DNA of 64,000 nt. Origin: Xenopus tropicalis. Lineage: Eukaryota > Chordata > Amphibia > Anura > Pipidae. Positions 1 through 64,000 of this stretch are shown here, piece by piece (position 1 is the stretch's first letter; every line of letters starts with the position of its first letter). Location of the stretch: positions 77,497,404-77,561,403 of the forward strand of contig NC_030678.2 in the NCBI RefSeq assembly GCF_000004195.4, given 5' to 3'. The position numbers and the translations under genes are program-made. A model generated the notes under the pieces. That model ran no database searches, was not told where the DNA came from, and was given only the letters and a program-made list of their open reading frames with translations.

Positions 1-44
1 GATGACATCTGAAACTCTCACAGAGGTGTGAATGCCGTGGGGTT

Positions 45-213
45 AGGGCAAAGACACACGGGGCGATTAGTCGCTGCAACTAATCTCAGCGACTTTCCAC
101 CATAAAGGATTATGAGCATCACTGCAACAATTTGCACTAATTGTCGCTGCAACTTTTCTGAAAAGTTGCGGAAGTTGCGGCGACTAATCGTCCCTTATGT
201 GTCTTCACCCTTA
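45..213. mobile_element. Short inverted-repeat MITE in dhdds last intron
   Basis: The two ends are inverted copies of each other. The left end has GGGCAAAGACACACGGGGCG and the right end reads back as GGGTGAAGACACATAAGGGA, followed on both arms by CGATTAGTCGC-type sequence. The interior repeats the same gttgcggcgact motif, so the whole unit can fold into a long hairpin. It has no coding capacity. The family is not identified; a non-autonomous DNA transposon is the natural reading. Confidence 0.6.
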
Positions 214-1227
214 CTGTGATAGGATAAACCAAAGTATCATGCAACTCATAGAGATACTTGTTAGAGTTCAGTATGAGTATGTGTTCAGTAAAATCACCTT
301 TTACAGAAGCAAAGTTTAAATGTCATAAAGTAACATGGTATGATATGCTATGTTATAGTAGGTTCATCCCAAAAATTTGTTGCGATTGGATGCAGGAAAT
401 CTTCTCCTTTGGTAGTAATTAAGACTCCAGGACATTCAGCAAAGACAACAGAACTTCTGTTGAGGAAATGGGCATGTTGTTGCTTCTTTAAATATCTTAT
501 CTAAACTAAACTGGAGAGTTTGGACAACAAAATCTGACCCACAAAATCTTGCCATGCAACAGCACAAGATTTTGTAGGATGCTGCAAAATCTGATCCCCC
601 ATCAGCTGTAATGCAAGTCAGATAAGATAATGTAGAATTCACCAATTATGTTCCTGCATCTGCAAGTCCATGTATTTAAATGGGAAAAAAAAGTATTTCA
701 GACACATCGGATTTTCTCTTGTTGGATGCAGCATGCGTCGTTCCCTTCCAACCAGCATGTGGCTTCGGATGCCAAAGCTTTCATGGTCTTTATACATCAG
801 ATTTTTCTACCAGTTTCAGAATTTTTGAACCCATGCAACTACATCCAACTTGTCAGATTGACGGATCATATTCTGCATCATCCTACAAAATTTTACTGTG
901 TAGTTTAGCTTTTAGACTAAAAGCTTAAAAGAAAATTTATATGTTCAGAATGATTGTTTATAAAAGGTAATTTATATCATGCAACCTATTAAAGTCTTAT
1001 CAAATTGGCGCACACATATCTATAAATACTTTAATACTTTTTTTTTTTTTTCAATTTGTGTATGAGGACAGTGTTTTATATAAACCATGGTAGTTTAATA
1101 TATGGGATTATCCAATGACACTATTAGAGTGGTATATTTTTTTCTGATTCCGTATTTGTATGAAACAGTGGTGGTATATTGGGACCTGCAATGTTTGGTT
1201 TGTGTGTAAGTATTTCTTCTTTTGCAG
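214..1227. other. dhdds last intron, 3' part
   Basis: This is AT-rich non-coding sequence that ends in a polypyrimidine tract and AG acceptor directly before the exon at 1228. It contains a poly-T run near 1039-1050 and loosely repeated gattttgt/gatgcag stretches at 380-860 that look like decayed repeat sequence. No other gene is seen in it. Confidence 0.5.
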
Positions 1228-1461
1228 AAAGCCAGGGAGCTGCATCATCGACAGAGTGCAAGGTTACAGCTAGAAAGTGACCAATCCTGGGTGCAGGAAA
1301 ATCTGTGTAATAAAGAGTACTCTACTGCAGAAGAAGACCTAATTCTCTGCCAAAAGTTACTGCAGAAATGTAAAGCTGAGAGGGAAGAAAGGACACAGAA
1401 TTTTATATGTGCCCTGGAGAAGAAAAGAACTGATCTCCTTCAAGCACTCTGTGCATCATAA
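1228..1461 (+). CDS. dhdds: Dehydrodolichyl diphosphate synthase, terminal coding exon (partial)
   Basis: The exon is open for 77 codons after a good acceptor (tttcttcttttgcag) and stops with TAA at 1459-1461. It encodes a charged helical segment starting KARELHHRQSARLQLE and containing REERTQNF and ALEKKRTDLL. I recognise this as the C-terminal helical tail of DHDDS, where the human protein has matching KARD, REERVQ and ALELKRADWL segments in the same order. DHDDS is the catalytic subunit of the cis-prenyltransferase that makes dehydrodolichyl diphosphate at the ER with NUS1 (Nogo-B receptor); the tail is a helical hairpin outside the catalytic core. The upstream exons lie outside the window. 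The neighbour on the same strand is hmgn2, as in mammals, which supports the call. The exon-intron phase (0) is inferred from the reading frame alone. Confidence 0.82.
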   Translation, partial: KARELHHRQSARLQLESDQSWVQENLCNKEYSTAEEDLILCQKLLQKCKAEREERTQNFICALEKKRTDLLQALCAS

Positions 1462-3299
1462 CAGGGAAGTGGCCAGAGATTGTTGGGTTTAGAACACTAC
1501 AGTCATATATATGTTTGTGTTCTACCGAGGACATCCACTAACATCTTACATCTGCTGTGCATAGTCCAGAAGCAGGAAAAGCATACTCCGTCTCTGCAAA
1601 GTGGATGATTTGGGAAAGCAATGGTCCCAGATACCTGTTCCATTTCAGATTTGCCTCAGATAATCCATCTGAAGGTATAGAAAGTGAAAGAATGGGTTTA
1701 GTATGGGGCTGTTAACATTTGTATCTGGCCATAGGCAGCTGCTTATCCCTAATCCTGGCTCTTCCATGTTCAGTTTTAACCAACACAGTCTGCTCTTAAG
1801 GGACCTATATAGTGGGTATGTTTTAGTACATATGTCCAATTAAATGACATTCAGCATTTATGCTGAGTTAAGTCTTCAACCTTTATCCTGTTTGCTAATT
1901 TCCTTATTGTTGTTATTTGGAAGTGGCCAAATATCTTTAATAGCCACATGCTCTATACCTGTTCTTAAACCTGTCCCAAACCACTGGGTGTCAAACTTTT
2001 TAAGATCAAACCCCACTACAAATTCCAACAGCCCCCTAAGACCATGAAATGAGTACAGATATAGGAAAATAAAAGTATTGTTTTTAGTCATAGTTTTAAG
2101 AGTAAGCAAGAAATCAAATGCATATCACTTAAAATCTCACCTTAATTTACCTCCAGGCTGGGCTTTCAAGTGTATCTATAACAGCAAATGAACATTCTCA
2201 CCGTAACTGGCCTTTAGACTGAGCCCCCCCTGCCAGTGCTGCAGGTCATGACCTCACAGGGGCAAGTCCCACAGTTTGGGGACAACTGCCCTAGACAATA
2301 AGTTGATAGGTAATTCTGACTGACAACTTGGCTGTCATGTAGATATTTTGAATTGTGCATTGCTGGCATCCTTGTCAAAGAGAATAATTTACTTAGATCT
2401 CTTTTTTTTTCACAACATTTGCATACTCTTCTTAAAATTACATTTTTTAGGACAGTTAAGCATGAAGCTAAGTCAGCAGCACATATCATTTAGAATTGCA
2501 TCGCCTGTATTAGTAAGATGTTTAGTCCATCCTATATACTTCCATAGAAAAATAAAGGGCACAGGTTTTAAGTCTGGTCTACAGTTTAGCATTTTGTATA
2601 TTATATGTTGTCAGATTTACAATTACCATCTGTTGAGGCCAACTGATTAGAGCAATAGGTGTGAAGTTATAGCTCTGCTAAAATTTGGAGGCTGTCTATA
2701 CCTATTATATTTTTCTATATACTCATAAAGGGCAACTAAAACTAGACTGTGGGTCTAGAAAAAAGTTTTTAGTATTATATAGGGTTGACAGAATCACCAA
2801 CTATGTCGCCTATTGTTATAACACATGCATTCTCTGCTAGTTGTACTGCAGCTGGGTTCTTACAGACTCGCTTTCATAGTGAAGCAGACCTTTGATGGCA
2901 TAATGAATCTAAGAAAAAAAATAAATTATTCACATTTTTGGCTTACATAAATCTACAAAAGAAGACCAAGCATTTGCTGTTCTCTTGTGCAGTTGTTTGG
3001 TTGCAAGGATGCTGCTTTTGTAGTCCACAAGCCAAATATGTAGTAGTCTGCAGACAAGCCAAACAATTTTTCTTTTTAATTTAATTTCTTCATAATAGGA
3101 ATGGGCCAAATGCAGGATTTGTTTCAGGCTCTGAGCACTTTTTGTAGGATATGGATTTGGCCAAATTCTTAGTATTCAGCTGAATCAAATCTGAGTCCTA
3201 AAATTTATGTAACTTGACAGCCAAAGGCAACTTTTTTTTTTTTTTTTCTTGAGTGACATTTTTGGGGAATTGGATAACGTGAATATGTGAATTAAATGT
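1462..3299. other. dhdds 3' UTR and intergenic sequence
   Basis: The 3' UTR of dhdds starts at 1462. Candidate poly(A) signals occur at 2068-2073 (AATAAA) and again near 2550, but I cannot say which one is used. The rest is AT-rich and non-coding. A stretch around 1970-2300 (tgtcaaactttttaagatcaaa and similar) resembles a decayed DNA-transposon copy. No gene is visible. Confidence 0.4.
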
Positions 3300-3630
3300 A
3301 CAGGTATGGGATCCCTAATCAGGAAACCCGGTATCCTGAAAGCCCCGAATTACGGAAAGCCCGTCTCCCATAGACTCCATTTTAATCAAATAATTCAGAA
3401 TTTTAAAACTGATTTCCTTTTTCTCTGTAATAATAAAACAGTACAATGTAATTGATCCCAGCTAAGATATAAATAATCCTTATTGGATGCAAAACAATCC
3501 TATTGGGTTTAATTAATGTTTTATTGATTTTTTAGTAGACTTAAGTTATGGAGATCCAAATTACAAAAAGACCCCTTATCCGGTATACCCTTGGTCCCGA
3601 GCATTCTGGATAACGGTTTCTATACCCTTA
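3300..3630. mobile_element. Inverted-repeat MITE (ggtatgggatcc...tatacc)
   Basis: The left end (ggtatgggatccctaatcag, then a ccggtatcc motif) is the imperfect reverse complement of the right end (ggataacggtttctatacc, preceded by ttatccggtatacccttgg). The middle (about 3370-3540) is AT-rich and non-coding. This is an abundant Xenopus-type repeat by my recollection, but I cannot name the family with certainty. The right arm continues into further repeat-like sequence to about 3870. Confidence 0.6.
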
Positions 3631-4332
3631 CTGACTAAAGGGCACCTATCACACCTAATAGAGCCCCCACTCCAGATAGGGGAAACAATATTTTTTAAAA
3701 TGAAAACTCTCCCTGCCAGCGATGGGCTACCCGCACCGGGAGGGAGCCCCCAGTGTGGGCAGCCATTTTTGGGCACACGTATGCGCATAATGAGTGAGTG
3801 CCGTGGCCTAGGTGTGCAACACGGTACACTTTTTGTTGCTTGAGTGGCAAAAAATGGAGAAAGTGGCAGAAATGGAGAAAGAAGTTTTTCTGAAATCTTT
3901 AGTTCTTTCAATGTAAATTGACAGATATCGTCTGGCATCTGGATTATTTATTCCTGCTTCTTTCTTGTTGGATGGAGAGAGATTAAAAAAGAAGGAATAA
4001 TCATTTGTGAACTGATATTCTTGCCTTTAGTCTGAAAAACAGAAGTGTATATGAAGGACTAGCTGGCATATCTTGTAATTCTCCTACCCTTCTGACCAGT
4101 GTTTATAGCCACCAGAAAGGCTGTTTTTTATGCCAGAAGTTTTTAAATTAATATTCTGCAGAAGCCCAAAAGGATTGTTGCACAAGACTGATTGTACCAG
4201 GTTGAGATCCCATGGTGCAACCAGTGTTTAAGGCCTCAGTTTTATAATTGCCTTTGCCAAGGAACTTTTTAATAAAGTGCTTGTTTAAGTCTTTATTTAT
4301 GTAAGGCAGGAGAAATAACAGCAACATTGACT
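3631..4332. other. Non-coding sequence, partly repeat-like
   Basis: Bases 3640-3870 (gggcacctatcacaccta, then a GC-rich patch with ggagggagcccccagtgtgg) look like one end of another frog MITE without a visible partner. From 3870 to 4332 I see only AT-rich unique-looking DNA. No open frame here has a recognisable protein. Confidence 0.35.
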
Positions 4333-5138
4333 TTAAAGTGATACTGACACCAGAAATTATGCTGTTTTTTAAAAACCTTTCATTGCTTTATTTTTGTATC
4401 CTCTGTCTAATGTTAACATAAAAGCAACAGCCATATAGTTTCAGGCTACCTATCTGATCTCATATGTCTCTTGCTGAGGGGGCTGCCATGTTTAAGATGC
4501 AGTAGTCTGTGTGTTGCTTGAAAACACCGCCCATGATTTTAGCTTGAAGATCTTAGCCAATCGGAATCTGGAGTTCTAATTAAACCTTTGAATGCTGAAT
4601 GCTGTAGTAAACAGCTATGGACAGTGAACTGTTTAGGAATGAGTCATTTGTGTTCCCTGAACATATTTGCTCTTATTGTCTTTGAAGTCTTAAAGATCAA
4701 GGGTGGTATTTTATGCGAGGTGATTATAAACTGACCCATATTTGTCAGCATGAGAGTAGGCAGCGAATGTGCCTTTTCTCTGCAACGAAGCAAGTGTTTC
4801 TTTAAAATGATCACTCATTTGAGCACTAGTTAGAATGGTTTTGTCATGTATTGGCAGCGCTTAGTGAAAGCTTTTTGATGTGAGCAGTGTAAGATACACA
4901 GACTGGCAGGAAGTAAGGGGGAAAAAAAAGCATAGATCCGCCCAGCTACTACTGACGTCAGTGAAGAGAAATACTAACAGACAGGTTGAGAAGTGCCAGT
5001 CGGGTTTGCAATACAGTTGGGTTTCAGACATTAAGGTAACAATTACTAAAGCAGTCATCAGGGCAATAATAGGTAGATAACTTTTGACGTACACCATTAT
5101 TTTGAAGACTACATTTTTTTATGTCAGTATCACTTTAA
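4333..5138. mobile_element. TTAA-flanked MITE (T2/piggyBac-like ends)
   Basis: The element begins TTAAAGTGATACTGACA at 4333-4349 and ends with the exact reverse complement TGTCAGTATCACTTTAA at 5122-5138, giving perfect 17-bp terminal inverted repeats that include a TTAA target at each side. The 800-bp interior has no coding sequence. TTAA duplication plus TTAAAG ends fits the T2-type MITEs common in Xenopus; assignment to a particular subfamily is not possible by eye. Confidence 0.8.
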
Positions 5139-5914
5139 GATGCAGATTTATCAACATTTGGATTTTCACTGTTTTTTGTTTGTTTGTTTTTTTAAACCAT
5201 GACTAAACTCATTTACACAAAAAACACAAATGTCTAGTCATTTATTAAAAGATCTTAAGTGAAAAATGACAAATTAAAAAAGACATGGAAAAAAACGTGA
5301 AAAATCTTTCGTATTGTCACACAAATAAAACTCTAAAACCATTTGTAAAAAGAACACCTGCCGTTGACATCTACATGATCCTGACAGCTTTTGTTTTTTT
5401 TGATGAAATTCGATCTTTGGTTTTTGTCAAATATGTCTTCATGGGCAAACTTAAGTCTTGCATGGTGTTCATTCTAGAAAGCAAAGGTTTCCACTTGGCA
5501 TGCCTCCAATATAAAACTAATTTGTGCAGCCTTTTTTTCCATTTGACATGAATAGTGGCTAGAGCTATCTGTAGGCCCATGATGAAATTTTGGAGTTTGT
5601 AGACTATTTTTTAGCATATTATGTTCTACTCTTGGACTGAATTTGCTGGGATGGCCTAGGTAAGTTGGGAGTTGTTTGAAATGTTTTCCTATTCTGGATA
5701 GTGGAACAATCTTTTCCCAGACTTACAGACATGTATAACCTTCTTTCTTAAGGTGTCTGGGAGGTCTTTCAATTGTAGGTATTGTAACACCTCACACTTC
5801 ATCAACAAAGAGCAAAGCAAACTAAATGTCTAAGCTTTAAAAAACAAGGAAAGCCCCCAAACCTGCACTAATAGTTCCACCCCTGCTTCTTGCAAATCGC
5901 TACCTCATTTGTCC
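5139..5914. other. Non-coding intergenic sequence
   Basis: AT-rich sequence with several homopolymer runs. No exon-like segment, no structural RNA and no clear repeat boundary was found. Short open frames here are shadows with low-complexity translations. Confidence 0.35.
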
Positions 5915-6742
5915 TTAAAGGACAAGGAAAGGTTAATATAAATTAAAAGTAAGTCTAAATTACTTTCTTTTTAAGTACTTACTGCATATCTAAATTCCCA
6001 GATCCCTGCTTGCTTCTCTGAGATATGGTGCTGGCAGCCTACAGCAGTTAGAAGACTACAGTGACATCACTGAAGTCTCTCTCCCCTTCCTGTAGGCTTC
6101 AGTAGCAATGCACATGTTGTGTAACTTGATCCTGTTAACTGTTCTGAGCTACACATGCCCACCAGCCAATCAGAAGCGGATCTGCTGGGGGGGGGATCAA
6201 ACACATGAGCAGTATGAAGCAAGGAGGGAAAGGAAGGGAGAATACCTTTTTAAAGATGGCTGCCTGTTCTAGAAAACAGATAGAAAATGTGAACCTAGTG
6301 GTGAACCTGCAGGTCTTGTTTGTTGTAGTATGTTCCTGTGTACTGAAACTGGATGTTCTGCGTATGCACCACAGTCTTGGGGGTATATTTATCATGCTGT
6401 GTAAAAAGTGGAGTAAAACATTACCGGTGATATTGCTAATAGCATCCAATCAGGTGCTTTGCTTTGATTTTCTAACTGTTGAAATTTAATTGCTAATTGG
6501 TTTCCCTGGGCAACATCACCGGTAATGTTTTACTCCACTTTTTACACAGCATGATAAATATACCCCTTTGTCTTAGTCAAGATCGCACTACTCACTAAAT
6601 GTGACACCCTCCTATACTGTTAAAGTGCCCAGTTCCTTGGAGAGCTTCAGGGGATATTGATGCTGGGTAAGTGCTTTTGCATGCTTCTTATGCATTCTGT
6701 CAGATGGGCAACATTTATGGTGAGGCTTTCCTTGTCCTTTAA
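5915..6742. mobile_element. T2-like MITE with TTAA target
   Basis: Left end TTAAAGGACAAGGAAAG (5915-5931) and right end CTTTCCTTGTCCTTTAA (6726-6742) are perfect 17-bp inverted repeats with TTAA at both outer edges. The element is about 828 bp because a smaller palindromic MITE (6379-6566) has inserted in it. It is non-coding. The TTAAAGG ends match the T2 MITE consensus known from Xenopus. Confidence 0.85.
6379..6566. mobile_element. Hairpin MITE nested in the T2-like MITE
   Basis: Both arms carry the same roughly 57-bp sequence in opposite orientation: GGGGTATATTTATCATGCTG at the left and the mirror CAGCATGATAAATATACCCC at the right, continuing inward through gtaaaaagtggagtaaaaca and an accggtgat motif with very few differences. 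The short centre contains catccaatcaggtgctttgc. The arms are nearly identical, so this insertion is younger than many other elements here. A related hairpin lies at 10159-10333. Confidence 0.8.
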
Positions 6743-7806
6743 ATAAGGCATTCCCTCAGTCAGTTCTATTTGGGAAGACCCCTCCCCTTACTCTATATGA
6801 GTAGAACCCTCCCACCAATAAAGTTATTAAACCCCTCCCAGCCTCCCCCTTAGAATCGATTTGATTCTGCTTTCTTCACTCTGCTCATTTTGAGAGCTCA
6901 GTTTTATTTAAACAAAGGGCAATGACAAGGGCCTGACTAAAAGGCCAGTAAATGGGATTTTTCCCCTCTCATGTGGTTTGTTGTCCATAGAGGTTTTTAT
7001 CCCAGCCATTACCTCAATTTTGAAAGTTGCTCCAATCTAGTATGGCTATCCCTGCTTCGTACCCAACCGGCCTGCACAAAAAGCAGCTGTGCTGTGTCTC
7101 CCTAGTACAAAAAATCTGTGTAGTTTTCATTTTTAGAAACGGAGCGGGGAGTATGGAAAGTAGTTGTCCAGTGGTCAGCGCCATGTTATTGGTGGAGGTA
7201 ATGTCAGACAGGACTGGAAATACCTTCCACATATTTTCGTTGCACAGATCGCATGGCTAAGGAGTCTGGTGTTCAGCCATGTAGATTTGTGCATCCGCTG
7301 GGATTCAGCTTTTAGATGCTGGTAGGGCTTTATTTAGTGGGAACTGGGATTACCTTGCTTTTATTGTTTGGTCCTTTTATGGGCTCTGATTTATTTTATT
7401 TTTAATTTTGCAGGTTAATATCCCGGATGCATTGTCCTAGCTGTACCCCCTAAGTTATTTCCCTTGTTGAGGTAAAATGACAAAATAAAAACAGGTGGTA
7501 TTCTAGAACATGTGGCTCTAGGCTATGTTATGCCATTATCTGAATACATGGTAGTATGGCTTGGGGGAGATGAGGAGATAATACTTTTAATGAGTTTTAT
7601 TTGTTTTGTAGTACTATCATCAGTTTGCGCTGAAAAATAAAGATGTAGTCACAGAGTCATAAAGGGCAGTCAAATGAATCTTCAGTTTTCAGTTGAGTCT
7701 GGGGTCACAAGTTCTTTTTTTCTTTGGGCTCAAGAAGAAAGGCCAAGTCCTGATCAAAGTAGAGTGGGAGATTTGGCAAGCTCTACTATTTTCGGAACAA
7801 GGACAT
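6743..7806. other. Non-coding intergenic sequence
   Basis: No exon, RNA gene or complete transposon is recognised here. The reading frames are short and without known motifs. Confidence 0.35.
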
Positions 7807-8215
7807 TTAAAGGAGAGCTACACCTCCTAGCTATAAAAGCCTTTTTAACTGACCTGCCTCAACCCCCCCCCCCCCCCCCCACCTTCTCACATACTCAAAA
7901 CCCCAACCTTTAAATGCAGAGCAGCGCAGCGGTGTACCTGGGTGCAATCTTCTGTTCAATCGCAGAAACTTTGGGTCTTGCCGCCGACACGGACCCTGCT
8001 TGAGCATGCACAGTTGGGGCAATCAGGAAATCAGCTGCAACTGCACATTCTCAAGCAGGGTTTGTGTTGTGGTGAGACTCGAAGCTTCTACTATTCCCAG
8101 GTACGCAGCTCTGCATTTTTAGGTTGAGGTTTGCGACGGGCAGTTTTTAAGTTACAGTGTATCCGAAAAGGGATTAAGGGGGCTTTTATAGCTGGGGGGT
8201 ATAGTTGTCCTTTAA
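7807..8215. mobile_element. T2-like MITE with TTAA target
   Basis: The left end TTAAAGGAGAGCTACACC (7807) and right end ggtatagttgtCCTTTAA (to 8215) are imperfect inverted repeats and both carry TTAA at the edge. Inside the arms, cctagctataaaagcc is mirrored by ggcttttatagctggg. A long poly-C run lies near 7863-7880. Non-coding. Confidence 0.75.
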
Positions 8216-8249
8216 GGACTTTTCTTCAATTCGAGTGGTGCATGCTTCA

Positions 8250-8810
8250 GTATAAAATGTTTCAAAGAACACTGCTTCCTTATGGTATCCCATGGATAAA
8301 GCTACAGTCTGATTTGAAGAGGTACTTTCTGAGTACAGGAAGGACTTTGAAGCCAGTGGCTAGCATTTCCATTGCCAATGCAAGGAAAGTTTGGTTATCC
8401 AAGGTTGATTCAGCTCACGGAGAAGATTCTTGGTGAATGCCAAAGTTGATTTAGACCAATAAGCCTCTAGGTCTCTGGCCATTTAGAGCCTAAGGTGCCA
8501 TGAAGCAGATACAGCTGCAAAGCTGGCTTTGTGTGCATTGCCATTCCAGGGGCATTCTTTTGGGAAGAGGCTGAAGGAACTGATTTCTAAGGCATCAGAA
8601 GGTAAGAGCTTGGCTCTTCCTCAGAAGAGAAAATGTATGTCTCAAGACAGGCAGCCTTCTATGGAAAAGGCTTCAGTCAATTTTAGATCCAACACTTCAG
8701 AGTTTCATTACTTTTATAACAAGGCCAAAAGCTCTAAGACAGCATGGAGAGGGGGTAGGTCTAGATATTTTTCTCAGTCAAGAGGAAAAGCACCTAGTTC
8801 CTGCCCCTGA
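8250..8810 (+). pseudogene. Degraded DIRS-type retrotransposon gag-like fragment
   Basis: Two neighbouring open stretches (8131-8436 and 8529-8810) read as pieces of a DIRS gag-like protein. The second gives LPFQGHSFGKRLKELISKAS, then EGKSLALPQKRK and a basic, aromatic tail. DIRS gag proteins have the same succession: a GxxxFGxxLxxxIS helix, a GKS...LPQ motif and a basic Arg/Phe-rich tail. Stops and a frame change separate the pieces, and no reverse transcriptase follows before 9400, so it is a dead fragment. It abuts the T2-like MITE at 8215. The family call is from recollection of DIRS elements and is moderate. Confidence 0.45.
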
Positions 8811-9234
8811 AAGTGGTGGCACCCAGGCTCCAGCTGGGTGACCAGATGCCTCAACATTCAGTATTTTCAGATGGAGTTAGTTGGCGCTGTCAATAAATTA
8901 TCTTGTACATTATCTTGACAGTCTCATTGTCTTAACATCCTCCAAGGGTCAAGCGATCCATTACCAAGATCAGGCCATAACCTGTATTTAGTCTCAACGC
9001 AGGTAGATTGTTTACCTGGGGATGACTTCGGACTGGCAAGAAGGTCTTCTGTTTTTTCTCTTCTCTCCTAAGCAGGAGAGAGGAAAGATGTGAATGGGTA
9101 CTGCATTCACGAATCATCAGGAAAATTGTTCAGCACTTGGGAAGCCAGATATGAACTTGATGGTGACCTTCAGTAAATCGAAGTGCCATTGTTTCTTCTC
9201 AAAAGAACCAGATCTTCCCTCCTTTACCTCTGAT

Positions 9235-9278
9235 TTTGAGAGTGGCTCAGAAGAAACGTCTTCTGAGCCACTCTCAAA
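9235..9278. repeat. Perfect 20-bp inverted repeat with 4-nt loop
   Basis: The left arm TTTGAGAGTGGCTCAGAAGA (9235-9254) is followed by AACG and then the exact reverse complement (9259-9278). It lies in non-coding sequence just downstream of the DIRS-like fragment and has no typical MITE ends. Confidence 0.9.
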
Positions 9279-9385
9279 GAAGGGTCGGTTGCTGGTTCAA
9301 GGGCCCCTTCATTCAGCTGGACTCGGGTCTTCAGGCCCTTATGGCATGGAGGTTGAGCGGCAGAGCCAAGAGGCACAGGGCTAAA

Positions 9386-10158
9386 CCAACAAAGTAATTC
9401 AAACACGCCTTAAATCAAGAAAGTCTACTATGAATAGTTGATTTATTATGGGTTTCAGTTGCAGCAGCTTGAATCCAACCTGCCACACCAGAGGTCTGAT
9501 CCCTAATAACTTTAGGCTATTGACACTCTGGGTATTTTTTCAGCCTGCATACAAGTGCAGGCCAATGCAGTGTGAGTGCAGACAAACCATAAAGCAAATT
9601 GGAGTGGTTATACACTGGATGAGAAAACACACCATATGGTATAGCCTTAGGGCATGTAGAGGCCCAAAAACAACTTTGCCTTCTGTTTGTTGAGTGGTCT
9701 ATGCCGTCATAATTACCTTGTACTGCCAGCAAGAATGCATTGTAGCGTGACAATTTAACTTGTCAGACTAGAGTTTTCTTGGTCAGGTAGTATGGTCTAA
9801 AGCCCTTGCATAACTCATATAATGTTTAGCAATTTCACTGTAACATAAATTGTGTAATATTTCTTGCAACCCATAGAGATGATTTATAAATGAAAAGATA
9901 TTTTTCAGTGAAATTCAAATCTAAACATCCACATGAAAATGTATGCTTACTTGATTTGTATGCAACTATAAAGGTATGCAAAATGGGACAATGCCCCCTT
10001 TTTCAGCCCGGGGTGCATATCATTACATTTTAATGTATATGAAACTTGGAACTTGTGTGCCCAGTTGTGCATTGCCCTAATTTTTGTCAGAAGCCCTGCA
10101 TTTACTTGTTGATCAAACACAGTAATGTGCTGCCTTTCATAGTACCATGGAAATATTT
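9386..10158. other. Non-coding intergenic sequence
   Basis: Mostly AT-rich unique-looking DNA. No gene or complete repeat is recognised. Confidence 0.3.
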
Positions 10159-10333
10159 AGGGCCATAATTATAGTGTATAAGCCAACACCACTGGTGATG
10201 ATGCCCATAGCAACCAATCATGTCTTTGCTTTTGTTTTCTAACTCGTAGGTGACCGTCCAAAGCTAATTGACTGGTTGCTATGGGCAACATCACTGTAGA
10301 TGTTGGCTTACACACTAGAATAAATATGCCCTT
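10159..10333. mobile_element. Hairpin MITE
   Basis: The left arm (agggccataattatagtgta, then agccaacaccactggtgatg) is mirrored by the right arm (gttggcttacacactagaat, ending in aaatatgccct). The centre has gcccatagcaaccaatca on one side and tggttgctatgggc on the other. It is related in layout to the hairpin MITE at 6379-6566. Non-coding. Confidence 0.7.
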
Positions 10334-10439
10334 AATGTCTTCTGACTTGCCTCCTCTCAAAGTATGCAGCTAAGTACCAAATATTTTGTTACAGGTGTCC
10401 CTATAGCTGATATTGTTTAGTTTTTGTTTTTCATGTGAT

Positions 10440-10750
10440 AACTGGCTAAATTGTTATGCCTCGTTTCGTTCGATATTTGGTGCGTGTATGGTATGTCGGC
10501 GAGTCACCGATATCGCAGAAAGCTGCTGATATCGGTCGACTCGCCGATCGGACCAGTTTGAAAGTTTTGATCGGGCGCCATAGAAGGCGCCTGACCAAAA
10601 TCTCCCTTCAGCGCTGAATCGGCAGAAGGAGGTAGAAATCCTATTGTTTCTACCTCCTTACCTGCCGATTCAGCCCTGAATGGTGTGTGGCGGATCTGCC
10701 GATGTTTCGTGCGACCATCGTCAGATCGCCACGTGTATGGCCAGCTTTAG
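10440..10750. mobile_element. Probable DNA-transposon remnant with internal palindromes
   Basis: This GC-richer island contains several palindromic pairs: cgatatcgcagaaagctgct next to gatatcggt, and ggaggtagaaa mirrored by tttctacctcc around 10627-10660. It ends gccacgtgtatggccagctt, a terminus I have seen in frog repeats. The left boundary is not clear. Non-coding. Confidence 0.4.
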
Positions 10751-11780
10751 TTGGCTATAACAATATCTTAGTTTAAAGGCAATTAGGATTACCATCTGTT
10801 TGGTAAAAATGCTTTGTTGCAATGTTATGAATAGGTTAAAAAGGAGAAAAAAGGCTAGTATATTTTATCCACGTTTGTTGACAACCCCTTCTTGTAATGA
10901 GATTATTAATGAGCATAATGCTAAGCTTTTGCTGTTTTAAAAAATGTGAATCAATCCATAGTAGCTGAGCCTTTTACATCTCTGAATGTGCTGCTGTAAC
11001 TTTAAACAAAAAAAAAAAAATCCGTTGAAATGTTTAAAAGAATGAATGGTGAGGCAGTCAAAGCTTTGTCAGTCAAATGTGTGGGGTTGCTTTCTGAAAA
11101 TTGGAAGCTCTGAAGTGCAACACGTCCTGCTTTTATGTACCTCAGAAACGTCTTCTATTATATGTTGCCATTGCTGGTTTTATCCAAAAACTGAAATAAA
11201 GTGAGCTTAGCACCCGCCTGTGTGTAAGCACTGTGTGTTTGCCCTCCCATCCCTCAGGCAATGTTGCACTTAGTAACAATGTACAGCACTACGTGCTTTT
11301 ACCAATGTATAAATATATACATCTCTCAAAAACCCTGCCGTATAAGAAATCCAACCCTTTATTAGTGAAATGTTTTTCAGTGTTTATCCACGCCCCATAA
11401 ACGTATTTATACTCTTCGTATGTATCCTGACATCGTAGTTACCATTTCCAATCCTTGAAGCGATTACCTGCACACTAGCGCGGGTAAGCGTTTTTATAAA
11501 AGACGATTCAAGGCTGTCTGTGTTAGACACCATTCGTATTTTCAGAGGAACACTGCAGGATGTTGAGTTTTAAAAGAGTGACTTGACATTTTAAAGCTCC
11601 CGAAATGCGTGTATTAAAGGTAGCTCCTTTCTTTATGTTACAAACAGTAAATGTATGTATTTTTATTTATTTAGTAAATAAATGAATGTGACATTAGGCT
11701 AACTTAGTCTAAGCCATTTCTGCAGTGCTCTACAACTTAGTTATAAAAATTCCTTTCACAGTCAATGCCAATGACTACAT
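10751..11780. other. Intergenic sequence upstream of hmgn2
   Basis: AT-rich DNA with no recognised gene. It passes into the CpG-rich promoter region of hmgn2 at about 11780. Confidence 0.35.
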
Positions 11781-12088
11781 GTCGTTGATGCGCGCCCTTT
11801 CGCTCTCATTCAGGTGCGCGCATCCGTTTCCCTCCCGTCCAAGTGCGCGCAGACTTTTTTTTTTTTAACCGCCCCGCGCGCCTCCAAACTATGAGCTCTT
11901 CCCGCCCAGAATTGCAGCGTCACGTGCAAGCCAGCAGCCAATGAACGTTGGTTTAGATCGAGATCCGGATCTGACCGGTCGTATTCCGGACCGGGTATAA
12001 AAAGAGCGAGCGGAGCCGGGTTTGGCTTCATTTGCTTTGAAAGCGCGGTTTAAAGGTTATTAATCCGTCCAAACACAGGCAAGCAACA
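11780..12088 (+). promoter_or_regulatory. hmgn2: hmgn2 promoter and 5' UTR
   Basis: GC content and CpG density rise sharply from about 11780 to 12430, unlike the AT-rich flanks. The core has a TATA box (TATAAAAA at 11996-12003), a CCAAT box at 11938-11942 and a CACGTG E-box at 11921-11926. The TATA position predicts a start near 12025-12030, giving a 5' UTR of about 60 nt before the ATG at 12089. The factors that bind are not known from the sequence. Confidence 0.75.
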
Positions 12089-15000
12089 ATGCCCAAGAGA
12101 AAGGTAAGAAGAATCAGCTGTCTTGCGTTTACAATTACAGGTTGTTCGAGATGCTTTTATTAGGGAAGCAGAAGAGGGTAAAGAAGCCGACACCATTATG
12201 GCGGCAAGAATAGGGGCGGTGAATTTTGGCGATGAGAAAAAAGCAGTCTGGCTAAATATATTTTCCTTAATTTCACAACATTTGCATAGGCCTGTTGTGC
12301 AAGTAATACAAGTCTGCGTTAATAAAGCGGATTATTTAAACTGTAAAGCGCGGGAAAGTCCGGGATTGAGGGAGGCGGGTCTACCGCCAAAACAAGGGCG
12401 CGAACCCGCATTGTGGGCGGGACCTTTAGGTACAGAAATAACACCCCTTACTGTGTGCCTCTGCTCATTCAGCAATGGGCTGGCTCTTGTTCCTCCCCCA
12501 ACACCCTCTTCCTATTTTACAGTTCACTAAAAGCTCGCGTCTGTTACCATGAAAGGAATGTCATTTGGTACATACGCAGAGACAAATGCAGCGATAGAGG
12601 TTTATAGAGCACATTTTGTACTCGTCTGCCATTCATCTTCTTGCAGGTCCGAGTAGCCAATACATTAAAAATCATGGCAACAATGTAGAGGTGGTTTTGT
12701 GGTTCCCATCGCCCACCTTTCAGTGTCGTGTGCAAATAAACTACTCACAGGTTCATTTCCCTTCTGTGCCGACGTCACTTGGCTCCATTATGTGTTGTAT
12801 AGGCGTGCGGTCACATGTAACCATGAAATCAGCCCCATATACATGGGCACAACGAACTGTTTTATTGAACACAATTGGTACGTCGTAAAGATTTGCTTGA
12901 AATTATGGTTTTGCCCATAATCTGGAGCTTTTGGATAAATTCCCATACCTGTCATTTAAGTAGCCCTATAATGCAAAGTGAATCAAGACTGTTAATGTAT
13001 TTATCCTCTAAGGCACTGGTGCATAACTTGAAATCCATGTACAGGACGTCTTGTTAGTCATACATTTTTTAAAATCTTTTTACTGGTAGTGGCCTGCGTT
13101 TGCCTTCTGTAGGACTTTTTTTGGTTACCATACATCATGATCATGTCATTTATATGATCTGCACACATCCTATTTTCTTCCCTTTACATTCAACACTGGT
13201 TCACATAAAGCCTTTGGGTTTTTTTAGTATAATGGCTCTCCTTTATGCTGTAAAAAATAAGCATACTGGACATTATGAAGGAGTTTATATAAGAGCTACT
13301 AATATATTTTATCAGGTCACAGAAGATCTAGGTGGGTTCAAATGTACTTAATTTGCAACAGGTTGGAATGTGTGTTCATATTATATATTTTAGTCAATTT
13401 TACTGCAAGGTACACAGCAAAGCACCATTTTAGTTTGTTGCTCTTGCATTTTATTTTAGGATGATATATTAAAAAAAAAAAAGTCTCATTATTTGGGTAT
13501 AGGTATTGTTTTTTTTTTTTTTTTATTGGTGGCTTATAAATCTAAGAATTTGTCCCTTTTTTTTCTTTTTAGGCTGATGGAGACTCCAAGGTCGAGAAGT
13601 CAAAGGCTAAGGACGAGGTGATACAAGAGTTTTTTTTATTTGTTTGTTAATTGACAGAAAAATATGTTGCATGAGCTAATACTTCTGATCTTGTCTTGCA
13701 GCCACAGAGGCGATCTGCCCGGTTATCGGCTGTAAGTATTCTATTTCCTAACACCCAGTGTTCTCCCCTGGCCCTCTTTGCCGCCTCATCACCAGGCACC
13801 AGGCTTTACTATAATATTGTCTTTAATTTTGCAGAAGCCTGCCCCACCGAAACCAGAGCCCAAACCCAAGAAGGCTGCTGTTCCTCCAAAGGTTGGGAAG
13901 TCTATAGCATATTCTTGTCTAGTGAATATTTATTTGTAATGCATTGTAAAGCTTCAATGACTTATCAGTTAAAACCAAGTTGCCTATATGTATTGGGCGA
14001 ATTGCAAACATTTTACCACCTGTACCTTTTTCAGTGGTAGCCAAACACTTGTAAATAACATCTCCTTAGGTGTACATGTGCAATTGTTGTCTAGGCGATC
14101 CTCACTCATAAACACTATAGTGAACATTTCTGAACAATAATAATGGGTCAGATAAGAGTTAATAAGGACCCATTATTATTGCTCAGAAATAATAAATACG
14201 GTGTTTATGAATGAGGATTGCCTAGCCAGCAATTCAAATTACCCCTCCTTGGGTGTACATATGCAAGTGTTTGGCATTTTTCAGTGACGGTGATAACTGT
14301 CACTGAAAAACGTACAGGTGGCAAAATTTTGCAATTGACCCGGTACATATAAGTGACTATTTTGAACAGTGTTAGAAATGTGGGGTGACAAAAATATTAG
14401 CCCTGTGCTTTAGTACCCTTAAACGGACATCACAGTATGACAGGGTTGCCATGAGAATGCAATTTGTAGTGATTACACTATGAAGTTATTTTAAAGGGGG
14501 ACTATCATAAAATCAAAGACCGAAAAGCTTATTTAAATGAAGGCTTTTTTTTTTTTTTTTTTTTTGCTGCACCATTTAAGATGATACAGATAATTAGTCT
14601 TGCAATTTTCATGCCCACCCTTAAATTTTATTTTACCTTGTTACTGGCAGCTTGCCAATTTTCTCTTTTCTTACTTGGATGTAAAAGACATGCTTTAATT
14701 TACCCCCATATTTTTGAGAATATTTGACTTTAGCTAATTTTTGTTGAGCATAAAAATATCATTTTGGTTTTGTAATTGGTAAAATACCAAAACTGGTTTA
14801 AGTGCATCCTTTAATAATGGGAAAGTTGCAGTTTTTTTAGCTCTTGTAGCTATAATATGGCCTTTTAATGTGTTGAAGCTTTTAGGGGTGAATGCTGTGA
14901 CATCAGTGTAGTTGCTAAATAGGACAGTAAAGTTTTTCATCCAACTTTTTAAAATATTCTATGGTTCCTTGATACACCTAACCATTTTATTTATTTTTTT

Positions 15001-15283
15001 GTGTACATGTTGTGCACTTTTTATGGCTTCATGTATTTAGTGACCTTCTCTTTTTTGTCTTAATCTGTAGAAAGCTGAAAAGGCACCCAAAGGCAAGAAA
15101 GGGAAGGCAGACTCTGGTAAAGATAGCAGTAATGCAGCTGAGAATGGAGATGCCAAATCAGATCAGGTGCGTCTATCTAGAACTGTGTAGGATGTTACTT
15201 CAACCTCCTCAAACAACTTATTAACTTTTTGGTTTTTTTTTTTACAGGCACAAAAGGCAGAGGCAACTGGGGATACAAAGTGA
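12089..15283 (+). CDS. hmgn2: High mobility group nucleosome-binding protein 2 (six exons)
   Basis: Coding exons are 12089-12103, 13573-13617, 13702-13731, 13835-13891, 15071-15166 and 15248-15283; every intron is GT-AG and phase 0, and the product has 92 residues (human HMGN2 has 90). The protein starts MPKRK, carries the nucleosomal binding domain with the invariant core RRSARLSA (residues 23-30), then the proline/lysine stretch [20 protein letters not shown], and an acidic chromatin-unfolding tail ending [11 protein letters not shown]. The [14 protein letters not shown] tail matches HMGN2 better than HMGN1. HMGN2 binds nucleosome cores in the nucleus through the RRSARLSA acidic-patch contact and opposes linker-histone compaction. 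Exon sizes match the known six-exon family structure, with exon 3 encoding [10 protein letters not shown] alone. The gene is intact and intron-bearing, so it is not one of the common HMGN2 retrocopies. Confidence 0.95.
12104..13572 (+). other. hmgn2: hmgn2 intron 1
   Basis: This is the longest intron (1469 bp). Its first 350 bp belong to the CpG-rich promoter island, and the rest is AT-rich, with a T-rich run before the acceptor at 13571-13572. No other gene or clear transposon was seen in it. Confidence 0.7.
13995..14341. mobile_element. Long palindromic MITE in hmgn2 intron 4
   Basis: The outer arms (gggcgaattgcaaacatttt at the left; its near mirror ttttgcaattgaccc at the right) enclose further mirrored blocks: ccacctgtacctttttcagt with cactgaaaaacgtacaggtg, and an inner palindrome at 14093-14225 in which ataataatgggtc is mirrored by gacccattattat. 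The whole unit folds on itself. It is non-coding and sits within the 1179-bp intron 4. Confidence 0.7.
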
Positions 15284-15860
15284 AGCGTGAATTTTTGATA
15301 ACTGTGTACTTCTGGTGACTGTACAGTTTGAAATACTATTTTTTATCAAGTTTTATAACAATGCAGAATTTGTTTTACTTTTTATTTTTAAGCTATGTTG
15401 GCATATAATGCTTTTGTGTAATTTGGAGAGGGGGGAGATAGTGGAAATGTAAATGGTCTCTTAACCACCTGGAGTAATAGCTGCTTTCTCACCTCCTGTT
15501 TTGGCATCTTATCTGAATTTTTTTTTTTGCTTCTAAATAAGATCGGCAGCTATTACAGCCCATTTTTCCTGAGATTACAGTCTCTGGGCAGAAAGAGGGG
15601 GAAACAGTTTTTACCAAGTTCTAAGCTATCAAAAAGGGTGTGGCTGAATTTTTATTTTTTTCTATTTTGGGGGTACTTCAACTGTGAAGAGCCAACCCTA
15701 ATTCAAAACGGTTTTATGAATTCTTTTAGTGACTTACAGACTAATGAGTTATGAAGTTGTTTTACTATGTTGTACCTTGTCCTGCCTGATTTGCAATGAT
15801 GTTTGGGGGGGGGGGGGGGGGGTGGATCTTAAATAAAGCTGGAATATGTTTGGCTCACTT
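15284..15860 (+). other. hmgn2: hmgn2 3' UTR and poly(A) signal
   Basis: The 3' UTR follows the TGA at 15281-15283. A canonical AATAAA at 15832-15837, after a poly-G run (about 15785-15802), predicts cleavage near 15850-15860. The UTR of about 570 nt is long compared with the 279-nt coding sequence, as is usual for HMGN2. Confidence 0.7.
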
Positions 15861-17379
15861 AACTGCTCTGTAGTATTCTTTGATACCGCCTTAAGCTTTG
15901 CATTGTGAACTCCTGCCATGGGGCAAAATAAAAACAAAAAATAAATTTGTGGTCTTGTTGCCATTTCTCATATTTTATAGGACATTCTTTCAGAATCCAC
16001 AAGCTATTCCTTTTGTTGTTGGAAAGGCATTTCAGAGAGATTAGTTGCCCGTGGTAGCAGTCATGGGCAACCACGGGCAACTAATCTGCAAAATTTTTGG
16101 TACCCCAAGCTGAATAAAAGCATATCTATTCTCTTTTTGCATTAAAGGGACAGTATACATCCTTTTTCAACATGAGTTCAATGAATGGGTAAATATTTGA
16201 ACAAACTTTTTGTTTTGTTTATTTGTATTAGAAAATAGGTATATTTTGTTTCTGGCACTAAAAAAATGGAACCAATTTCACTTCAGGAAGGTAGTGGTTT
16301 GTTTCTTCAAAGGTAGATAAGGAAAGCTGAAAAAAATAAGTATATGAAGCATTGGCTGCCTACTGAATTATTTGCTGTGTAAAAGGTGTAATTTAGAAAT
16401 AAAAATCATGCCTGTATTCCTTTATGTAAGTGTTGCATTTTTAAGTACCCCAAGAGCATCCTCCATAAAATTGAAATCGCTTAGCAAGTATGCCAACAGT
16501 AGTTGCCTGGAAACTTTGTTGTATTCTGAACAGTTTGATGTCCAATATGCCTAGGTTTACACAAATATGCAGAATATAGGTACATGACACTTCCTACATG
16601 TGGCTGACACGTTGGCTGCAGCAACATCTTGCACTGTATGTTCGGAAAGAACAATGTTTCAGCCAATATGCCCTTTATCAAGTGTAATCACAGGTAACAA
16701 AGATCAAAGCTTTATAGGTGCACAAGAAAGTAACCAAACACCCACTGGGTGTGTTAGTGTAATTAAGTTTATGATGTCACTGTGAGTCCATACATTTTCA
16801 TGTAAGTGTATCTCCATATTAAGTCCACAAATTTTACAAAGCAATATATAACAAGGAAGCTGCCCGCTTCTAGGCCTACCACAGACACCTGGTAACAAAA
16901 GCATGAGTTAAACAGAACGGGTATGTATGTATAGCTTTATTTATAAAGCGCTACTTATGTACGCAGCGCTGTGGGAATGCCCAAAATATCTTACCGTTAG
17001 CCAATCTGAAACTAATGTAATACAATGCAGACAGTTCAAATTTTCTTACATGGGTAACAATATATCAGTAACATAGATAAGCATTATTGGAATTATTTTA
17101 GGTTTTATTATTGAAATTTAGTCCTGCACTTAAGGGCCAACCATTGTGCACTTTTACCATTCAGGTTGTGCCTGTATTTTAAATCAACAAAGTATTCAGT
17201 GAAATAAACAACTTATCCACAGATTGTAAGCTCTAGGGGGTAGGGACCTCACATGGCATTTTCTACTTATTCATTGTATATATTATAACATCTTCCCTGT
17301 GTGTACCGTTGTACATTGTTAGATTGTACAGTGCTGCATATTCTTGTAGCACGTTATACATAAACTTATTCATGCATAC
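15861..17379. other. Intergenic sequence with small repeats
   Basis: It holds a perfect 18-bp inverted repeat (16038-16055 with 16070-16087, agattagttgcccgtggt). A TTAAAGGGACAGTATACATC T2-type end starts at 16142 without a matching right end. A short frog repeat segment (tatttataaagcgct...cgcagcgctgtgg) lies at about 16930-16980. At about 17214-17360 is another dispersed-repeat fragment (gattgtaagctctagggggt). No gene is recognised. Confidence 0.45.
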
Positions 17380-19035
17380 ATTATTAGAGGAAACATTTTA
17401 AACTCCAGCTATCATTCAAACCTTTAGGCTGTAGTGTATTATGTGTCTTAATCCAAAAAGCTTCCCTTTGCAGCAGTCATTTCATATCACCTCAAGATAG
17501 TTGTGACACTGTGGCGTCCTTGGCTGTCCCGTTTATAGTTTGGTATATTGCCTCTGTTCTGTGTTTAATACATTTTTTAATGGCCCTTGCTGTTCGGCCT
17601 GCATAGGCCATGCCACATGGACATTTACGTAGGTAATTTACATGTTATGTAGCAAAATGCTTGATTCTTACTGGGGTGCCTAGGGTAGGGCGCTGTATGA
17701 CTTTCCCTTTAATAATCAAGGAACAGCAAATACAATTTGAACATGCAAAAGACCATACTTAGGATCCCTTGAGCACCTTTTTAAGAATGAATCTGTGATT
17801 GTAAGAGTGTGCCATGAAGACTCCTACCTTTACTATTACAAACAACAGTGGTTTGATCCTTATTTTATAATAATACTGACCAATATCTGTCTAAAATGTT
17901 CTTAGTTTCTTTGCTGTGATTGCTGTATTGGCTTACAAAAGGTAACACTTGCGATCATTCTTTACCTCGTATGTCAACTCTTCGCTTACCATTTCACCCA
18001 CATCCTTGGCACATTTCTCAATCTCTCTGAGCTTATACCCCCATTTGATGAATAGCTATATTTTTATTTTTTTTTAATGTTTTATCTGTCTGCATAATCC
18101 TCTTCCTCAGGAAATCCTATGAGCCGTGATAAATTGGCGTTTCGGTATAGCTTTAATTAAATTAAGCACATGGAAACTAGAGGCATGCTTGACATTGTTC
18201 TTTAACAGTATTTTTCCTATACAGACTAGTGCTATTGTGCCCATCCTTCAGTCTTATTACCACATCTTAAAAATTGATGTTATGCATTCCAACTTCAGTA
18301 GTAAATTTAATAGTTGGGTGTGCTTCATTAGCAGATTGTATTATATAATTAAAATGTGCCATAGAGCCTTCCCATAGTACTAATATCCAGAAACCTATAG
18401 TGTACAACTATATGATGCATACAGTATAAGGGTCAGTTTAAAAGACCTGTTTTTCAAGTTCGTGAACAAAAATATTTGCAAATGAAGGAGTGACAGTTGC
18501 ACCCAATAGATGTCCCTTGTCTCTGCCAGTAAAATGCTCCTGAAAACTTAAGAAAAGTTTTACTCTAAAACAAGGTTTAGACAAAAAAAAAAGAGCCGCT
18601 GGTGTGGTGTGTCAGTCTCTTGTATAGCAAATCCTTTCCTCCTGCCAGATAGAGGTGTAAAGACTCAAAGTATTACAGTGAAACTTAACCTTCCAAATTC
18701 TTTAAGCCTTCACAAGCGATCAATGGTATCTTTCAATAGGTTTTCATATCATTAACCTGTGGTTGCAAAAAGCCATAAACCAGTTAAGAAAGTGGTTCTA
18801 TCCCCAACAAAATTGCTCTACCTTGAGAATTCACCAAATGACTTATACATTTTAGGTAATAGGTAGAGCACTGGGGTATGTGGGTGTTCATTACAAAGAA
18901 ATTCTTTTGCATGAGTTGGTATAATTCCTTTCTCAAAAGCCTTGGTAACCAACAGCTCAATTTCTTTTTTAATAGCACTAGTGATATTATATATATATAT
19001 AAAACAGTCCACACGACAGCACCGCACTCCAAATC
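17380..19035 (-). pseudogene. Penelope-like retroelement remnant
   Basis: Read on the minus strand, three blocks fit a Penelope-like element in the right order. Near 18780-19030 is an RT-type segment with FLCNEHPHTPVLYLLPKMYK. Around 18450-18520 a short piece has GHLLGATVTPSFANIFVHE, like the family's catalytic-core flank. At 17400-17690 a GIY-YIG endonuclease-like segment has KCPCGMAYAGRTARAIKKCI and, further on, LLQREAFWIKTHNTLQPKGLN. Penelope-like elements join a telomerase-like RT to a C-terminal GIY-YIG nuclease. Frameshifts and stops break the frames, so it is dead. The 5' part is lost or obscured by the AT microsatellite at 18985-19066. Confidence 0.7.
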
Positions 19036-19066
19036 CGGGTTGTGTATATATATATATATATATATA
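18985..19066. repeat. AT dinucleotide microsatellites
   Basis: Two (TA)n tracts, near 18988-19000 and 19046-19066, flank about 45 bp of unique sequence. They lie at the 5' limit of the recognisable Penelope-like relic. Confidence 0.8.
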
Positions 19067-19311
19067 TTACTAAATATATTTCTTCATAATGGCCTGGTAT
19101 TTCCAACTGCCTATATGCTTTATTCGTGTACATTTCTTTATTCATTACCACAGTTGCACCACATTTTTCTGATTTATGTATAGTACAGAAAGCCGTGTAG
19201 GGGAAAAGAACATACAGGCACCTGACCTGCCCTCCCTACTCAAGTCTGCAGCTCGATGACAGCAAGGGGACCCAGCTAAAGTGCAGCACTGCAGCTCCCC
19301 ACCCCTTAAGT

Positions 19312-19619
19312 CAGGGATAACCAACCTTTCTTTCTCGTGAGCCACAGTCAAATGTAAAAAGACTTGAAGAGCAACACATGCATTATAAAAGTTAATGGGG
19401 GTGCCAAATAAGGACTAAGCTTGGCTATTAGGTAGCCTCTATGCACACTATCGGCTTACAGGAAGCTTTATTTGGTACTAAATCTTATTTTTACTCAACT
19501 AAAACTTGCCACCAAGTCAGGAATTCAAAATTAACTACCTGGTTTGGGGGCACTGAGAGCAACATCCAAGGGGTTGGTAAGCAATATGTTGCTCACGAGC
19601 CACTGGTTGGGGATCACTT
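19312..19619. mobile_element. Short hAT-type MITE with 8-bp duplication
   Basis: The element begins CAGGGATAACCAACC at 19312 and its right end reads back as agtgatccccaacc. It is flanked by the 8-bp direct repeat CCTTAAGT at 19304-19311 and 19620-19627. Sub-terminal gtgagccac/gctcacgagccac motifs occur on both arms. An 8-bp duplication and CAGGG-type ends are hallmarks of non-autonomous hAT elements. Confidence 0.75.
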
Positions 19620-20095
19620 CCTTAAGTGATAAGAGTGGGAGTTGCAGCACATTCTGTTAAGGGGAAGTAAAGTAATAAATGAAGAGCCCCAGGTTCTCTA
19701 ATAAAAAAAGAAAACTATTTCTAATATATATATATACATACAGCAGGGAAAATAAGCAGTAAATATATTTCTAATGGGGCTATTGACATGAAATTTACAC
19801 CCGATGTTGGTAACAACCCAAGTAATCCACAAATACAATGAAATCAAAACAAATAAGTGCATAAATTAAATGATTAATATAGGGTCAACATGAAAAACTG
19901 ATGGGTATTCCCCTGCTGTTCCCAGCCTGGACAGAGGCAACAGTTAATTTTCAATGGCTATAAAGCCCACCCCCTTTCAATTCACCACAGTCTTTTTCTC
20001 TTTCTCAGCCTGGGCACAGCACAGCACAGCACCTTAAGAATTTTTCAAGCGCTTCCTTTGCTGACTTTAGGTTATCTCTTATATGCTATTTTAGT

Positions 20096-21060
20096 GTGTC
20101 TGCCCCTTCTAAAGAACCCGGCAGGAAGAAGGATAGATTGGAGACAGAGAAGCGCTGTAAGGCTTGCCATAAGCCAGCTATGAAAGATAAAAGAATCTGT
20201 GGGGATTGTTTAACTGAGTACCTGTCTAAAGAGCTGGATGCCTCTACCTCTAAGGAACCCCTGCAGGAGTCAGCTACTCCATCTACCTCTGTTGCATTTC
20301 CAGACCAGCAGTCCTTGATGCTTTGGATTAAGATTGCAGGATCGCAAACTCTTAAAGAGACAGTACTTTCCACTGCAGGTTTGTCAGTTTCTAATAAAGA
20401 ATCCTCTATTCAGGAGATTTCTTCAGAAGATCTTTCTTCATCTGATGATGAGGAGACAGGGGAGGAAGTCTCAGTGTTTGATCAGAAGCATCTACATTTT
20501 CTGATTAGAGCTATTAAGCGCACCCTTAATGTGGAGGATACTGAGCAACCAACCACTTCTATTCTCTTTTCTAAAAAGAAGAAAACAGTGTTTCCTATTC
20601 ACAAGGAGGTGCAAGATTTGGTCCGGGAGGAGTGGACCAAGGTCTCTAAGAGGATTCCAGTGTAGAGAAGTTATATCCCTTCTCAGATGATATGCAGGAG
20701 ATCTGGAATACCCCCCCTTCAGTGGATGCTCCAGTAGCCAGGCTGTCTAAGAAGACAGCTCTGCCAATAGACGACGTCTCGGCTTTGAAGCATCCTATGG
20801 ATCGCCGCATAGAGACAGAGTTGAAAAAATGTTATATGTCATCTGGTGCAGCCTGTAAGCCTGCGGTTGCTTTGGTTTCAATTACTAAGGCTCTTTCTTA
20901 ATGGGCAGAAAACCTGGAACAAGCCATTAAGGATAGAGTGTCTAGAGAAGAAATCCTAGAGGGATTGGAGGACTTCAAGTTAGCATCAAATTTTTATCTC
21001 CAAGCCTCCTTAGACCTTGTTCAACTATCTGCTCATTCTATGTCCTTTGGAGTCGCGGCC
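20096..21060 (+). pseudogene. DIRS gag-like ORF1 (broken)
   Basis: The first open stretch (20096-20665) begins SAPSKEPGRKKDRLE and has a zinc-ribbon-like CKACHKPAMKDKRICGDC near its start, as in many DIRS gag proteins, followed by an acidic serine-rich region. A second piece (20692-20901) and a third in another frame (to about 21060, LEGLEDFKLASNFYLQASLD) complete the family's helical domain. A TAG at 20663-20665 and later frameshifts break it. The true start codon is not clear; no strong ATG precedes the frame. Confidence 0.65.
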
Positions 21061-21251
21061 CGTTGAGCCCTTTGGCTGAGATCCTGGTTCACCGATACAG
21101 CCTCCTAGAATTCTCTCTGTAAGATTACTTATGAAGGCAAAATATTGTTTGGGAAGGCATTATATGACATATTTCCAAGTCTTCTGGGGGAAAAAGTACT
21201 TTCCTTCCTCAGGCAAAACGATTTTGTGACAATTCCAGAAGACGGGGGGAG

Positions 21252-22187
21252 ATGCCACCTCCAGAAGAAGAGATGAACCGAGAACTTTCAGATTCGGAAG
21301 AGAGTACAGAACCTCTACCTGCCGTTCAGGACAAAGCTCCTTTAAGCCTAGAGTTAAAGTGCCTAGATCTCCCAAACCCTCTCCTAAACCTCAATGACAG
21401 TCACTCCGTCCATCCTCCAGTAGGAGCGAGATTGTTTTCCTTTCGAGAGGATTGGGCAAAAGAGATTCACGATTCCTGGGTTGTCGCAACAATCCAAAGG
21501 GACTACCGTTTAGAGTTTCGGCAAAAACCTACTATAGACCATTTCGTTTCCACTACCATACCTCGAGATTCAGGAAAAAGACAAGTTCTTTTTCAGTATG
21601 TTCAACAACTCCTGTTAAAACAAGCAGTTTCTATAGTGCCATCTCAGGAGGAAGGAAGAGGTTTTTATTCTTCTCTTTTCCTTGTTACAAAAGCTACAGG
21701 CGACCTACATCCCATTCTGGACCTCAGGAAGATAAACACATTTTTGAAGCAGCAAACTTTCAAAATGGAGACTATATCCACCATAAAGGCGGTTATTCGT
21801 CCAGGAGACTGGCTAGCGTCACTAGACTTAAAAGATGCTTATTTTCACATTCCCATAGCCTTGCAGCATCAAAAGTTTCTACGTTTCTCGCTTCAAAATC
21901 AACACTACCAATTTCGTTGTCTTCTTTTCGGCCTCACCTCCTCGCCTAGAACTTTTACCAAAGTTCTTGTTGTTTTGATAGCCAAACTAAGACGGGAGAA
22001 CATAGAAATTTATCATTACTTGGACGATTTACTCTTGGTAGCGAGAGATCCGATGACATTGCAAGCCAACCTCGAGAGAACCAAGGAGATGTTGGAAAGA
22101 TTTTGTTGGATTATAAATATGGCAAAAGTCAGGTCTCTCCTTCGCAGAGAATTATATACCTCAGAGCCCAGATCGACACTCTTCTAG
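21252..22187 (+). pseudogene. DIRS reverse transcriptase region
   Basis: The 311-residue frame contains the RT core: GRGFYSSLFLVTKATG, LHPILDLRKINTFL, DWLASLDLKDAYFHIPI (first catalytic Asp), CLLFGLTSSPRTFTKVL and the YLDDLLL box (about 22015-22035) with the catalytic Asp pair. This is the DIRS form of RT. The frame is lost after WIINMAKV, and the text continues in another frame from 22103. Confidence 0.8.
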
Positions 22188-23236
22188 GCTTGGTTTCGCT
22201 CCCATTACAGAAAATCCATCATATTGCTCACAAGGTCTCTCAGTTTCAGAAAATTCAATCCACACTGGACAAGAAATTTATGAGTCTTTTGGGCCTCCTA
22301 ACATGGGCCAAACGGAGGATGAGACCTATTCAACTATCCTTCCTGAGGCAGTGGAACTCAGTGGCTCAGAATTGGTCACAGAATATCCAAATTACCAGGG
22401 ATTGCAGGAAGCATCTAGAATGGTGGAAAGTATCCAGCAATCTTCGGAGGGGCTTTCCCCTAGAGGAGCCGCCTTGGATAGAGGTGTTCACAGATGCCTG
22501 GGTACAGGCTGGGGAGCTCATCTCCTAGATCTCTATGCTCAGGGAAGTTGGTCAGAAGATCTGTCAGAGACTCCTTCCAATGTTCTGGAGCTCAGAGCGA
22601 TTTTCCAAGCACTCCTGTCCTTCAGGGAGGTCCTTCTGGGTTCTGCTGTGAGTCAGAATGGACAATGCTGCGACTGTAGCATATATCAGAGGCCAAGGGG
22701 GAACAAGGAGCAAGACCTTATTCAGGGAAACAGCCCCAATTATGGAATGGGCACAGAATCACCTTTTAGACCTGACTGCTCACCATATCCCGGGAGCTCA
22801 GAATATAGAAGCAGACTATCTGAGCAGATATCTTCTACCCAATGGGGAGTGGGAGTTGGACCAGAAGATATTCAGCTGGCTAGTGTCTGTTTGGGGCTGC
22901 CCACAGGTGGACCTGATGGCAACAGATCTGAACTGCAAACTTCCGATCTTCTTCTCCAGAGCCCCCTGTCCGGGTGCAGCAGCGGTGGATGCCTTCTCTC
23001 AGGATTGGGCGGGCCTATTCGCGTATATCTTTCCTCCAGTCCCGATTATCCTGAGAGTTCTGTGGAAAATCCTAGTGACCAGGATGAAGGTCATCGCCGT
23101 TCTCCCAGATTGGCCGAGGAGACCTTGGTATCCGTTCCTGAGGCGTTTGCTGGTGGCGGATCCTTTGCCACTTCCAAATGTCAGGGACCTTCTTCTTCAT
23201 GGCAGATGGAGGCATCCGAATCCAGTGAGCCTCTAG
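22103..23236 (+). pseudogene. DIRS RNase H and methyltransferase-like region
   Basis: The RNase H domain is spread over two frames. EVFTDAW is in one frame (to the stop at 22526-22528), GAHLLDLYAQGSW and VLELRAIFQALL are in the next, and MDNAATVAYI returns to the first from 22658. The second open stretch (22658-23236) continues through HHIPGAQNIEADYLSR and the segment VDLMATDLNCKLPIFFSR, which is typical of the DIRS DNA-methyltransferase-like domain. At least two indels are needed to explain the frame changes. Confidence 0.7.
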
Positions 23237-23683
23237 CTAGCGGCCTGGAGGCTGAGAGGTGGATCCTGAAGAAATATGGATGTTCAGATTCAGCTAGAGG
23301 GAATAACACCATGTCGAAATACCATAAGGTTTGGAGAGGTTTTTGTTCCTGGGCATCCGAAAGCCTTATTAATCCTTTATCTCCTTCTGTGGTGGACATT
23401 TTAGAGTTCCTTCAGGAGGGACTTCAGAAGGGTTTAAGTTTAAGCACCCTGAAGGGTCAAGTGTCTGCCTTGTCAGCTATTCTGGAGGTAAGATGGTCCA
23501 GAGATCCTTTGATAGAAAGATTCTTCAAGGCAGTCCTCAGAATTCGACCTCCTGTCAAGCCTGTTCAGCCGACATGGGATCTTCCACTAGTTTTGGAGTT
23601 TCTCTCTGCTAAGTCTTTTGAGCCTCTTGAAGAAATTCCGCTATGGTTGTTAACATTGAAGACGTTTTTTCTAGTAGCTGAAA
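23237..23683 (+). pseudogene. DIRS tyrosine recombinase, C-terminally truncated
   Basis: The frame gives the N-terminal SAM-like fold of a DIRS recombinase: LEAERWILKKYGCSDSA, TMSKYHKVWRGFCSWA, VVDILEFLQEGLQKGLSLST and LKGQVSALSAIL. It then passes LWLLTLKTFFLVA, where the catalytic domain would begin. After that the sequence is an unrelated hairpin, so the catalytic residues are missing. Confidence 0.75.
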
Positions 23684-23756
23684 AACGCTTGCCGAGAATA
23701 CACCCCGCTACTGTAAATGCGATTTACAGTAGTGGAGTGTATTCTTGGCAAGCGTT
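23684..23756. repeat. 35-bp hairpin at the DIRS break
   Basis: Left arm 23684-23718 and right arm 23722-23756 are inverted copies with 3 mismatches and a 3-nt loop. The motif cttgccgagaatac occurs in the arms and again just outside at about 23766-23779. The repeat lies between the end of recombinase similarity and the Tc1 transposase start. Confidence 0.85.
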
Positions 23757-24180
23757 TGTTCGGCTTGCCGAGAATACGCCATGTCTGACATCAGCCATAG
23801 GGTTGCAACGGTCTTGGAAAAGCTTTGCTTTTACCCATCATGAGATGCTTCTTGTGTGATACCGTGGTAATGAGAAACCTTTTTATAGGCCATCAATTAG
23901 AACTAAACCAGCTGATATTAATGTGCACTGATAGGGGGCAGGGTTGCTTTCTAAATACTGACAGATTTCAACAGGTTTCTTGGCTTTCCATGTCTTTTTG
24001 CACCTCCTTCTCTTCACGTGTTCAATACTTATTCCCTGTGTCATTCCACTTAATTACATTTGAATTAATTTAAAGACTTGTTTTGATTTCTTTGTATTTG
24101 TGGATTATTTGGATTGTTACCGACATCCGGTGTAAATTTCATGTCAACAGCCCCATTAGAAAAATTTTTAGAGAAAAACA

Positions 24181-25227
24181 TTGATGTATTTATTTATATA
24201 TTTATATATATATTTATATATCTTATTATCCCTTATATATATATATATATTTTATGCAATTTCCCCCTTCATTCAACTAGCTTCGGTTAATCATTGCCCA
24301 AATATTTAGGTTGCTGCTGGCGGGACTACGGTGAACCTGTCGGCACTGCCTCGCACAGAGTTGTTTCATGCCTTTGCTTATCATTAAAGCTAACCTCGGT
24401 CAGAAACAACTCTGTACGCTGCTTTCCTGCCATTCAGAACTAGGGTAGTGATGATGGTGTTGAATGCAGCCAGCGGCATCCAGAGATGTGTACAATCAGT
24501 AATCAGAATTAGTTGGGTGAAGGGGGTAAGCACAGGCAAGGGACTGCATTTTTTATAAAAACAGTCTGGAATTTTTTTATAAAGAATATTAGTAATAGGT
24601 TTCTTTTTCACTAAACTCGGTTATAGATACAGTTATTGTTTAATAATCCAATGGTATTTTGTGTGATCCTTTTTTTTATAATTCTGTCTTTTACTTGTAC
24701 TCAAGTAAAATCTCAAGTAATTCTCAACAAATAAAAATGTAAATAAAAAAATTAAATAGGTTTCTTTTTCGGTGGAGAACCTGGAACTATTATGGCCCCT
24801 GGCCACCAATGTGTGTTTTGTTTTTTAACCACTAGGCTCCCTATTGTACAGAGCCCCAGGATTTCTGATGGCAGCCCTGTTTTGTGGTCATCTACCTTGA
24901 CATTAAATCTTTTCTATTTTTAACTTTTTAAGACTTGAAAATACATTTTCTCCATGTAATATAAGTTCTTTCTCAACTCAAAAGCAGCTGGAAAAATGCT
25001 TCTTGGGCTACATAATTTTTACTGTGGTTTTGAAATGGATCCAAATAAAGTTTCTACCATTCTGGTCAATGCCCACCAGTGCTAAGCCATTCAGCAATTT
25101 ATTTGCTTTGCTAATAATTAACAAGAAATCATTAAGGGATTGTGTACCTGTTTTGAGCCTTTAAATATATATTCTTGCACAAATAATAGTTAAGTTAAAA
25201 AAAAATGTAAATTTATTTCAATCCATT
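24181..25227. other. Intergenic AT-rich sequence
   Basis: An AT microsatellite-like tract (tttatatatatatttatata) occupies about 24185-24255. Around 24355-24415 cagagttgtttc is mirrored by gaaacaactctg. The remainder holds no recognised gene or complete element. Confidence 0.4.
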
Positions 25228-25393
25228 AAAAACTACTTGAACCCAAGGGGGCGGAGCAAGCTGCAAACAAAGATGGAGGCAAAGTGAATAAGCTCCAAGA
25301 CACAGGGGAGCCCATCAGCTTCTAAACATACCACACAGCAGTGAATCCTCGTGAAACGTGTCCCAACGACACTGGTGGAAACAAAGACACTAA

Positions 25394-25955
25394 GGGGCTG
25401 ATTTACTAATCCACGAACGATCCGAAGGCGTCCGAATGCATTTTTTTCGTAATGATCGGTATTTTGCGATTTTTTCGTAAATTGTTGCGACTTTTTCGTA
25501 GCCGTTACGACTGTTTCGCAAAATGTTGCGACTTTTTCGTAGCGTTACGCCTTGCGCGAATTGTCGGGACTTTTTTGTAGCCTTCGCGCCAAGTACGAAA
25601 GTTTCGGATTCATTCAAGCTTCAGTATCGTGACTTCTCTTGGGCCCGGTTGGAGCTGCAGAGTGCCATTGAGTCCTATGGGAGGCTTCCAAAATCATGCA
25701 AAGTCTGAAAATTTTGCCCGCCGTTTACTAGCGCTCAATACGAAAAAGTCGCGACAATGTACGAGCAAATCATAACGGCTATGAAAAATTTGCGACTTTT
25801 CGCGCAAGTCGTAACAGCTACGGAAAAGTCGCGACAATTTACGATAAAGTCGTAACGCCAACGAAAAAATTGCAAAAAATACGAAAAAGTCGCAAAATGT
25901 TCGTTTCCAATCCGAATTTTTCCCATTCGAATTCGTGGATTAGTAAATCAGCCCC
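25394..25955. mobile_element. Harbinger-like MITE in L1-a 5' UTR
   Basis: Ends GGGGCTGATTTACTAATCCACGAA and its mirror (TTCGTGGATTAGTAAATCAG then CCCC) are flanked by the 3-bp duplication TAA (25391-25393 and 25956-25958), the mark of PIF/Harbinger elements. Both arms are filled with many degenerate copies of a cgcgacttttt/cgta-type motif in opposite orientation. It is non-coding; open frames inside it are artefacts of the repeats. Confidence 0.8.
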
Positions 25956-25960
25956 TAATA

Positions 25961-26463
25961 ATGCCACCAAAACCAAAAAAATGTGCGTCAGCTGATCTTC
26001 GCTATATCTTTCAGCAGAGTCAGAGAGACCAAGATAGCGCCCAACCCGGGGAACAAATGGAAGGTGAAGACGCTGATCCTATCACAAAACAAGACCTCCG
26101 ACTACTGTTTTCTAATATAGAGAAAACGGTAAAGGCTGACCACACAAAAAACCACTTAAGAACTAACTACAGAAATCACTTCATTGGGAACTAGAGTCGG
26201 AGACCTCGAGAAACGCCTTGACGACATCACCGACTACACATACCAGGTAGATAAAGACATAACAGCACTCTACTCACAAGTGGAACAGATCCAATATGCT
26301 CAAGACGATGCTGAGAACCAGTCTCGTAGGAACAACATCAGACTACGAGGCATTCTGGAGACAGCCACAGATCTAAAGTCCCTATTAACAGATGTGTTCC
26401 AAGAGTTGCTACCAGATATTCCCCAGAGAGACTTGAGATGGACAGAGCCCACAGACCCTTAAG
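25961..26463 (+). pseudogene. L1-a ORF1 (truncated and frameshifted)
   Basis: The ATG at 25961 opens MPPKPKKCASADLRYIF; after a frame change the coiled-coil part follows (from about 26184: VGDLEKRLDDITDYTYQVDK) and then AENQSRRNNIRLRGI, the typical L1 ORF1p junction between coiled coil and RRM. The frame ends at 26463. The rest of ORF1 is missing except perhaps NVIVRMHFY just after it. ORF1p is the RNA-binding trimer of the L1 particle. Confidence 0.7.
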
Positions 26464-26524
26464 GCCCAAACCAGGCCAGGAGGAAAAACCGAGAAATGTC
26501 ATTGTACGTATGCACTTCTACAGG

Positions 26525-27300
26525 GCCACCATCAGAAATCACGGGGCCCCTTACAACAAAATTTTCAGGGCCCCCCCCTCCTCCCATGCCCCCAATGGTC
26601 CCCCCCAGTGAACCCTCCCATCAATACAAAGGACACACAGACATCGGTAGCCAGGGCCACCTAAAAAATTGGTAGCCAGGGCCCCCCTAAAACATTGGTG
26701 GCCAGGGGTTATGTTTTGCATTGGTGCCAGGGCAGGTACCCCCTAAAACATTGCTAACCAGCCCAGGGCCCCCTAAAACATTGCTGGTACTCCCCCAAAT
26801 TACTCAAACTATGGCTTACTCCCTGCTACTTCCTTACTGCTTCCTCTCGCATCCTTTTGCTCCCCCCCAGCACCCTCCGGCTCCCTCCCAGCATCCTCCT
26901 GCTTCCTCCCGGGCCCCTCAACCATCCTCCGCCCCCCCAGCATCCTTCTGCTTCCTCAAGTCCCCCCCAGCACTCTCCAGCTCCCCCCAGCATCCTTCTG
27001 CTCCCAGGGCCCCCCCAAGTATCCTCCCGCTCACCCCCAGTATCCTCCTGCTCCCCCCAGGGCACCCAAAGCATCCGCCTGCTTCCCCCAGGGCCCCCCC
27101 AAAGAATCCTTCAGCTCCCCCCAGCATCTTCCTGCTTCCCCCAGGGCCCCGCAAGCACCCTTCAGCTCCCCCCAGTATCCTCCTGCTTCCCCCAGGGCAC
27201 CCCCAGCATCCTCCTGCTTCCCCCAGGGCCCCCAAGCATCCTCCTGCTTCCCCCAGGGCACCCCCAGCACCCTCCTGCTTCCTCCAGCACCCACCTGATC
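26525..27300. repeat. C-rich minisatellite region interrupting L1-a
   Basis: The stretch is highly biased to C and built from variants of cagcatcctcctgcttcccccag and agggcaccccc, with units of roughly 25-35 bp. It starts with acagggccaccatcagaaat and several cctaaaacattg copies, and ends at about 27300. All six frames stay open for long distances because of the composition, giving proline- or glycine-rich nonsense. It replaces the end of ORF1 and the start of ORF2. Its origin is unknown to me. Confidence 0.65.
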
Positions 27301-27369
27301 CAACAGAAAGAACTAAACTACTGGCACAAAAATTTAGATAGAAAATTATTTCCTCAGCCAAAAACAAAA

Positions 27370-27999
27370 AAACCAAAGGGGTAGGTGTCCTCATCCATAG
27401 AAACAGAAATAACCCTAACAGCAATATACGCACCCAATGAAAAACAAACAGAATTCTTTCGCCAATTAGACAAACTCATAACAACCTTTTAGACACATGG
27501 AGGATAGCAAAGATTACACATTCTACTCCACTCCTCATGACTCATATAGCAGAATCGATCTTATCTTAACCTCTATCTCCCTGATAGAACTCTGACACCA
27601 AAAGTTATCCCATACTCCTGGTCGAACTGGTGATCTGACACCAAAGTTATCCCATACTCCTGGTCGAACCATGAAGTAATGATGTCTGCCTTTTTACTAA
27701 ACACCATCAAACCCAGAGGAGAATGAAAATTGAATGAATACCTATTAAATTTTAACCCAGTGGTCTAGGAAGTAACTCAAAGCATTCCCCAATACTTCTC
27801 AGACAACCAAAATGGCAAAGTCTCAGAAGAAATAGTATGGGCGGCCCACGAGCCAAGGTATATTAATCAAAAACACTTAATCAAACATCTTAATAGAAAA
27901 AGCAGAAAAATCCCTCCGAAACACAAACTGACTCTTCCATGGGAAAGGAAATAAAGCAGATACCCTATTAGCAAAACTACAGACACATAAAAAACATTC
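27370..27999 (+). pseudogene. L1-a ORF2 endonuclease piece
   Basis: In broken frames the text reads GVGVLIHRN, IYAPNEKQTEFFRQLDKLIT, DYTFYSTPHDSYSRIDLIL and SNHEV, motifs of the L1 apurinic endonuclease (including the SRID and S(D/N)H areas). A 40-45 bp tandem duplication (gacaccaaaagttatcccat...) sits at about 27590-27670. The piece is cut at 27999 by the insertion of L1-b. Confidence 0.65.
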
Positions 28000-28165
28000 A
28001 ACAATGATCCAAACGAGGGGGCGGAGCTGGATGCCGAGCGGTTAGGTCGCACTATACAGCAGCTCCACTGACTCTAATCCTGTGCGGCCCATCCTACCCA
28101 CCCCACTCTAAGTAAATTGTACCTCCGAGGTGCCCCCTGCTCTGTAGACCACCGCGACTGTGGAA

Positions 28166-28733
28166 ATGGGGAAAAGCACACAAAAGGTGCGCCCAGAGAT
28201 GGCGGCTAGGCTGGGCCAGTATGTGCGCAGAGCGCACCAAGATGGCGCCAGCAGCCCTGCGCCACATATAGAGCAACCAGCACCCGCCGACATAGCAGAC
28301 AACCAGGAAAACCCACCGACCTCCACACAAGACATCCTGGCAGCCATCGCTACCTGCCAGTCCTCCATAACAGCCACACTGACAACGAAAATAGAAGAGG
28401 TGAGAGTTGAAATTTCTCTTCTTAAACAAGATGTGCAGGCTATAAGGGAACGCACTGGGGCCCTAGAGGAGCGTATTAGCACACTAGAGGACCGCACAGC
28501 CCCTGTCCCACACTAGCTTTCCCAAATACAGAAGTTAATTAAACAGACCACCGATAAGCTGGAGGACATGGAAAACAGGCAGAGAAGGTCCAATATAAGG
28601 GTAGTCGGCCTGCCTGAGAGAAGTGAAGGGCCAAACCCTGAAACCTTTGCTGAACAATGGCTCAAGGACTTACTAGGAGCAGATACATTCTCACCGCAAC
28701 TGTGGTGGAACGGGCTCACAGAGTCCCCACAAG
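28166..28733 (+). pseudogene. L1-b ORF1, N-terminal part
   Basis: ATG at 28166 (MGKSTQKVRPEMAARLG) leads into a coiled-coil segment (EISLLKQDVQAIRERTGALE). After an in-frame TAG at 28514 come DKLEDMENRQRRSNIRVVGL and, in a second frame, VVERAHRVPT, the conserved L1 ORF1p motifs. The reading is cut at 28733 by the hAT insertion and continues at 43272. Confidence 0.8.
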
Positions 28734-28839
28734 TAGGGATGTAGCGAACCTAAAAAAAAATGTTCGCGAACCCGTTCGCGAACTTTCGCCGGAAAGTGCG
28801 AACGTTCGCGAACTTTGCGAACCCCATAGACTTCAATGG

Positions 28840-29490
28840 GAAGGCGAACTTTAAAACCTAGAAAAGCCATCTCTGGCCAGAAAACTGATTTTAAAGTTGT
28901 TTAAAGGGTGCCACGACCTGGACAGTGGCATGCAGGAGGGGCATCAAGGGCAAAAATTTCTCTGAAAAATACGTTGTTGACACAGCGTTGCGTTTTGTGC
29001 TGTTAAGGGGAGAAAACACACTACATTCCTAAACTTATGTAATAAACTGCTTTAAAAAGTCCGGCATCTACATTCCAATCAAGTCGTGTAAAGGTTACGG
29101 CCGGTTCACACGCAAAGACAAAACGCCGCGTTTACTGCAACGAAAAAAAACGCAAAAAGCTTTAATGATACTGTCAAGTGTGCGAATATTAGTTTTTACT
29201 AGTTGCTTGTCACCTCCAGGACGTTCGTCCCGTCGGTGGGAATATTTCTGTAGTGGTGTGTTTAGCAGTCACCGTGCTTGTGCGCACGTGCATGGTCAGG
29301 CAGAGGTAATTCAATGTACAGTAACGTGAACCAAAAAACACTGATTCTGCAGTGTGGGCCCAGGTTTGTCCTACCTTTTCGATCACCTGTGGTGACCATA
29401 AAAGATACGATTTTGCCGCCGTTGCAGAACCCTGAAAAATCAGGAATGTGTACATTCCTAAAAAATTATGGTTTTTTTGTTGCAGCCACT
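28840..29490. other. hAT left subterminal non-coding region
   Basis: Between the subterminal GTTCGCGAAC sites and the first tandem array there is unique-looking sequence without a recognisable gene. It forms the far 3' side of the minus-strand transposase gene. Confidence 0.4.
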
Positions 29491-31320
29491 GAAGCACAGA
29501 GGACAGAAAAAATATGTTAGATAGATGGTATCATAACCAATCCTGAGGCAGAACCTTTAAAAAATCGAAGATAGCGTACCAAGCACAGAAGACAGAAAAA
29601 ATATCTTAGATAGATGGTATCATAACCATGCCCCAGGCAAACCCTTTCAAAGAACTAAGATAGGGTGACAACAAGCACAGAAGACATTAAAAACATCAAA
29701 GCTAGATGGTATAATAACCATGCCCCAGCCAAACCCTTTCAAAGAACTCAGATAGGGTGACAAGCACAGAAGACATTAAAAACATCAAAGCTAGATGGTA
29801 TAATAACCATGCCCCAGCCAAACCCTTTCAAAGAACTCAGATAGGGTGACAACAAGCACAGAAGACATTAAAAACATCAAAGCTAGATGGTATAATAACC
29901 ATGCCCCAGCCAAACCCTTTCAAAGAACTAAGATAGGGTGACAACAAGCACAGAAGACATTAAAAACATCAAAGCTAGATGGTATCATAACCATGCCCCA
30001 GCCAAACCCTTTCAAAGAACTCAGATAGGGTGACAAGCACAGAAGACATTAAAAACATCAAAGCTAGATGGTATAATAACCATGCCCCAGCCAAACCCTT
30101 TCAAAGAACTCAGATAGGGTGACAACAAGCACAGAAGACATTAAAAACATCAAAGCTAGATGGTATAATAACCATGCCCCAGCCAAACCCTTTCAAAGAA
30201 CTAAGATAGGGTGACAACAAGCACAGAAGACATTAAAAACATCAAAGCTAGATGGTATCATAACCATGCCCCAGCCAAACCCTTTCAAAGAACTCAGATA
30301 GGGTGACAAGCACAGAAGACATTAAAAACATCAAAGCTAGATGGTATAATAACCATGCCCCAGCCAAACCCTTTCAAAGAACTCAGATAGGGTGACAACA
30401 AGCACAGAAGACATTAAAAACATCAAAGCTAGATGGTATAATAACCATGCCCCAGCCAAACCCTTTCAAAGAACTAAGATAGGGTGACAACAAGCACAGA
30501 AGACATTAAAAACATCAAAGCTAGATGGTATCATAACCATGCCCCAGCCAAACCCTTTCAAAGAACTCAGATAGGGTGACAAGCACAGAAGACATTAAAA
30601 ACATCAAAGCTAGATGGTATAATAACCATGCCCCAGCCAAACCCTTTCAAAGAACTCAGATAGGGTGATAACAAGCACAGAAGACATTAAAAACATCAAA
30701 GCTAGATGGTATAATAACCATGCCCCAGCCAAACCCTTTCAAAGAACTAAGATAGGGTGACAACAAGCACAGAAGACATTAAAAACATCAAAGCTAGATG
30801 GTATCATAACCATGCCCCAGCCAAACCCTTTCAAAGAACTCAGATAGGGTGACAAGCACAGAAGACATTAAAAACATCAAAGCTAGATGGTATAATAACC
30901 ATGCCCCAGCCAAACCCTTTCAAAGAACTCAGATAGGGTGACAACAAGCACAGAAGACATTAAAAACATCAAAGCTAGATGGTATAATAACCATGCCCCA
31001 GCCAAACCCTTTCAAAGAACTAAGATAGGGTGACAACAAGCACAGAAGACATTACAAACATCAAAGCTAGATGGTATCATAACCATGCCCCAGCCAAACC
31101 CTTTCAAAGAACTCAGATAAGGTGACAAGCACAGAAGACATTAAAAACATCAAAGCTAGATGGTATAATAACCATGCCCCAGCCAAACCCTTTCAAAGAA
31201 CTAAGATAGGGTGACAACAAGCACAGAAGACATTAAAAACATCAAAGCTAGATGGTATCATAACCATGCCCCAGCCAAACCCTTTCAAAGAACTCAGATA
31301 GGGTGACAAGCACAGAAGAG
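29490..31320. repeat. Tandem array, 91-bp monomers in 273-bp trimer units
   Basis: The monomer (agcacagaagacattaaaaa ... catgccccagccaaaccctt ... agatagggtgacaa) is about 91 bp. Three variants alternate: the spacer is gacaac or gacaag, actcag or actaag precedes it, and ggtatcata replaces ggtataata in one of three. The ggtatcata variant falls at 29981, 30254, 30527, 30800 and 31073, an exact 273-bp higher-order period; the last step is 181 bp, so one monomer was lost. Monomers at the left edge (29490-29650) are diverged. Confidence 0.9.
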
Positions 31321-31481
31321 TAGAAGAGAGAAAAATTCAGGATTTACCTGTCCAAAAAGTTTGGCTTACAATTAAGCCAGTAGGATTTGCACCCTAGTTT
31401 GTACGGTGGTGGAGGAGGACGCTAAAGGACAGCTGTGTGTGGTGTCAAGCGGCGTGCAGAGAAGGACAGCTGCATGGGCAG

Positions 31482-32579
31482 TCAGAACAAGTCTTCCGGC
31501 GTGCAGTAACCCTCCGAGATCCATGCCTCATTCATTTTAATAAAGGTCAGGTAATCAACACTTTTGTGACCTAGGCGAGTTCTCTTCTCAGTTACAATCC
31601 CTCCTGCTGCACTAAAGGTCCTTTCTGAGAGGACACTTGAGGCAGGGCAAGACAACAGATTTATGGCAAATTGTGACAGCTCTGGCCACAGATCAAGCCT
31701 TCGCACCCAGTAGTCCAGGGGTTCATCGCTCCTCAGAGTGTCAATATCTGCAGTTAATGCCAGGTAGTCCGCTACCTGCCGGTCGAGGCGTTCTCTGAGG
31801 GTGGATCCAGAAGGGTCCTGGCGCTGCCTTGGACTGAAAAAACTTTGCATGTCTGACGTTACAGAGTGGCCAAAGTGCATTGTCCTTGCAGGTGTGCTCG
31901 TGGGAGGATTACCGGCACCTCTGCCCCTGGAATGTGGAGTGACATCACCCTTAAAAGAATTGTACAACATGTTTTGCAGGCTGGTTTGGAAATGCAGCAT
32001 CCTTTCGGACTTGTGGTACGTTGGTAACATTTCTGCCACTTTATGCTTGTAAGGAGGGTCTAGTAGCGTTGCCACCCAGTACAGGTCCTTCTCCTTAAGC
32101 CTCTTGATACGGGGGTCCTTCAACAGGCATGACAGCATGAAAGACCCCATTCTCACAAGGTTGGATGCAGAGGTATCCATCTCCCCTTCCTCGTTATCAA
32201 GGACTACGTCCTCATCCACCACCGTCTCCTCCCCCCAGCCACGTACAAGACCAGGGCTCCACAAAAGGTGACCACAAGCCCCCTGGGAAGCCTGCTCCTG
32301 TTGGTCTTCTGCCTCCACAAAGCCACCTTCCTCCTCTGACTCCGCTTCTGACACCTCTCCCTGTGTTGCAGCAGGTGCCTGGGAACGTTCTGGTGATTCC
32401 GCCCAGAAATCAGGCTCTTGGTCACGCTGGTCTACAGCGTCATCTGTCACTCGTCGCACGGCACGCTCAAGAAAAAAAGCAAAGGGTATTAGGTCGCTGA
32501 TGGTGCCTTCAGTGCGACTAACCATATTTGTGACCTCGTCAAAAGGGCGCATCAGCCTGCAGGCGTCGCGCATAAGCAC
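31482..32579 (-). pseudogene. hAT transposase, C-terminal part (second frame)
   Basis: This 365-residue frame continues the transposase from the upstream frame. It has an acidic linker, then RIKRLKEKDLYWVATLLDPPYK and the C-terminal hAT dimerisation domain: DYWVRRLDLWPELSQFAINL, LSCPASSVLSERTFSAAGGI and KRTRL. Those motifs and their order are diagnostic of hAT transposases of the ZBED type. It overlaps the upstream frame at 32552-32579 and is offset by one base, with the change of frame at a T7 run near 32590-32600 (minus-strand reading). The first few codons of the open frame are not a real start. Confidence 0.85.
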
Positions 32580-34633
32580 CCAGTAACGGGGGAAAAAAAT
32601 CCCCAGCTCTGCAGCAGACGTTGCAGCAGACGTTCAAACATCATTAGGGTGGAATTCCAGCGAGTCTGGCTGTCGCAAATTAAACGCCTGACTGACAAGT
32701 TGTGCCGCCGCTGAATGTCAGCAAGGCGTGCCATGGCTGTGTAGGAACGTCTGAAATGGCCAGACACCTTCCTGGACTGCCTGAGAATGTCCTGCAATCC
32801 TGGGTACTTCGAGACAAACCGTTGGACTATCAAATTTAAAACATGTGCCATGCAGGGTACATGTGTTAAATTGCCCAGTCTCAGTGCTGCCAACAGATTG
32901 CTTCCGTTGTCACACACCACTTTTCCAATTTTCAGTTGGTGTGGGGTCAGCCACCGATCGGCCTGTGAGTGCAGAGATGACAGGAGTACAGATCCGGTAT
33001 GGTTTCTACTTTCCAGGCACGTCATGCCCAAGACAGCATGACAACGCCGTACCTGGCACGTCGAATAGCCTATGTGGAGCTGGGGGTGCACAGGTGTGGA
33101 GGAGGACACAGCAGCAAAGGAGGAAGAAGCCGAGGAAGAAGCCAAGTTAGAAGACGACTTAGAAGACGAGTTAGAGAGCAAAGGAGGAGTAGAGGTGGTG
33201 GCAGACCCGCATGCAACCCGTGGCGGTGACACCAACTCCACTGTTGTTGAACCACGCATTCCCTGCTTCCCAGCCATCACCAGGTTCACCCAGTGGGCAG
33301 TGTAGGTGACATACCTGCCCTGACCATGCTTGGAGGACCATGTGTCAGTAGTCATATGGACCTTTGCCCCAACACTAAATGACAGAGATGCAGTGATTTG
33401 GCTCTGCACATGCTGGTACAGGTGTGGTATTCCCTTCTGTGAAAAAAAATTGCGGCTGGGTACCTTCCACTGCGGTGTCCCAATTGCTACAAATTGGTGG
33501 AAAGCCTCAGAGTCCACCAGCTGGTATGGTAAAAGCTGGCGGGCTAAGAGTGCAGACAATCCAGCTGTCAGACGCCGGGCAAGGGGATGACTCGGAGGCA
33601 TTGGTTTCTTACGCTCAAACATGGCCCTCACAGAAACTTGGCTGGGGGCAGATGAGCAGGAACTGGAAGGCGGAGTGGAGGGTGGTTGAAACGGGTCAAG
33701 GACAGCAGAGGTAGAGCAGTAAGATGCTGCAGCAGAAGGAGGGTGGCTTAGCGTTTGGCTGCTGCCTTTGAGGTGTTGCTCCCATAGTGCTTTGTGTTTG
33801 GCGTTCATGTGCCTTCGCATAGCAGTTGTACCTAAGTGGGTGTTGGGCTTCCCAAGACTCAGTTTCTGACTGCACTCATTGCAAATTACAGCGCTTTTGT
33901 CAGAGGCACACACATTAAAAAAATGCCACACTGCTGAGCCTTTTGATGTGGGCTTTCTAGCAGTAACAGTAGAAGTTGGCGGGTGCGTTGGCTGGCTGAC
34001 CACAGGTGCCGATTCATGTTGTTGCCCTACTGTTCCCTGGGAGCTGTCCCTGCTTCTTCTAAGTCTTAATCTCCTCCTGCCTCTCTGACTCTCCGTCTCT
34101 CCATCTGAACTATCCTCCTCTTGCTCTTTTCTTGTGGGCACCCACAAAATATCACTCTCCTCATCATCATTCTCCTCAGATGCATCAATTTCTTCTGACA
34201 GCTCACAGAAGACAGCAGCAGCGGGGACCTCATCACACCTTATGTCCATCTCTGTTGTGTTGCCTGCCTGAATTATGATATCTGGTGTAACGTCCGCATC
34301 TACTTCATCTTCTTCTGGCAATAATGGTTGCGCATCACTCAGTTCAACAAACTCATGAGTAAATAACTCCTCTGACTCCAGTGAAGAAGGGGCGGCGGTG
34401 GTGGAGGAAGTGGTACGTGGGGTGCCCATAGCAGAGGAGGATGAGGATGTTGTGGCAAAGTTAGAAACAGTAGAGGATGGGGTGTGCTGTGTAAGCCAGT
34501 CAACTACCTCTTCAGCATTTTGGGAGTTCAGGGTAAGTGCCTTTGGAAAACTGGGCAATTTCCTAGGGCCACAGGATATCATAGCAGCACGGCCCCTAGT
34601 GCCTCTGCGTGGCGGCCTGCCTTTGCCTGGCAT
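32552..34633 (-). CDS. hAT transposase, N-terminal part with BED zinc finger
   Basis: The frame opens with ATG at 34633 (MPGKGRPPRRGTRGRAA) and runs 693 residues. After a serine-rich and acidic N-terminus there is a BED-type zinc finger at roughly residues 230-285 (SAVWHFFNVC...CNEC...HMNAKH, a C2H2 arrangement). Next comes the RNase H-like catalytic fold: KVHMTTDTWSS (the first acidic position), YVTYTAHWVN, VVCDNGSNLLAAL and VPCMAHVLNLIVQ, with TRWNST near the end. The frame ends shortly after FERLLQRLLQSWGFF, where the family would continue into the C-terminal half found in the next frame. The DNA-binding, catalytic and dimerisation parts are all present apart from that single shift. The gene is upstream-flanked by the 168-bp array. 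Confidence 0.85.
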   Translation of the reverse strand: MPGKGRPPRRGTRGRAAMISCGPRKLPSFPKALTLNSQNAEEVVDWLTQHTPSSTVSNFATTSSSSSAMGTPRTTSSTTAAPSSLESEELFTHEFVELSDAQPLLPEEDEVDADVTPDIIIQAGNTTEMDIRCDEVPAAAVFCELSEEIDASEENDDEESDILWVPTRKEQEEDSSDGETESQRGRRRLRLRRSRDSSQGTVGQQHESAPVVSQPTHPPTSTVTARKPTSKGSAVWHFFNVCASDKSAVICNECSQKLSLGKPNTHLGTTAMRRHMNAKHKALWEQHLKGSSQTLSHPPSAAASYCSTSAVLDPFQPPSTPPSSSCSSAPSQVSVRAMFERKKPMPPSHPLARRLTAGLSALLARQLLPYQLVDSEAFHQFVAIGTPQWKVPSRNFFSQKGIPHLYQHVQSQITASLSFSVGAKVHMTTDTWSSKHGQGRYVTYTAHWVNLVMAGKQGMRGSTTVELVSPPRVACGSATTSTPPLLSNSSSKSSSNLASSSASSSFAAVSSSTPVHPQLHIGYSTCQVRRCHAVLGMTCLESRNHTGSVLLSSLHSQADRWLTPHQLKIGKVVCDNGSNLLAALRLGNLTHVPCMAHVLNLIVQRFVSKYPGLQDILRQSRKVSGHFRRSYTAMARLADIQRRHNLSVRRLICDSQTRWNSTLMMFERLLQRLLQSWGFFSPVTGCLCATPAG

Positions 34634-34664
34634 TTTTTTTATTTTTACAAAACAACAACAACTT

Positions 34665-35480
34665 GGGTGATGTTTCTGGACACGGAATTATTATTGTTAT
34701 TTAGACAGATTGTGAAAAAGCTCACACAGCTAGGTGGCACTTGGTTGCAGACACTGGGCAACAAGGCCTGCAAGGGCAACGTATACAGTAGTGGATACGG
34801 AATATATTATTGCTGGTGGAAAACCGTCACTCAGGTTGTGTTTCTGGACACGGAATTATTATTGTAATTTAGACAGATTGTGAAAAAGCTCACACAGCTA
34901 GGTGGCACTTGGTTGCAGACACCGGGCAACAAGGCCTGCAAGGGCAACGTATACAGTAGTGGATACGGAATATATTATTGCTGGTGGAAAACCGTCACTC
35001 AGGTTGTGTTTCTGGACACGGAATTATTATTGTAATTTAGACAGATTGTGAAAAAGCTCACACAGCTAGGTGGCACTTGGTTGCAGACACCGGGCAACAA
35101 GGCCTGCAAGGGCAACGTATACAGTAGTGGATACGGAATATATTATTGCTGGTGGAAAACCGTCACTCAGGTTGTGTTTCTGGACACGGAATTATTATTG
35201 TAATTTAGACAGATTGTGAAAAAGCTCACACAGCTAGGTGGCACTTGGTTGCAGACACCGGGCAACAAGGCCTGCAAGGGCAACGTATACAGTAGTGGAT
35301 ACGGAATATATTATTGCTGGTGGAAAACCGTCACTCAGGTTGTGTTTCTGGACACGGAATTATTATTGTAATTTAGACAGATTGTGAAAAAGCTCACACA
35401 GCTAGGTGGCACTTGGTTGCAGACACCGGGCAACAAGGCCTGCAAGGGCAACGTATACAGTAGTGGATACGGAATATATT
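34665..35480. repeat. 168-bp tandem array, left part (about 5 copies)
   Basis: The same position in the unit (ctcacacagctaggtggcac) recurs at 34721, 34889, 35057, 35225 and 35393, an exact 168-bp period. The units are nearly identical. The array lies immediately upstream of the minus-strand transposase start, so it may include its promoter or 5' UTR; that is inference. It is cut at 35480 by the gypsy element and continues at 41151. Confidence 0.95.
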
Positions 35481-36149
35481 TGTAACAAAAGGTGCCTTAC
35501 CGGCACGGCGGGGACGCCCGCCGCGCCGTCCTCTTCATGCGCCGGCTTCCTTATAGTGGGCGCGCGCGTGCGCGCTTCCGCATTTAAAGGCGCATGCGCG
35601 CTGGCGTGATGACGTCAGCGCGCAATGGCGCGAAATTCAAAGGTATTTAAAGGGACGGTTGTTTACATTTTGTTGCCCGTGATAGGATTTGATCCTGGTG
35701 CTTTTCTGAGCCTTGTACACTTCGTTTCTGTATCCTGCCTTGTTGCCTTCCTGTGTTTTGACCCGGCTTGCTCCTGACTATTCTGATTATCCATATCTGA
35801 CCCCGGCTTGTACTTTGACTACGATTTCGTCTCCTCCTGCTGTATTGATTACCCGGTTTTGACCCTTGCCTGTCTGACTACCCTTGATTGCTGCCCGCCC
35901 CGACCCAGCCTGCCTGACGACGACCTTGTTTAACCCAATTCGTACCGTGATCTTTGGCCTAACTGACTTTTTACAGTCGTGCCCCATTGCTAGCCAGAGC
36001 TCCTGCTTTGCACCTCTCGTATAAGTCCAGGTGGCATCCGAGTAGCTGAGGGCTCCTCCCGAAGCCAAAGGCGGTCACGCTACTGGTGAAGCACGAGCTG
36101 AGACCAGGGTGCTTGGCACTAGCTCTGGTATTGGGTGCCGACCGTGACA
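35481..36149 (+). repeat. Gypsy 5' LTR
   Basis: It runs from TGTAACAAAAGG to CCGTGACA. A TATA-like TATTTAA lies at 35644-35650, and the probable RNA start is near 35675, 31 bp downstream, judging by the primer-binding site complement. Direct comparison with 40460-41150 shows one substitution and one 22-bp length difference. Confidence 0.95.
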
Positions 36150-36150
36150 T

Positions 36151-36160
36151 TATCACGGGC
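36151..36160 (+). promoter_or_regulatory. Gypsy primer-binding site, self-priming type
   Basis: The ten bases TATCACGGGC one base after the 5' LTR are the exact reverse complement of GCCCGTGATA at 35675-35684 in the LTR. That place is 31 bp after a TATA-like box and so fits the RNA 5' end. I see no TGG-type tRNA-complement here. Tf1 and sushi-like elements are known to prime with their own RNA 5' end, which this matches. Confidence 0.8.
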
Positions 36161-36161
36161 C

Positions 36162-37157
36162 ATGGAGGACCAAGATCACGTTGAGTCCGCTGCTGCTCCT
36201 CCCACTCCATCTGCTACTACTGAAGCGCTTCTTACTACCCTGCTACAGCGCTTGGAGGATCAGGAGCAAAAACAGAATTATCTCCTGCAGGGTTTTCACA
36301 ACCTAACCCGCCAGCTGGAGACTACGCAATCTCCGCAGCAGCAACCTGTTCCTAGTTTTTCTCCTTCTGTGGGGGCATCTGCTATGGGAGGTAACACCTA
36401 TAGGCCCCAGGAGCCCAAAATTGCATTTCCTGAGAAATTCTCTGGGGACAGGTCCAAATTTTTCGTCTTCAAAGAGGCATGTAAACTATATCTTAGCTTT
36501 TTCCCTCATTCTTTCCCTTCTGGTGTGGAAAAAGTAAAATTTGTTATGACCCTTCTAGTGGGGGATCCCCAAGTTTGGGCCCTTAGACTGCTTCCCTCTG
36601 ATCCTGCCCGTTTTTCCCTTGATGTATTCTTTGATACTATGGCAGTTCTTTACGATGACCCAGATCGTGCATCATCAGCCGATTCAGCAATTCGTAAACT
36701 GCGCCAAGGGAGGCGGGAGGTAGAGGTATACTGCACAGAGTTCCGCCGGTGGGCAGGAGAAACTGAGTGGAACGATGCGGCCCTGCGCAGTCAGTTCCGT
36801 GTCGGGTTATCTGACTCTATTAAAGATAGTCTGGTGAATTACCCCTTGTCGTCCAGTCTAGATGATCTCATGTCCCTAGTCATCCAGATCGATAGGAGAC
36901 AGAGGGAGAGAAGGAGTGAGAGGGGTCATGCTAATTTTTCTGGGGTTTCTTATATGGGACCTGACTTGGTGCCCAATGTCAAGTCTTTGGTTTCCCCTGT
37001 GTCTCCACCTCAGGAGGAGCCTATGCAACTAGGCCTATTCCATCTCTCTCCTGAGGAAAAGACACGCAGGCGGACCCTTGGGTTATGTATATATTGCGGG
37101 GACAAGGGTCATTTTCTGAAGCAATGCACTAAGAGGCCGGGAAACGCCCCAGCCTAA
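36162..37157 (+). CDS. gag: Gypsy Gag
   Basis: The first ATG after the primer-binding site (36162, MEDQDHVESAAAPPTPS) is chosen as start; the open frame extends slightly upstream without a better ATG. The 331-residue protein has a coiled region (LLTTLLQRLEDQEQKQNYLL), the family's capsid core (FSGDRSKFFVFKEACKLYL, VEVYCTEFRRWAGETEW) and a C-terminal zinc knuckle CIYCGDKGHFLKQC of CX2CX4HX4C type. Gag forms the cytoplasmic particle and packages RNA. Its TAA at 37155-37157 lies 9 nt after a GGGAAAC slippery site that gives access to pol. The capsid fold is of the type that gave rise to the vertebrate PEG10/RTL genes. Confidence 0.9.
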   Translation: MEDQDHVESAAAPPTPSATTEALLTTLLQRLEDQEQKQNYLLQGFHNLTRQLETTQSPQQQPVPSFSPSVGASAMGGNTYRPQEPKIAFPEKFSGDRSKFFVFKEACKLYLSFFPHSFPSGVEKVKFVMTLLVGDPQVWALRLLPSDPARFSLDVFFDTMAVLYDDPDRASSADSAIRKLRQGRREVEVYCTEFRRWAGETEWNDAALRSQFRVGLSDSIKDSLVNYPLSSSLDDLMSLVIQIDRRQRERRSERGHANFSGVSYMGPDLVPNVKSLVSPVSPPQEEPMQLGLFHLSPEEKTRRRTLGLCIYCGDKGHFLKQCTKRPGNAPA

Positions 37158-37179
37158 ATGAAGAAGGGGAGCTTCATTT
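37139..37179 (+). promoter_or_regulatory. Programmed -1 frameshift signal between gag and pol
   Basis: The heptamer G GGA AAC (37139-37145) is in the correct gag phase (codons GGA at 37140, AAC at 37143). Slipping back one base puts ribosomes in the pol frame, which is open from this point. Downstream, CCCC (37147-37150) can pair with GGGG (37166-37169), and AAATGAAG (37156-37163) pairs exactly with CTTCATTT (37172-37179). That order gives an H-type pseudoknot. GGGAAAC is the slippery site known from sushi-derived PEG10. Confidence 0.8.
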
Positions 37180-40100
37180 GGGTGCAGGCGTTTCCTCTCC
37201 CCAATTTGCCTCCAAGGTTCAGCTACCAGTCAAACTGACCTGGCCTTCGGGCTCTATTAACTTGTCCGCTTTTGTGGACTCTGGGGCCGAGGGTAACTTT
37301 TTAGATGCCACGTTTGCAGCCAGACACGGCATTCCTGTGGTTCCTCTAGATGTTCCCATGAGAATTTTAGCGGTGGACAGAAGACCCCTAGGCTCAGGGG
37401 TGGTAAATAAGAAAACCATCTTCTTATCATTAAGTACGAATGATGTTCATAGTGAGGAGATAGCCTTTTTCCTCATCGAAGGTGCTTCTTCTCCTCTCAT
37501 TTTGGGGTTACCCTGGCTCCAGGCTCATAATCCCCTGATTAACTGGGTTACGGGGGAGGTCACTCAATGGGGTGATGGTTGTAGGGGTGTTTGTATTCCT
37601 CCTGTTTTTGCGAACACCTTACTAGAGGGTTTACCTGCAGCCTATTCGGCTTTCGCTGATGTTTTTTCCAAAAGGGCTGCCGAGACCTTACCTCCGCACA
37701 GACAGTATGACTGTCCCATTGACCTGGTTTCAGGCGCCTCACTTCCTCGGGGTCGCACATATCCTCTTTCCCTACCTGAATCTCGGTCTATGAGGGAATA
37801 TATCCAGGAAAACCTCGAAAGGGGTTTTATTCGGCCCTCTAGTTCCCCTGCAGGTGCGGGCTTTTTCTTTGTGGGTAAGAAGGATGGTAGTCTTCGCCCT
37901 TGTATTGACTACAGAGGTTTAAATAAGGTCACAGTTAAAAACCGCTACCCCCTTCCTCTAATTTCAGACTTGTTCGACCAGGTCAAGGGGGCTAAAATCT
38001 ATACCAGGCTCGATCTGAGAGGGGCATACAATCTCATTCGTATTAGAGAAGGGGATGAGTGGAAAACTGCTTTTAACACCCGAGACGGCCACTACGAATA
38101 TTTAGTAATGCCCTTCGGGCTCTGTAACGCCCCCGCAGTTTTTCAGGAATTTGTCAATGACATTTTCCGTGATTTACTAGGGGTATTTGTAGTGGTCTAC
38201 CTAGACGATATTCTTATTTTCTCGTCTAATCTCAATGAACATCGTATCCATGTTTGTGAAGTCTTAAAAAGGCTAAGGGAGAATAACCTGTATGCGAAAC
38301 TTGAAAAATGTATCTTTGAGGTCTCTTCGGTCCAGTTTTTGGGGTTTATTATTACCAGCAAAGGTCTAGAGATGGATCCTGGTAAGGTGAAAGCGGTCCT
38401 GGACTGGGCACAACCTCTTTCTTTACGTGCTGTACAAAGGTTTCTTGGGTTTGCCAATTATTATCGTCAATTTATTAAGAATTTTTCCCTTATTGTAGCC
38501 CCCATCACGAATCTAACTAAGAAGGGCGCTGATCCCAGTATGTGGTCCCCTGAGGCTGTTCAAGCTTTTGAAACTCTTAAGAAAGAGTTCAGTTCTGCCT
38601 CTTTCCTTAAATACCCCGATTCTGCACTCCCTTTCATTGTAGAAGTAGATGCATCTGAGGTAGGAGCTGGGGCAGTCCTTTCTCAAAGACACCCGATGAC
38701 CAACAAATTGCATCCCTGTGCTTTTTTTTCCAAGAAGTTTTTACCCGCGGAGGTAAATTACGATATAGGGAACAGGGAGTTGTTGGCGGTCAAATTGGCC
38801 TTTGAGGAATGGCGTCATCTCTTAGAGGGGGCTAAGCATCCGGTGACGGTCTATACGGACCATAAAAATTTACTTTACATTGAGTCCGCTAAGCGCTTGA
38901 ACCCAAGACAAGCCAGATGGGCTTTATTTTTTTCAAGGTTCAATTTTGTTTTAACTTTTAGGCCTGGTTCAAAAAATACCAAGGCAGATGCACTCTCTAG
39001 GAGTTTCAATTCTGTTTCCTCCGACTCTAGTGAATGTACTCCCATCATTCCCAGGGAGATTGTTGTTGCAACCTTGGAGTCCGATCTCTCTTCCTTATTA
39101 TCTCCTTTACAATCTTCTGCCCCTGTTGAAACCCCATCAGGTAAATGGTTTGTTCCTGAAAAACTTAGGGAACAAGTTTTAAGAGAGGTCCATGATTCTA
39201 AAATAGCAGGCCATCCAGGTATTGCAAAAACTGTTTCTTTATTGTCCCGTCATGTTTGGTGGCCTTCCTTTAAACAGGACGCTAAAACTTTTGTCAATTC
39301 CTGTGCAGTCTGCCAACGCTCTAAGCCATCTCATCATCTGTCCCAGGGTCTCTTAAATCCCTTACCCATCCCAGTGAAACCATGGTCTCACATTTCTATG
39401 GATTTTATTGTGGAATTGCCTCCTTCCCAGGGTAAGACAGTGATTTGGGTGGTGGTCGATAGGTTCAGTAAGATGGCTCACTTTATGTCTTTACCACAAC
39501 TCCCTTCTGCTAAGGTCCTGGCTGACTTATTCATCACACACATTTTTAAGTTTCATGGGTTTCCTGAAAATATTATTTCTGACAGGGGGGTTCAGTTTGT
39601 TTCTAAATTTTGGCGTGCTTTCTGTTCTTTGGTTGGTACAGAATTGTCTTTTTCCTCTGCCTATCACCCCCAAACGAATGGTCAAACCGAAAGGGTGAAT
39701 CAGTCCCTTGAGCAGTATCTCAGGTGCTATGTATCCGATAACCAGTCCACATGGTCTGAACTGCTTCCTTGGGCAGAATTTGCTTACAATAATGCTACCC
39801 ATTCCTCCTCAGGGAGGTCTCCTTTTTTTGTCGTTTATGGGTTGCACCCCAAAGCATTTTCTTTTTCTGGCTCTAATTCCCCGGTACCCTCTGCCAATTC
39901 CTCTGTCTTAAAATGTTCTGAAATATGGTCGTCAGTTCATGATTCATTGTCGGCAGCTTCCCTAGCCCAGAAAAAAGCTGCTGACAAATCCCGTAGGGAG
40001 GCTCCCCAGTACAAGGTGGGGGATTTGGTATGGTTATCTACCAAAAATATTAAGTTGAAGGTCCCCTCTCCCAAACTGGGTCCCAGGTTCATTGGTCCAT

Positions 40101-40447
40101 ATCCCATCATTGCAATAATTAACTCATCTTCTGTCCGTCTTCAGTTACCTCCTAATTTCAAGATTACTAATACCTTTCACGTTTCTCTCCTAAAACCTGC
40201 TTCTAATACTCGTGGTATGCCTGTTCCTCCCCCAGTGTTGGTTGAAGGTCAGCCTGAGTACGAGATCCAGGAGTTCCTCGACTCCCGCCTGGTGAGAGGT
40301 AGGTTACAATATCTCACCAGGTGGAAGGGCTTCGGTCCTGAGGAGAACTCCTGGGTTTCAGTTGATGACATCAAGGCTGATCGCCTCAGGAAGCAATTCC
40401 ATTCAAGGTTTCCTGAGAAGCCTGGGGGTCCAGTGGCCCCCCCCTAG
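37139..40447 (+). CDS. pol: Gypsy Pol polyprotein
   Basis: The frame is entered by -1 frameshifting at 37139 and ends with TAG at 40445-40447. Counting from the TTG at 37178 it has 1089 residues. The domains in order are: aspartic protease with DSGA (about residues 34-37); RT with RPCIDYRGLNKVTVKNRYPL, LDLRGAYNLIRI and the YLDD box (341-344); RNase H (VEVDASEVGAGAVLSQ, near 490); integrase zinc finger (HDSKIAGHPG...CAVCQRSK, about 671-712); integrase core with acidic residues in MDFIVELP, SDRG and the ERVNQSL segment; and a chromodomain (about 1027-1080, YEIQEFLDSRLVRGRLQYLT, RWKGFG). No key residue is seen to be missing. The product would make cDNA and integrate it. Because LTRs are nearly identical, it may be active. 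Confidence 0.95.
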   Translation, partial: GKRPSLNEEGELHLGAGVSSPQFASKVQLPVKLTWPSGSINLSAFVDSGAEGNFLDATFAARHGIPVVPLDVPMRILAVDRRPLGSGVVNKKTIFLSLSTNDVHSEEIAFFLIEGASSPLILGLPWLQAHNPLINWVTGEVTQWGDGCRGVCIPPVFANTLLEGLPAAYSAFADVFSKRAAETLPPHRQYDCPIDLVSGASLPRGRTYPLSLPESRSMREYIQENLERGFIRPSSSPAGAGFFFVGKKDGSLRPCIDYRGLNKVTVKNRYPLPLISDLFDQVKGAKIYTRLDLRGAYNLIRIREGDEWKTAFNTRDGHYEYLVMPFGLCNAPAVFQEFVNDIFRDLLGVFVVVYLDDILIFSSNLNEHRIHVCEVLKRLRENNLYAKLEKCIFEVSSVQFLGFIITSKGLEMDPGKVKAVLDWAQPLSLRAVQRFLGFANYYRQFIKNFSLIVAPITNLTKKGADPSMWSPEAVQAFETLKKEFSSASFLKYPDSALPFIVEVDASEVGAGAVLSQRHPMTNKLHPCAFFSKKFLPAEVNYDIGNRELLAVKLAFEEWRHLLEGAKHPVTVYTDHKNLLYIESAKRLNPRQARWALFFSRFNFVLTFRPGSKNTKADALSRSFNSVSSDSSECTPIIPREIVVATLESDLSSLLSPLQSSAPVETPSGKWFVPEKLREQVLREVHDSKIAGHPGIAKTVSLLSRHVWWPSFKQDAKTFVNSCAVCQRSKPSHHLSQGLLNPLPIPVKPWSHISMDFIVELPPSQGKTVIWVVVDRFSKMAHFMSLPQLPSAKVLADLFITHIFKFHGFPENIISDRGVQFVSKFWRAFCSLVGTELSFSSAYHPQTNGQTERVNQSLEQYLRCYVSDNQSTWSELLPWAEFAYNNATHSSSGRSPFFVVYGLHPKAFSFSGSNSPVPSANSSVLKCSEIWSSVHDSLSAASLAQKKAADKSRREAPQYKVGDLVWLSTKNIKLKVPSPKLGPRFIGPYPIIAIINSSSVRLQLPPNFKITNTFHVSLLKPASNTRGMPVPPPVLVEGQPEYEIQEFLDSRLVRGRLQYLTRWKGFGPEENSWVSVDDIKADRLRKQFHSRFPEKPGGPVAPP

Positions 40448-40456
40448 AGAGGGGGG
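40446..40456 (+). promoter_or_regulatory. Gypsy polypurine tract
   Basis: The purine run AGAGAGGGGGG just after the pol stop is followed by TAA and the 3' LTR TG. It is in the position expected for the plus-strand DNA primer. Confidence 0.8.
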
Positions 40457-40459
40457 TAA

Positions 40460-41150
40460 TGTAACAAAAGGTGCCTTACCGGCACGGCGGGGACGCCCGC
40501 CGCCGTCAGCGGGGACGCCCGCCGCGCCGTCCTCTTCATGCGCCGGCTTCCTTATAGTGGGCGCGCGCGTGCGCGCTTCCGCATTTAAAGGCGCATGCGC
40601 GCTGGCGTGATGACGTCAGCGCGCAATGGCGCGAAATTCAAAGGTATTTAAAGGGACGGTTGTTTACATTTTGTTGTCCGTGATAGGATTTGATCCTGGT
40701 GCTTTTCTGAGCCTTGTACACTTCGTTTCTGTATCCTGCCTTGTTGCCTTCCTGTGTTTTGACCCGGCTTGCTCCTGACTATTCTGATTATCCATATCTG
40801 ACCCCGGCTTGTACTTTGACTACGATTTCGTCTCCTCCTGCTGTATTGATTACCCGGTTTTGACCCTTGCCTGTCTGACTACCCTTGATTGCTGCCCGCC
40901 CCGACCCAGCCTGCCTGACGACGACCTTGTTTAACCCAATTCGTACCGTGATCTTTGGCCTAACTGACTTTTTACAGTCGTGCCCCATTGCTAGCCAGAG
41001 CTCCTGCTTTGCACCTCTCGTATAAGTCCAGGTGGCATCCGAGTAGCTGAGGGCTCCTCCCGAAGCCAAAGGCGGTCACGCTACTGGTGAAGCACGAGCT
41101 GAGACCAGGGTGCTTGGCACTAGCTCTGGTATTGGGTGCCGACCGTGACA
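40460..41150 (+). repeat. Gypsy 3' LTR
   Basis: It is a 691-bp copy of the 5' LTR with one extra 22-bp tandem duplication (cgtcagcggggacgcc region near 40501-40523) and T instead of C at 40677. That substitution falls inside the self-priming complement, turning GCCCGTGATA into GTCCGTGATA. Confidence 0.95.
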
Positions 41151-41155
41151 ATATT

Positions 41156-42220
41156 ATTGCTGGTGGAAAACCGTCACTCAGGTTGTGTTTCTGGACACGG
41201 AATTATTATTGTAATTTAGACAGATTGTGAAAAAGCTCACACAGCTAGGTGGCACTTGGTTGCAGACACCGGGCAACAAGGCCTGCAAGGGCAACGTATA
41301 CAGTAGTGGATACGGAATATATTATTGCTGGTGGAAAACCGTCACTCAGGTTGTGTTTCTGGACACGGAATTATTATTGTAATTTAGACAGATTGTGAAA
41401 AAGCTCACACAGCTAGGTGGCACTTGGTTGCAGACACCGGGCAACAAGGCCTGCAAGGGCAACGTATACAGTAGTGGATACGGAATATATTATTGCTGGT
41501 GGAAAACCGTCACTCAGGTTGTGTTTCTGGACACGGAATTATTATTGTAATTTAGACAGATTGTGAAAAAGCTCACACAGCTAGGTGGCACTTGGTTGCA
41601 GACACCGGGCAACAAGGCCTGCAAGGGCAACGTATACAGTAGTGGATACGGAATATATTATTGCTGGTGGAAAACCGTCACTCAGGTTGTGTTTCTGGAC
41701 ACGGAATTATTATTGTAATTTAGACAGATTGTGAAAAAGCTCACACAGCTAGGTGGCACTTGGTTGCAGACACCGGGCAACAAGGCCTGCAAGGGCAACG
41801 TATACAGTAGTGGATACGGAATATATTATTGCTGGTGGAAAACCGTCACTCAGGTTGTGTTTCTGGACACGGAATTATTATTGTAATTTAGACAGATTGT
41901 GAAAAAGCTCACACAGCTAGGTGGCACTTGGTTGCAGACACCGGGCAACAAGGCCTGCAAGGGCAACGTATACAGTAGTGGATACGGAATATATTATTGC
42001 TGGTGGAAAACCGTCACTCAGGTTGTGTTTCTGGACACGGAATTATTATTGTAATTTAGACAGATTGTGAAAAAGCTCACACAGCTAGGTGGCACTTGGT
42101 TGCAGACACCGGGCAACAAGGCCTGCAAGGGCAACGTATACAGTAGTGGATACGGAATATATTATTGCTGGTGGAAAACCGTCACTCAGGTTGTGTTTCT
42201 GGACACGGAATTATTATTGT
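41156..42220. repeat. 168-bp tandem array, right part (about 6 copies)
   Basis: The unit resumes after the gypsy TSD, and the marker ctcacacagctaggtggcac recurs at 41236, 41404, 41572, 41740, 41908 and 42076, all 168 bp apart. The last unit ends in a ttatttagacaaattg variant. The left and right parts together make about 11 copies. Confidence 0.95.
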
Positions 42221-42239
42221 TATTTAGACAAATTGTTAT

Positions 42240-42985
42240 TTAGACAAAATATACAGAGCAGTAGAAAGTAGATTACTAGCCAGAAAAACTACTTAAACTC
42301 TGCCTCAAAATAAATACACAGCTCCTCAGTCCTCTCCCCACACAAATACAGAGCAGTAGAAAGTAGATTACTAGCCAGAAAAACTACTTAAACTCTACCT
42401 CAAAATAAATACACAGCTCCTCAGTCCTCTCCCCACACAAATACAGAGCAGTAGAAAGTAGATTACTAGCCAGAAAAACTACTTAAACTCTGCCTCAAAA
42501 TAAATACACAGCTCCTCAGTCCTCTCCCCACACAAATACAGAGCAGTAGAAAGTAGATTACTAGCCAGAAAAACTACTTAAACTCTGCCTCAAAATAAAT
42601 ACACAGCTCCTCAGTCCTCTCCCCACACAAATACAGAGCAGTAGAAAGTAGATTACTAGCCAGAAAAACTACTTAAACTCTGCCTCAAAATAAATACACA
42701 GCTCCTCAGTCCTCTCCCCACACAAATACAGAGCAGTAGAAAGTAGATTACTAGCCAGAAAAACTACTTAAACTCTGCCTCAAAATAAATACACAGCTCC
42801 TCAGTCCTCTCCCCACACAAATACAGAGCGGTAGAAAGTAGATTACTAGCCAGAAAAACTACTTAAACTCTCCCTCAAATGAATACACAGCTCCTCTACC
42901 CACACAAATACAGAGCAGTAGTAGATTACTAGCCAGAAAACCTACTTAAACTATCCCTCAAATCAATCACAGCTCTCTCCCTACA
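42240..42985. repeat. 95-bp tandem array (about 7.5 copies)
   Basis: The unit (gcagtagaaagtagattact ... agctcctcagtcctctcccc) repeats with the gtagaaagta mark at 42261, 42356, 42451, 42546, 42641, 42736 and 42831, a 95-bp period. The last copies, from about 42870, are diverged and shortened. It is a third, unrelated array in the same hAT element. Confidence 0.95.
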
Positions 42986-43263
42986 CTATCTCTTCAAGCA
43001 CACACAGGCAGAATGTAAAATGGCTGCTGGGCTTCGGTTTATATATGGAAGGGAGTGGTCCAAGGGGGGGGGTGGCCCAGGAGGGAGAGCTGCCTGATTG
43101 GCTGCCATGTATCTGCTGGTTTGGGGTGAGAGGTCAAAATTTCACGCCAGCTAAGGCAAACCCAAATGGCGAACATACGCCGAAAGTTCGCGAACTTCCG
43201 CGTTCGCGAACACCTGATGTTCGCGCGAATTAGTTCGCCGGCGAACAGTTCGCTACATCCCTA

Positions 43264-43645
43264 CCCACAAGGCTGCTTCCAGCAGGCGCACCTCCTCGCC
43301 CTTTCCTGGTAAAGTTGCTGAACTACAGGGACAGAGATGCAGCCCTGCAAATGGCCCGGCGAAAAGGCAACCTCCTGTACCAAGGAACGAGAATTTCACT
43401 ATACCCAGACTACTCAGCTGCCCTACAATGACAACGGAGCTCATTCATGGGAATTAAGAGGCGCCTCCGCGATATGGGCATTACCTACAGTATGATTTTT
43501 CCAGCTAAACTGAGAGTAGTGGACGGAGATAGGGCCTAGATCTTTGAGCACCTGGACGGGGCCACTTACTGGTTGGAAACACGGCCTAGAACCCTGAACC
43601 AACAACCAGCACGGGCAAGCCCACCGCGCTCTCCACCTAAATCCC
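43264..43645 (+). pseudogene. L1-b ORF1, C-terminal part
   Basis: After the hAT duplication the text continues the L1 ORF1p C-terminus: RPFLVKLLNYRDRDAALQMA, RRKGNLLYQGTRISLYPDYS and, after a stop, RRLRDMGITYSMIFPAKLRV. This is the conserved ORF1p C-terminal domain and joins the part at 28166-28733. Confidence 0.75.
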
Positions 43646-44288
43646 CACACAACTGAGCAAGGGGATCGCAGCCGTGAGTATAAGGTCCCCCTACTCTCCA
43701 CAAGGCTAAGTAGCTACGTGGACTGGGTAAGCAGCACCAAAGCTGGTAAAGGGTGGGGAACTAACACTAAGTCTATCCACGCAGGAAAATGTGTAGCACC
43801 CCCAAATAAACCCCTGGCAAGTAATCCTCCTATCTCTACCAAAGGTAGAGGGGCACCAACGCACCACATATATTGGTGGGACTGATACCCAGAGCGGATA
43901 AGCCTGTCTAACGAGGCCAGTTAAAATTAACAAGTTATTTATATATAAAGAGAGGGTGTCTCTACAGCAGGACTGAGACGAGACACTGGTTCACAGTTAA
44001 CTGTTTATAACCCTACGAGAACCGACTCGGTAGGACTGTTTTCAAGCTTCACACCCAATAAGAACTACAGTTCGGGAATAATGTATCTCCATGTTCGGGA
44101 GGGGATACCGGGAGGCGGGAAATTTGGGGGTTTTATGTTGTTTTACTTATCTTTGCCTTTGCTCTTTCTCTTCTATCCCACCCCCCCCACCCCACGGGCT
44201 TCCCAATCAACAGCACCATGGATCTGCAGCCAGCCTGTGAGCATCTAGCAGGTAACCCACAACCGCACCACACAAACAGGCACACACT
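43646..44288. other. L1-b inter-ORF sequence
   Basis: About 640 bp between the ORF1 remains and the ORF2 start codon. I see no coding text in it. A poly-C/A patch lies at about 44180. Confidence 0.4.
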
Positions 44289-45480
44289 ATGGCAGGGACT
44301 AAGATTAGGCTAATCTCTTGGAATGTCAGAGGCCTTAATGACAAAATTAAGCGATCAATAGTCCTAGATCACCTCAAGAAATTAGGAGCAGATGTGATGC
44401 TGCTGCAGGAGACACACCTATTAGGCCAAAGGGTCAGGGCTCTCAGGAGGCATTGGATCCACCCTACACTCCATGCAGAATACTCCACTTACTCAAGGGG
44501 AGTTGCAATCCTCTTCAGGAAAGCTAGTCTCGCCTTAATAGAAAAAACCATATCAGACAGATACGGCAGATTCCTAATACTAAAGCTTACCATAGCCTCA
44601 GTTCCCCTTATTATAGTGAATGTCTACTCCCCACCACCAGGCGAAATAGCCCTCCTACAACTAATCATGGGAAAAATAGCCTCCATAGGAGACAGTATGC
44701 ATGGGAGACTTTAACGCGGTACCTGACCCAAACCTTGAGGGACTGGCTCCGGGCATCCAATCTCACGGAGGTCTGGAGATGGTCACACCCCAATGCCCGA
44801 CAATTCTCCTGCCACTCAGCCTCCACTGACTCTCACGAATAGACCTAGCACTAGCCTCCGCCTCAATCCTACAACTAGTGGACTCAATCTCCTACACCAC
44901 TAGAGTCTGTTCAGACCACGCACCACTACAGATGGACCTGAGAGTCCCGGGAGGAGTGGGAGAGAGCCAGTGGAAACTACCACCTAGGTGGATCCAGAAT
45001 AAATTTGTACAGGAGGAGTTTGCAAGGCAATTCAAAATATACTGGGAAACCAACCTGGGCTCAGCGGCGGAACCAATAGTTTGGGACGCAGGAAAAGCCT
45101 TTGCGCGGGGAACATATATCTCCCTGATCAAAGAGGCAAGGAGGAAGCTAGATAACACACTCAAGGTGGCGCGTGAGGCCTTAGAAGTAGCGGAAAGGGA
45201 GTACACCAGAGACCCTACCGAGCACCTAGGGGAAGCCTTCTCATTAGCGCAGAGGAATGTCAATATACTCTATACCAAAAAGTACTCACAAGGAGAAGTT
45301 AAACGAATGGCCACCTGGTATGAAAAATGTGGCCGCCTTCTTGCCATACTCTCTAGAGAACCCTCCCAGTTAACCGCCATACCCAGGATACTGAATTCGG
45401 CAGGAACAGAGGTACATGAGTTAGACCAAATTCAGGAAGAATTTACGACATTCTACTCTGAACTGTACAGGTCGCCGTGA
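44289..45480 (+). pseudogene. L1-b ORF2, endonuclease and linker
   Basis: ATG at 44289 starts MAGTKIRLISWNVRGLNDKI, followed by LLQETHL and IVNVYSPP, the L1 apurinic endonuclease signature. Frame changes occur near 44700 (before GDFN-type text) and again before 44878, where SDHAPLQMDL is readable. The linker runs to 45480, where the frame is lost again. Endonuclease motifs survive but the ORF is broken in at least three places. Confidence 0.8.
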
Positions 45481-46990
45481 CCAAATTTCTAGACGGTGTC
45501 CCACTCCCTAAACTCACCAGAGAAAATACAGGGTTTCTTAACCAAGACATCACCCTAGATGAAGTTGCAGAGGCAATAAAATCCTTCCCCCCAGGCAAGG
45601 CACCAGGCCCAGATAGCCTGCCCATGGAGTGGTACAAGGCACACGGAGACATCATAAACCCCCAGTTGACCACTCTATTCAATAAAATCACCCTTGGGAC
45701 CTCACTCCCAGACTCCTCCAAATTGGCCACGATTACACTAATTCCAAAAGAAGGCAAGCCCCCAGAGAGGTGTGGATCCTATAGGCCGATCTCTCCTGAA
45801 TTCCGATGTCAAAATCCTAGCGAAAGTTCTAACTAAACGCCTTAAACAGATAATAGATCATCTAATCCACCCGGACCAGACAGGCTTCATGCCCAATAAA
45901 GGCACGGATATTAACATCAGGCGACTATATACAAATCTAACTACTAGACCCCGGAATTCAGGGGAGAGAATAGTGGTGTCCCTGGACACAGAGAAGGCCT
46001 TCGATACGGTTGAGTGGCCCTACCTATGGCAAATACTAGCCCGATACTCCCTGGGAGACAAATTCATAACATGGATAAAAGCCCTGTACGACACTCCAAG
46101 GGCCAGAATAAGGGTGAACTCGGGTTTGTCAAGGGAACTCAGCCTTACAAGGGGGACCAAACAAGGCTGCCCACTATCGCCCCTTCTGTTCGCCCTTGCC
46201 ATTGAGCCCATGGCGATACAAATTAGAGCAAACCCCAAAATCAAGGGGCTGCAACTGCAAAACCTTGAAGAAAAACTATCATTATACGCAGACGACATGC
46301 TGGTGTACTTGGCAGACCCAAAAGAATCCCTATCCAAGAGAAATAGCTCAGTTTGGGGAATTTTCCAGACTAAAGGTGAACTGGGAAAAGTCACTAATCT
46401 TTCCAATTGACCCAGAAGGGACTAGAGACCCCACGCATGGCCCATCCCTACAATGGGTGGACAGGTTCAGATACTTAGGAATAGAAATCCATAAGGATCT
46501 CTCAAAATATGTAGATCTGAACCTGACCCCCATTATACGGACCCTGAAACTCAAAACTCAAAACTGGGCTACACTACCGCTCTCCCTACCAGGGCGCATA
46601 AACAATGTGAAAATGATCTTCTTACCCAAATTCCTGTATGCCTTCCACAAAAATAATACCCAAAAAATGGTTTAGGAATCTGGATACAATTGTCAGGGGA
46701 TTTGTTTGGGCCGGGGAACACCCAAGAATAAAATGGCAAACTTTACAGGCTCCACAAAACAAAGGGGGACTAGCATTACCCAATTTCCAACTGTACTACT
46801 ACTAGTCAACTTGTCTTCGCCTGGTGGTGGCTAAACCCCAACCCAAAAAACCAAGCATTAGTATTAGAGGCAGGGGCGATCTCCTCCTATGAGGCGTTAG
46901 CCAACCAACTACACAGGGGTCCTACTCCCATATACCCTCTCACACCGCCCATGAAAACCGTGGTCACAGTGTTTCAGAGAACAGTGGTAA
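45477..46990 (+). pseudogene. L1-b ORF2, reverse transcriptase
   Basis: Two overlapping frames (45477-45836 and 45772-46410) carry PPGKAPGPDSLPMEWYKAHG, ATITLIPKEGK, then [70 protein letters not shown] and YADDML (about 46284-46301). These are the RT blocks of L1. A third frame continues the thumb region to about 46675. The C-terminus is displaced by the CR1/Rex1-like insertion. Confidence 0.8.
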
Positions 46991-49022
46991 ACTCATACTG
47001 TAAACTCTCTAAATGGTCCAAGTGGACAGTGCTGCGTTTAATGAATATAAACACTATAACAAGTGTTGTAAAACAGCAATCCGGAAGGCAAAGATAGAAA
47101 ATGAGGAGCGCATCGCGGCCGAGGCCAAGACTAACCCCAAAAAGTTTTTTAAGTATATTAATAGTAAAAAGATGCAGGTTGAGGGTGTGGCCCCATTGAG
47201 TTATAATAACAATATGGTTACAGCGGATACAGAAAAGGCAGATGTGCTTAACCAGTTCTTTTCTTCTGTGTATACAGTAGAGGAGCCAGTGGGCCAAGTC
47301 CCACCCAATAGCTTCACTGTTGCCTCAGCTCCAACTATACAGTGGTTGGCACAGGATATGGTGCTTAAAGGGTTACACACGATAAATGTAAACAAGGCAC
47401 CGGGGCCAGATGGAATACACCCTCGGGTACTGAGAGAGCTAGGGGCAGAATTGCAGTGGCCCTTGTTTCTGATATTCTCAGACTCGCTCTCATCAGGTAT
47501 GGTACCTAGGGATTGGAAGAAGGCGAATGTCACTCCCATATTTAAAAAGGGAGTAAGATCTCAGCCTGGCAATTATAGGCCTGTAAGTTTGACATCCGTG
47601 GTGGGCAAGTTATTTGAAGGCTTGTTAAGGGATCACATTCAAAATTATGTAGTGGAGAATGGCATTATGAGCAGTAATCAGCATGGCTTTATGAAGGACA
47701 GGTCATGTCAGACCAATTTAATTGCTTTTTATGATGAGGTAAGTAAGAAGCTGGACAGTGGGGATGCAGTAGATATAATCTATTTGGATTTTGCCAAAGC
47801 ATTTGATACCGTTCCCCACAAACGACTGCTTTCTAAGCTAAGGTCTATTGGTCTTAGTGAAGTCGTTTGCACATGGATTGAAAACTGGCTACAGGATCGG
47901 GTACAGAGGGTGGTTGTTAATGGCACATTCTCTACTTGGAGTAAGGTTCTCAGTGGGGTCCCTCAGGGTTCTGTACTGGGTCCACTTTTGTTTCATTTGT
48001 TCATAAATGACTTAGGGGAGGGTATTATGAGTAATGTATCAGTGTTTGCAGATGACACAAAACTCTGCAGACCAGTCAATTCTATCCAGGATGTGACATC
48101 CCTGCAGCAGGATCTTGACCAACTGGCAATCTGGGCAGCTAAGTGGCAGATGAGATTTAATGTGGATAAATGTAAGGTCATGCACCTGGGATGTAAAAAT
48201 ATGCAAGCCCCGTATACCCTTAATGGGACTGCACTAGGCAAATCCATAATGGAGAAGGATCTTGGAGTCCTTGTAGATAATAAACTTGGCTGTAGCAAGC
48301 AATGCCAGGCAGCAGCTGCAAGGGCAAACAAGGTTTTGAGCTGTATTAAAAGGGGTATAGATTCACGGGAGGAGGGGGTTATTCTTCCCCTTTACAGAGC
48401 ACTGGTAAGGCCCCATCTAGAATATGCTGTTCAGTTTTGGTCTCCAGTGCTCAAACGGGACATTATTGAGTTAGAGAGGGTCCAGAGAAGGGCAACTAAG
48501 CTGGTAAAGGGTATGGAAAGCCTCAGTTATGAAGAAAGACTGGCCAAGTTGGGTCTGTTTACACTGGAGAAGAGGCGCTTAAGAGGTGACATGATAACTA
48601 TGTATAAATATATAAGGGGATCATATAATAACCTCTCTAATGTTTTATTTACCAGTAGGTCCTTCCAACGGACACGAGGGCACCCACTCCGTTTAGAAGA
48701 AGGGAGGTTCCATTTAAATATTCGGAAAGGATTTTTTACAGTGAGAGCTGTGAAGTTGTGGAATTCCCTCCCCGAATCAGTCGTACTGGCTGATACATTA
48801 TATAGCTTTAAGAAGGGGCTGGATGGATTCTTAGCAAGTGAGGGAATACACGGTTATGGGAGATAGCTCTTTTTTCCCCTCTGAGGCAAATTAGAGAGGT
48901 TTCAGATGGGGTTTTTTGCCTTCCTCTGGATCAACTTGTAGTTAGGCAGGTTAGGTATAGGCATTATGGTTGAACTTGATGGACGTATGTCTTTTTTCAA
49001 CCCAACTTACTATGTTACTATG
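46990..49022 (+). mobile_element. CR1/Rex1-like LINE, 5'-truncated
   Basis: The L1-b ORF2 text is interrupted by an unrelated LINE that begins inside its ORF and ends in a short ttactatg repeat (gttactatg), as is usual for CR1/L2/Rex1-type tails. The left edge is approximate and I could not define a TSD. After 49022 the L1 text resumes with ctatggggtaatgacgcc (LWGNDALPHL). Confidence 0.75.
47013..48866 (+). CDS. CR1/Rex1-like reverse transcriptase (endonuclease missing)
   Basis: The 617-residue frame has no stop. It contains NKAPGPDGIHPRVLREL, NYRPVSLTSVVGKLFE, HGFMKDRSCQTNL, IIYLDFAKAFDTVPHKRLL, LSGVPQGSVLGPLLF and the catalytic FADDTK box (about 48046-48063). The C-terminal part has LEYAVQFWSPVL, LERVQRRATKLVKG and RRLRGDMI, typical of CR1/L2/Rex1-group LINEs. 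The N-terminal endonuclease is gone through 5' truncation at insertion, so the copy was dead on arrival although its frame is still open; that suggests a rather recent insertion. Confidence 0.85.
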   Translation: MVQVDSAAFNEYKHYNKCCKTAIRKAKIENEERIAAEAKTNPKKFFKYINSKKMQVEGVAPLSYNNNMVTADTEKADVLNQFFSSVYTVEEPVGQVPPNSFTVASAPTIQWLAQDMVLKGLHTINVNKAPGPDGIHPRVLRELGAELQWPLFLIFSDSLSSGMVPRDWKKANVTPIFKKGVRSQPGNYRPVSLTSVVGKLFEGLLRDHIQNYVVENGIMSSNQHGFMKDRSCQTNLIAFYDEVSKKLDSGDAVDIIYLDFAKAFDTVPHKRLLSKLRSIGLSEVVCTWIENWLQDRVQRVVVNGTFSTWSKVLSGVPQGSVLGPLLFHLFINDLGEGIMSNVSVFADDTKLCRPVNSIQDVTSLQQDLDQLAIWAAKWQMRFNVDKCKVMHLGCKNMQAPYTLNGTALGKSIMEKDLGVLVDNKLGCSKQCQAAAARANKVLSCIKRGIDSREEGVILPLYRALVRPHLEYAVQFWSPVLKRDIIELERVQRRATKLVKGMESLSYEERLAKLGLFTLEKRRLRGDMITMYKYIRGSYNNLSNVLFTSRSFQRTRGHPLRLEEGRFHLNIRKGFFTVRAVKLWNSLPESVVLADTLYSFKKGLDGFLASEGIHGYGR

Positions 49023-49794
49023 CTATGGGGTAATGACGCCCTCCCTCATCTCTGTACCATGCCAGATGTAAACACCTGGGCAGTTGCGGGAGTGAAGCAT
49101 CTTGGGGACGTCACCACGGCTGGGAGATTCAAACAGTTTGCACAATTACAGACTGCATAACCGCATGCTGTTTAGATTCCTCCAGCTCAGACATGCACTA
49201 AACACCCAATTCCCAGACAGTGCCCCGGATATAACAGTATCATCACTAGAACGATACCTGAGATGCCCAGACCTTAGTAAACCAGTCAGCTGGTTCTATA
49301 CCATTCTTCTCCAAGAGGACTTTGACCCACTTAAACATTTTGCCCAAAAATGGCAGCAGGACCTCCCCCAGATAGAGGAAGGTACCTGGAAGGATATCCT
49401 AAACCAAATACCAGAAACCAATATCTCCTCTAGGGACAGATACATACACACCAAGTTTCTTAACCGGGTGTACCTTACACCTCACAGGCTGGCTCAGATA
49501 TACCCGGGACACCCAGATGTTTGTCCCAAATGCAACACAGGACAAGGTAACTATATGCACATATTCTGGGAATGCTCTGAGATACAGCGATTTTGGTCAG
49601 AAATATGGACCTACTGCGCTACAGTCCTGGGACTCCCAAACGTTCACTCCTCCACCCTGTGTCTGCTTGGACACACAGAAGGACTGTCACTAAACAAGTA
49701 TGAGGAACTATGCCTTCTCCAAATTCTGCATTTTGCCAAAAAGGCCATCCTAATGACCTGGAAAGCAACGGCACCACCCACCCTGGGATTTTGA
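49023..49794 (+). pseudogene. L1-b ORF2, C-terminal part
   Basis: The first frame (NDALPHLCTMPDVNTWAVAG) passes by a shift into 49102-49794, which reads LQLRHALNTQFP, YIHTKFLNRVYLTPHRLAQI, PDVCPKCNTGQGNYMHIFWE and a closing hydrophobic tail. The CX2C...HX4 arrangement is the L1 C-terminal cysteine motif. TGA ends the frame. Confidence 0.8.
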
Positions 49795-50253
49795 AAAAAA
49801 CTGGTCAATGACACGCTCCCCAGTCAAAAACTAACATACCTGGCCAGAGGATGCCCAAACAAATTCATTTGTGATAAATGGCTGGCAGACGCTCATTGAA
49901 CACCAGGACTGACACACTCCCCAAGCAGGACACAACAAAAGGGAACATTAAACCGCCATACCAGATGGATAATGGCAAAACAAGGAAGCAAGGAAAAGAC
50001 ACGAGACGTGATGCTTTAATCACAACTTTCTTTATTTGGGGACACCTGAACGGACCATGGCGCGAACCTGAATAAATACAAACATACAAGACATGCAAGG
50101 AAGCCCACCGCACCCCCCTACCCCCCCCCCACTAACACCCAGGGGCATTGTCACACAGCCCCAACCTTCTGTCTTCTTTCTTCCTTCTTTCCTCTTTTTC
50201 CAGCAAATTGTTGTTTTTTGAAAATCTATAATAAAGAAAATCTTAAAAAAAAA
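49795..50253 (+). other. L1-b 3' UTR and A tail
   Basis: The non-coding end has pyrimidine-rich stretches (ctttcttccttctttcctct), an AATAAA-type signal at about 50230 and an A run to 50253, followed by the TSD. Confidence 0.75.
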
Positions 50254-50268
50254 AACAATGATCCAAAC

Positions 50269-51388
50269 AATTAAAACACCCACAGAAATAAAACACCTCC
50301 CACCCCGGCAAATCTTACAATACTGAAAAGATTTCTAGAAAGCTGTACACTGCCAAAAATTTCACAAACAGAGTTCCAGAAATTACAAGCTGAGATCACA
50401 GAAGAAATTACAGCAGTTATCAAAAACTCGAAACCCAAAAAAGCCCCAGGCCCAGATGGGTTACTATGCTGTACTATAAGAAATTTAAGAACTACTCCCA
50501 CATATGCAATCCTTATTCAATAATCTCCTCCAAAATAAGTGTAAGATACCCCCAGATATGCTGAGAGCAAACATAACAGTTATACCTTAACCACCAAAAG
50601 ACCCCATGTACTGCCAAAACTACCACCCCATATCACTAATCAACAACGATGTTAAAATCTACGTGAAAATCTTAGCAGACAGGTTAGCCAGAATCGTGCC
50701 ACTATGTGCTACACCCAGATCAAGTGGGATTCATCACCGGCAGAGATGCCACTGGCAATATCAGAAGTATTGCTTCTCTATACCCAGTATCTTCCTCTCT
50801 TTAGATGCAGAAAAGGCTTTCAAAATGGTGGACTGGCAATTCTTAAAAAACACACTGGAGAATAGAGGTTGTAGCTTTAAATTCAGCAATGCAATCATGG
50901 CCCTATATAACTGACCAACAGCCAGAGTCTGCTCATCAGGTTACTATTCAGAGCCATTCAACATCTATAATGGGACGAGGCAGGGGTGCCCATTGTCACC
51001 CCTCCTATTCGCATTATGCATTGAACCACTAGCACAGAGGATCAGATAAAATGCAAACATCACAGGCATAAACATTGGGAAAGACACATTTAAAATAGCC
51101 CTATTTGCAGATGACACACTCCTTACCTTACTTAGCAATGTCCCTCCAAACCCACAACCAAAAACTCTTGGAGATGAACTTCAGATTTAAATGGCGTAAA
51201 GATACTATGAAATACCTAGGTATCAACTTGACCCCAAAATTTAAAGAACTGTGCAATAGAAATTACCCCCAAATGATCCCCAATGAAATTTCCCCTGATC
51301 TCTCTAATACACTCATGGGGGAAGTAACACATTTCTTGGCTAGGTAGACTGCACACCTTGAAGATGATGATAGTTCCTAAAATACTAT
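50269..51388 (+). pseudogene. L1-a ORF2, reverse transcriptase piece
   Basis: Broken frames give KPKKAPGPDG, NYHPISLINNDVKIYVKILA (frame 50606-50914), [38 protein letters not shown] and FADDTLL (about 51105-51125). This is the RT of L1-a, picked up directly after L1-b. It ends at a Harbinger-like MITE at 51389. Confidence 0.75.
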
Positions 51389-51959
51389 GGGGCCGATTCA
51401 CTATAGGTTGATAAAACGAGTGCTATTTATAGCATGCGTTAAAAGTGTTATCACTTCTTATTTTTTGCGACTTAACGATCGATTCACTAAAAGGACACTT
51501 GACATAATTAAGAAGCGATGTTCTTTGCGTTCTGGCGATGACTGATATTATGCATGTACCCATTACTTTCGGAAAACTACTGTTCTGAAAATTACCATTT
51601 CCCTGAAAACTGGAGGATGCATCACTCTAGGACGATCACATACTTAAAAAAATCCGACTGCAAACTCCATGTTGTGTTTCCAAACGCTCACAAACTGCAA
51701 TGTACTGCCTACCCTAAGTAGGTGTAAATATTCGCACAGAATAAAGCGATATTTTGTGCGTTCAATGCTTTATATGTGTTTTTGAATCATGCGTTAGTAT
51801 TATTTCTATTCGCTAATTAAAACAATGTGATTTTTGCGCATGCGATATGCGTCTTAACGCATGCAAAATTACTTTGATGAATCGGTACTTCATTATCGCG
51901 CACTTTTTAATGCAAAAAAGCATGCGATAAGCGTTATCCACCTTTAGTGAATCGGCCCC
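51389..51959. mobile_element. Harbinger-like MITE in L1-a RT
   Basis: The ends GGGGCCGATTCACTATAGGT and TTTAGTGAATCGGCCCC are inverted repeats. The flanks TAT and CAT are consistent with a 3-bp duplication with one later change, and removing the insert restores the L1 reading (KILYLFCTLP). The interior has many gcatgcg/ttaacgca motifs in both directions. Non-coding. Confidence 0.75.
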
Positions 51960-53950
51960 CATATCTTTTCTGTACCCTCCCTATTCCAATCAACGTAGTA
52001 GATCTAGAGAAGCTACAAAAAGAGATGCTTGTGTTTTTCTGGGACAATAAACCCCATAGAGCAAATAAAAAAGTAATCATGAGATCAGTATCACAAGGGG
52101 GGCTAAATTTTCCCACCTTACTTAACTATTGGAAGGCAGCCCAATTAGCCCAGATGGTTAAAATGCACTGTATGCCTACAGCTGTCAGATAGGTGGCACT
52201 AGAAACGCAACTATTGTAAATCAATGCATGGACATTGGCAGCCTGACCCCAGTAGGTGGACTTTTAACATGGGACGATTTAAAGCAAAGATCAGAAATCC
52301 CCAACAGGGAATTCTTCCGATACACACAGATCAAACATTTCATCCAATCGAAACTGGGAAAGAAAAATAAACAAAATACAATCTTCGAACATCTGATCCG
52401 CCACCCATACAATAAACAAAAAATAACATGGCTTTACAGCAAACTAAACTCCCTCAAAATACCAGACAAAACTAAACACATGGAATGCTGGGAACAAAGG
52501 CTGCATATAACTGCAGATGATGACCAATGGCATTCAATCCTAGAAAACATCAGAAAGGCATCTATTAACACCATAATCAAAGAAAACGCCTACAAAGTAC
52601 TCTATGACTGGTACCTTACACCACTGAAACTAAACAAAAATCTACAACTCAAACCCTACCTGCTACAGAGGATGCTGAGAAGTAGGAGATGAACTACACA
52701 CCTTGTGGACATGCCCCCAATTATCGGTACTTTGGAAAGACATCTTCAGACTCATAAGACAACTACTGCAGAAAGAAATCCAGCCAGATCCCCAGCTTGC
52801 CCTACTTTTCCGTAACCCGGAAAGCTTAAGCAAAACTGAATTCAAACTATGTACCCAAATTTGCTTGGCAACCAGATGTGGAATAGCTAAAAAATGGAAG
52901 GCGGTTCTGGGATAAACTAATGGTAAAACACAAAACTTGGATCAGCTCAGACCCCTCTCCCTTTGTCCCAATTGTAAATAACCTTGATTTCCCCCCAGGT
53001 ACAGATTCTCGGGAATTCCAATGGTGGACAGCGAATCAATATATAGACATTGGCAGCCTAACCCCACTAGGTGGACTTCTGACATGGGACGATTTAAAGC
53101 AAAAATCAGTAATTCCCAACAGGGAATTCTTCCGATACACACAGATTAATTAAACATTTCATCCAATTAAAACTGGGGTAGACGAACAGACAAAATACAA
53201 TCTTTGAACATCTAAGCCGCCACCCACATAATAAACAACAAATAACATGGCTCTACACCAAACTAAACAACTACAAAATACCAGACAAAACTAAATATAT
53301 GGAACGCTGGGAACAAAGGCTACATATGACTGCAGAGGATGACCAATGGCAAACAATCCTAGAAAAAAATCAGAAAGGCATCTATCAACACCATACCGTA
53401 ATCAAAGAAAATGCCTATAAACTACTCTACGACTGGTACCTCACACCTCTGAAACTAAACAAAATTTACAAATCAGACCCCACTTGCTACAGGGGATGCG
53501 GAGAAGTAGGCGATGAACTACACACCTGGTGGACATGTCCCCAAATCTCAACACTTTGGAAAGATATCTTTAGACTCATAAGCCAATTACTACAGAACAA
53601 AATCCAACCAGACCCCCAGCTCGCCCTACTACTTCGCAAACCGGAAAATTTAACCAAGAATGAAATTAAATTATGCTCTTAAATTTGCCTAACAACCAGA
53701 TGCGGAATAGCTAAAAAATGGAAAGCTGCACCACCACAACTCCCTGAAATAATAACCAAAATCTGGTGGATATCCACGATGGAAAAAACTGACTGCACTG
53801 ATCCACCACAAAATAGAAACATACAAAAAGATATGGTCCCCATGGACCACATTCAAGAACCCAACTAGACTTAAAAATGGACAACCCCAGAAAATAAACC
53901 CAGGCATCAGAGGCAGAACAAAAGGAAAAACACATTTTAATAATGACTAG
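51960..53950 (+). pseudogene. L1-a ORF2, C-terminal part with internal duplication
   Basis: The frame 51947-52192 (VVDLEKLQKEMLVFFWDNKP) leads to 52228-52692 (SLTPVGGLLTWDDLKQRSEI, YDWYLTPLKLN). The same text then appears a second time from 53046 (SLTPLGGLLTWDDLKQKSVI; frame 53299-53682, LLYDWYLTPLKLNKI, WWTCPQISTLWKDIFRLISQ). The offset is 815 bp, and the copies differ at many positions. The tail has the L1 C-terminal motif CGEVGDELHTWWTCP. Confidence 0.75.
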
Positions 53951-54081
53951 GCCAGAGTCCAACCCCCCCCCACCCCCTACCTGATCCCATATTCACTCTT
54001 TCTTTACTTTCTCCTTTACATGTTTTATATGTAATTTACTTTGTTATAAAACAAACAATAAAAACAGTTTAAAAAAAAAAA
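53951..54081 (+). other. L1-a 3' end and A tail
   Basis: A short 3' UTR with AATAAA (at about 54056-54061) is followed by an A run and the second copy of the 17-bp TSD. Confidence 0.7.
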
Positions 54082-55227
54082 AAAAACTACTTAAACCCCA
54101 TATACAAAGCCAAATGCATTTTATGCTTACCCAGCACTTAATCATAGATTGATTTCTTTTCTAATCTCTCACCATCTCAGCAGAACTATGGCAATGGCAA
54201 CAGTGAATTACTGCCCATCAAGTTAGCTCTCCAGGAGTGGTGGCACTTTCTGGAGGAGGACCTCATTCCATTACCTTTCTCACTACTCTGGAATACAGTC
54301 AGGCTTAATGGACACTCTTCTATACTAGATTAAATGTTAACATATGTTAACATATAATCCAGGCCCCAAAAAATGAAAAGTTTCATATCGAAGTTTCACT
54401 CATGAGGATCCTTCCATAATATGTAACTCTCCCCCTTCCATAATATGTAACTTTTTCCTCAAATTCCTTCTCAAATGTAAATACCTTAATCTTCTGCTGC
54501 TAACTTACATCTCTCCATTCTATTACAGAATTAAGATGCCCATACACGTACGGATAAAATCGTACAAACCTAGTTTCAATTAGCTCAGTACTTGCACCTC
54601 CTGACACTCCTATTGGCATGGCTTATGTTCCTCCTGAGCTTTGGCATTCTATATTACAGCAGACCCAAACAAGCCGGTCATCCTGGGGTAGAAAAGACTT
54701 TGGAGGTATTAAATCGTCTAGTTTGGTGGCCTTCTATGAGAGAAGATGTCAAAGACTTGTTGCTTCCTGCTCTGTCTGTGGGTTAATTCAGCCTCTTCCT
54801 GTTCCCTCTCATCAGGATTTTATTCACCATGGATTTTATTGTTGAATTACCACCTTCCAAGGGCAACACAGTTATATGGGTGGTAATTGACTGCTTCAGC
54901 AAGATGGCACATTTCATGCCTCTACGTAAACTTCCATTTGCTGTGGATATGTCTCAGCTTTTTATTCATCACATTTTTCACCTCCATGGATTTCCAGCAG
55001 AGATTGTGTTCCCTATTCATCTTCAAATTCTGGCATTCCTTGTGAGCGTGCAATCACCAAACCAACAACCATCCAAATATCAGATAAAACTTCTCATTTA
55101 TTTGAACTTAGTTAAAACTTGCTTGATGCATTTTATGTCACTAGTCAAGTCTGGTGAAGAGCCCCTTGGCTCAAAAGAACTATGCCAATTGGGGACAAAG
55201 TTTGGTTATCCACCAGGAACATCCATC

Positions 55228-55870
55228 TTAAAGGAGAAGGAAAGGCTAATAAAGAGATAATCTCAAGCTGCAGGCATACCTTCAGTTGTCTCAAAAGTGC
55301 CCTTAAGTCTCCCCATATTTCACCTGTTCAGATGATCAGAAGCCAAACAGGAAGAAAAAAAGCTGAGCTCTGTAAGGAAAGTTCCCATAATGCCTCACTC
55401 CTGCACTGAGACCGAGACCAAGTGTACATGCTCAGTTTGTTAGACTATGGGGCACATTCATGAAAACGCGAGTTCGAATCCTGAATGGGATAAATTCGGA
55501 TTGGATATGAAAATTTCTGAAGATTGAAAATATCACGAATATGTTTACGAAATACGTGCATATGTATTGGTGATCCTAAATACACTTATAACGAAAAAAA
55601 CGCGTTCGGACGCATTCGGAGCGTTCGTGGATTAGTAAATGTGCCCCTAAGATTCAGCTTCCTGCTGCTTGGCTCAGATCCACATTCCTAAGGGGGGGAG
55701 CAGAAGAGGGGAGAATGCAGAGAGCTGCATGTCTCTGGCACATGAATTACAGACACAAGAAATCTTTTGACAGAGAAGTCAGTGCAGCATTTCTGTGATT
55801 GCTTATGGCTGTATTTACATAGACCTTTCTGATAAAGCTTACTTACTTTTTACCTTTCTTTCTCCTTTAA
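55228..55870. mobile_element. T2-like MITE nested in the second gypsy element
   Basis: The ends TTAAAGGAGAAGGAAAGG (55228) and CCTTTCTTTCTCCTTTAA (to 55870) are inverted repeats with TTAA on both sides, and the gypsy text continues across it. The interior carries another MITE at 55449-55647. Non-coding. Confidence 0.85.
55449..55647. mobile_element. Harbinger-like MITE nested in the T2-like MITE
   Basis: The ends GGGGCACATTCATGAA and TTAGTAAATGTGCCCC are imperfect inverted repeats; the flanks TAT and TAA are compatible with a diverged 3-bp duplication. It resembles the MITE at 25394-25955 (gcgttcgtggattagtaaat at its right end). Confidence 0.7.
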
Positions 55871-56256
55871 AATCCCCTCTCCAAAGTTGGGTTCTAAGTT
55901 TATTGTCCCTTTTCCGCTCCTAGATTATAAATCCAGTGGCCCACTGACTCCAGCTTCCTCCTGGGTTGTAAATTCTTAATGTGACCCATGTATCCATTAT
56001 CAAGCCTGTAATATCTAACCATTCTGAACATTCTTTTCCTACTCCTGTTATTGTCGATGGCCAGCAAGAATATGAGGTTAAAAAAATACTTGACTCAAGG
56101 TACTTCAGGGGCTTGTTACAGTACCTCATCCAATGGAAAGGCTTTGGCCCTGAGTCCTAGGTTAAGCATTCAGATGTTCATGCTCCACGATTGATGCGGG
56201 TTTCCACAGAAACCTCATTTTGGTGGTCCAGTGGTGGCACCCGAGGGAGGAGGTAC

Positions 56257-57010
56257 TGTCAGGAGCGCTTCGTTTAGGAGTGCTCCTAAACTCCACTAAG
56301 AAAAATAAGGATGGAGGCACCCGTGGCCACAGTATCATTGCTCCGGTGCACTGTGTACTGATGCCTGTAAGGTGTGTGACGTCATCGTTCTTGGCATAAA
56401 AATTTTAAGTGAGTACACGCCAGAGACCCGAGCATGGGACTTTCTTAGAAAGCACCTAGGTGCGTCGTAAATTGTTTCTTCTGATTGGTTTACCAGTATT
56501 TGACCTTCCTGCCTGTTTCTGACCATACTGCTTGCCACCTGAACTGACCCGTTCCTGGAATATGGATGATTAACCCTTTTGGTACTGGGTTTCTGGACTG
56601 TTTTGCTGCTTATACTTTAGCTTACTCCTTGGTCCCAACTCCAAACCTTGGTCCTCCTTCGCCCCAACCATATATATCTGCGTTGCCGCGCTGACTGCGC
56701 ACACACAAAATCACGGCTACGCATGACACGGCATCACACCTCACTGTGGAACAGAGCACACCAGCACACCGCATTACTTAACAGTTGCCCCGGCCCCCGG
56801 ACCTCCTCCTGGAACTCCTTCTGCACCAGCACCACCACCCAGCTGCTACTCCATCCTGTCTGCCTGGCAAACTTGCTGCCTCTATGCCTTACTCCCTGGA
56901 TGCACTCATCGCCTGGCCCTAGTCTGTCCACGTGCTGCACAACTTTCTTCAGGCTCCAGGCCTCCACAATCCATGACCACATTCTTCAAGTAGTAAGTCA
57001 GGGAGGGTCA
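56257..57010 (+). repeat. Candidate 3' LTR of the second gypsy element
   Basis: It begins TGTCAGGAGCGCTTCG right after the chromodomain text and a short purine-rich tract (gagggaggaggtac). No second LTR copy lies in the window, so the right end, set where cagggagggtcaca occurs, is a guess. Confidence 0.4.
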
Positions 57011-57274
57011 CAGTCAGTGACTGTGACTCCTCTCTCCTCTCTCCTCACCCCCTGCCCCTGGTCTGGCCCCACACACTCTGACCTGATTTATTAGCCATAA
57101 ATAATTTCATAACCTACGTTTTATGCCTTTTGTTTGCCTTATATATTGTTCTTTCTTAGAATCTTGGTTGAGCATGGTGATTGGGGAATTGGGACCCAAT
57201 TCAATATAACTATCCTTTTTTTCTAGTGCCTTTTTTTTATTATTCATATATCCATTGTGCATTATTTTTACTGT

Positions 57275-57437
57275 GGTTAACTGAGTGTTCCCTGGCTATT
57301 TCTACAGTTATTTTACTGGCAAGTCTGGGGTTAATCGAGTGCTTCCTGGCTATTTCTGCAGTTATTTTACTAGCAATTCTGGGGTTAACTGAGTGCTCCC
57401 TGGCTATTTCTGCAGTGCTTCACCTTCAGGTTAACTT
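57275..57437. repeat. 54-bp tandem repeat (three copies)
   Basis: The mark ggttaa followed by ygagtg recurs at 57275, 57329 and 57383 (54-bp period), each followed by ccctggctatttctgcagtt and similar text. Diverged single copies recur at about 57760-57820, 59280-59340 and 60215-60245, suggesting an older, longer array broken by later insertions. Confidence 0.7.
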
Positions 57438-57760
57438 TTAATGTTATAGAATGGCCTATTCTTAGCAACTTTTTAATTGGTCTTCATTTTTTATTTTTCA
57501 GCTATTAAATTGTGGTCACTGACCCTGACAGTCCATAAATGATTGTATTTAGGCCCTTTCATATCCCAGTCTCTCATTCAAACCACTGCCTGGTTGCTAG
57601 GTTAAACTGGACCCTACCAACCAAATGCTGCTGAAATTCCAAACTGTAGAGCTGCTGAATGAAAACCCAAATAATTTAGAAAAACACAAAATGAAGACAA
57701 ATTGCAAATTATCTCATAATAATATCTACATTATACTAAGTTTATTTAAAGGTGAAGTGC
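57417..57760. mobile_element. T2-like MITE fragment
   Basis: The text cttcaccttcaggttaactt, then atagaatggcctattcttag and ttaattggtcttcat parallels the left part of the complete copy at 58797-59205, and cacaaaatgaagacaaattg parallels its right part. The TTAA ends are decayed. Confidence 0.55.
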
Positions 57761-58349
57761 TCATTGGATATTTTTGCAGTGATCTTACTAACAAGTCTCG
57801 GTTAATGGAGTGCTAAATGGCATTTTTTTATGATATTTATGGTCATAGTATTTGGGTGGGTAGTAAAAAATTTGTTGCTGCGTTACGTGTGGCAGTTAGT
57901 GGCGCAACTCATTCTTTTAACTGTTTAATGTTAACTACTTTCATATTGTGTGTGTGTGTATGTGTGTCTGTAATGGTACGGTGATGCTATTGAGGGGACA
58001 AGCTGTTTGTGCAAAATGTGGAGGGCTCACTAAGAGAGGAAAAAAAGGGCAGTGAAAAGAGAAAGTGAAAGTGAGCAATATTTTGCATTTGCACATTTTA
58101 TTTATGTTTAATGTGTATGATTCAGGGCCTGTGTCCTATGTTTACATAAAAATGCCCTGTTTCCACTGCAACAGTGGAATAACTGTTTTTATAATCTGAC
58201 AGCATTGTTTCTGCTCTCAGTGGATAATATATTTGGTTGTCTAGTTCTAGTACTCACTAAATTAATATGCCGACTGTCATGAAAATCAGGGAAAAAAAGC
58301 ATAATATCTGAATGAAGAAACCACAGGAGAGTGGGTTTTGGTGCCTGAA

Positions 58350-58777
58350 GGCTTATCGGTACAGTAACACCAAAAAATGAAAGAGCTTCAAAGTAATAAA
58401 AATATAATGCACTGTTGCCCTGCACTGGTAAAACTGGTGTGTTTGCTACAGTAACACTACTATAATTTATATAATAAGCTGCTGTGTAGCCATGGGGGCA
58501 GCCATTCAAGCTGGAAAAAAGGAGAAAAGGCACAGGTTACATAGCAGATAACAGATAAGTTCTGTAGAATACAATAGTGTTTTATCTGTTATCTGCTATG
58601 TGCCTGTGCCTTTTCTCCTTTGAATGGCTGCCTCCATGGCTATATAGCAGCTTATTTATATAAATTATAGTAGACTTTCTGAAGTAAACACACAACTTTT
58701 ACCAGTGCAGGGCAGCAGCACATTATATTTTAGTTACTTTTATACACTTTCATTTTTTGGTGTTACTGTTCCTTTAA
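58350..58777. mobile_element. T2-like hairpin MITE
   Basis: Left arm (acagtaacaccaaaaaatga ... aggagaaaaggcacaggtta) and right arm (tgcctgtgccttttctcctt ... tcattttttggtgttactgt) are mirror copies about 190 bp long, meeting at a 20-bp centre with gataacagataag / ttatctgttatc. The right end has CCTTTAA; the left TTAA has decayed. Confidence 0.75.
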
Positions 58778-58796
58778 GCATTCTTATATTGGCCCC

Positions 58797-59205
58797 TTAA
58801 AGGGATGGTTCACCTTTGAGTTAACTTTTAGTATGTTGTAGAATGGACAATTTTAAGCAAATTTTCAATTGGTTTTCATAATTCAAAAACTGTACAAAAT
58901 AATTTGCCATGTTCTTAAGACTCTTTCCAGCAGCCAAAAAACTATTGCTCTGTGAGGCTACAATTTTATTGTAATTACTTTTTATTACTTACCTTTCTAT
59001 TCAGAACCTCTCATTCATATTTCAGTCTCTCATTGCAGCTCTACCTTAGCAAGTCCCTGGTTCCAAAGCGGAGAGTTGCTGAACAAATAGTAAAACAATT
59101 AAACAGCTACAAATAATAAAAAATGAAGACCAATTGCAAATTGTCTCAGAATATCACTCTCTACATCATACAAAAATGTAACTAAAAGGCCAACAACCCC
59201 TTTAA
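58797..59205. mobile_element. T2-like MITE with TTAA target
   Basis: The ends TTAAAGGGATGGTTCACC (58797) and aggccaacaaCCCCTTTAA (to 59205) are imperfect inverted repeats with TTAA on each side. This is the abundant TTAAAGG-type frog MITE. Non-coding. Confidence 0.8.
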
Positions 59206-59370
59206 GGTTTATCAGTCATTTTTATACTGATGTTACGGTGCTTAGTGTCTGGTTTTAAAACTGTTATTGCCATATGTTGTATTAATTCAATGCTCATCTA
59301 TTCTACAGTGATCTTACTGACATTTCAAGGATTATGCAGCAAATTATGTTTTACAATTTTGCTGGCAGAT

Positions 59371-59785
59371 TTAGGCTGATGCCACACGTGGCATTTTTAC
59401 GCTGCGTATTTTCTCAGCCTAAAAACGCCGCACAAGCCACACAGCCCCTGACTATGGCGTTTTTCAGCCTAGTACTGGTGACGTAGCAAATCCCGTTTCC
59501 ATGGTGCTAATAGTGCGAAATAGTAAAAAACGCTGCGTATTTCCGCTAAGCCTGGCAGCTGCCTTTGTGTATACATAGGAATAGCTTGCTGTGCAAATAC
59601 TGGCGTATTTCGGCAAACGATTGAAAAATCCGTGGTAAGGCGTTTTCTAGTGTAATTACGCATTGTGTGGTTTGCTTCGAGTCTTTTCAAGTTATTTCTA
59701 TGGATGATGATATTGTGCGTTTTTCAGCCACCGAGAGAATTAGAAAATACGCAGCGTAAAAACTCCACGTGTGGCATCAGCCTAA
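59371..59785. mobile_element. Inverted-repeat MITE (ttaggctgatgccacacgtg)
   Basis: The left arm TTAGGCTGATGCCACACGTG, continued by a gcatttttacgctgcgtatt block, is mirrored at the right end (CACGTGTGGCATCAGCCTAA). Inner gcgtattt/cagcc motifs recur in both directions. Non-coding. Confidence 0.8.
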
Positions 59786-60700
59786 GGGAGGGCCTCATGT
59801 TTCTCTGCTTGCCTTGTCATCTGCTTTGTTGCTGACTGTGGTGGGATTCATTGTGTGAGATTCTTTTTTTTTTTTCTGGTAATTTATGTTGCTATTTCAT
59901 TATTTGTTCCTGAACTACAAATTCTAGCTCCCAAGGTTTACATTTACATTATCATATGTAATAAAAAGCACCCATAGCAACCAATCAGCAGGAAGCATTT
60001 ACTGGTCACTTGTTTAAAAGCAAACATCTGTGCCTTTTATTACATATGTAGGTATAGAGCACACAGGTCTTTTTCTCCTAACATAGAAACATCAGGCATA
60101 GGCATGCCTGTCAGAGCACACACATTCAGGAAGTGGAAGGCAGCAGATTATGAGACTGTATTACTTATTATCCATTTCTAATGAGATTTTACTGCAGGTT
60201 TATGCAATAATTATTCTACTTTCTACAGTGATATTACAGCAATACAATAAGTCCTAATAGGTTTTGAATTATGTAAAATCTTTGTTTCAAAACTACACTG
60301 CTTAATATAATTTGTTTGGGGTATATGTGAACATTTTGTATTCTGATGACAGTACCAATTGCAAATAATATTGTAGACCATGATAAAATTCACCATAATG
60401 TAAATCTGAATCATGAGAGGGAAATCAGGTCCCCTTAGTACATAATTTAATTTTTTTTAAAGTACAGGGAATGGGACTACTCTTTGGAAATCTAGGGATC
60501 AGGACCACATGTAGAATATATTGCCCTAAAATTCCCAATAAAACACTTAAAAATAAAAAAGACCCATTTGAATGGATTTTTTTTCTAATAAGTCAAAAAT
60601 GTATTCTCTTATTTGGTACATACACAAGAGAGCTTGTCAGAACTTCTGCATAACTGATTTCTGCACAGTAGATCCCATTCCTTTGCAGGCTCTACACTGC
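59786..60700. other. Non-coding AT-rich sequence
   Basis: No gene is recognised. A catagcaaccaatcagcagg patch at about 59970 resembles the centre of the hairpin MITEs and may be a relic of one. Confidence 0.35.
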
Positions 60701-60710
60701 ATTACATAGG

Positions 60711-62360
60711 TTGATGGCAACAAACACTCGGTTAAATCTAAATATCTCGTGTTTCAGGGTCCACAACAATGCCTCACCAAAGCGAGCTACAGATATTGGC
60801 AGAACATACCTCAGTGGCAATATGAAAAGAAAAATAAGCAATGCACAAAAAGCTTCTAATGAAAAGCAAAAAGGTGCTCTAAATAAGTATTTGAGAAAAC
60901 CTAATTCAGAGTTATGTGAAGAGGCAGAGTGCAGTCCTTCTAAAGGGAAGTGTTGAAAGAGAAAAAAATGTTTTACCAGAACCTGAAGATCCTACAGCAA
61001 GCAGCAGTGAAGCTCATGAAACAGATGATGACAAAGACTTATATCAGGAGGCTGATGTAACTTCCAGTCAGAGCGAAGTCACAGAAGTCAGTGATATCAA
61101 GAATGCAGACCTTACAGAACAAGATCAAAGTTTCAACTTTTTCGTTTTAAAAAATCAAAATAATGTAACAGATCCAGCAACCTGGCCAGAAAAAATTGAC
61201 TCAAGCATGAGAGATTATTTGGTTAAAAGTGGTCCACCGAAAATTCTTTTGGAAAAATTTCCTCATAATGAAAATGGGGCACATTTTTCAAAGATCCACT
61301 GCAAAAGAAAACTATTAAATGACGAAATAATTTTTCGACAGTGGGTCATTTACTCGACATCTACAGACAGAAAATTCTGCTTTTTTGCCGCCTTTTTGAA
61401 AATGATTTGAAAAGTGCATTAAGCACTACTGGATTTAACAAGTGGCCCAATATTCACACTAGACTGGCAGAACATGAAAAATCAAAAGTTCATTTAGTGG
61501 CTACACTAAACTGTTGTGAGCTTCAGAAACTATTGACAAGGTCCAACAGAAACTGATCAATAACGAAAAAAAAGAGATGGCATCAGGTTTTTGAAAGATT
61601 AGTTGTTGTATTTCAGTTTTTATCAGAATGTAATTTGGCCTTTTGTGGTGTTCTGTTGAACAGCTAGGAACTTCACACAATGGCAACTTCCTTGGGATTT
61701 TAGAATTGTTAGAAAAATTTGATCCAGTAATTCAAGATCACCTTAGACGAATTTCCTCCAAAGAAATTTATGATCACTACCTTGGCAAACGTATTCAAAA
61801 TGAACTCATCAGTATCATGGGAAATGCAGTGCAAAAGAACATAGTTCATCGCATAAAAGCATCAAAGTATTTTGCTGTCACACCAGATATCAGCCACCAA
61901 GAGCAAATGTCCATGGCAATTAGATATGTATCCAATGGTGCTTTCCCTAATACACCAGCAGGTGTCTATGAACAGTTTATAAAGTTTTTGGATGTGAAGA
62001 GCAGCACTGGAGAAAACTTGTACAATGTGCTTAAGAAGGAACTCGAAACCTTAGGATTGGACTTAAATAATATACGTGGTAAAGGCTACGACAACGGAGC
62101 AAACATGAGAGGAAAGGAATCAGTTGTTCAGGCTCGACTTTTACAAGAAAATCCAAGAGCTTTTTTTACACCATGTGCTTGACAGAGTTACAATCTAGTC
62201 CTAGGAGATATGGGCAAAACCTGCCCTGATACAATGACTTAATTTGGAACACTTCAGCGTCTTTATGTAATTTTTTCTGCGTCAACAAAGAGATGGGCAG
62301 TTTTTCAAAAACATGTGAATGGTCTCTCTGTAAAGCCTCTCTGTGAAACAAGGTGGGGGT
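60711..62360 (+). pseudogene. hAT-type transposase, ZMYM1-like with TTF zinc finger (broken)
   Basis: Four overlapping or adjoining frames read as one protein. MKRKISNAQKASNEKQKGAL (60822) is a basic start. The frame 60916-61410 has an acidic region and then the TTF-type zinc finger: MRDYLVKSGPPKI, FSKIHCKRKLLNDEIIFRQW and, after a shift, FCRLF-type text. The next frame (to 61556) gives TGFNKWPNIHTRLAEHEKSK. The 61643-62182 frame has NFLGILELLEKFDPVIQDHL, RIKASKYFAVTPDISHQEQM (catalytic fold start) and GYDNGANMRGK. Text to about 62360 has KTCPDT and CETRWG. This is the order of TTF-hAT proteins such as ZMYM1-like genes. Several shifts and stops make it inactive, and no inverted ends were found. 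Confidence 0.75.
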
Positions 62361-62499
62361 GTTGAATTCAAAGTGCAAAGGGTTTTGAGGAGCAGGACAA
62401 AGAGGAAGAAAGAGGTCTCTGGAACCGTGGTGCCAGGACTGGTTGGAATCTTTTGCCACAATCTTTAACTGCTTGGTGCTTCTTATGATGAGTTTCAAC

Positions 62500-62880
62500 C
62501 TTGATGAGCAATCAGCTCCTCAAGTAGTTCAGGGAGATCTCTTGAAATCAGATCTTCCTTTTTTTTTTAGACAATCCCTTATAGGACGCAGTCATATAGC
62601 CTCATTGTTCCCGTCAGTTTTCGTGGCCAGTGTCCGAAATGCAATAGCATATTGGCTAGAACTGCAGTTATCATGTTGAATCTGCATAAGACATAAAGCG
62701 GCTGCAGTTTCCTGACCTGGGGCATCAAAGACAGCCCAGAAAGTCTCCAAGAAGGTGTTAGCATTGTTAATTAGAGTTGAATTCTTCTCCCAAAGAGGAT
62801 TTTTCCATTCCAGAGCTTTGGTCTCCAGCATGGAAATAACATACCCCCACCTTGTGTTCAGATGAGTAATGCGAGGCTTA
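62500..62880 (-). pseudogene. Ty3/gypsy gag relic
   Basis: On the minus strand the text reads LETKALEWKNPLWEKNSTLI, FLETFWAVFDAPGQETAAAL and YAIAFRTLATKTDGNNEAI. It is the capsid core of a gypsy gag like the sushi group and the RTL/PEG10 host genes (family motifs ALxWxNPLWE and QYAIEFRTLA). Stops flank it on both sides, and no pol follows in the window, so it looks like a lone relic rather than a domesticated gene. Confidence 0.6.
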
Positions 62881-63189
62881 GAGTTCAGACTAGATTAGGC
62901 ATTGATTCACAAACCCCCTGCAAGCTTGAGAATCACTGCTTTAGCATGGGGGAGGAGGAATGCGGGGTTCCTTGGAAAACAGCACAGAATGCGATCCTAC
63001 AGCCACAACAGGAGTAATGCTGGGATCTGAAGCAGCAGAAGGGAAAGAAAAGCCTCCAGCAATTGTCCAATACAAGTGTTGCACTTTGCAGGAAACTGGG
63101 GTAGATAGGTATGCAAGAGTTTTGCCATTTTTTTCTCCCTGGCCAAATACACGTTGGGCTGCGTATAATAATTTTTTATTTGTCAGATT

Positions 63190-64000
63190 AGTATAGGTAA
63201 AGTTCTAGCTGTTGCTGGGCCTTGGTAAGGTTAGTATGGGATTCGTGGGTTGGGCCTTCTACATAGGCCTGTTCCGCTAGGTGATATTGGTTTTCAGCGT
63301 CTTTACATATTTGTTTATTTATGTTGCGGGCTGCATTTATAGCAGGGGTGGGCAAACTACGGCCCGTGGGCCACATCCGACCCCTTGGCCTTTTTAATCC
63401 GGCCCGCCGCCGCCGCCAAGTCTCATCACGCGAGACTTGGTGTCATTGGCGGGCCGGAATTAAAGAGACGAAGGGGGCGAATCGCTGGCCCGGCCCTGCC
63501 CGCCCTGGCCCGGCCCGGGGGTAAGTAAATGTGGCCCGTGAGCCAAAAAGTTTGCCCACCCCTGATTTATAGCATTGATGGATATGGAAGCAGTGCCATT
63601 ATTATTTACCCAATAGTCCTTATAGTCCTCGGCATTCATCTCCCTTACTAAGGTGTTTTCTAACCAGAGGGGGCTGAGTCTCCAAAGTTTGGAGGGGAAA
63701 GCTTGGCCCATTCTCAGTTGTAACATTAAAGGAGAATGATCCGAGAATGCTCTGGGAAGGTATGTGATCTCGTTAACTGAAGCTAATGCCTCAGGGGAGC
63801 CAAATTCATAGTCTATACATGAAAGTGTTTTGTGGGATATGGAGTTGCATGAGTATTGAATAGTGTTGGGGTATTTCCATCTCCATATTTCAGTAAGATT
63901 TACATTCTCAGCCCAAGTGGCTAGGCCCGTGGAGGCTTGGTTGGTTGTATTTAATTTATCGAGGTGTGGCTGTAACAAGGAGTTAAAGTCCCCCATGATG
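63190..64000 (-). pseudogene. L1 ORF2 endonuclease fragment, continues past the window
   Basis: On the minus strand the frame 63460-63996 starts at the window edge with GDFNSLLQPHLDKLN and has IEYxx-like ISHKTLSCIDYEFGS and FSDHSPLMLQLRMG, the catalytic motifs of L1 endonuclease (GDFN, the RID-type Asp, SDH). The linker continues after an insertion as AARNINKQICKDAENQYHLA (63190-63335). It is broken by a 222-bp hAT MITE and lies in opposite orientation to L1-a and L1-b. Confidence 0.75.
63343..63564. mobile_element. 222-bp hAT-type MITE with 8-bp duplication
   Basis: The ends CAGGGGTGGGCAAACTACGG and gtttgcccaccCCTG (mirror) are inverted repeats. The flanking 8-bp direct repeat ATTTATAG lies at 63335-63342 and 63565-63572, exact. 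Inside, ggcccgtgggccac is mirrored by gtggcccgtgagcc. The centre is GC-rich (gcccgccgccgccgccaag). Removing it restores the minus-strand L1 text. Confidence 0.9.

Follow-up and report, generated by a model that had tools for sequence, protein, structure and literature searches.

We found a nest of transposons of about 29 kb, at positions 25228 to 54098 of the 64,000-nucleotide stretch of Xenopus tropicalis DNA analyzed here (the window), and we are highly confident that it was built by successive independent transpositions, each into an earlier element. The first-pass annotation had read four levels: an L1 element (L1-a), a second L1 inside it (L1-b), a hAT element, and a gypsy element. Those four identities were upheld, every target-site duplication (TSD) quoted for them was found, and joining the flanks restored the hosts. 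The depth was not upheld, as relic pieces of gypsy pol flank L1-a and bring the nest to at least five levels. The nesting and the TSDs were observed directly, and the mechanisms are those that we infer from what is known of how each family moves. An old gypsy element would have been the outermost host, L1-a and later L1-b would have arrived via target-primed reverse transcription, a large hAT would have entered L1-b by cut and paste, and a young gypsy would have integrated in a 168-bp array of the hAT. The nest is most likely without function.

Nested transposons are a known and ordinary phenomenon. In the chronologies of REANNOTATE and TRANScendence, an insert within a host fixes relative order and LTR divergence dates LTR elements; a REANNOTATE table has 48% of the repeats on human chromosome 2 nested in another repeat. 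Compared with those chronologies, the present case is a single locus of at least five levels in which a tandem array serves as its own empty-site control. It is a clean worked nest, with decay that tends to be heavier at greater depth.

Target-site duplications and element ends

The four quoted levels are each bounded by a TSD of the length typical of its class, all read here on the plus strand. L1-a (25245 to 54081, plus strand) lies between 17-bp copies at 25228 to 25244 (AAAAACTACTTGAACCC) and 54082 to 54098 (AAAAACTACTTAAACCC) that agree at 16 of 17 positions, the one mismatch being that already reported. L1-b (28015 to 50253, plus strand) has identical 15-bp copies of AACAATGATCCAAAC at 28000 to 28014 and 50254 to 50268 (15/15), and the hAT (28734 to 43263, minus strand) has identical 8-bp copies of CCCACAAG at 28726 to 28733 and 43264 to 43271 (8/8). 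The young gypsy (35481 to 41150, plus strand) has ATATT on both sides, at 35476 to 35480 and 41151 to 41155. The element ends are likewise class-typical, with a 16-bp perfect TIR in the hAT, LTRs of the form TGTAAC...GTGACA in the gypsy, and A-rich tails in the L1s.

A chance background was drawn from 400,000 random position pairs, a figure that counts pairs less than 200 bases apart although these were skipped, and that includes the window's tandem arrays. At least 16 of 17 positions matched in 5 pairs, 15 of 15 in 4, 8 of 8 in 18, and 5 of 5 in 563. The L1 and hAT TSDs, standing at fixed element ends, are not chance matches. The 5-bp gypsy TSD alone is weak evidence, and its internal control is the set of uninterrupted sites in the array: the same hAT array holds the gypsy's 18-nt target site without an interruption at 10 places.

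Joined hosts and the order of arrival

The annotation had proposed excising each insert and joining the flanks, and this restored L1-b ORF1, L1-a ORF2 in frame, and the hAT array. Its further statement that each host resumes exactly after its insert held in full at two junctions, hAT in L1-b ORF1 and gypsy in the hAT array, and with reservations at two others. With the gypsy excised, the joined 336 nt equal the 168-bp array of the hAT with 0 mismatches. With the hAT excised, the joined L1-b ORF1 aligned with the ORF1p structures 2ldy, 2ykp, and 2yko without a gap at the junction (E values of 4.9e-7 to 1e-6). These solved structures matched the joined frame better than did the Pfam family Transposase_22, the L1 ORF1 RNA-binding domain, which scored 14.7 bits where the cut-off is 22.4 (E value of 0.039) and whose best stretch, 141 to 235, covers the join. 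The left half of ORF1 by itself drew 33 Pfam families, mostly coiled coils, with no L1 model among the 25 listed, and no Pfam family was found for the right half.

L1-b measures about 5.7 kb net of the hAT and of a CR1-like LINE. Its ORF2 carries Exo_endo_phos (E value of 7.3e-10) and RVT_1 (2.8e-30) domains and matches structure 8uw3, a LINE-1 ORF2 protein, with an E value of 2.4e-94. The endonuclease and reverse transcriptase (RT), ORF1p, the 15-bp TSD, and the A-rich tail together mark it as an L1. The LINE within its ORF2 (47034 to 49020, plus strand), which may belong to the CR1/Rex1 clade, as the annotation named it, is flanked by TGCT at 47030 to 47033 and 49021 to 49024. Its RT frame is open for 617 codons (47013 to 48863), the first few of which are L1-b sequence, and RVT_1 is the only domain found in it. 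Joining its flanks with the 4-bp TGCT overlap restored the L1-b ORF2 frame, so that resumption here is exact up to those 4 bp. At the L1-b insertion in L1-a, the ORF2 frame resumes in the joined flanks, but not exactly: a single alignment spans the join in five of the eight best-scoring of 120 L1 relatives, three do not cross it, and the alignment of P0106 has an 8-residue gap adjoining the junction.

That the nest is an assembly artefact, a false join of separate loci, is extremely improbable. Tandem arrays, which commonly cause misassembly, do lie close to the junctions, but a false join is not expected to yield matched TSDs at each quoted level, nor resumed reading frames together with an array join of 0 mismatches.

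The nesting therefore gives the order relic gypsy, L1-a, L1-b, and hAT arrival. The annotation had called the nest fully ordered, and the sequence of L1-a, L1-b, and hAT arrival stands, whereas the place of the young gypsy relative to hAT arrival is not fixed. Gypsy integration postdates the hAT array, but it may have preceded or followed the hAT's insertion in L1-b. hAT elements move by cut and paste and can take along what has inserted in them, and the gypsy may therefore have been aboard already when the hAT arrived. It would then have entered the hAT elsewhere, and a single cut-and-paste move of the 14.5-kb hAT would have brought both into L1-b. The TSDs are compatible with either order, but we consider such joint transport unlikely: the gypsy LTRs differ by 1 substitution and a 22-bp length difference, so the hAT move would have to be very recent, and the hAT transposase frame carries a frameshift, so the move would need transposase from elsewhere.

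The hAT spans 8,855 bp net of the gypsy. Its transposase frames (31482 to 34687, minus strand) encode a zf-BED finger (PF02892, E value of 3.7e-7) and a C-terminal dimerisation region (PF05699, E value of 1.6e-16), on separate frames with one frameshift between them; with the 8-bp TSD and the short TIR, these identify the superfamily. Three tandem arrays make up half of the element's 8.9 kb. Array 1 (29492 to 31309) consists of about 20 copies of 92/89-bp units, array 2 (34671 to 42236) of 168-bp units that the gypsy splits into 34671 to 35480 and 41151 to 42236, and array 3 (42251 to 42975) of about 7.8 copies of 95-bp units. Array copy numbers could be wrong even in a correctly joined nest.

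Related arrangements are known from Xenopus laevis, where the L1-like Tx1 sits within an element of DNA type and the 1723 elements are long DNA elements that contain tandem repeats; the latter are likened to our hAT by description. Among the matches listed in a search of literature titles on Xenopus nests and large arrayed elements, none describes the hAT, a negative of little weight. In the MITE satellites of Xenopus, Xmix/Xstir and miDNA4, tandem repeats ride on a DNA transposon as they do here (PMC9659126). Unlike those MITE-carried satellites, the present carrier is a long hAT, with a transposase bearing one frameshift and three different arrays. Arrays of this extent bear on the carriage of satellite DNA by transposons.

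The young gypsy has LTRs at 35481 to 36149 and 40460 to 41150 and open gag (36123 to 37154) and pol (37133 to 40444) frames, all on the plus strand. The LTRs, the order protease-RT-RNase H-integrase, a chromodomain, and the 5-bp TSD mark it as Ty3/gypsy. It resembles elements of the Tf1/sushi type; the likeness consists of the chromodomain and a Tf2-1-like SH3 domain in pol, and is one at the level of sequence. Self-primed reverse transcription is a feature of the Tf1/sushi group, and a candidate self-priming site was found in the leader at 36151 to 36160 (plus strand), complementary to 35675 to 35684 in the 5' LTR. A complement as good as this 10-nt one turned up 9 times in 5000 shuffles, and 3 times among 3000 internal 14-mers.

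A relic gypsy host and coding decay

Judged from the pol pieces on its two sides, L1-a sits inside a relic Ty3/gypsy pol. The left piece (24881 to 25163) corresponds to residues 352 to 384 and 411 to 458 of the young gypsy pol, and the right pieces (54154 to 56242) fall between residues 532 and 1104 and are interrupted by a MITE (MITE3, 55449 to 55647). All are collinear and on one strand (plus). The two left pieces together matched the young gypsy pol with an E value of 5.7e-5. At E < 1e-3, the left flank alone matched 12 of 120 gypsy homologues and the right flank alone (54099 to 54330) matched all 120. As a control, the left flank joined to an unrelated stretch of the window matched 8 of 120, with all listed matches within the left flank. 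Alignment across the relic gypsy/L1-a junction was obtained for 5 of 120 homologues, and one of the four listed, P0194, is a misplaced match; the junction is not cleanly bridged by these alignments. The 157-codon frame at 54787 to 55257 alone had no Pfam match at 0.001. An RT at 21555 to 22037, which has a gypsy RT match (E value of 1.3e-11), was considered as the relic's left piece and set aside; it represents another part of pol and belongs to a DIRS-like element at 19760 to 24170.

The deeper strata tend to show more decay of their coding text. Stops and frameshifts per 100 aligned codons numbered 0 in the young gypsy (634 codons, in the second part of pol), 0.10 in the hAT, 0.70 to 1.14 in L1-b, 1.3 to 6.3 in L1-a, and 4.3 to 7.7 in the relic gypsy. 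The ranges of adjacent levels lie near each other or overlap, and elements can already be defective at insertion. The stratigraphy had been called dated, a term that did not hold: the nest gives relative order, and its sole clock is the gypsy LTR pair. No substitution rate was found in the available part of PMC10794172, and the LTR difference is therefore not converted into years.

The composite 3' end and small inserts of L1-a

L1-a is identified as an L1 by ORF2 homology, its TSD, and its A tail, and its ORF2 3' end is doubled. Copy 1 (52219 to 52902, plus strand) continues from the body of L1-a, and copy 2 (53034 to 53726, plus strand) extends as far as the 3' end, with its A tail. The copies lie side by side on the same strand and are 84.9% identical, as an ordinary tandem duplication after insertion would leave them. 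However, dN/dS between them is 0.18 (bootstrap 0.11 to 0.29), as low as in none of 1000 neutral simulations, against 1.05 and 1.93 in the two wrong frames, and the differences by codon position number 25, 16, and 53. The low dN/dS indicates that most of the divergence arose under protein selection and not in a dead copy; we therefore regard a simple post-insertion duplication as contradicted by both patterns, and very doubtful. Copy 2 was also rejected as a separate L1 inside copy 1, as no remainder of copy 1 comes after the A tail, and the match to the 5' TSD begins immediately past that tail. By its sequence L1-a is a composite, in which two L1 lineages diverged under selection meet within one TSD pair.

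Our preferred explanation, unproven and held tentatively at close to an even chance, is that a single insertion drew on two L1 RNAs by template switching. Starting from the 3' end of the first RNA, reverse transcription would have jumped to an RNA of another L1 lineage, leaving one TSD pair around two overlapping ORF2 3' ends. That the composite was already in the source element, or came by later gene conversion, with no template switching here, is a substantial possibility, somewhat short of even. One TSD pair around both copies is compatible with either of these routes and with template switching. Of 120 homologues, the 97 with a length of 1150 residues or more were compared with themselves, and none has a C-terminal duplication, which speaks against its being common in L1 ORF2 and, these being distant relatives, weakly against this alternative. 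Of 97 homologues matching both copies, copy 1 scored higher in 73, copy 2 in 23, and 1 tied, a closeness to known L1s that does not settle the origin of the double 3' end. Chimeric LINE-1 insertions are described in PMC13174262: U6/L1 and Alu/L1 chimeras join two RNAs in sense orientation within one TSD pair and are attributed there to template switching or RNA ligation. Unlike those, L1-a is L1 in both its parts, which come from two lineages and overlap in the 3' end of ORF2. If template switching did occur, L1-a would be a natural case of two L1 RNAs recombining as an insertion is made, and L1 lineages could become mosaic in this way.

The annotation had placed three further inserts, two Harbinger MITEs and the CR1-like LINE. 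The LINE, in L1-b, and MITE1, with its TAA TSD, stood, whereas the Harbinger label of MITE2 did not. A Harbinger MITE is defined by its TIR and a 3-bp TWA TSD. MITE1 (25394 to 25955) has ends of the GGGGCTGATTTACTAATCC type and TAA on both sides (25391 to 25393 and 25956 to 25958); it lacks a transposase and probably belongs to the Harbinger superfamily. MITE2 (51389 to 51961) has the TIR GGGGCCGATTCACTA and, at best, a TSD of TA or TAT; its label is unsupported because no clean 3-bp TWA TSD was found in its flanks. L1-a ORF2 homology ends ahead of MITE2 and picks up again past it. The features that we add to the earlier description are the relic gypsy host, the doubled 3' end of L1-a, the three hAT arrays, a C-rich minisatellite-like block at about 26520 to 27310, across which the coding text of L1-a is lost, and MITE3, which is related to MITE1 (64 nt at 87.5%).

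Levels of the nest and their junctions

The first-pass annotation had described four nested elements, L1-a, L1-b, a hAT and a gypsy. That nest is real and was correctly seen, but it was slightly under-counted, since pieces of an older gypsy pol outside the L1-a target-site duplications (TSDs) form a fifth level. The six TSD copies quoted for L1-a (25228-25244/54082-54098), L1-b (28000-28014/50254-50268) and the hAT (28726-28733/43264-43271) are all in place, with 16/17, 15/15 and 8/8 identity. The gypsy TSD, ATATT (35476-35480/41151-41155), lies immediately outside LTRs that start TGTAAC and end GTGACA. These lengths are typical of each element family. Among 400,000 random position pairs, a total that includes skipped pairs <200 bases apart, at least 16/17 was reached in 5, 15/15 in 4, 8/8 in 18 and 5/5 in 563. 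The gypsy splits an array of 168-bp tandem units within the hAT, and once joined with one ATATT its flanks agree with the sequence of the unsplit array at 336/336 positions. The 18-nt target site is present uninterrupted 10 times in that array, which is thus its own empty-site control for the insertion.

The hosts had been said to resume exactly. This holds across the hAT and the gypsy, and to within a 4-bp overlap across the CR1-like LINE; L1-a resumes across L1-b only in frame. Joined across the hAT, L1-b ORF1 reads ERAHRVPT and then RLLPAGAPPRPF, and it aligned gap-free at the join with the LINE-1 ORF1p structures 2ldy, 2ykp and 2yko (E, 4.9e-7 to 1e-6); against the Pfam ORF1 model it scored below the model's cut-off. 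L1-b ORF2 on either side of the LINE at 47034-49020, which we take to be CR1/Rex1, was matched by all three Xenopus relatives tried (proteins P0001, P0002 and P0004) with a 1- to 3-residue overlap, and the join through a shared TGCT reads KWTVLWGND. For L1-a, a single alignment crosses the join in five of the eight top-scoring relatives (best 8 of 120), and with one homologous protein, P0106, an 8-residue gap adjoins it.

The old gypsy pieces flank the L1-a TSDs on the same strand and in the same order. In the pol of the young gypsy, residues 352-458 are matched by the left piece (24,881-25,163) and residues 532-1104 by the right pieces (54,154-56,242), as compared at word size 2 with composition correction off. 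Among 120 gypsy homologues, E<1e-3 matches were obtained with 12 for the left flank alone and 120 for the right flank alone, and an alignment across the join with 5, one of the four matches listed being misplaced. The frame at 54787-55257 by itself had no Pfam match at 0.001. The pieces on both flanks point to a relic gypsy as the host of L1-a, an identity we take as sound. A reverse transcriptase (RT) farther left (21555-22037) was rejected as relic gypsy and is part of a DIRS-like element.

Order of arrival and decay

L1 copies itself through RNA. Hence L1-b (28015-50253) arrived later than L1-a (25245-54081), which in turn postdates the relic gypsy, unless an L1 RNA brought a very long insert with it; the same argument has the hAT (28734-43263) arriving after L1-b. 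A hAT transposes as DNA, and an inserted gypsy can travel with it, so the gypsy integration may precede the arrival of the hAT in L1-b. Of the order earlier said to be fully fixed by TSDs, the part from L1-a to the hAT stands, but TSDs do not decide whether the gypsy integrated before or after the hAT arrived.

Per 100 aligned codons, stops and frameshifts together numbered 0 in the young gypsy (35481-41150; 634 codons in the second part of pol), 0.10 in the hAT (1 in 1040), 0.70 to 1.14 in L1-b, 1.3 to 6.3 in L1-a and 4.3 to 7.7 in the relic gypsy. This trend follows nest depth, with ranges of neighbouring levels touching or overlapping, and because elements may arrive defective, it supports the order but gives no dates. 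The CR1-like LINE keeps a 617-codon open frame. The one clock in the nest is the young gypsy LTR pair, with 1 substitution in ∼668 aligned sites and a 22-bp length difference. Nested elements and their chronological use are well described, as in REANNOTATE (PMC2672092) and TRANScendence (PMC5657132).

A composite L1-a

The nest is of an ordinary kind, and the part worth following is L1-a, in which the 3' end of ORF2 occurs twice (52,219-52,902 and 53,034-53,726). The copies are 84.9% identical, with 94 differences in 683 aligned sites, distributed 25/16/53 over codon positions 1/2/3 (677 frame-assigned sites; p 5e-6). Over 222 codons, dS was 0.47 and dN 0.084, a ratio of 0.18 (bootstrap, 0.11 to 0.29). 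The two wrong frames gave 1.05 and 1.93, and neutral simulation gave a mean of 0.67, with 0/1000 runs as low as observed. Most of the divergence thus accumulated at a time when both copies were functional L1 genes. A single TSD pair encloses both copies, which fits a template switch, whereby reverse transcription would have begun on one L1 RNA and then switched to another. That the composite was already in the source element, or arose by later gene conversion, is a serious possibility, if a somewhat less probable one; self-comparison of L1 homologues of at least 1150 residues found a duplicated ORF2 3' end in 0/97. Template switching or ligation is described for L1 chimeras with other RNAs in PMC13174262, the main text of which lacks the string "L1-L1." Also inside L1-a, L1 coding text is lost across a C-rich minisatellite-like block (26520-27310).

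The hAT, the young gypsy and neighbouring elements

Net of the gypsy, the hAT is 8,855 bp long, and three tandem arrays (92/89-, 168- and 95-bp units) make up 4,434 bp (50%). Eight of the nine 168-bp units compared (3 left and 6 right of the gypsy) are identical; the ninth, at the array end, differs at 62 positions. This array begins ∼40 nt upstream of where the transposase probably starts, a position from which a promoter role is conceivable. The octamer TTCGCGAA occurs five times in the window, always within 250 bp of the hAT ends (three in 28734-28983, two in 43014-43263), and is likely a transposase-binding motif. The transposase has six relatives at E≤1e-5, the best being P0241 (80%, covering 92% of the query); a Xenopus tropicalis protein matches at 77% over 44%. 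L1-b ORF2 is 59% identical to an X. tropicalis relative and 68% to a Xenopus laevis gene model, and the gypsy pol piece 92% to an X. tropicalis relative. By these relatives, the window is Xenopus-like. Tx1 and 1723 are X. laevis elements. Xenopus DNA elements carrying tandem repeats are reviewed in PMC9659126, and L1, CR1, Ty3 and satellites of frog genomes are described in PMC10794172.

Just after the young gypsy 5' LTR, 10 nt (36151-36160) are complementary to 35675-35684 in the same LTR, where the only LTR-LTR substitution falls. The pattern is as expected for self-primed reverse transcription, a feature of Tf1/sushi elements, and makes this gypsy a candidate for it.

The element at 19760-24170, presumably DIRS-like, has an RT frame, other long frames that match no Pfam family, and inverted terminal repeats (19760-19852/24078-24170; 91%). 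At 60895-62182 are two open frames, perhaps a second hAT-type remnant, one matching DUF4371 at 32.8 bits (cut-off, 32.1). An L1 ORF2 fragment, 39% identical to L1-b, lies on the minus strand at 63577-63825.
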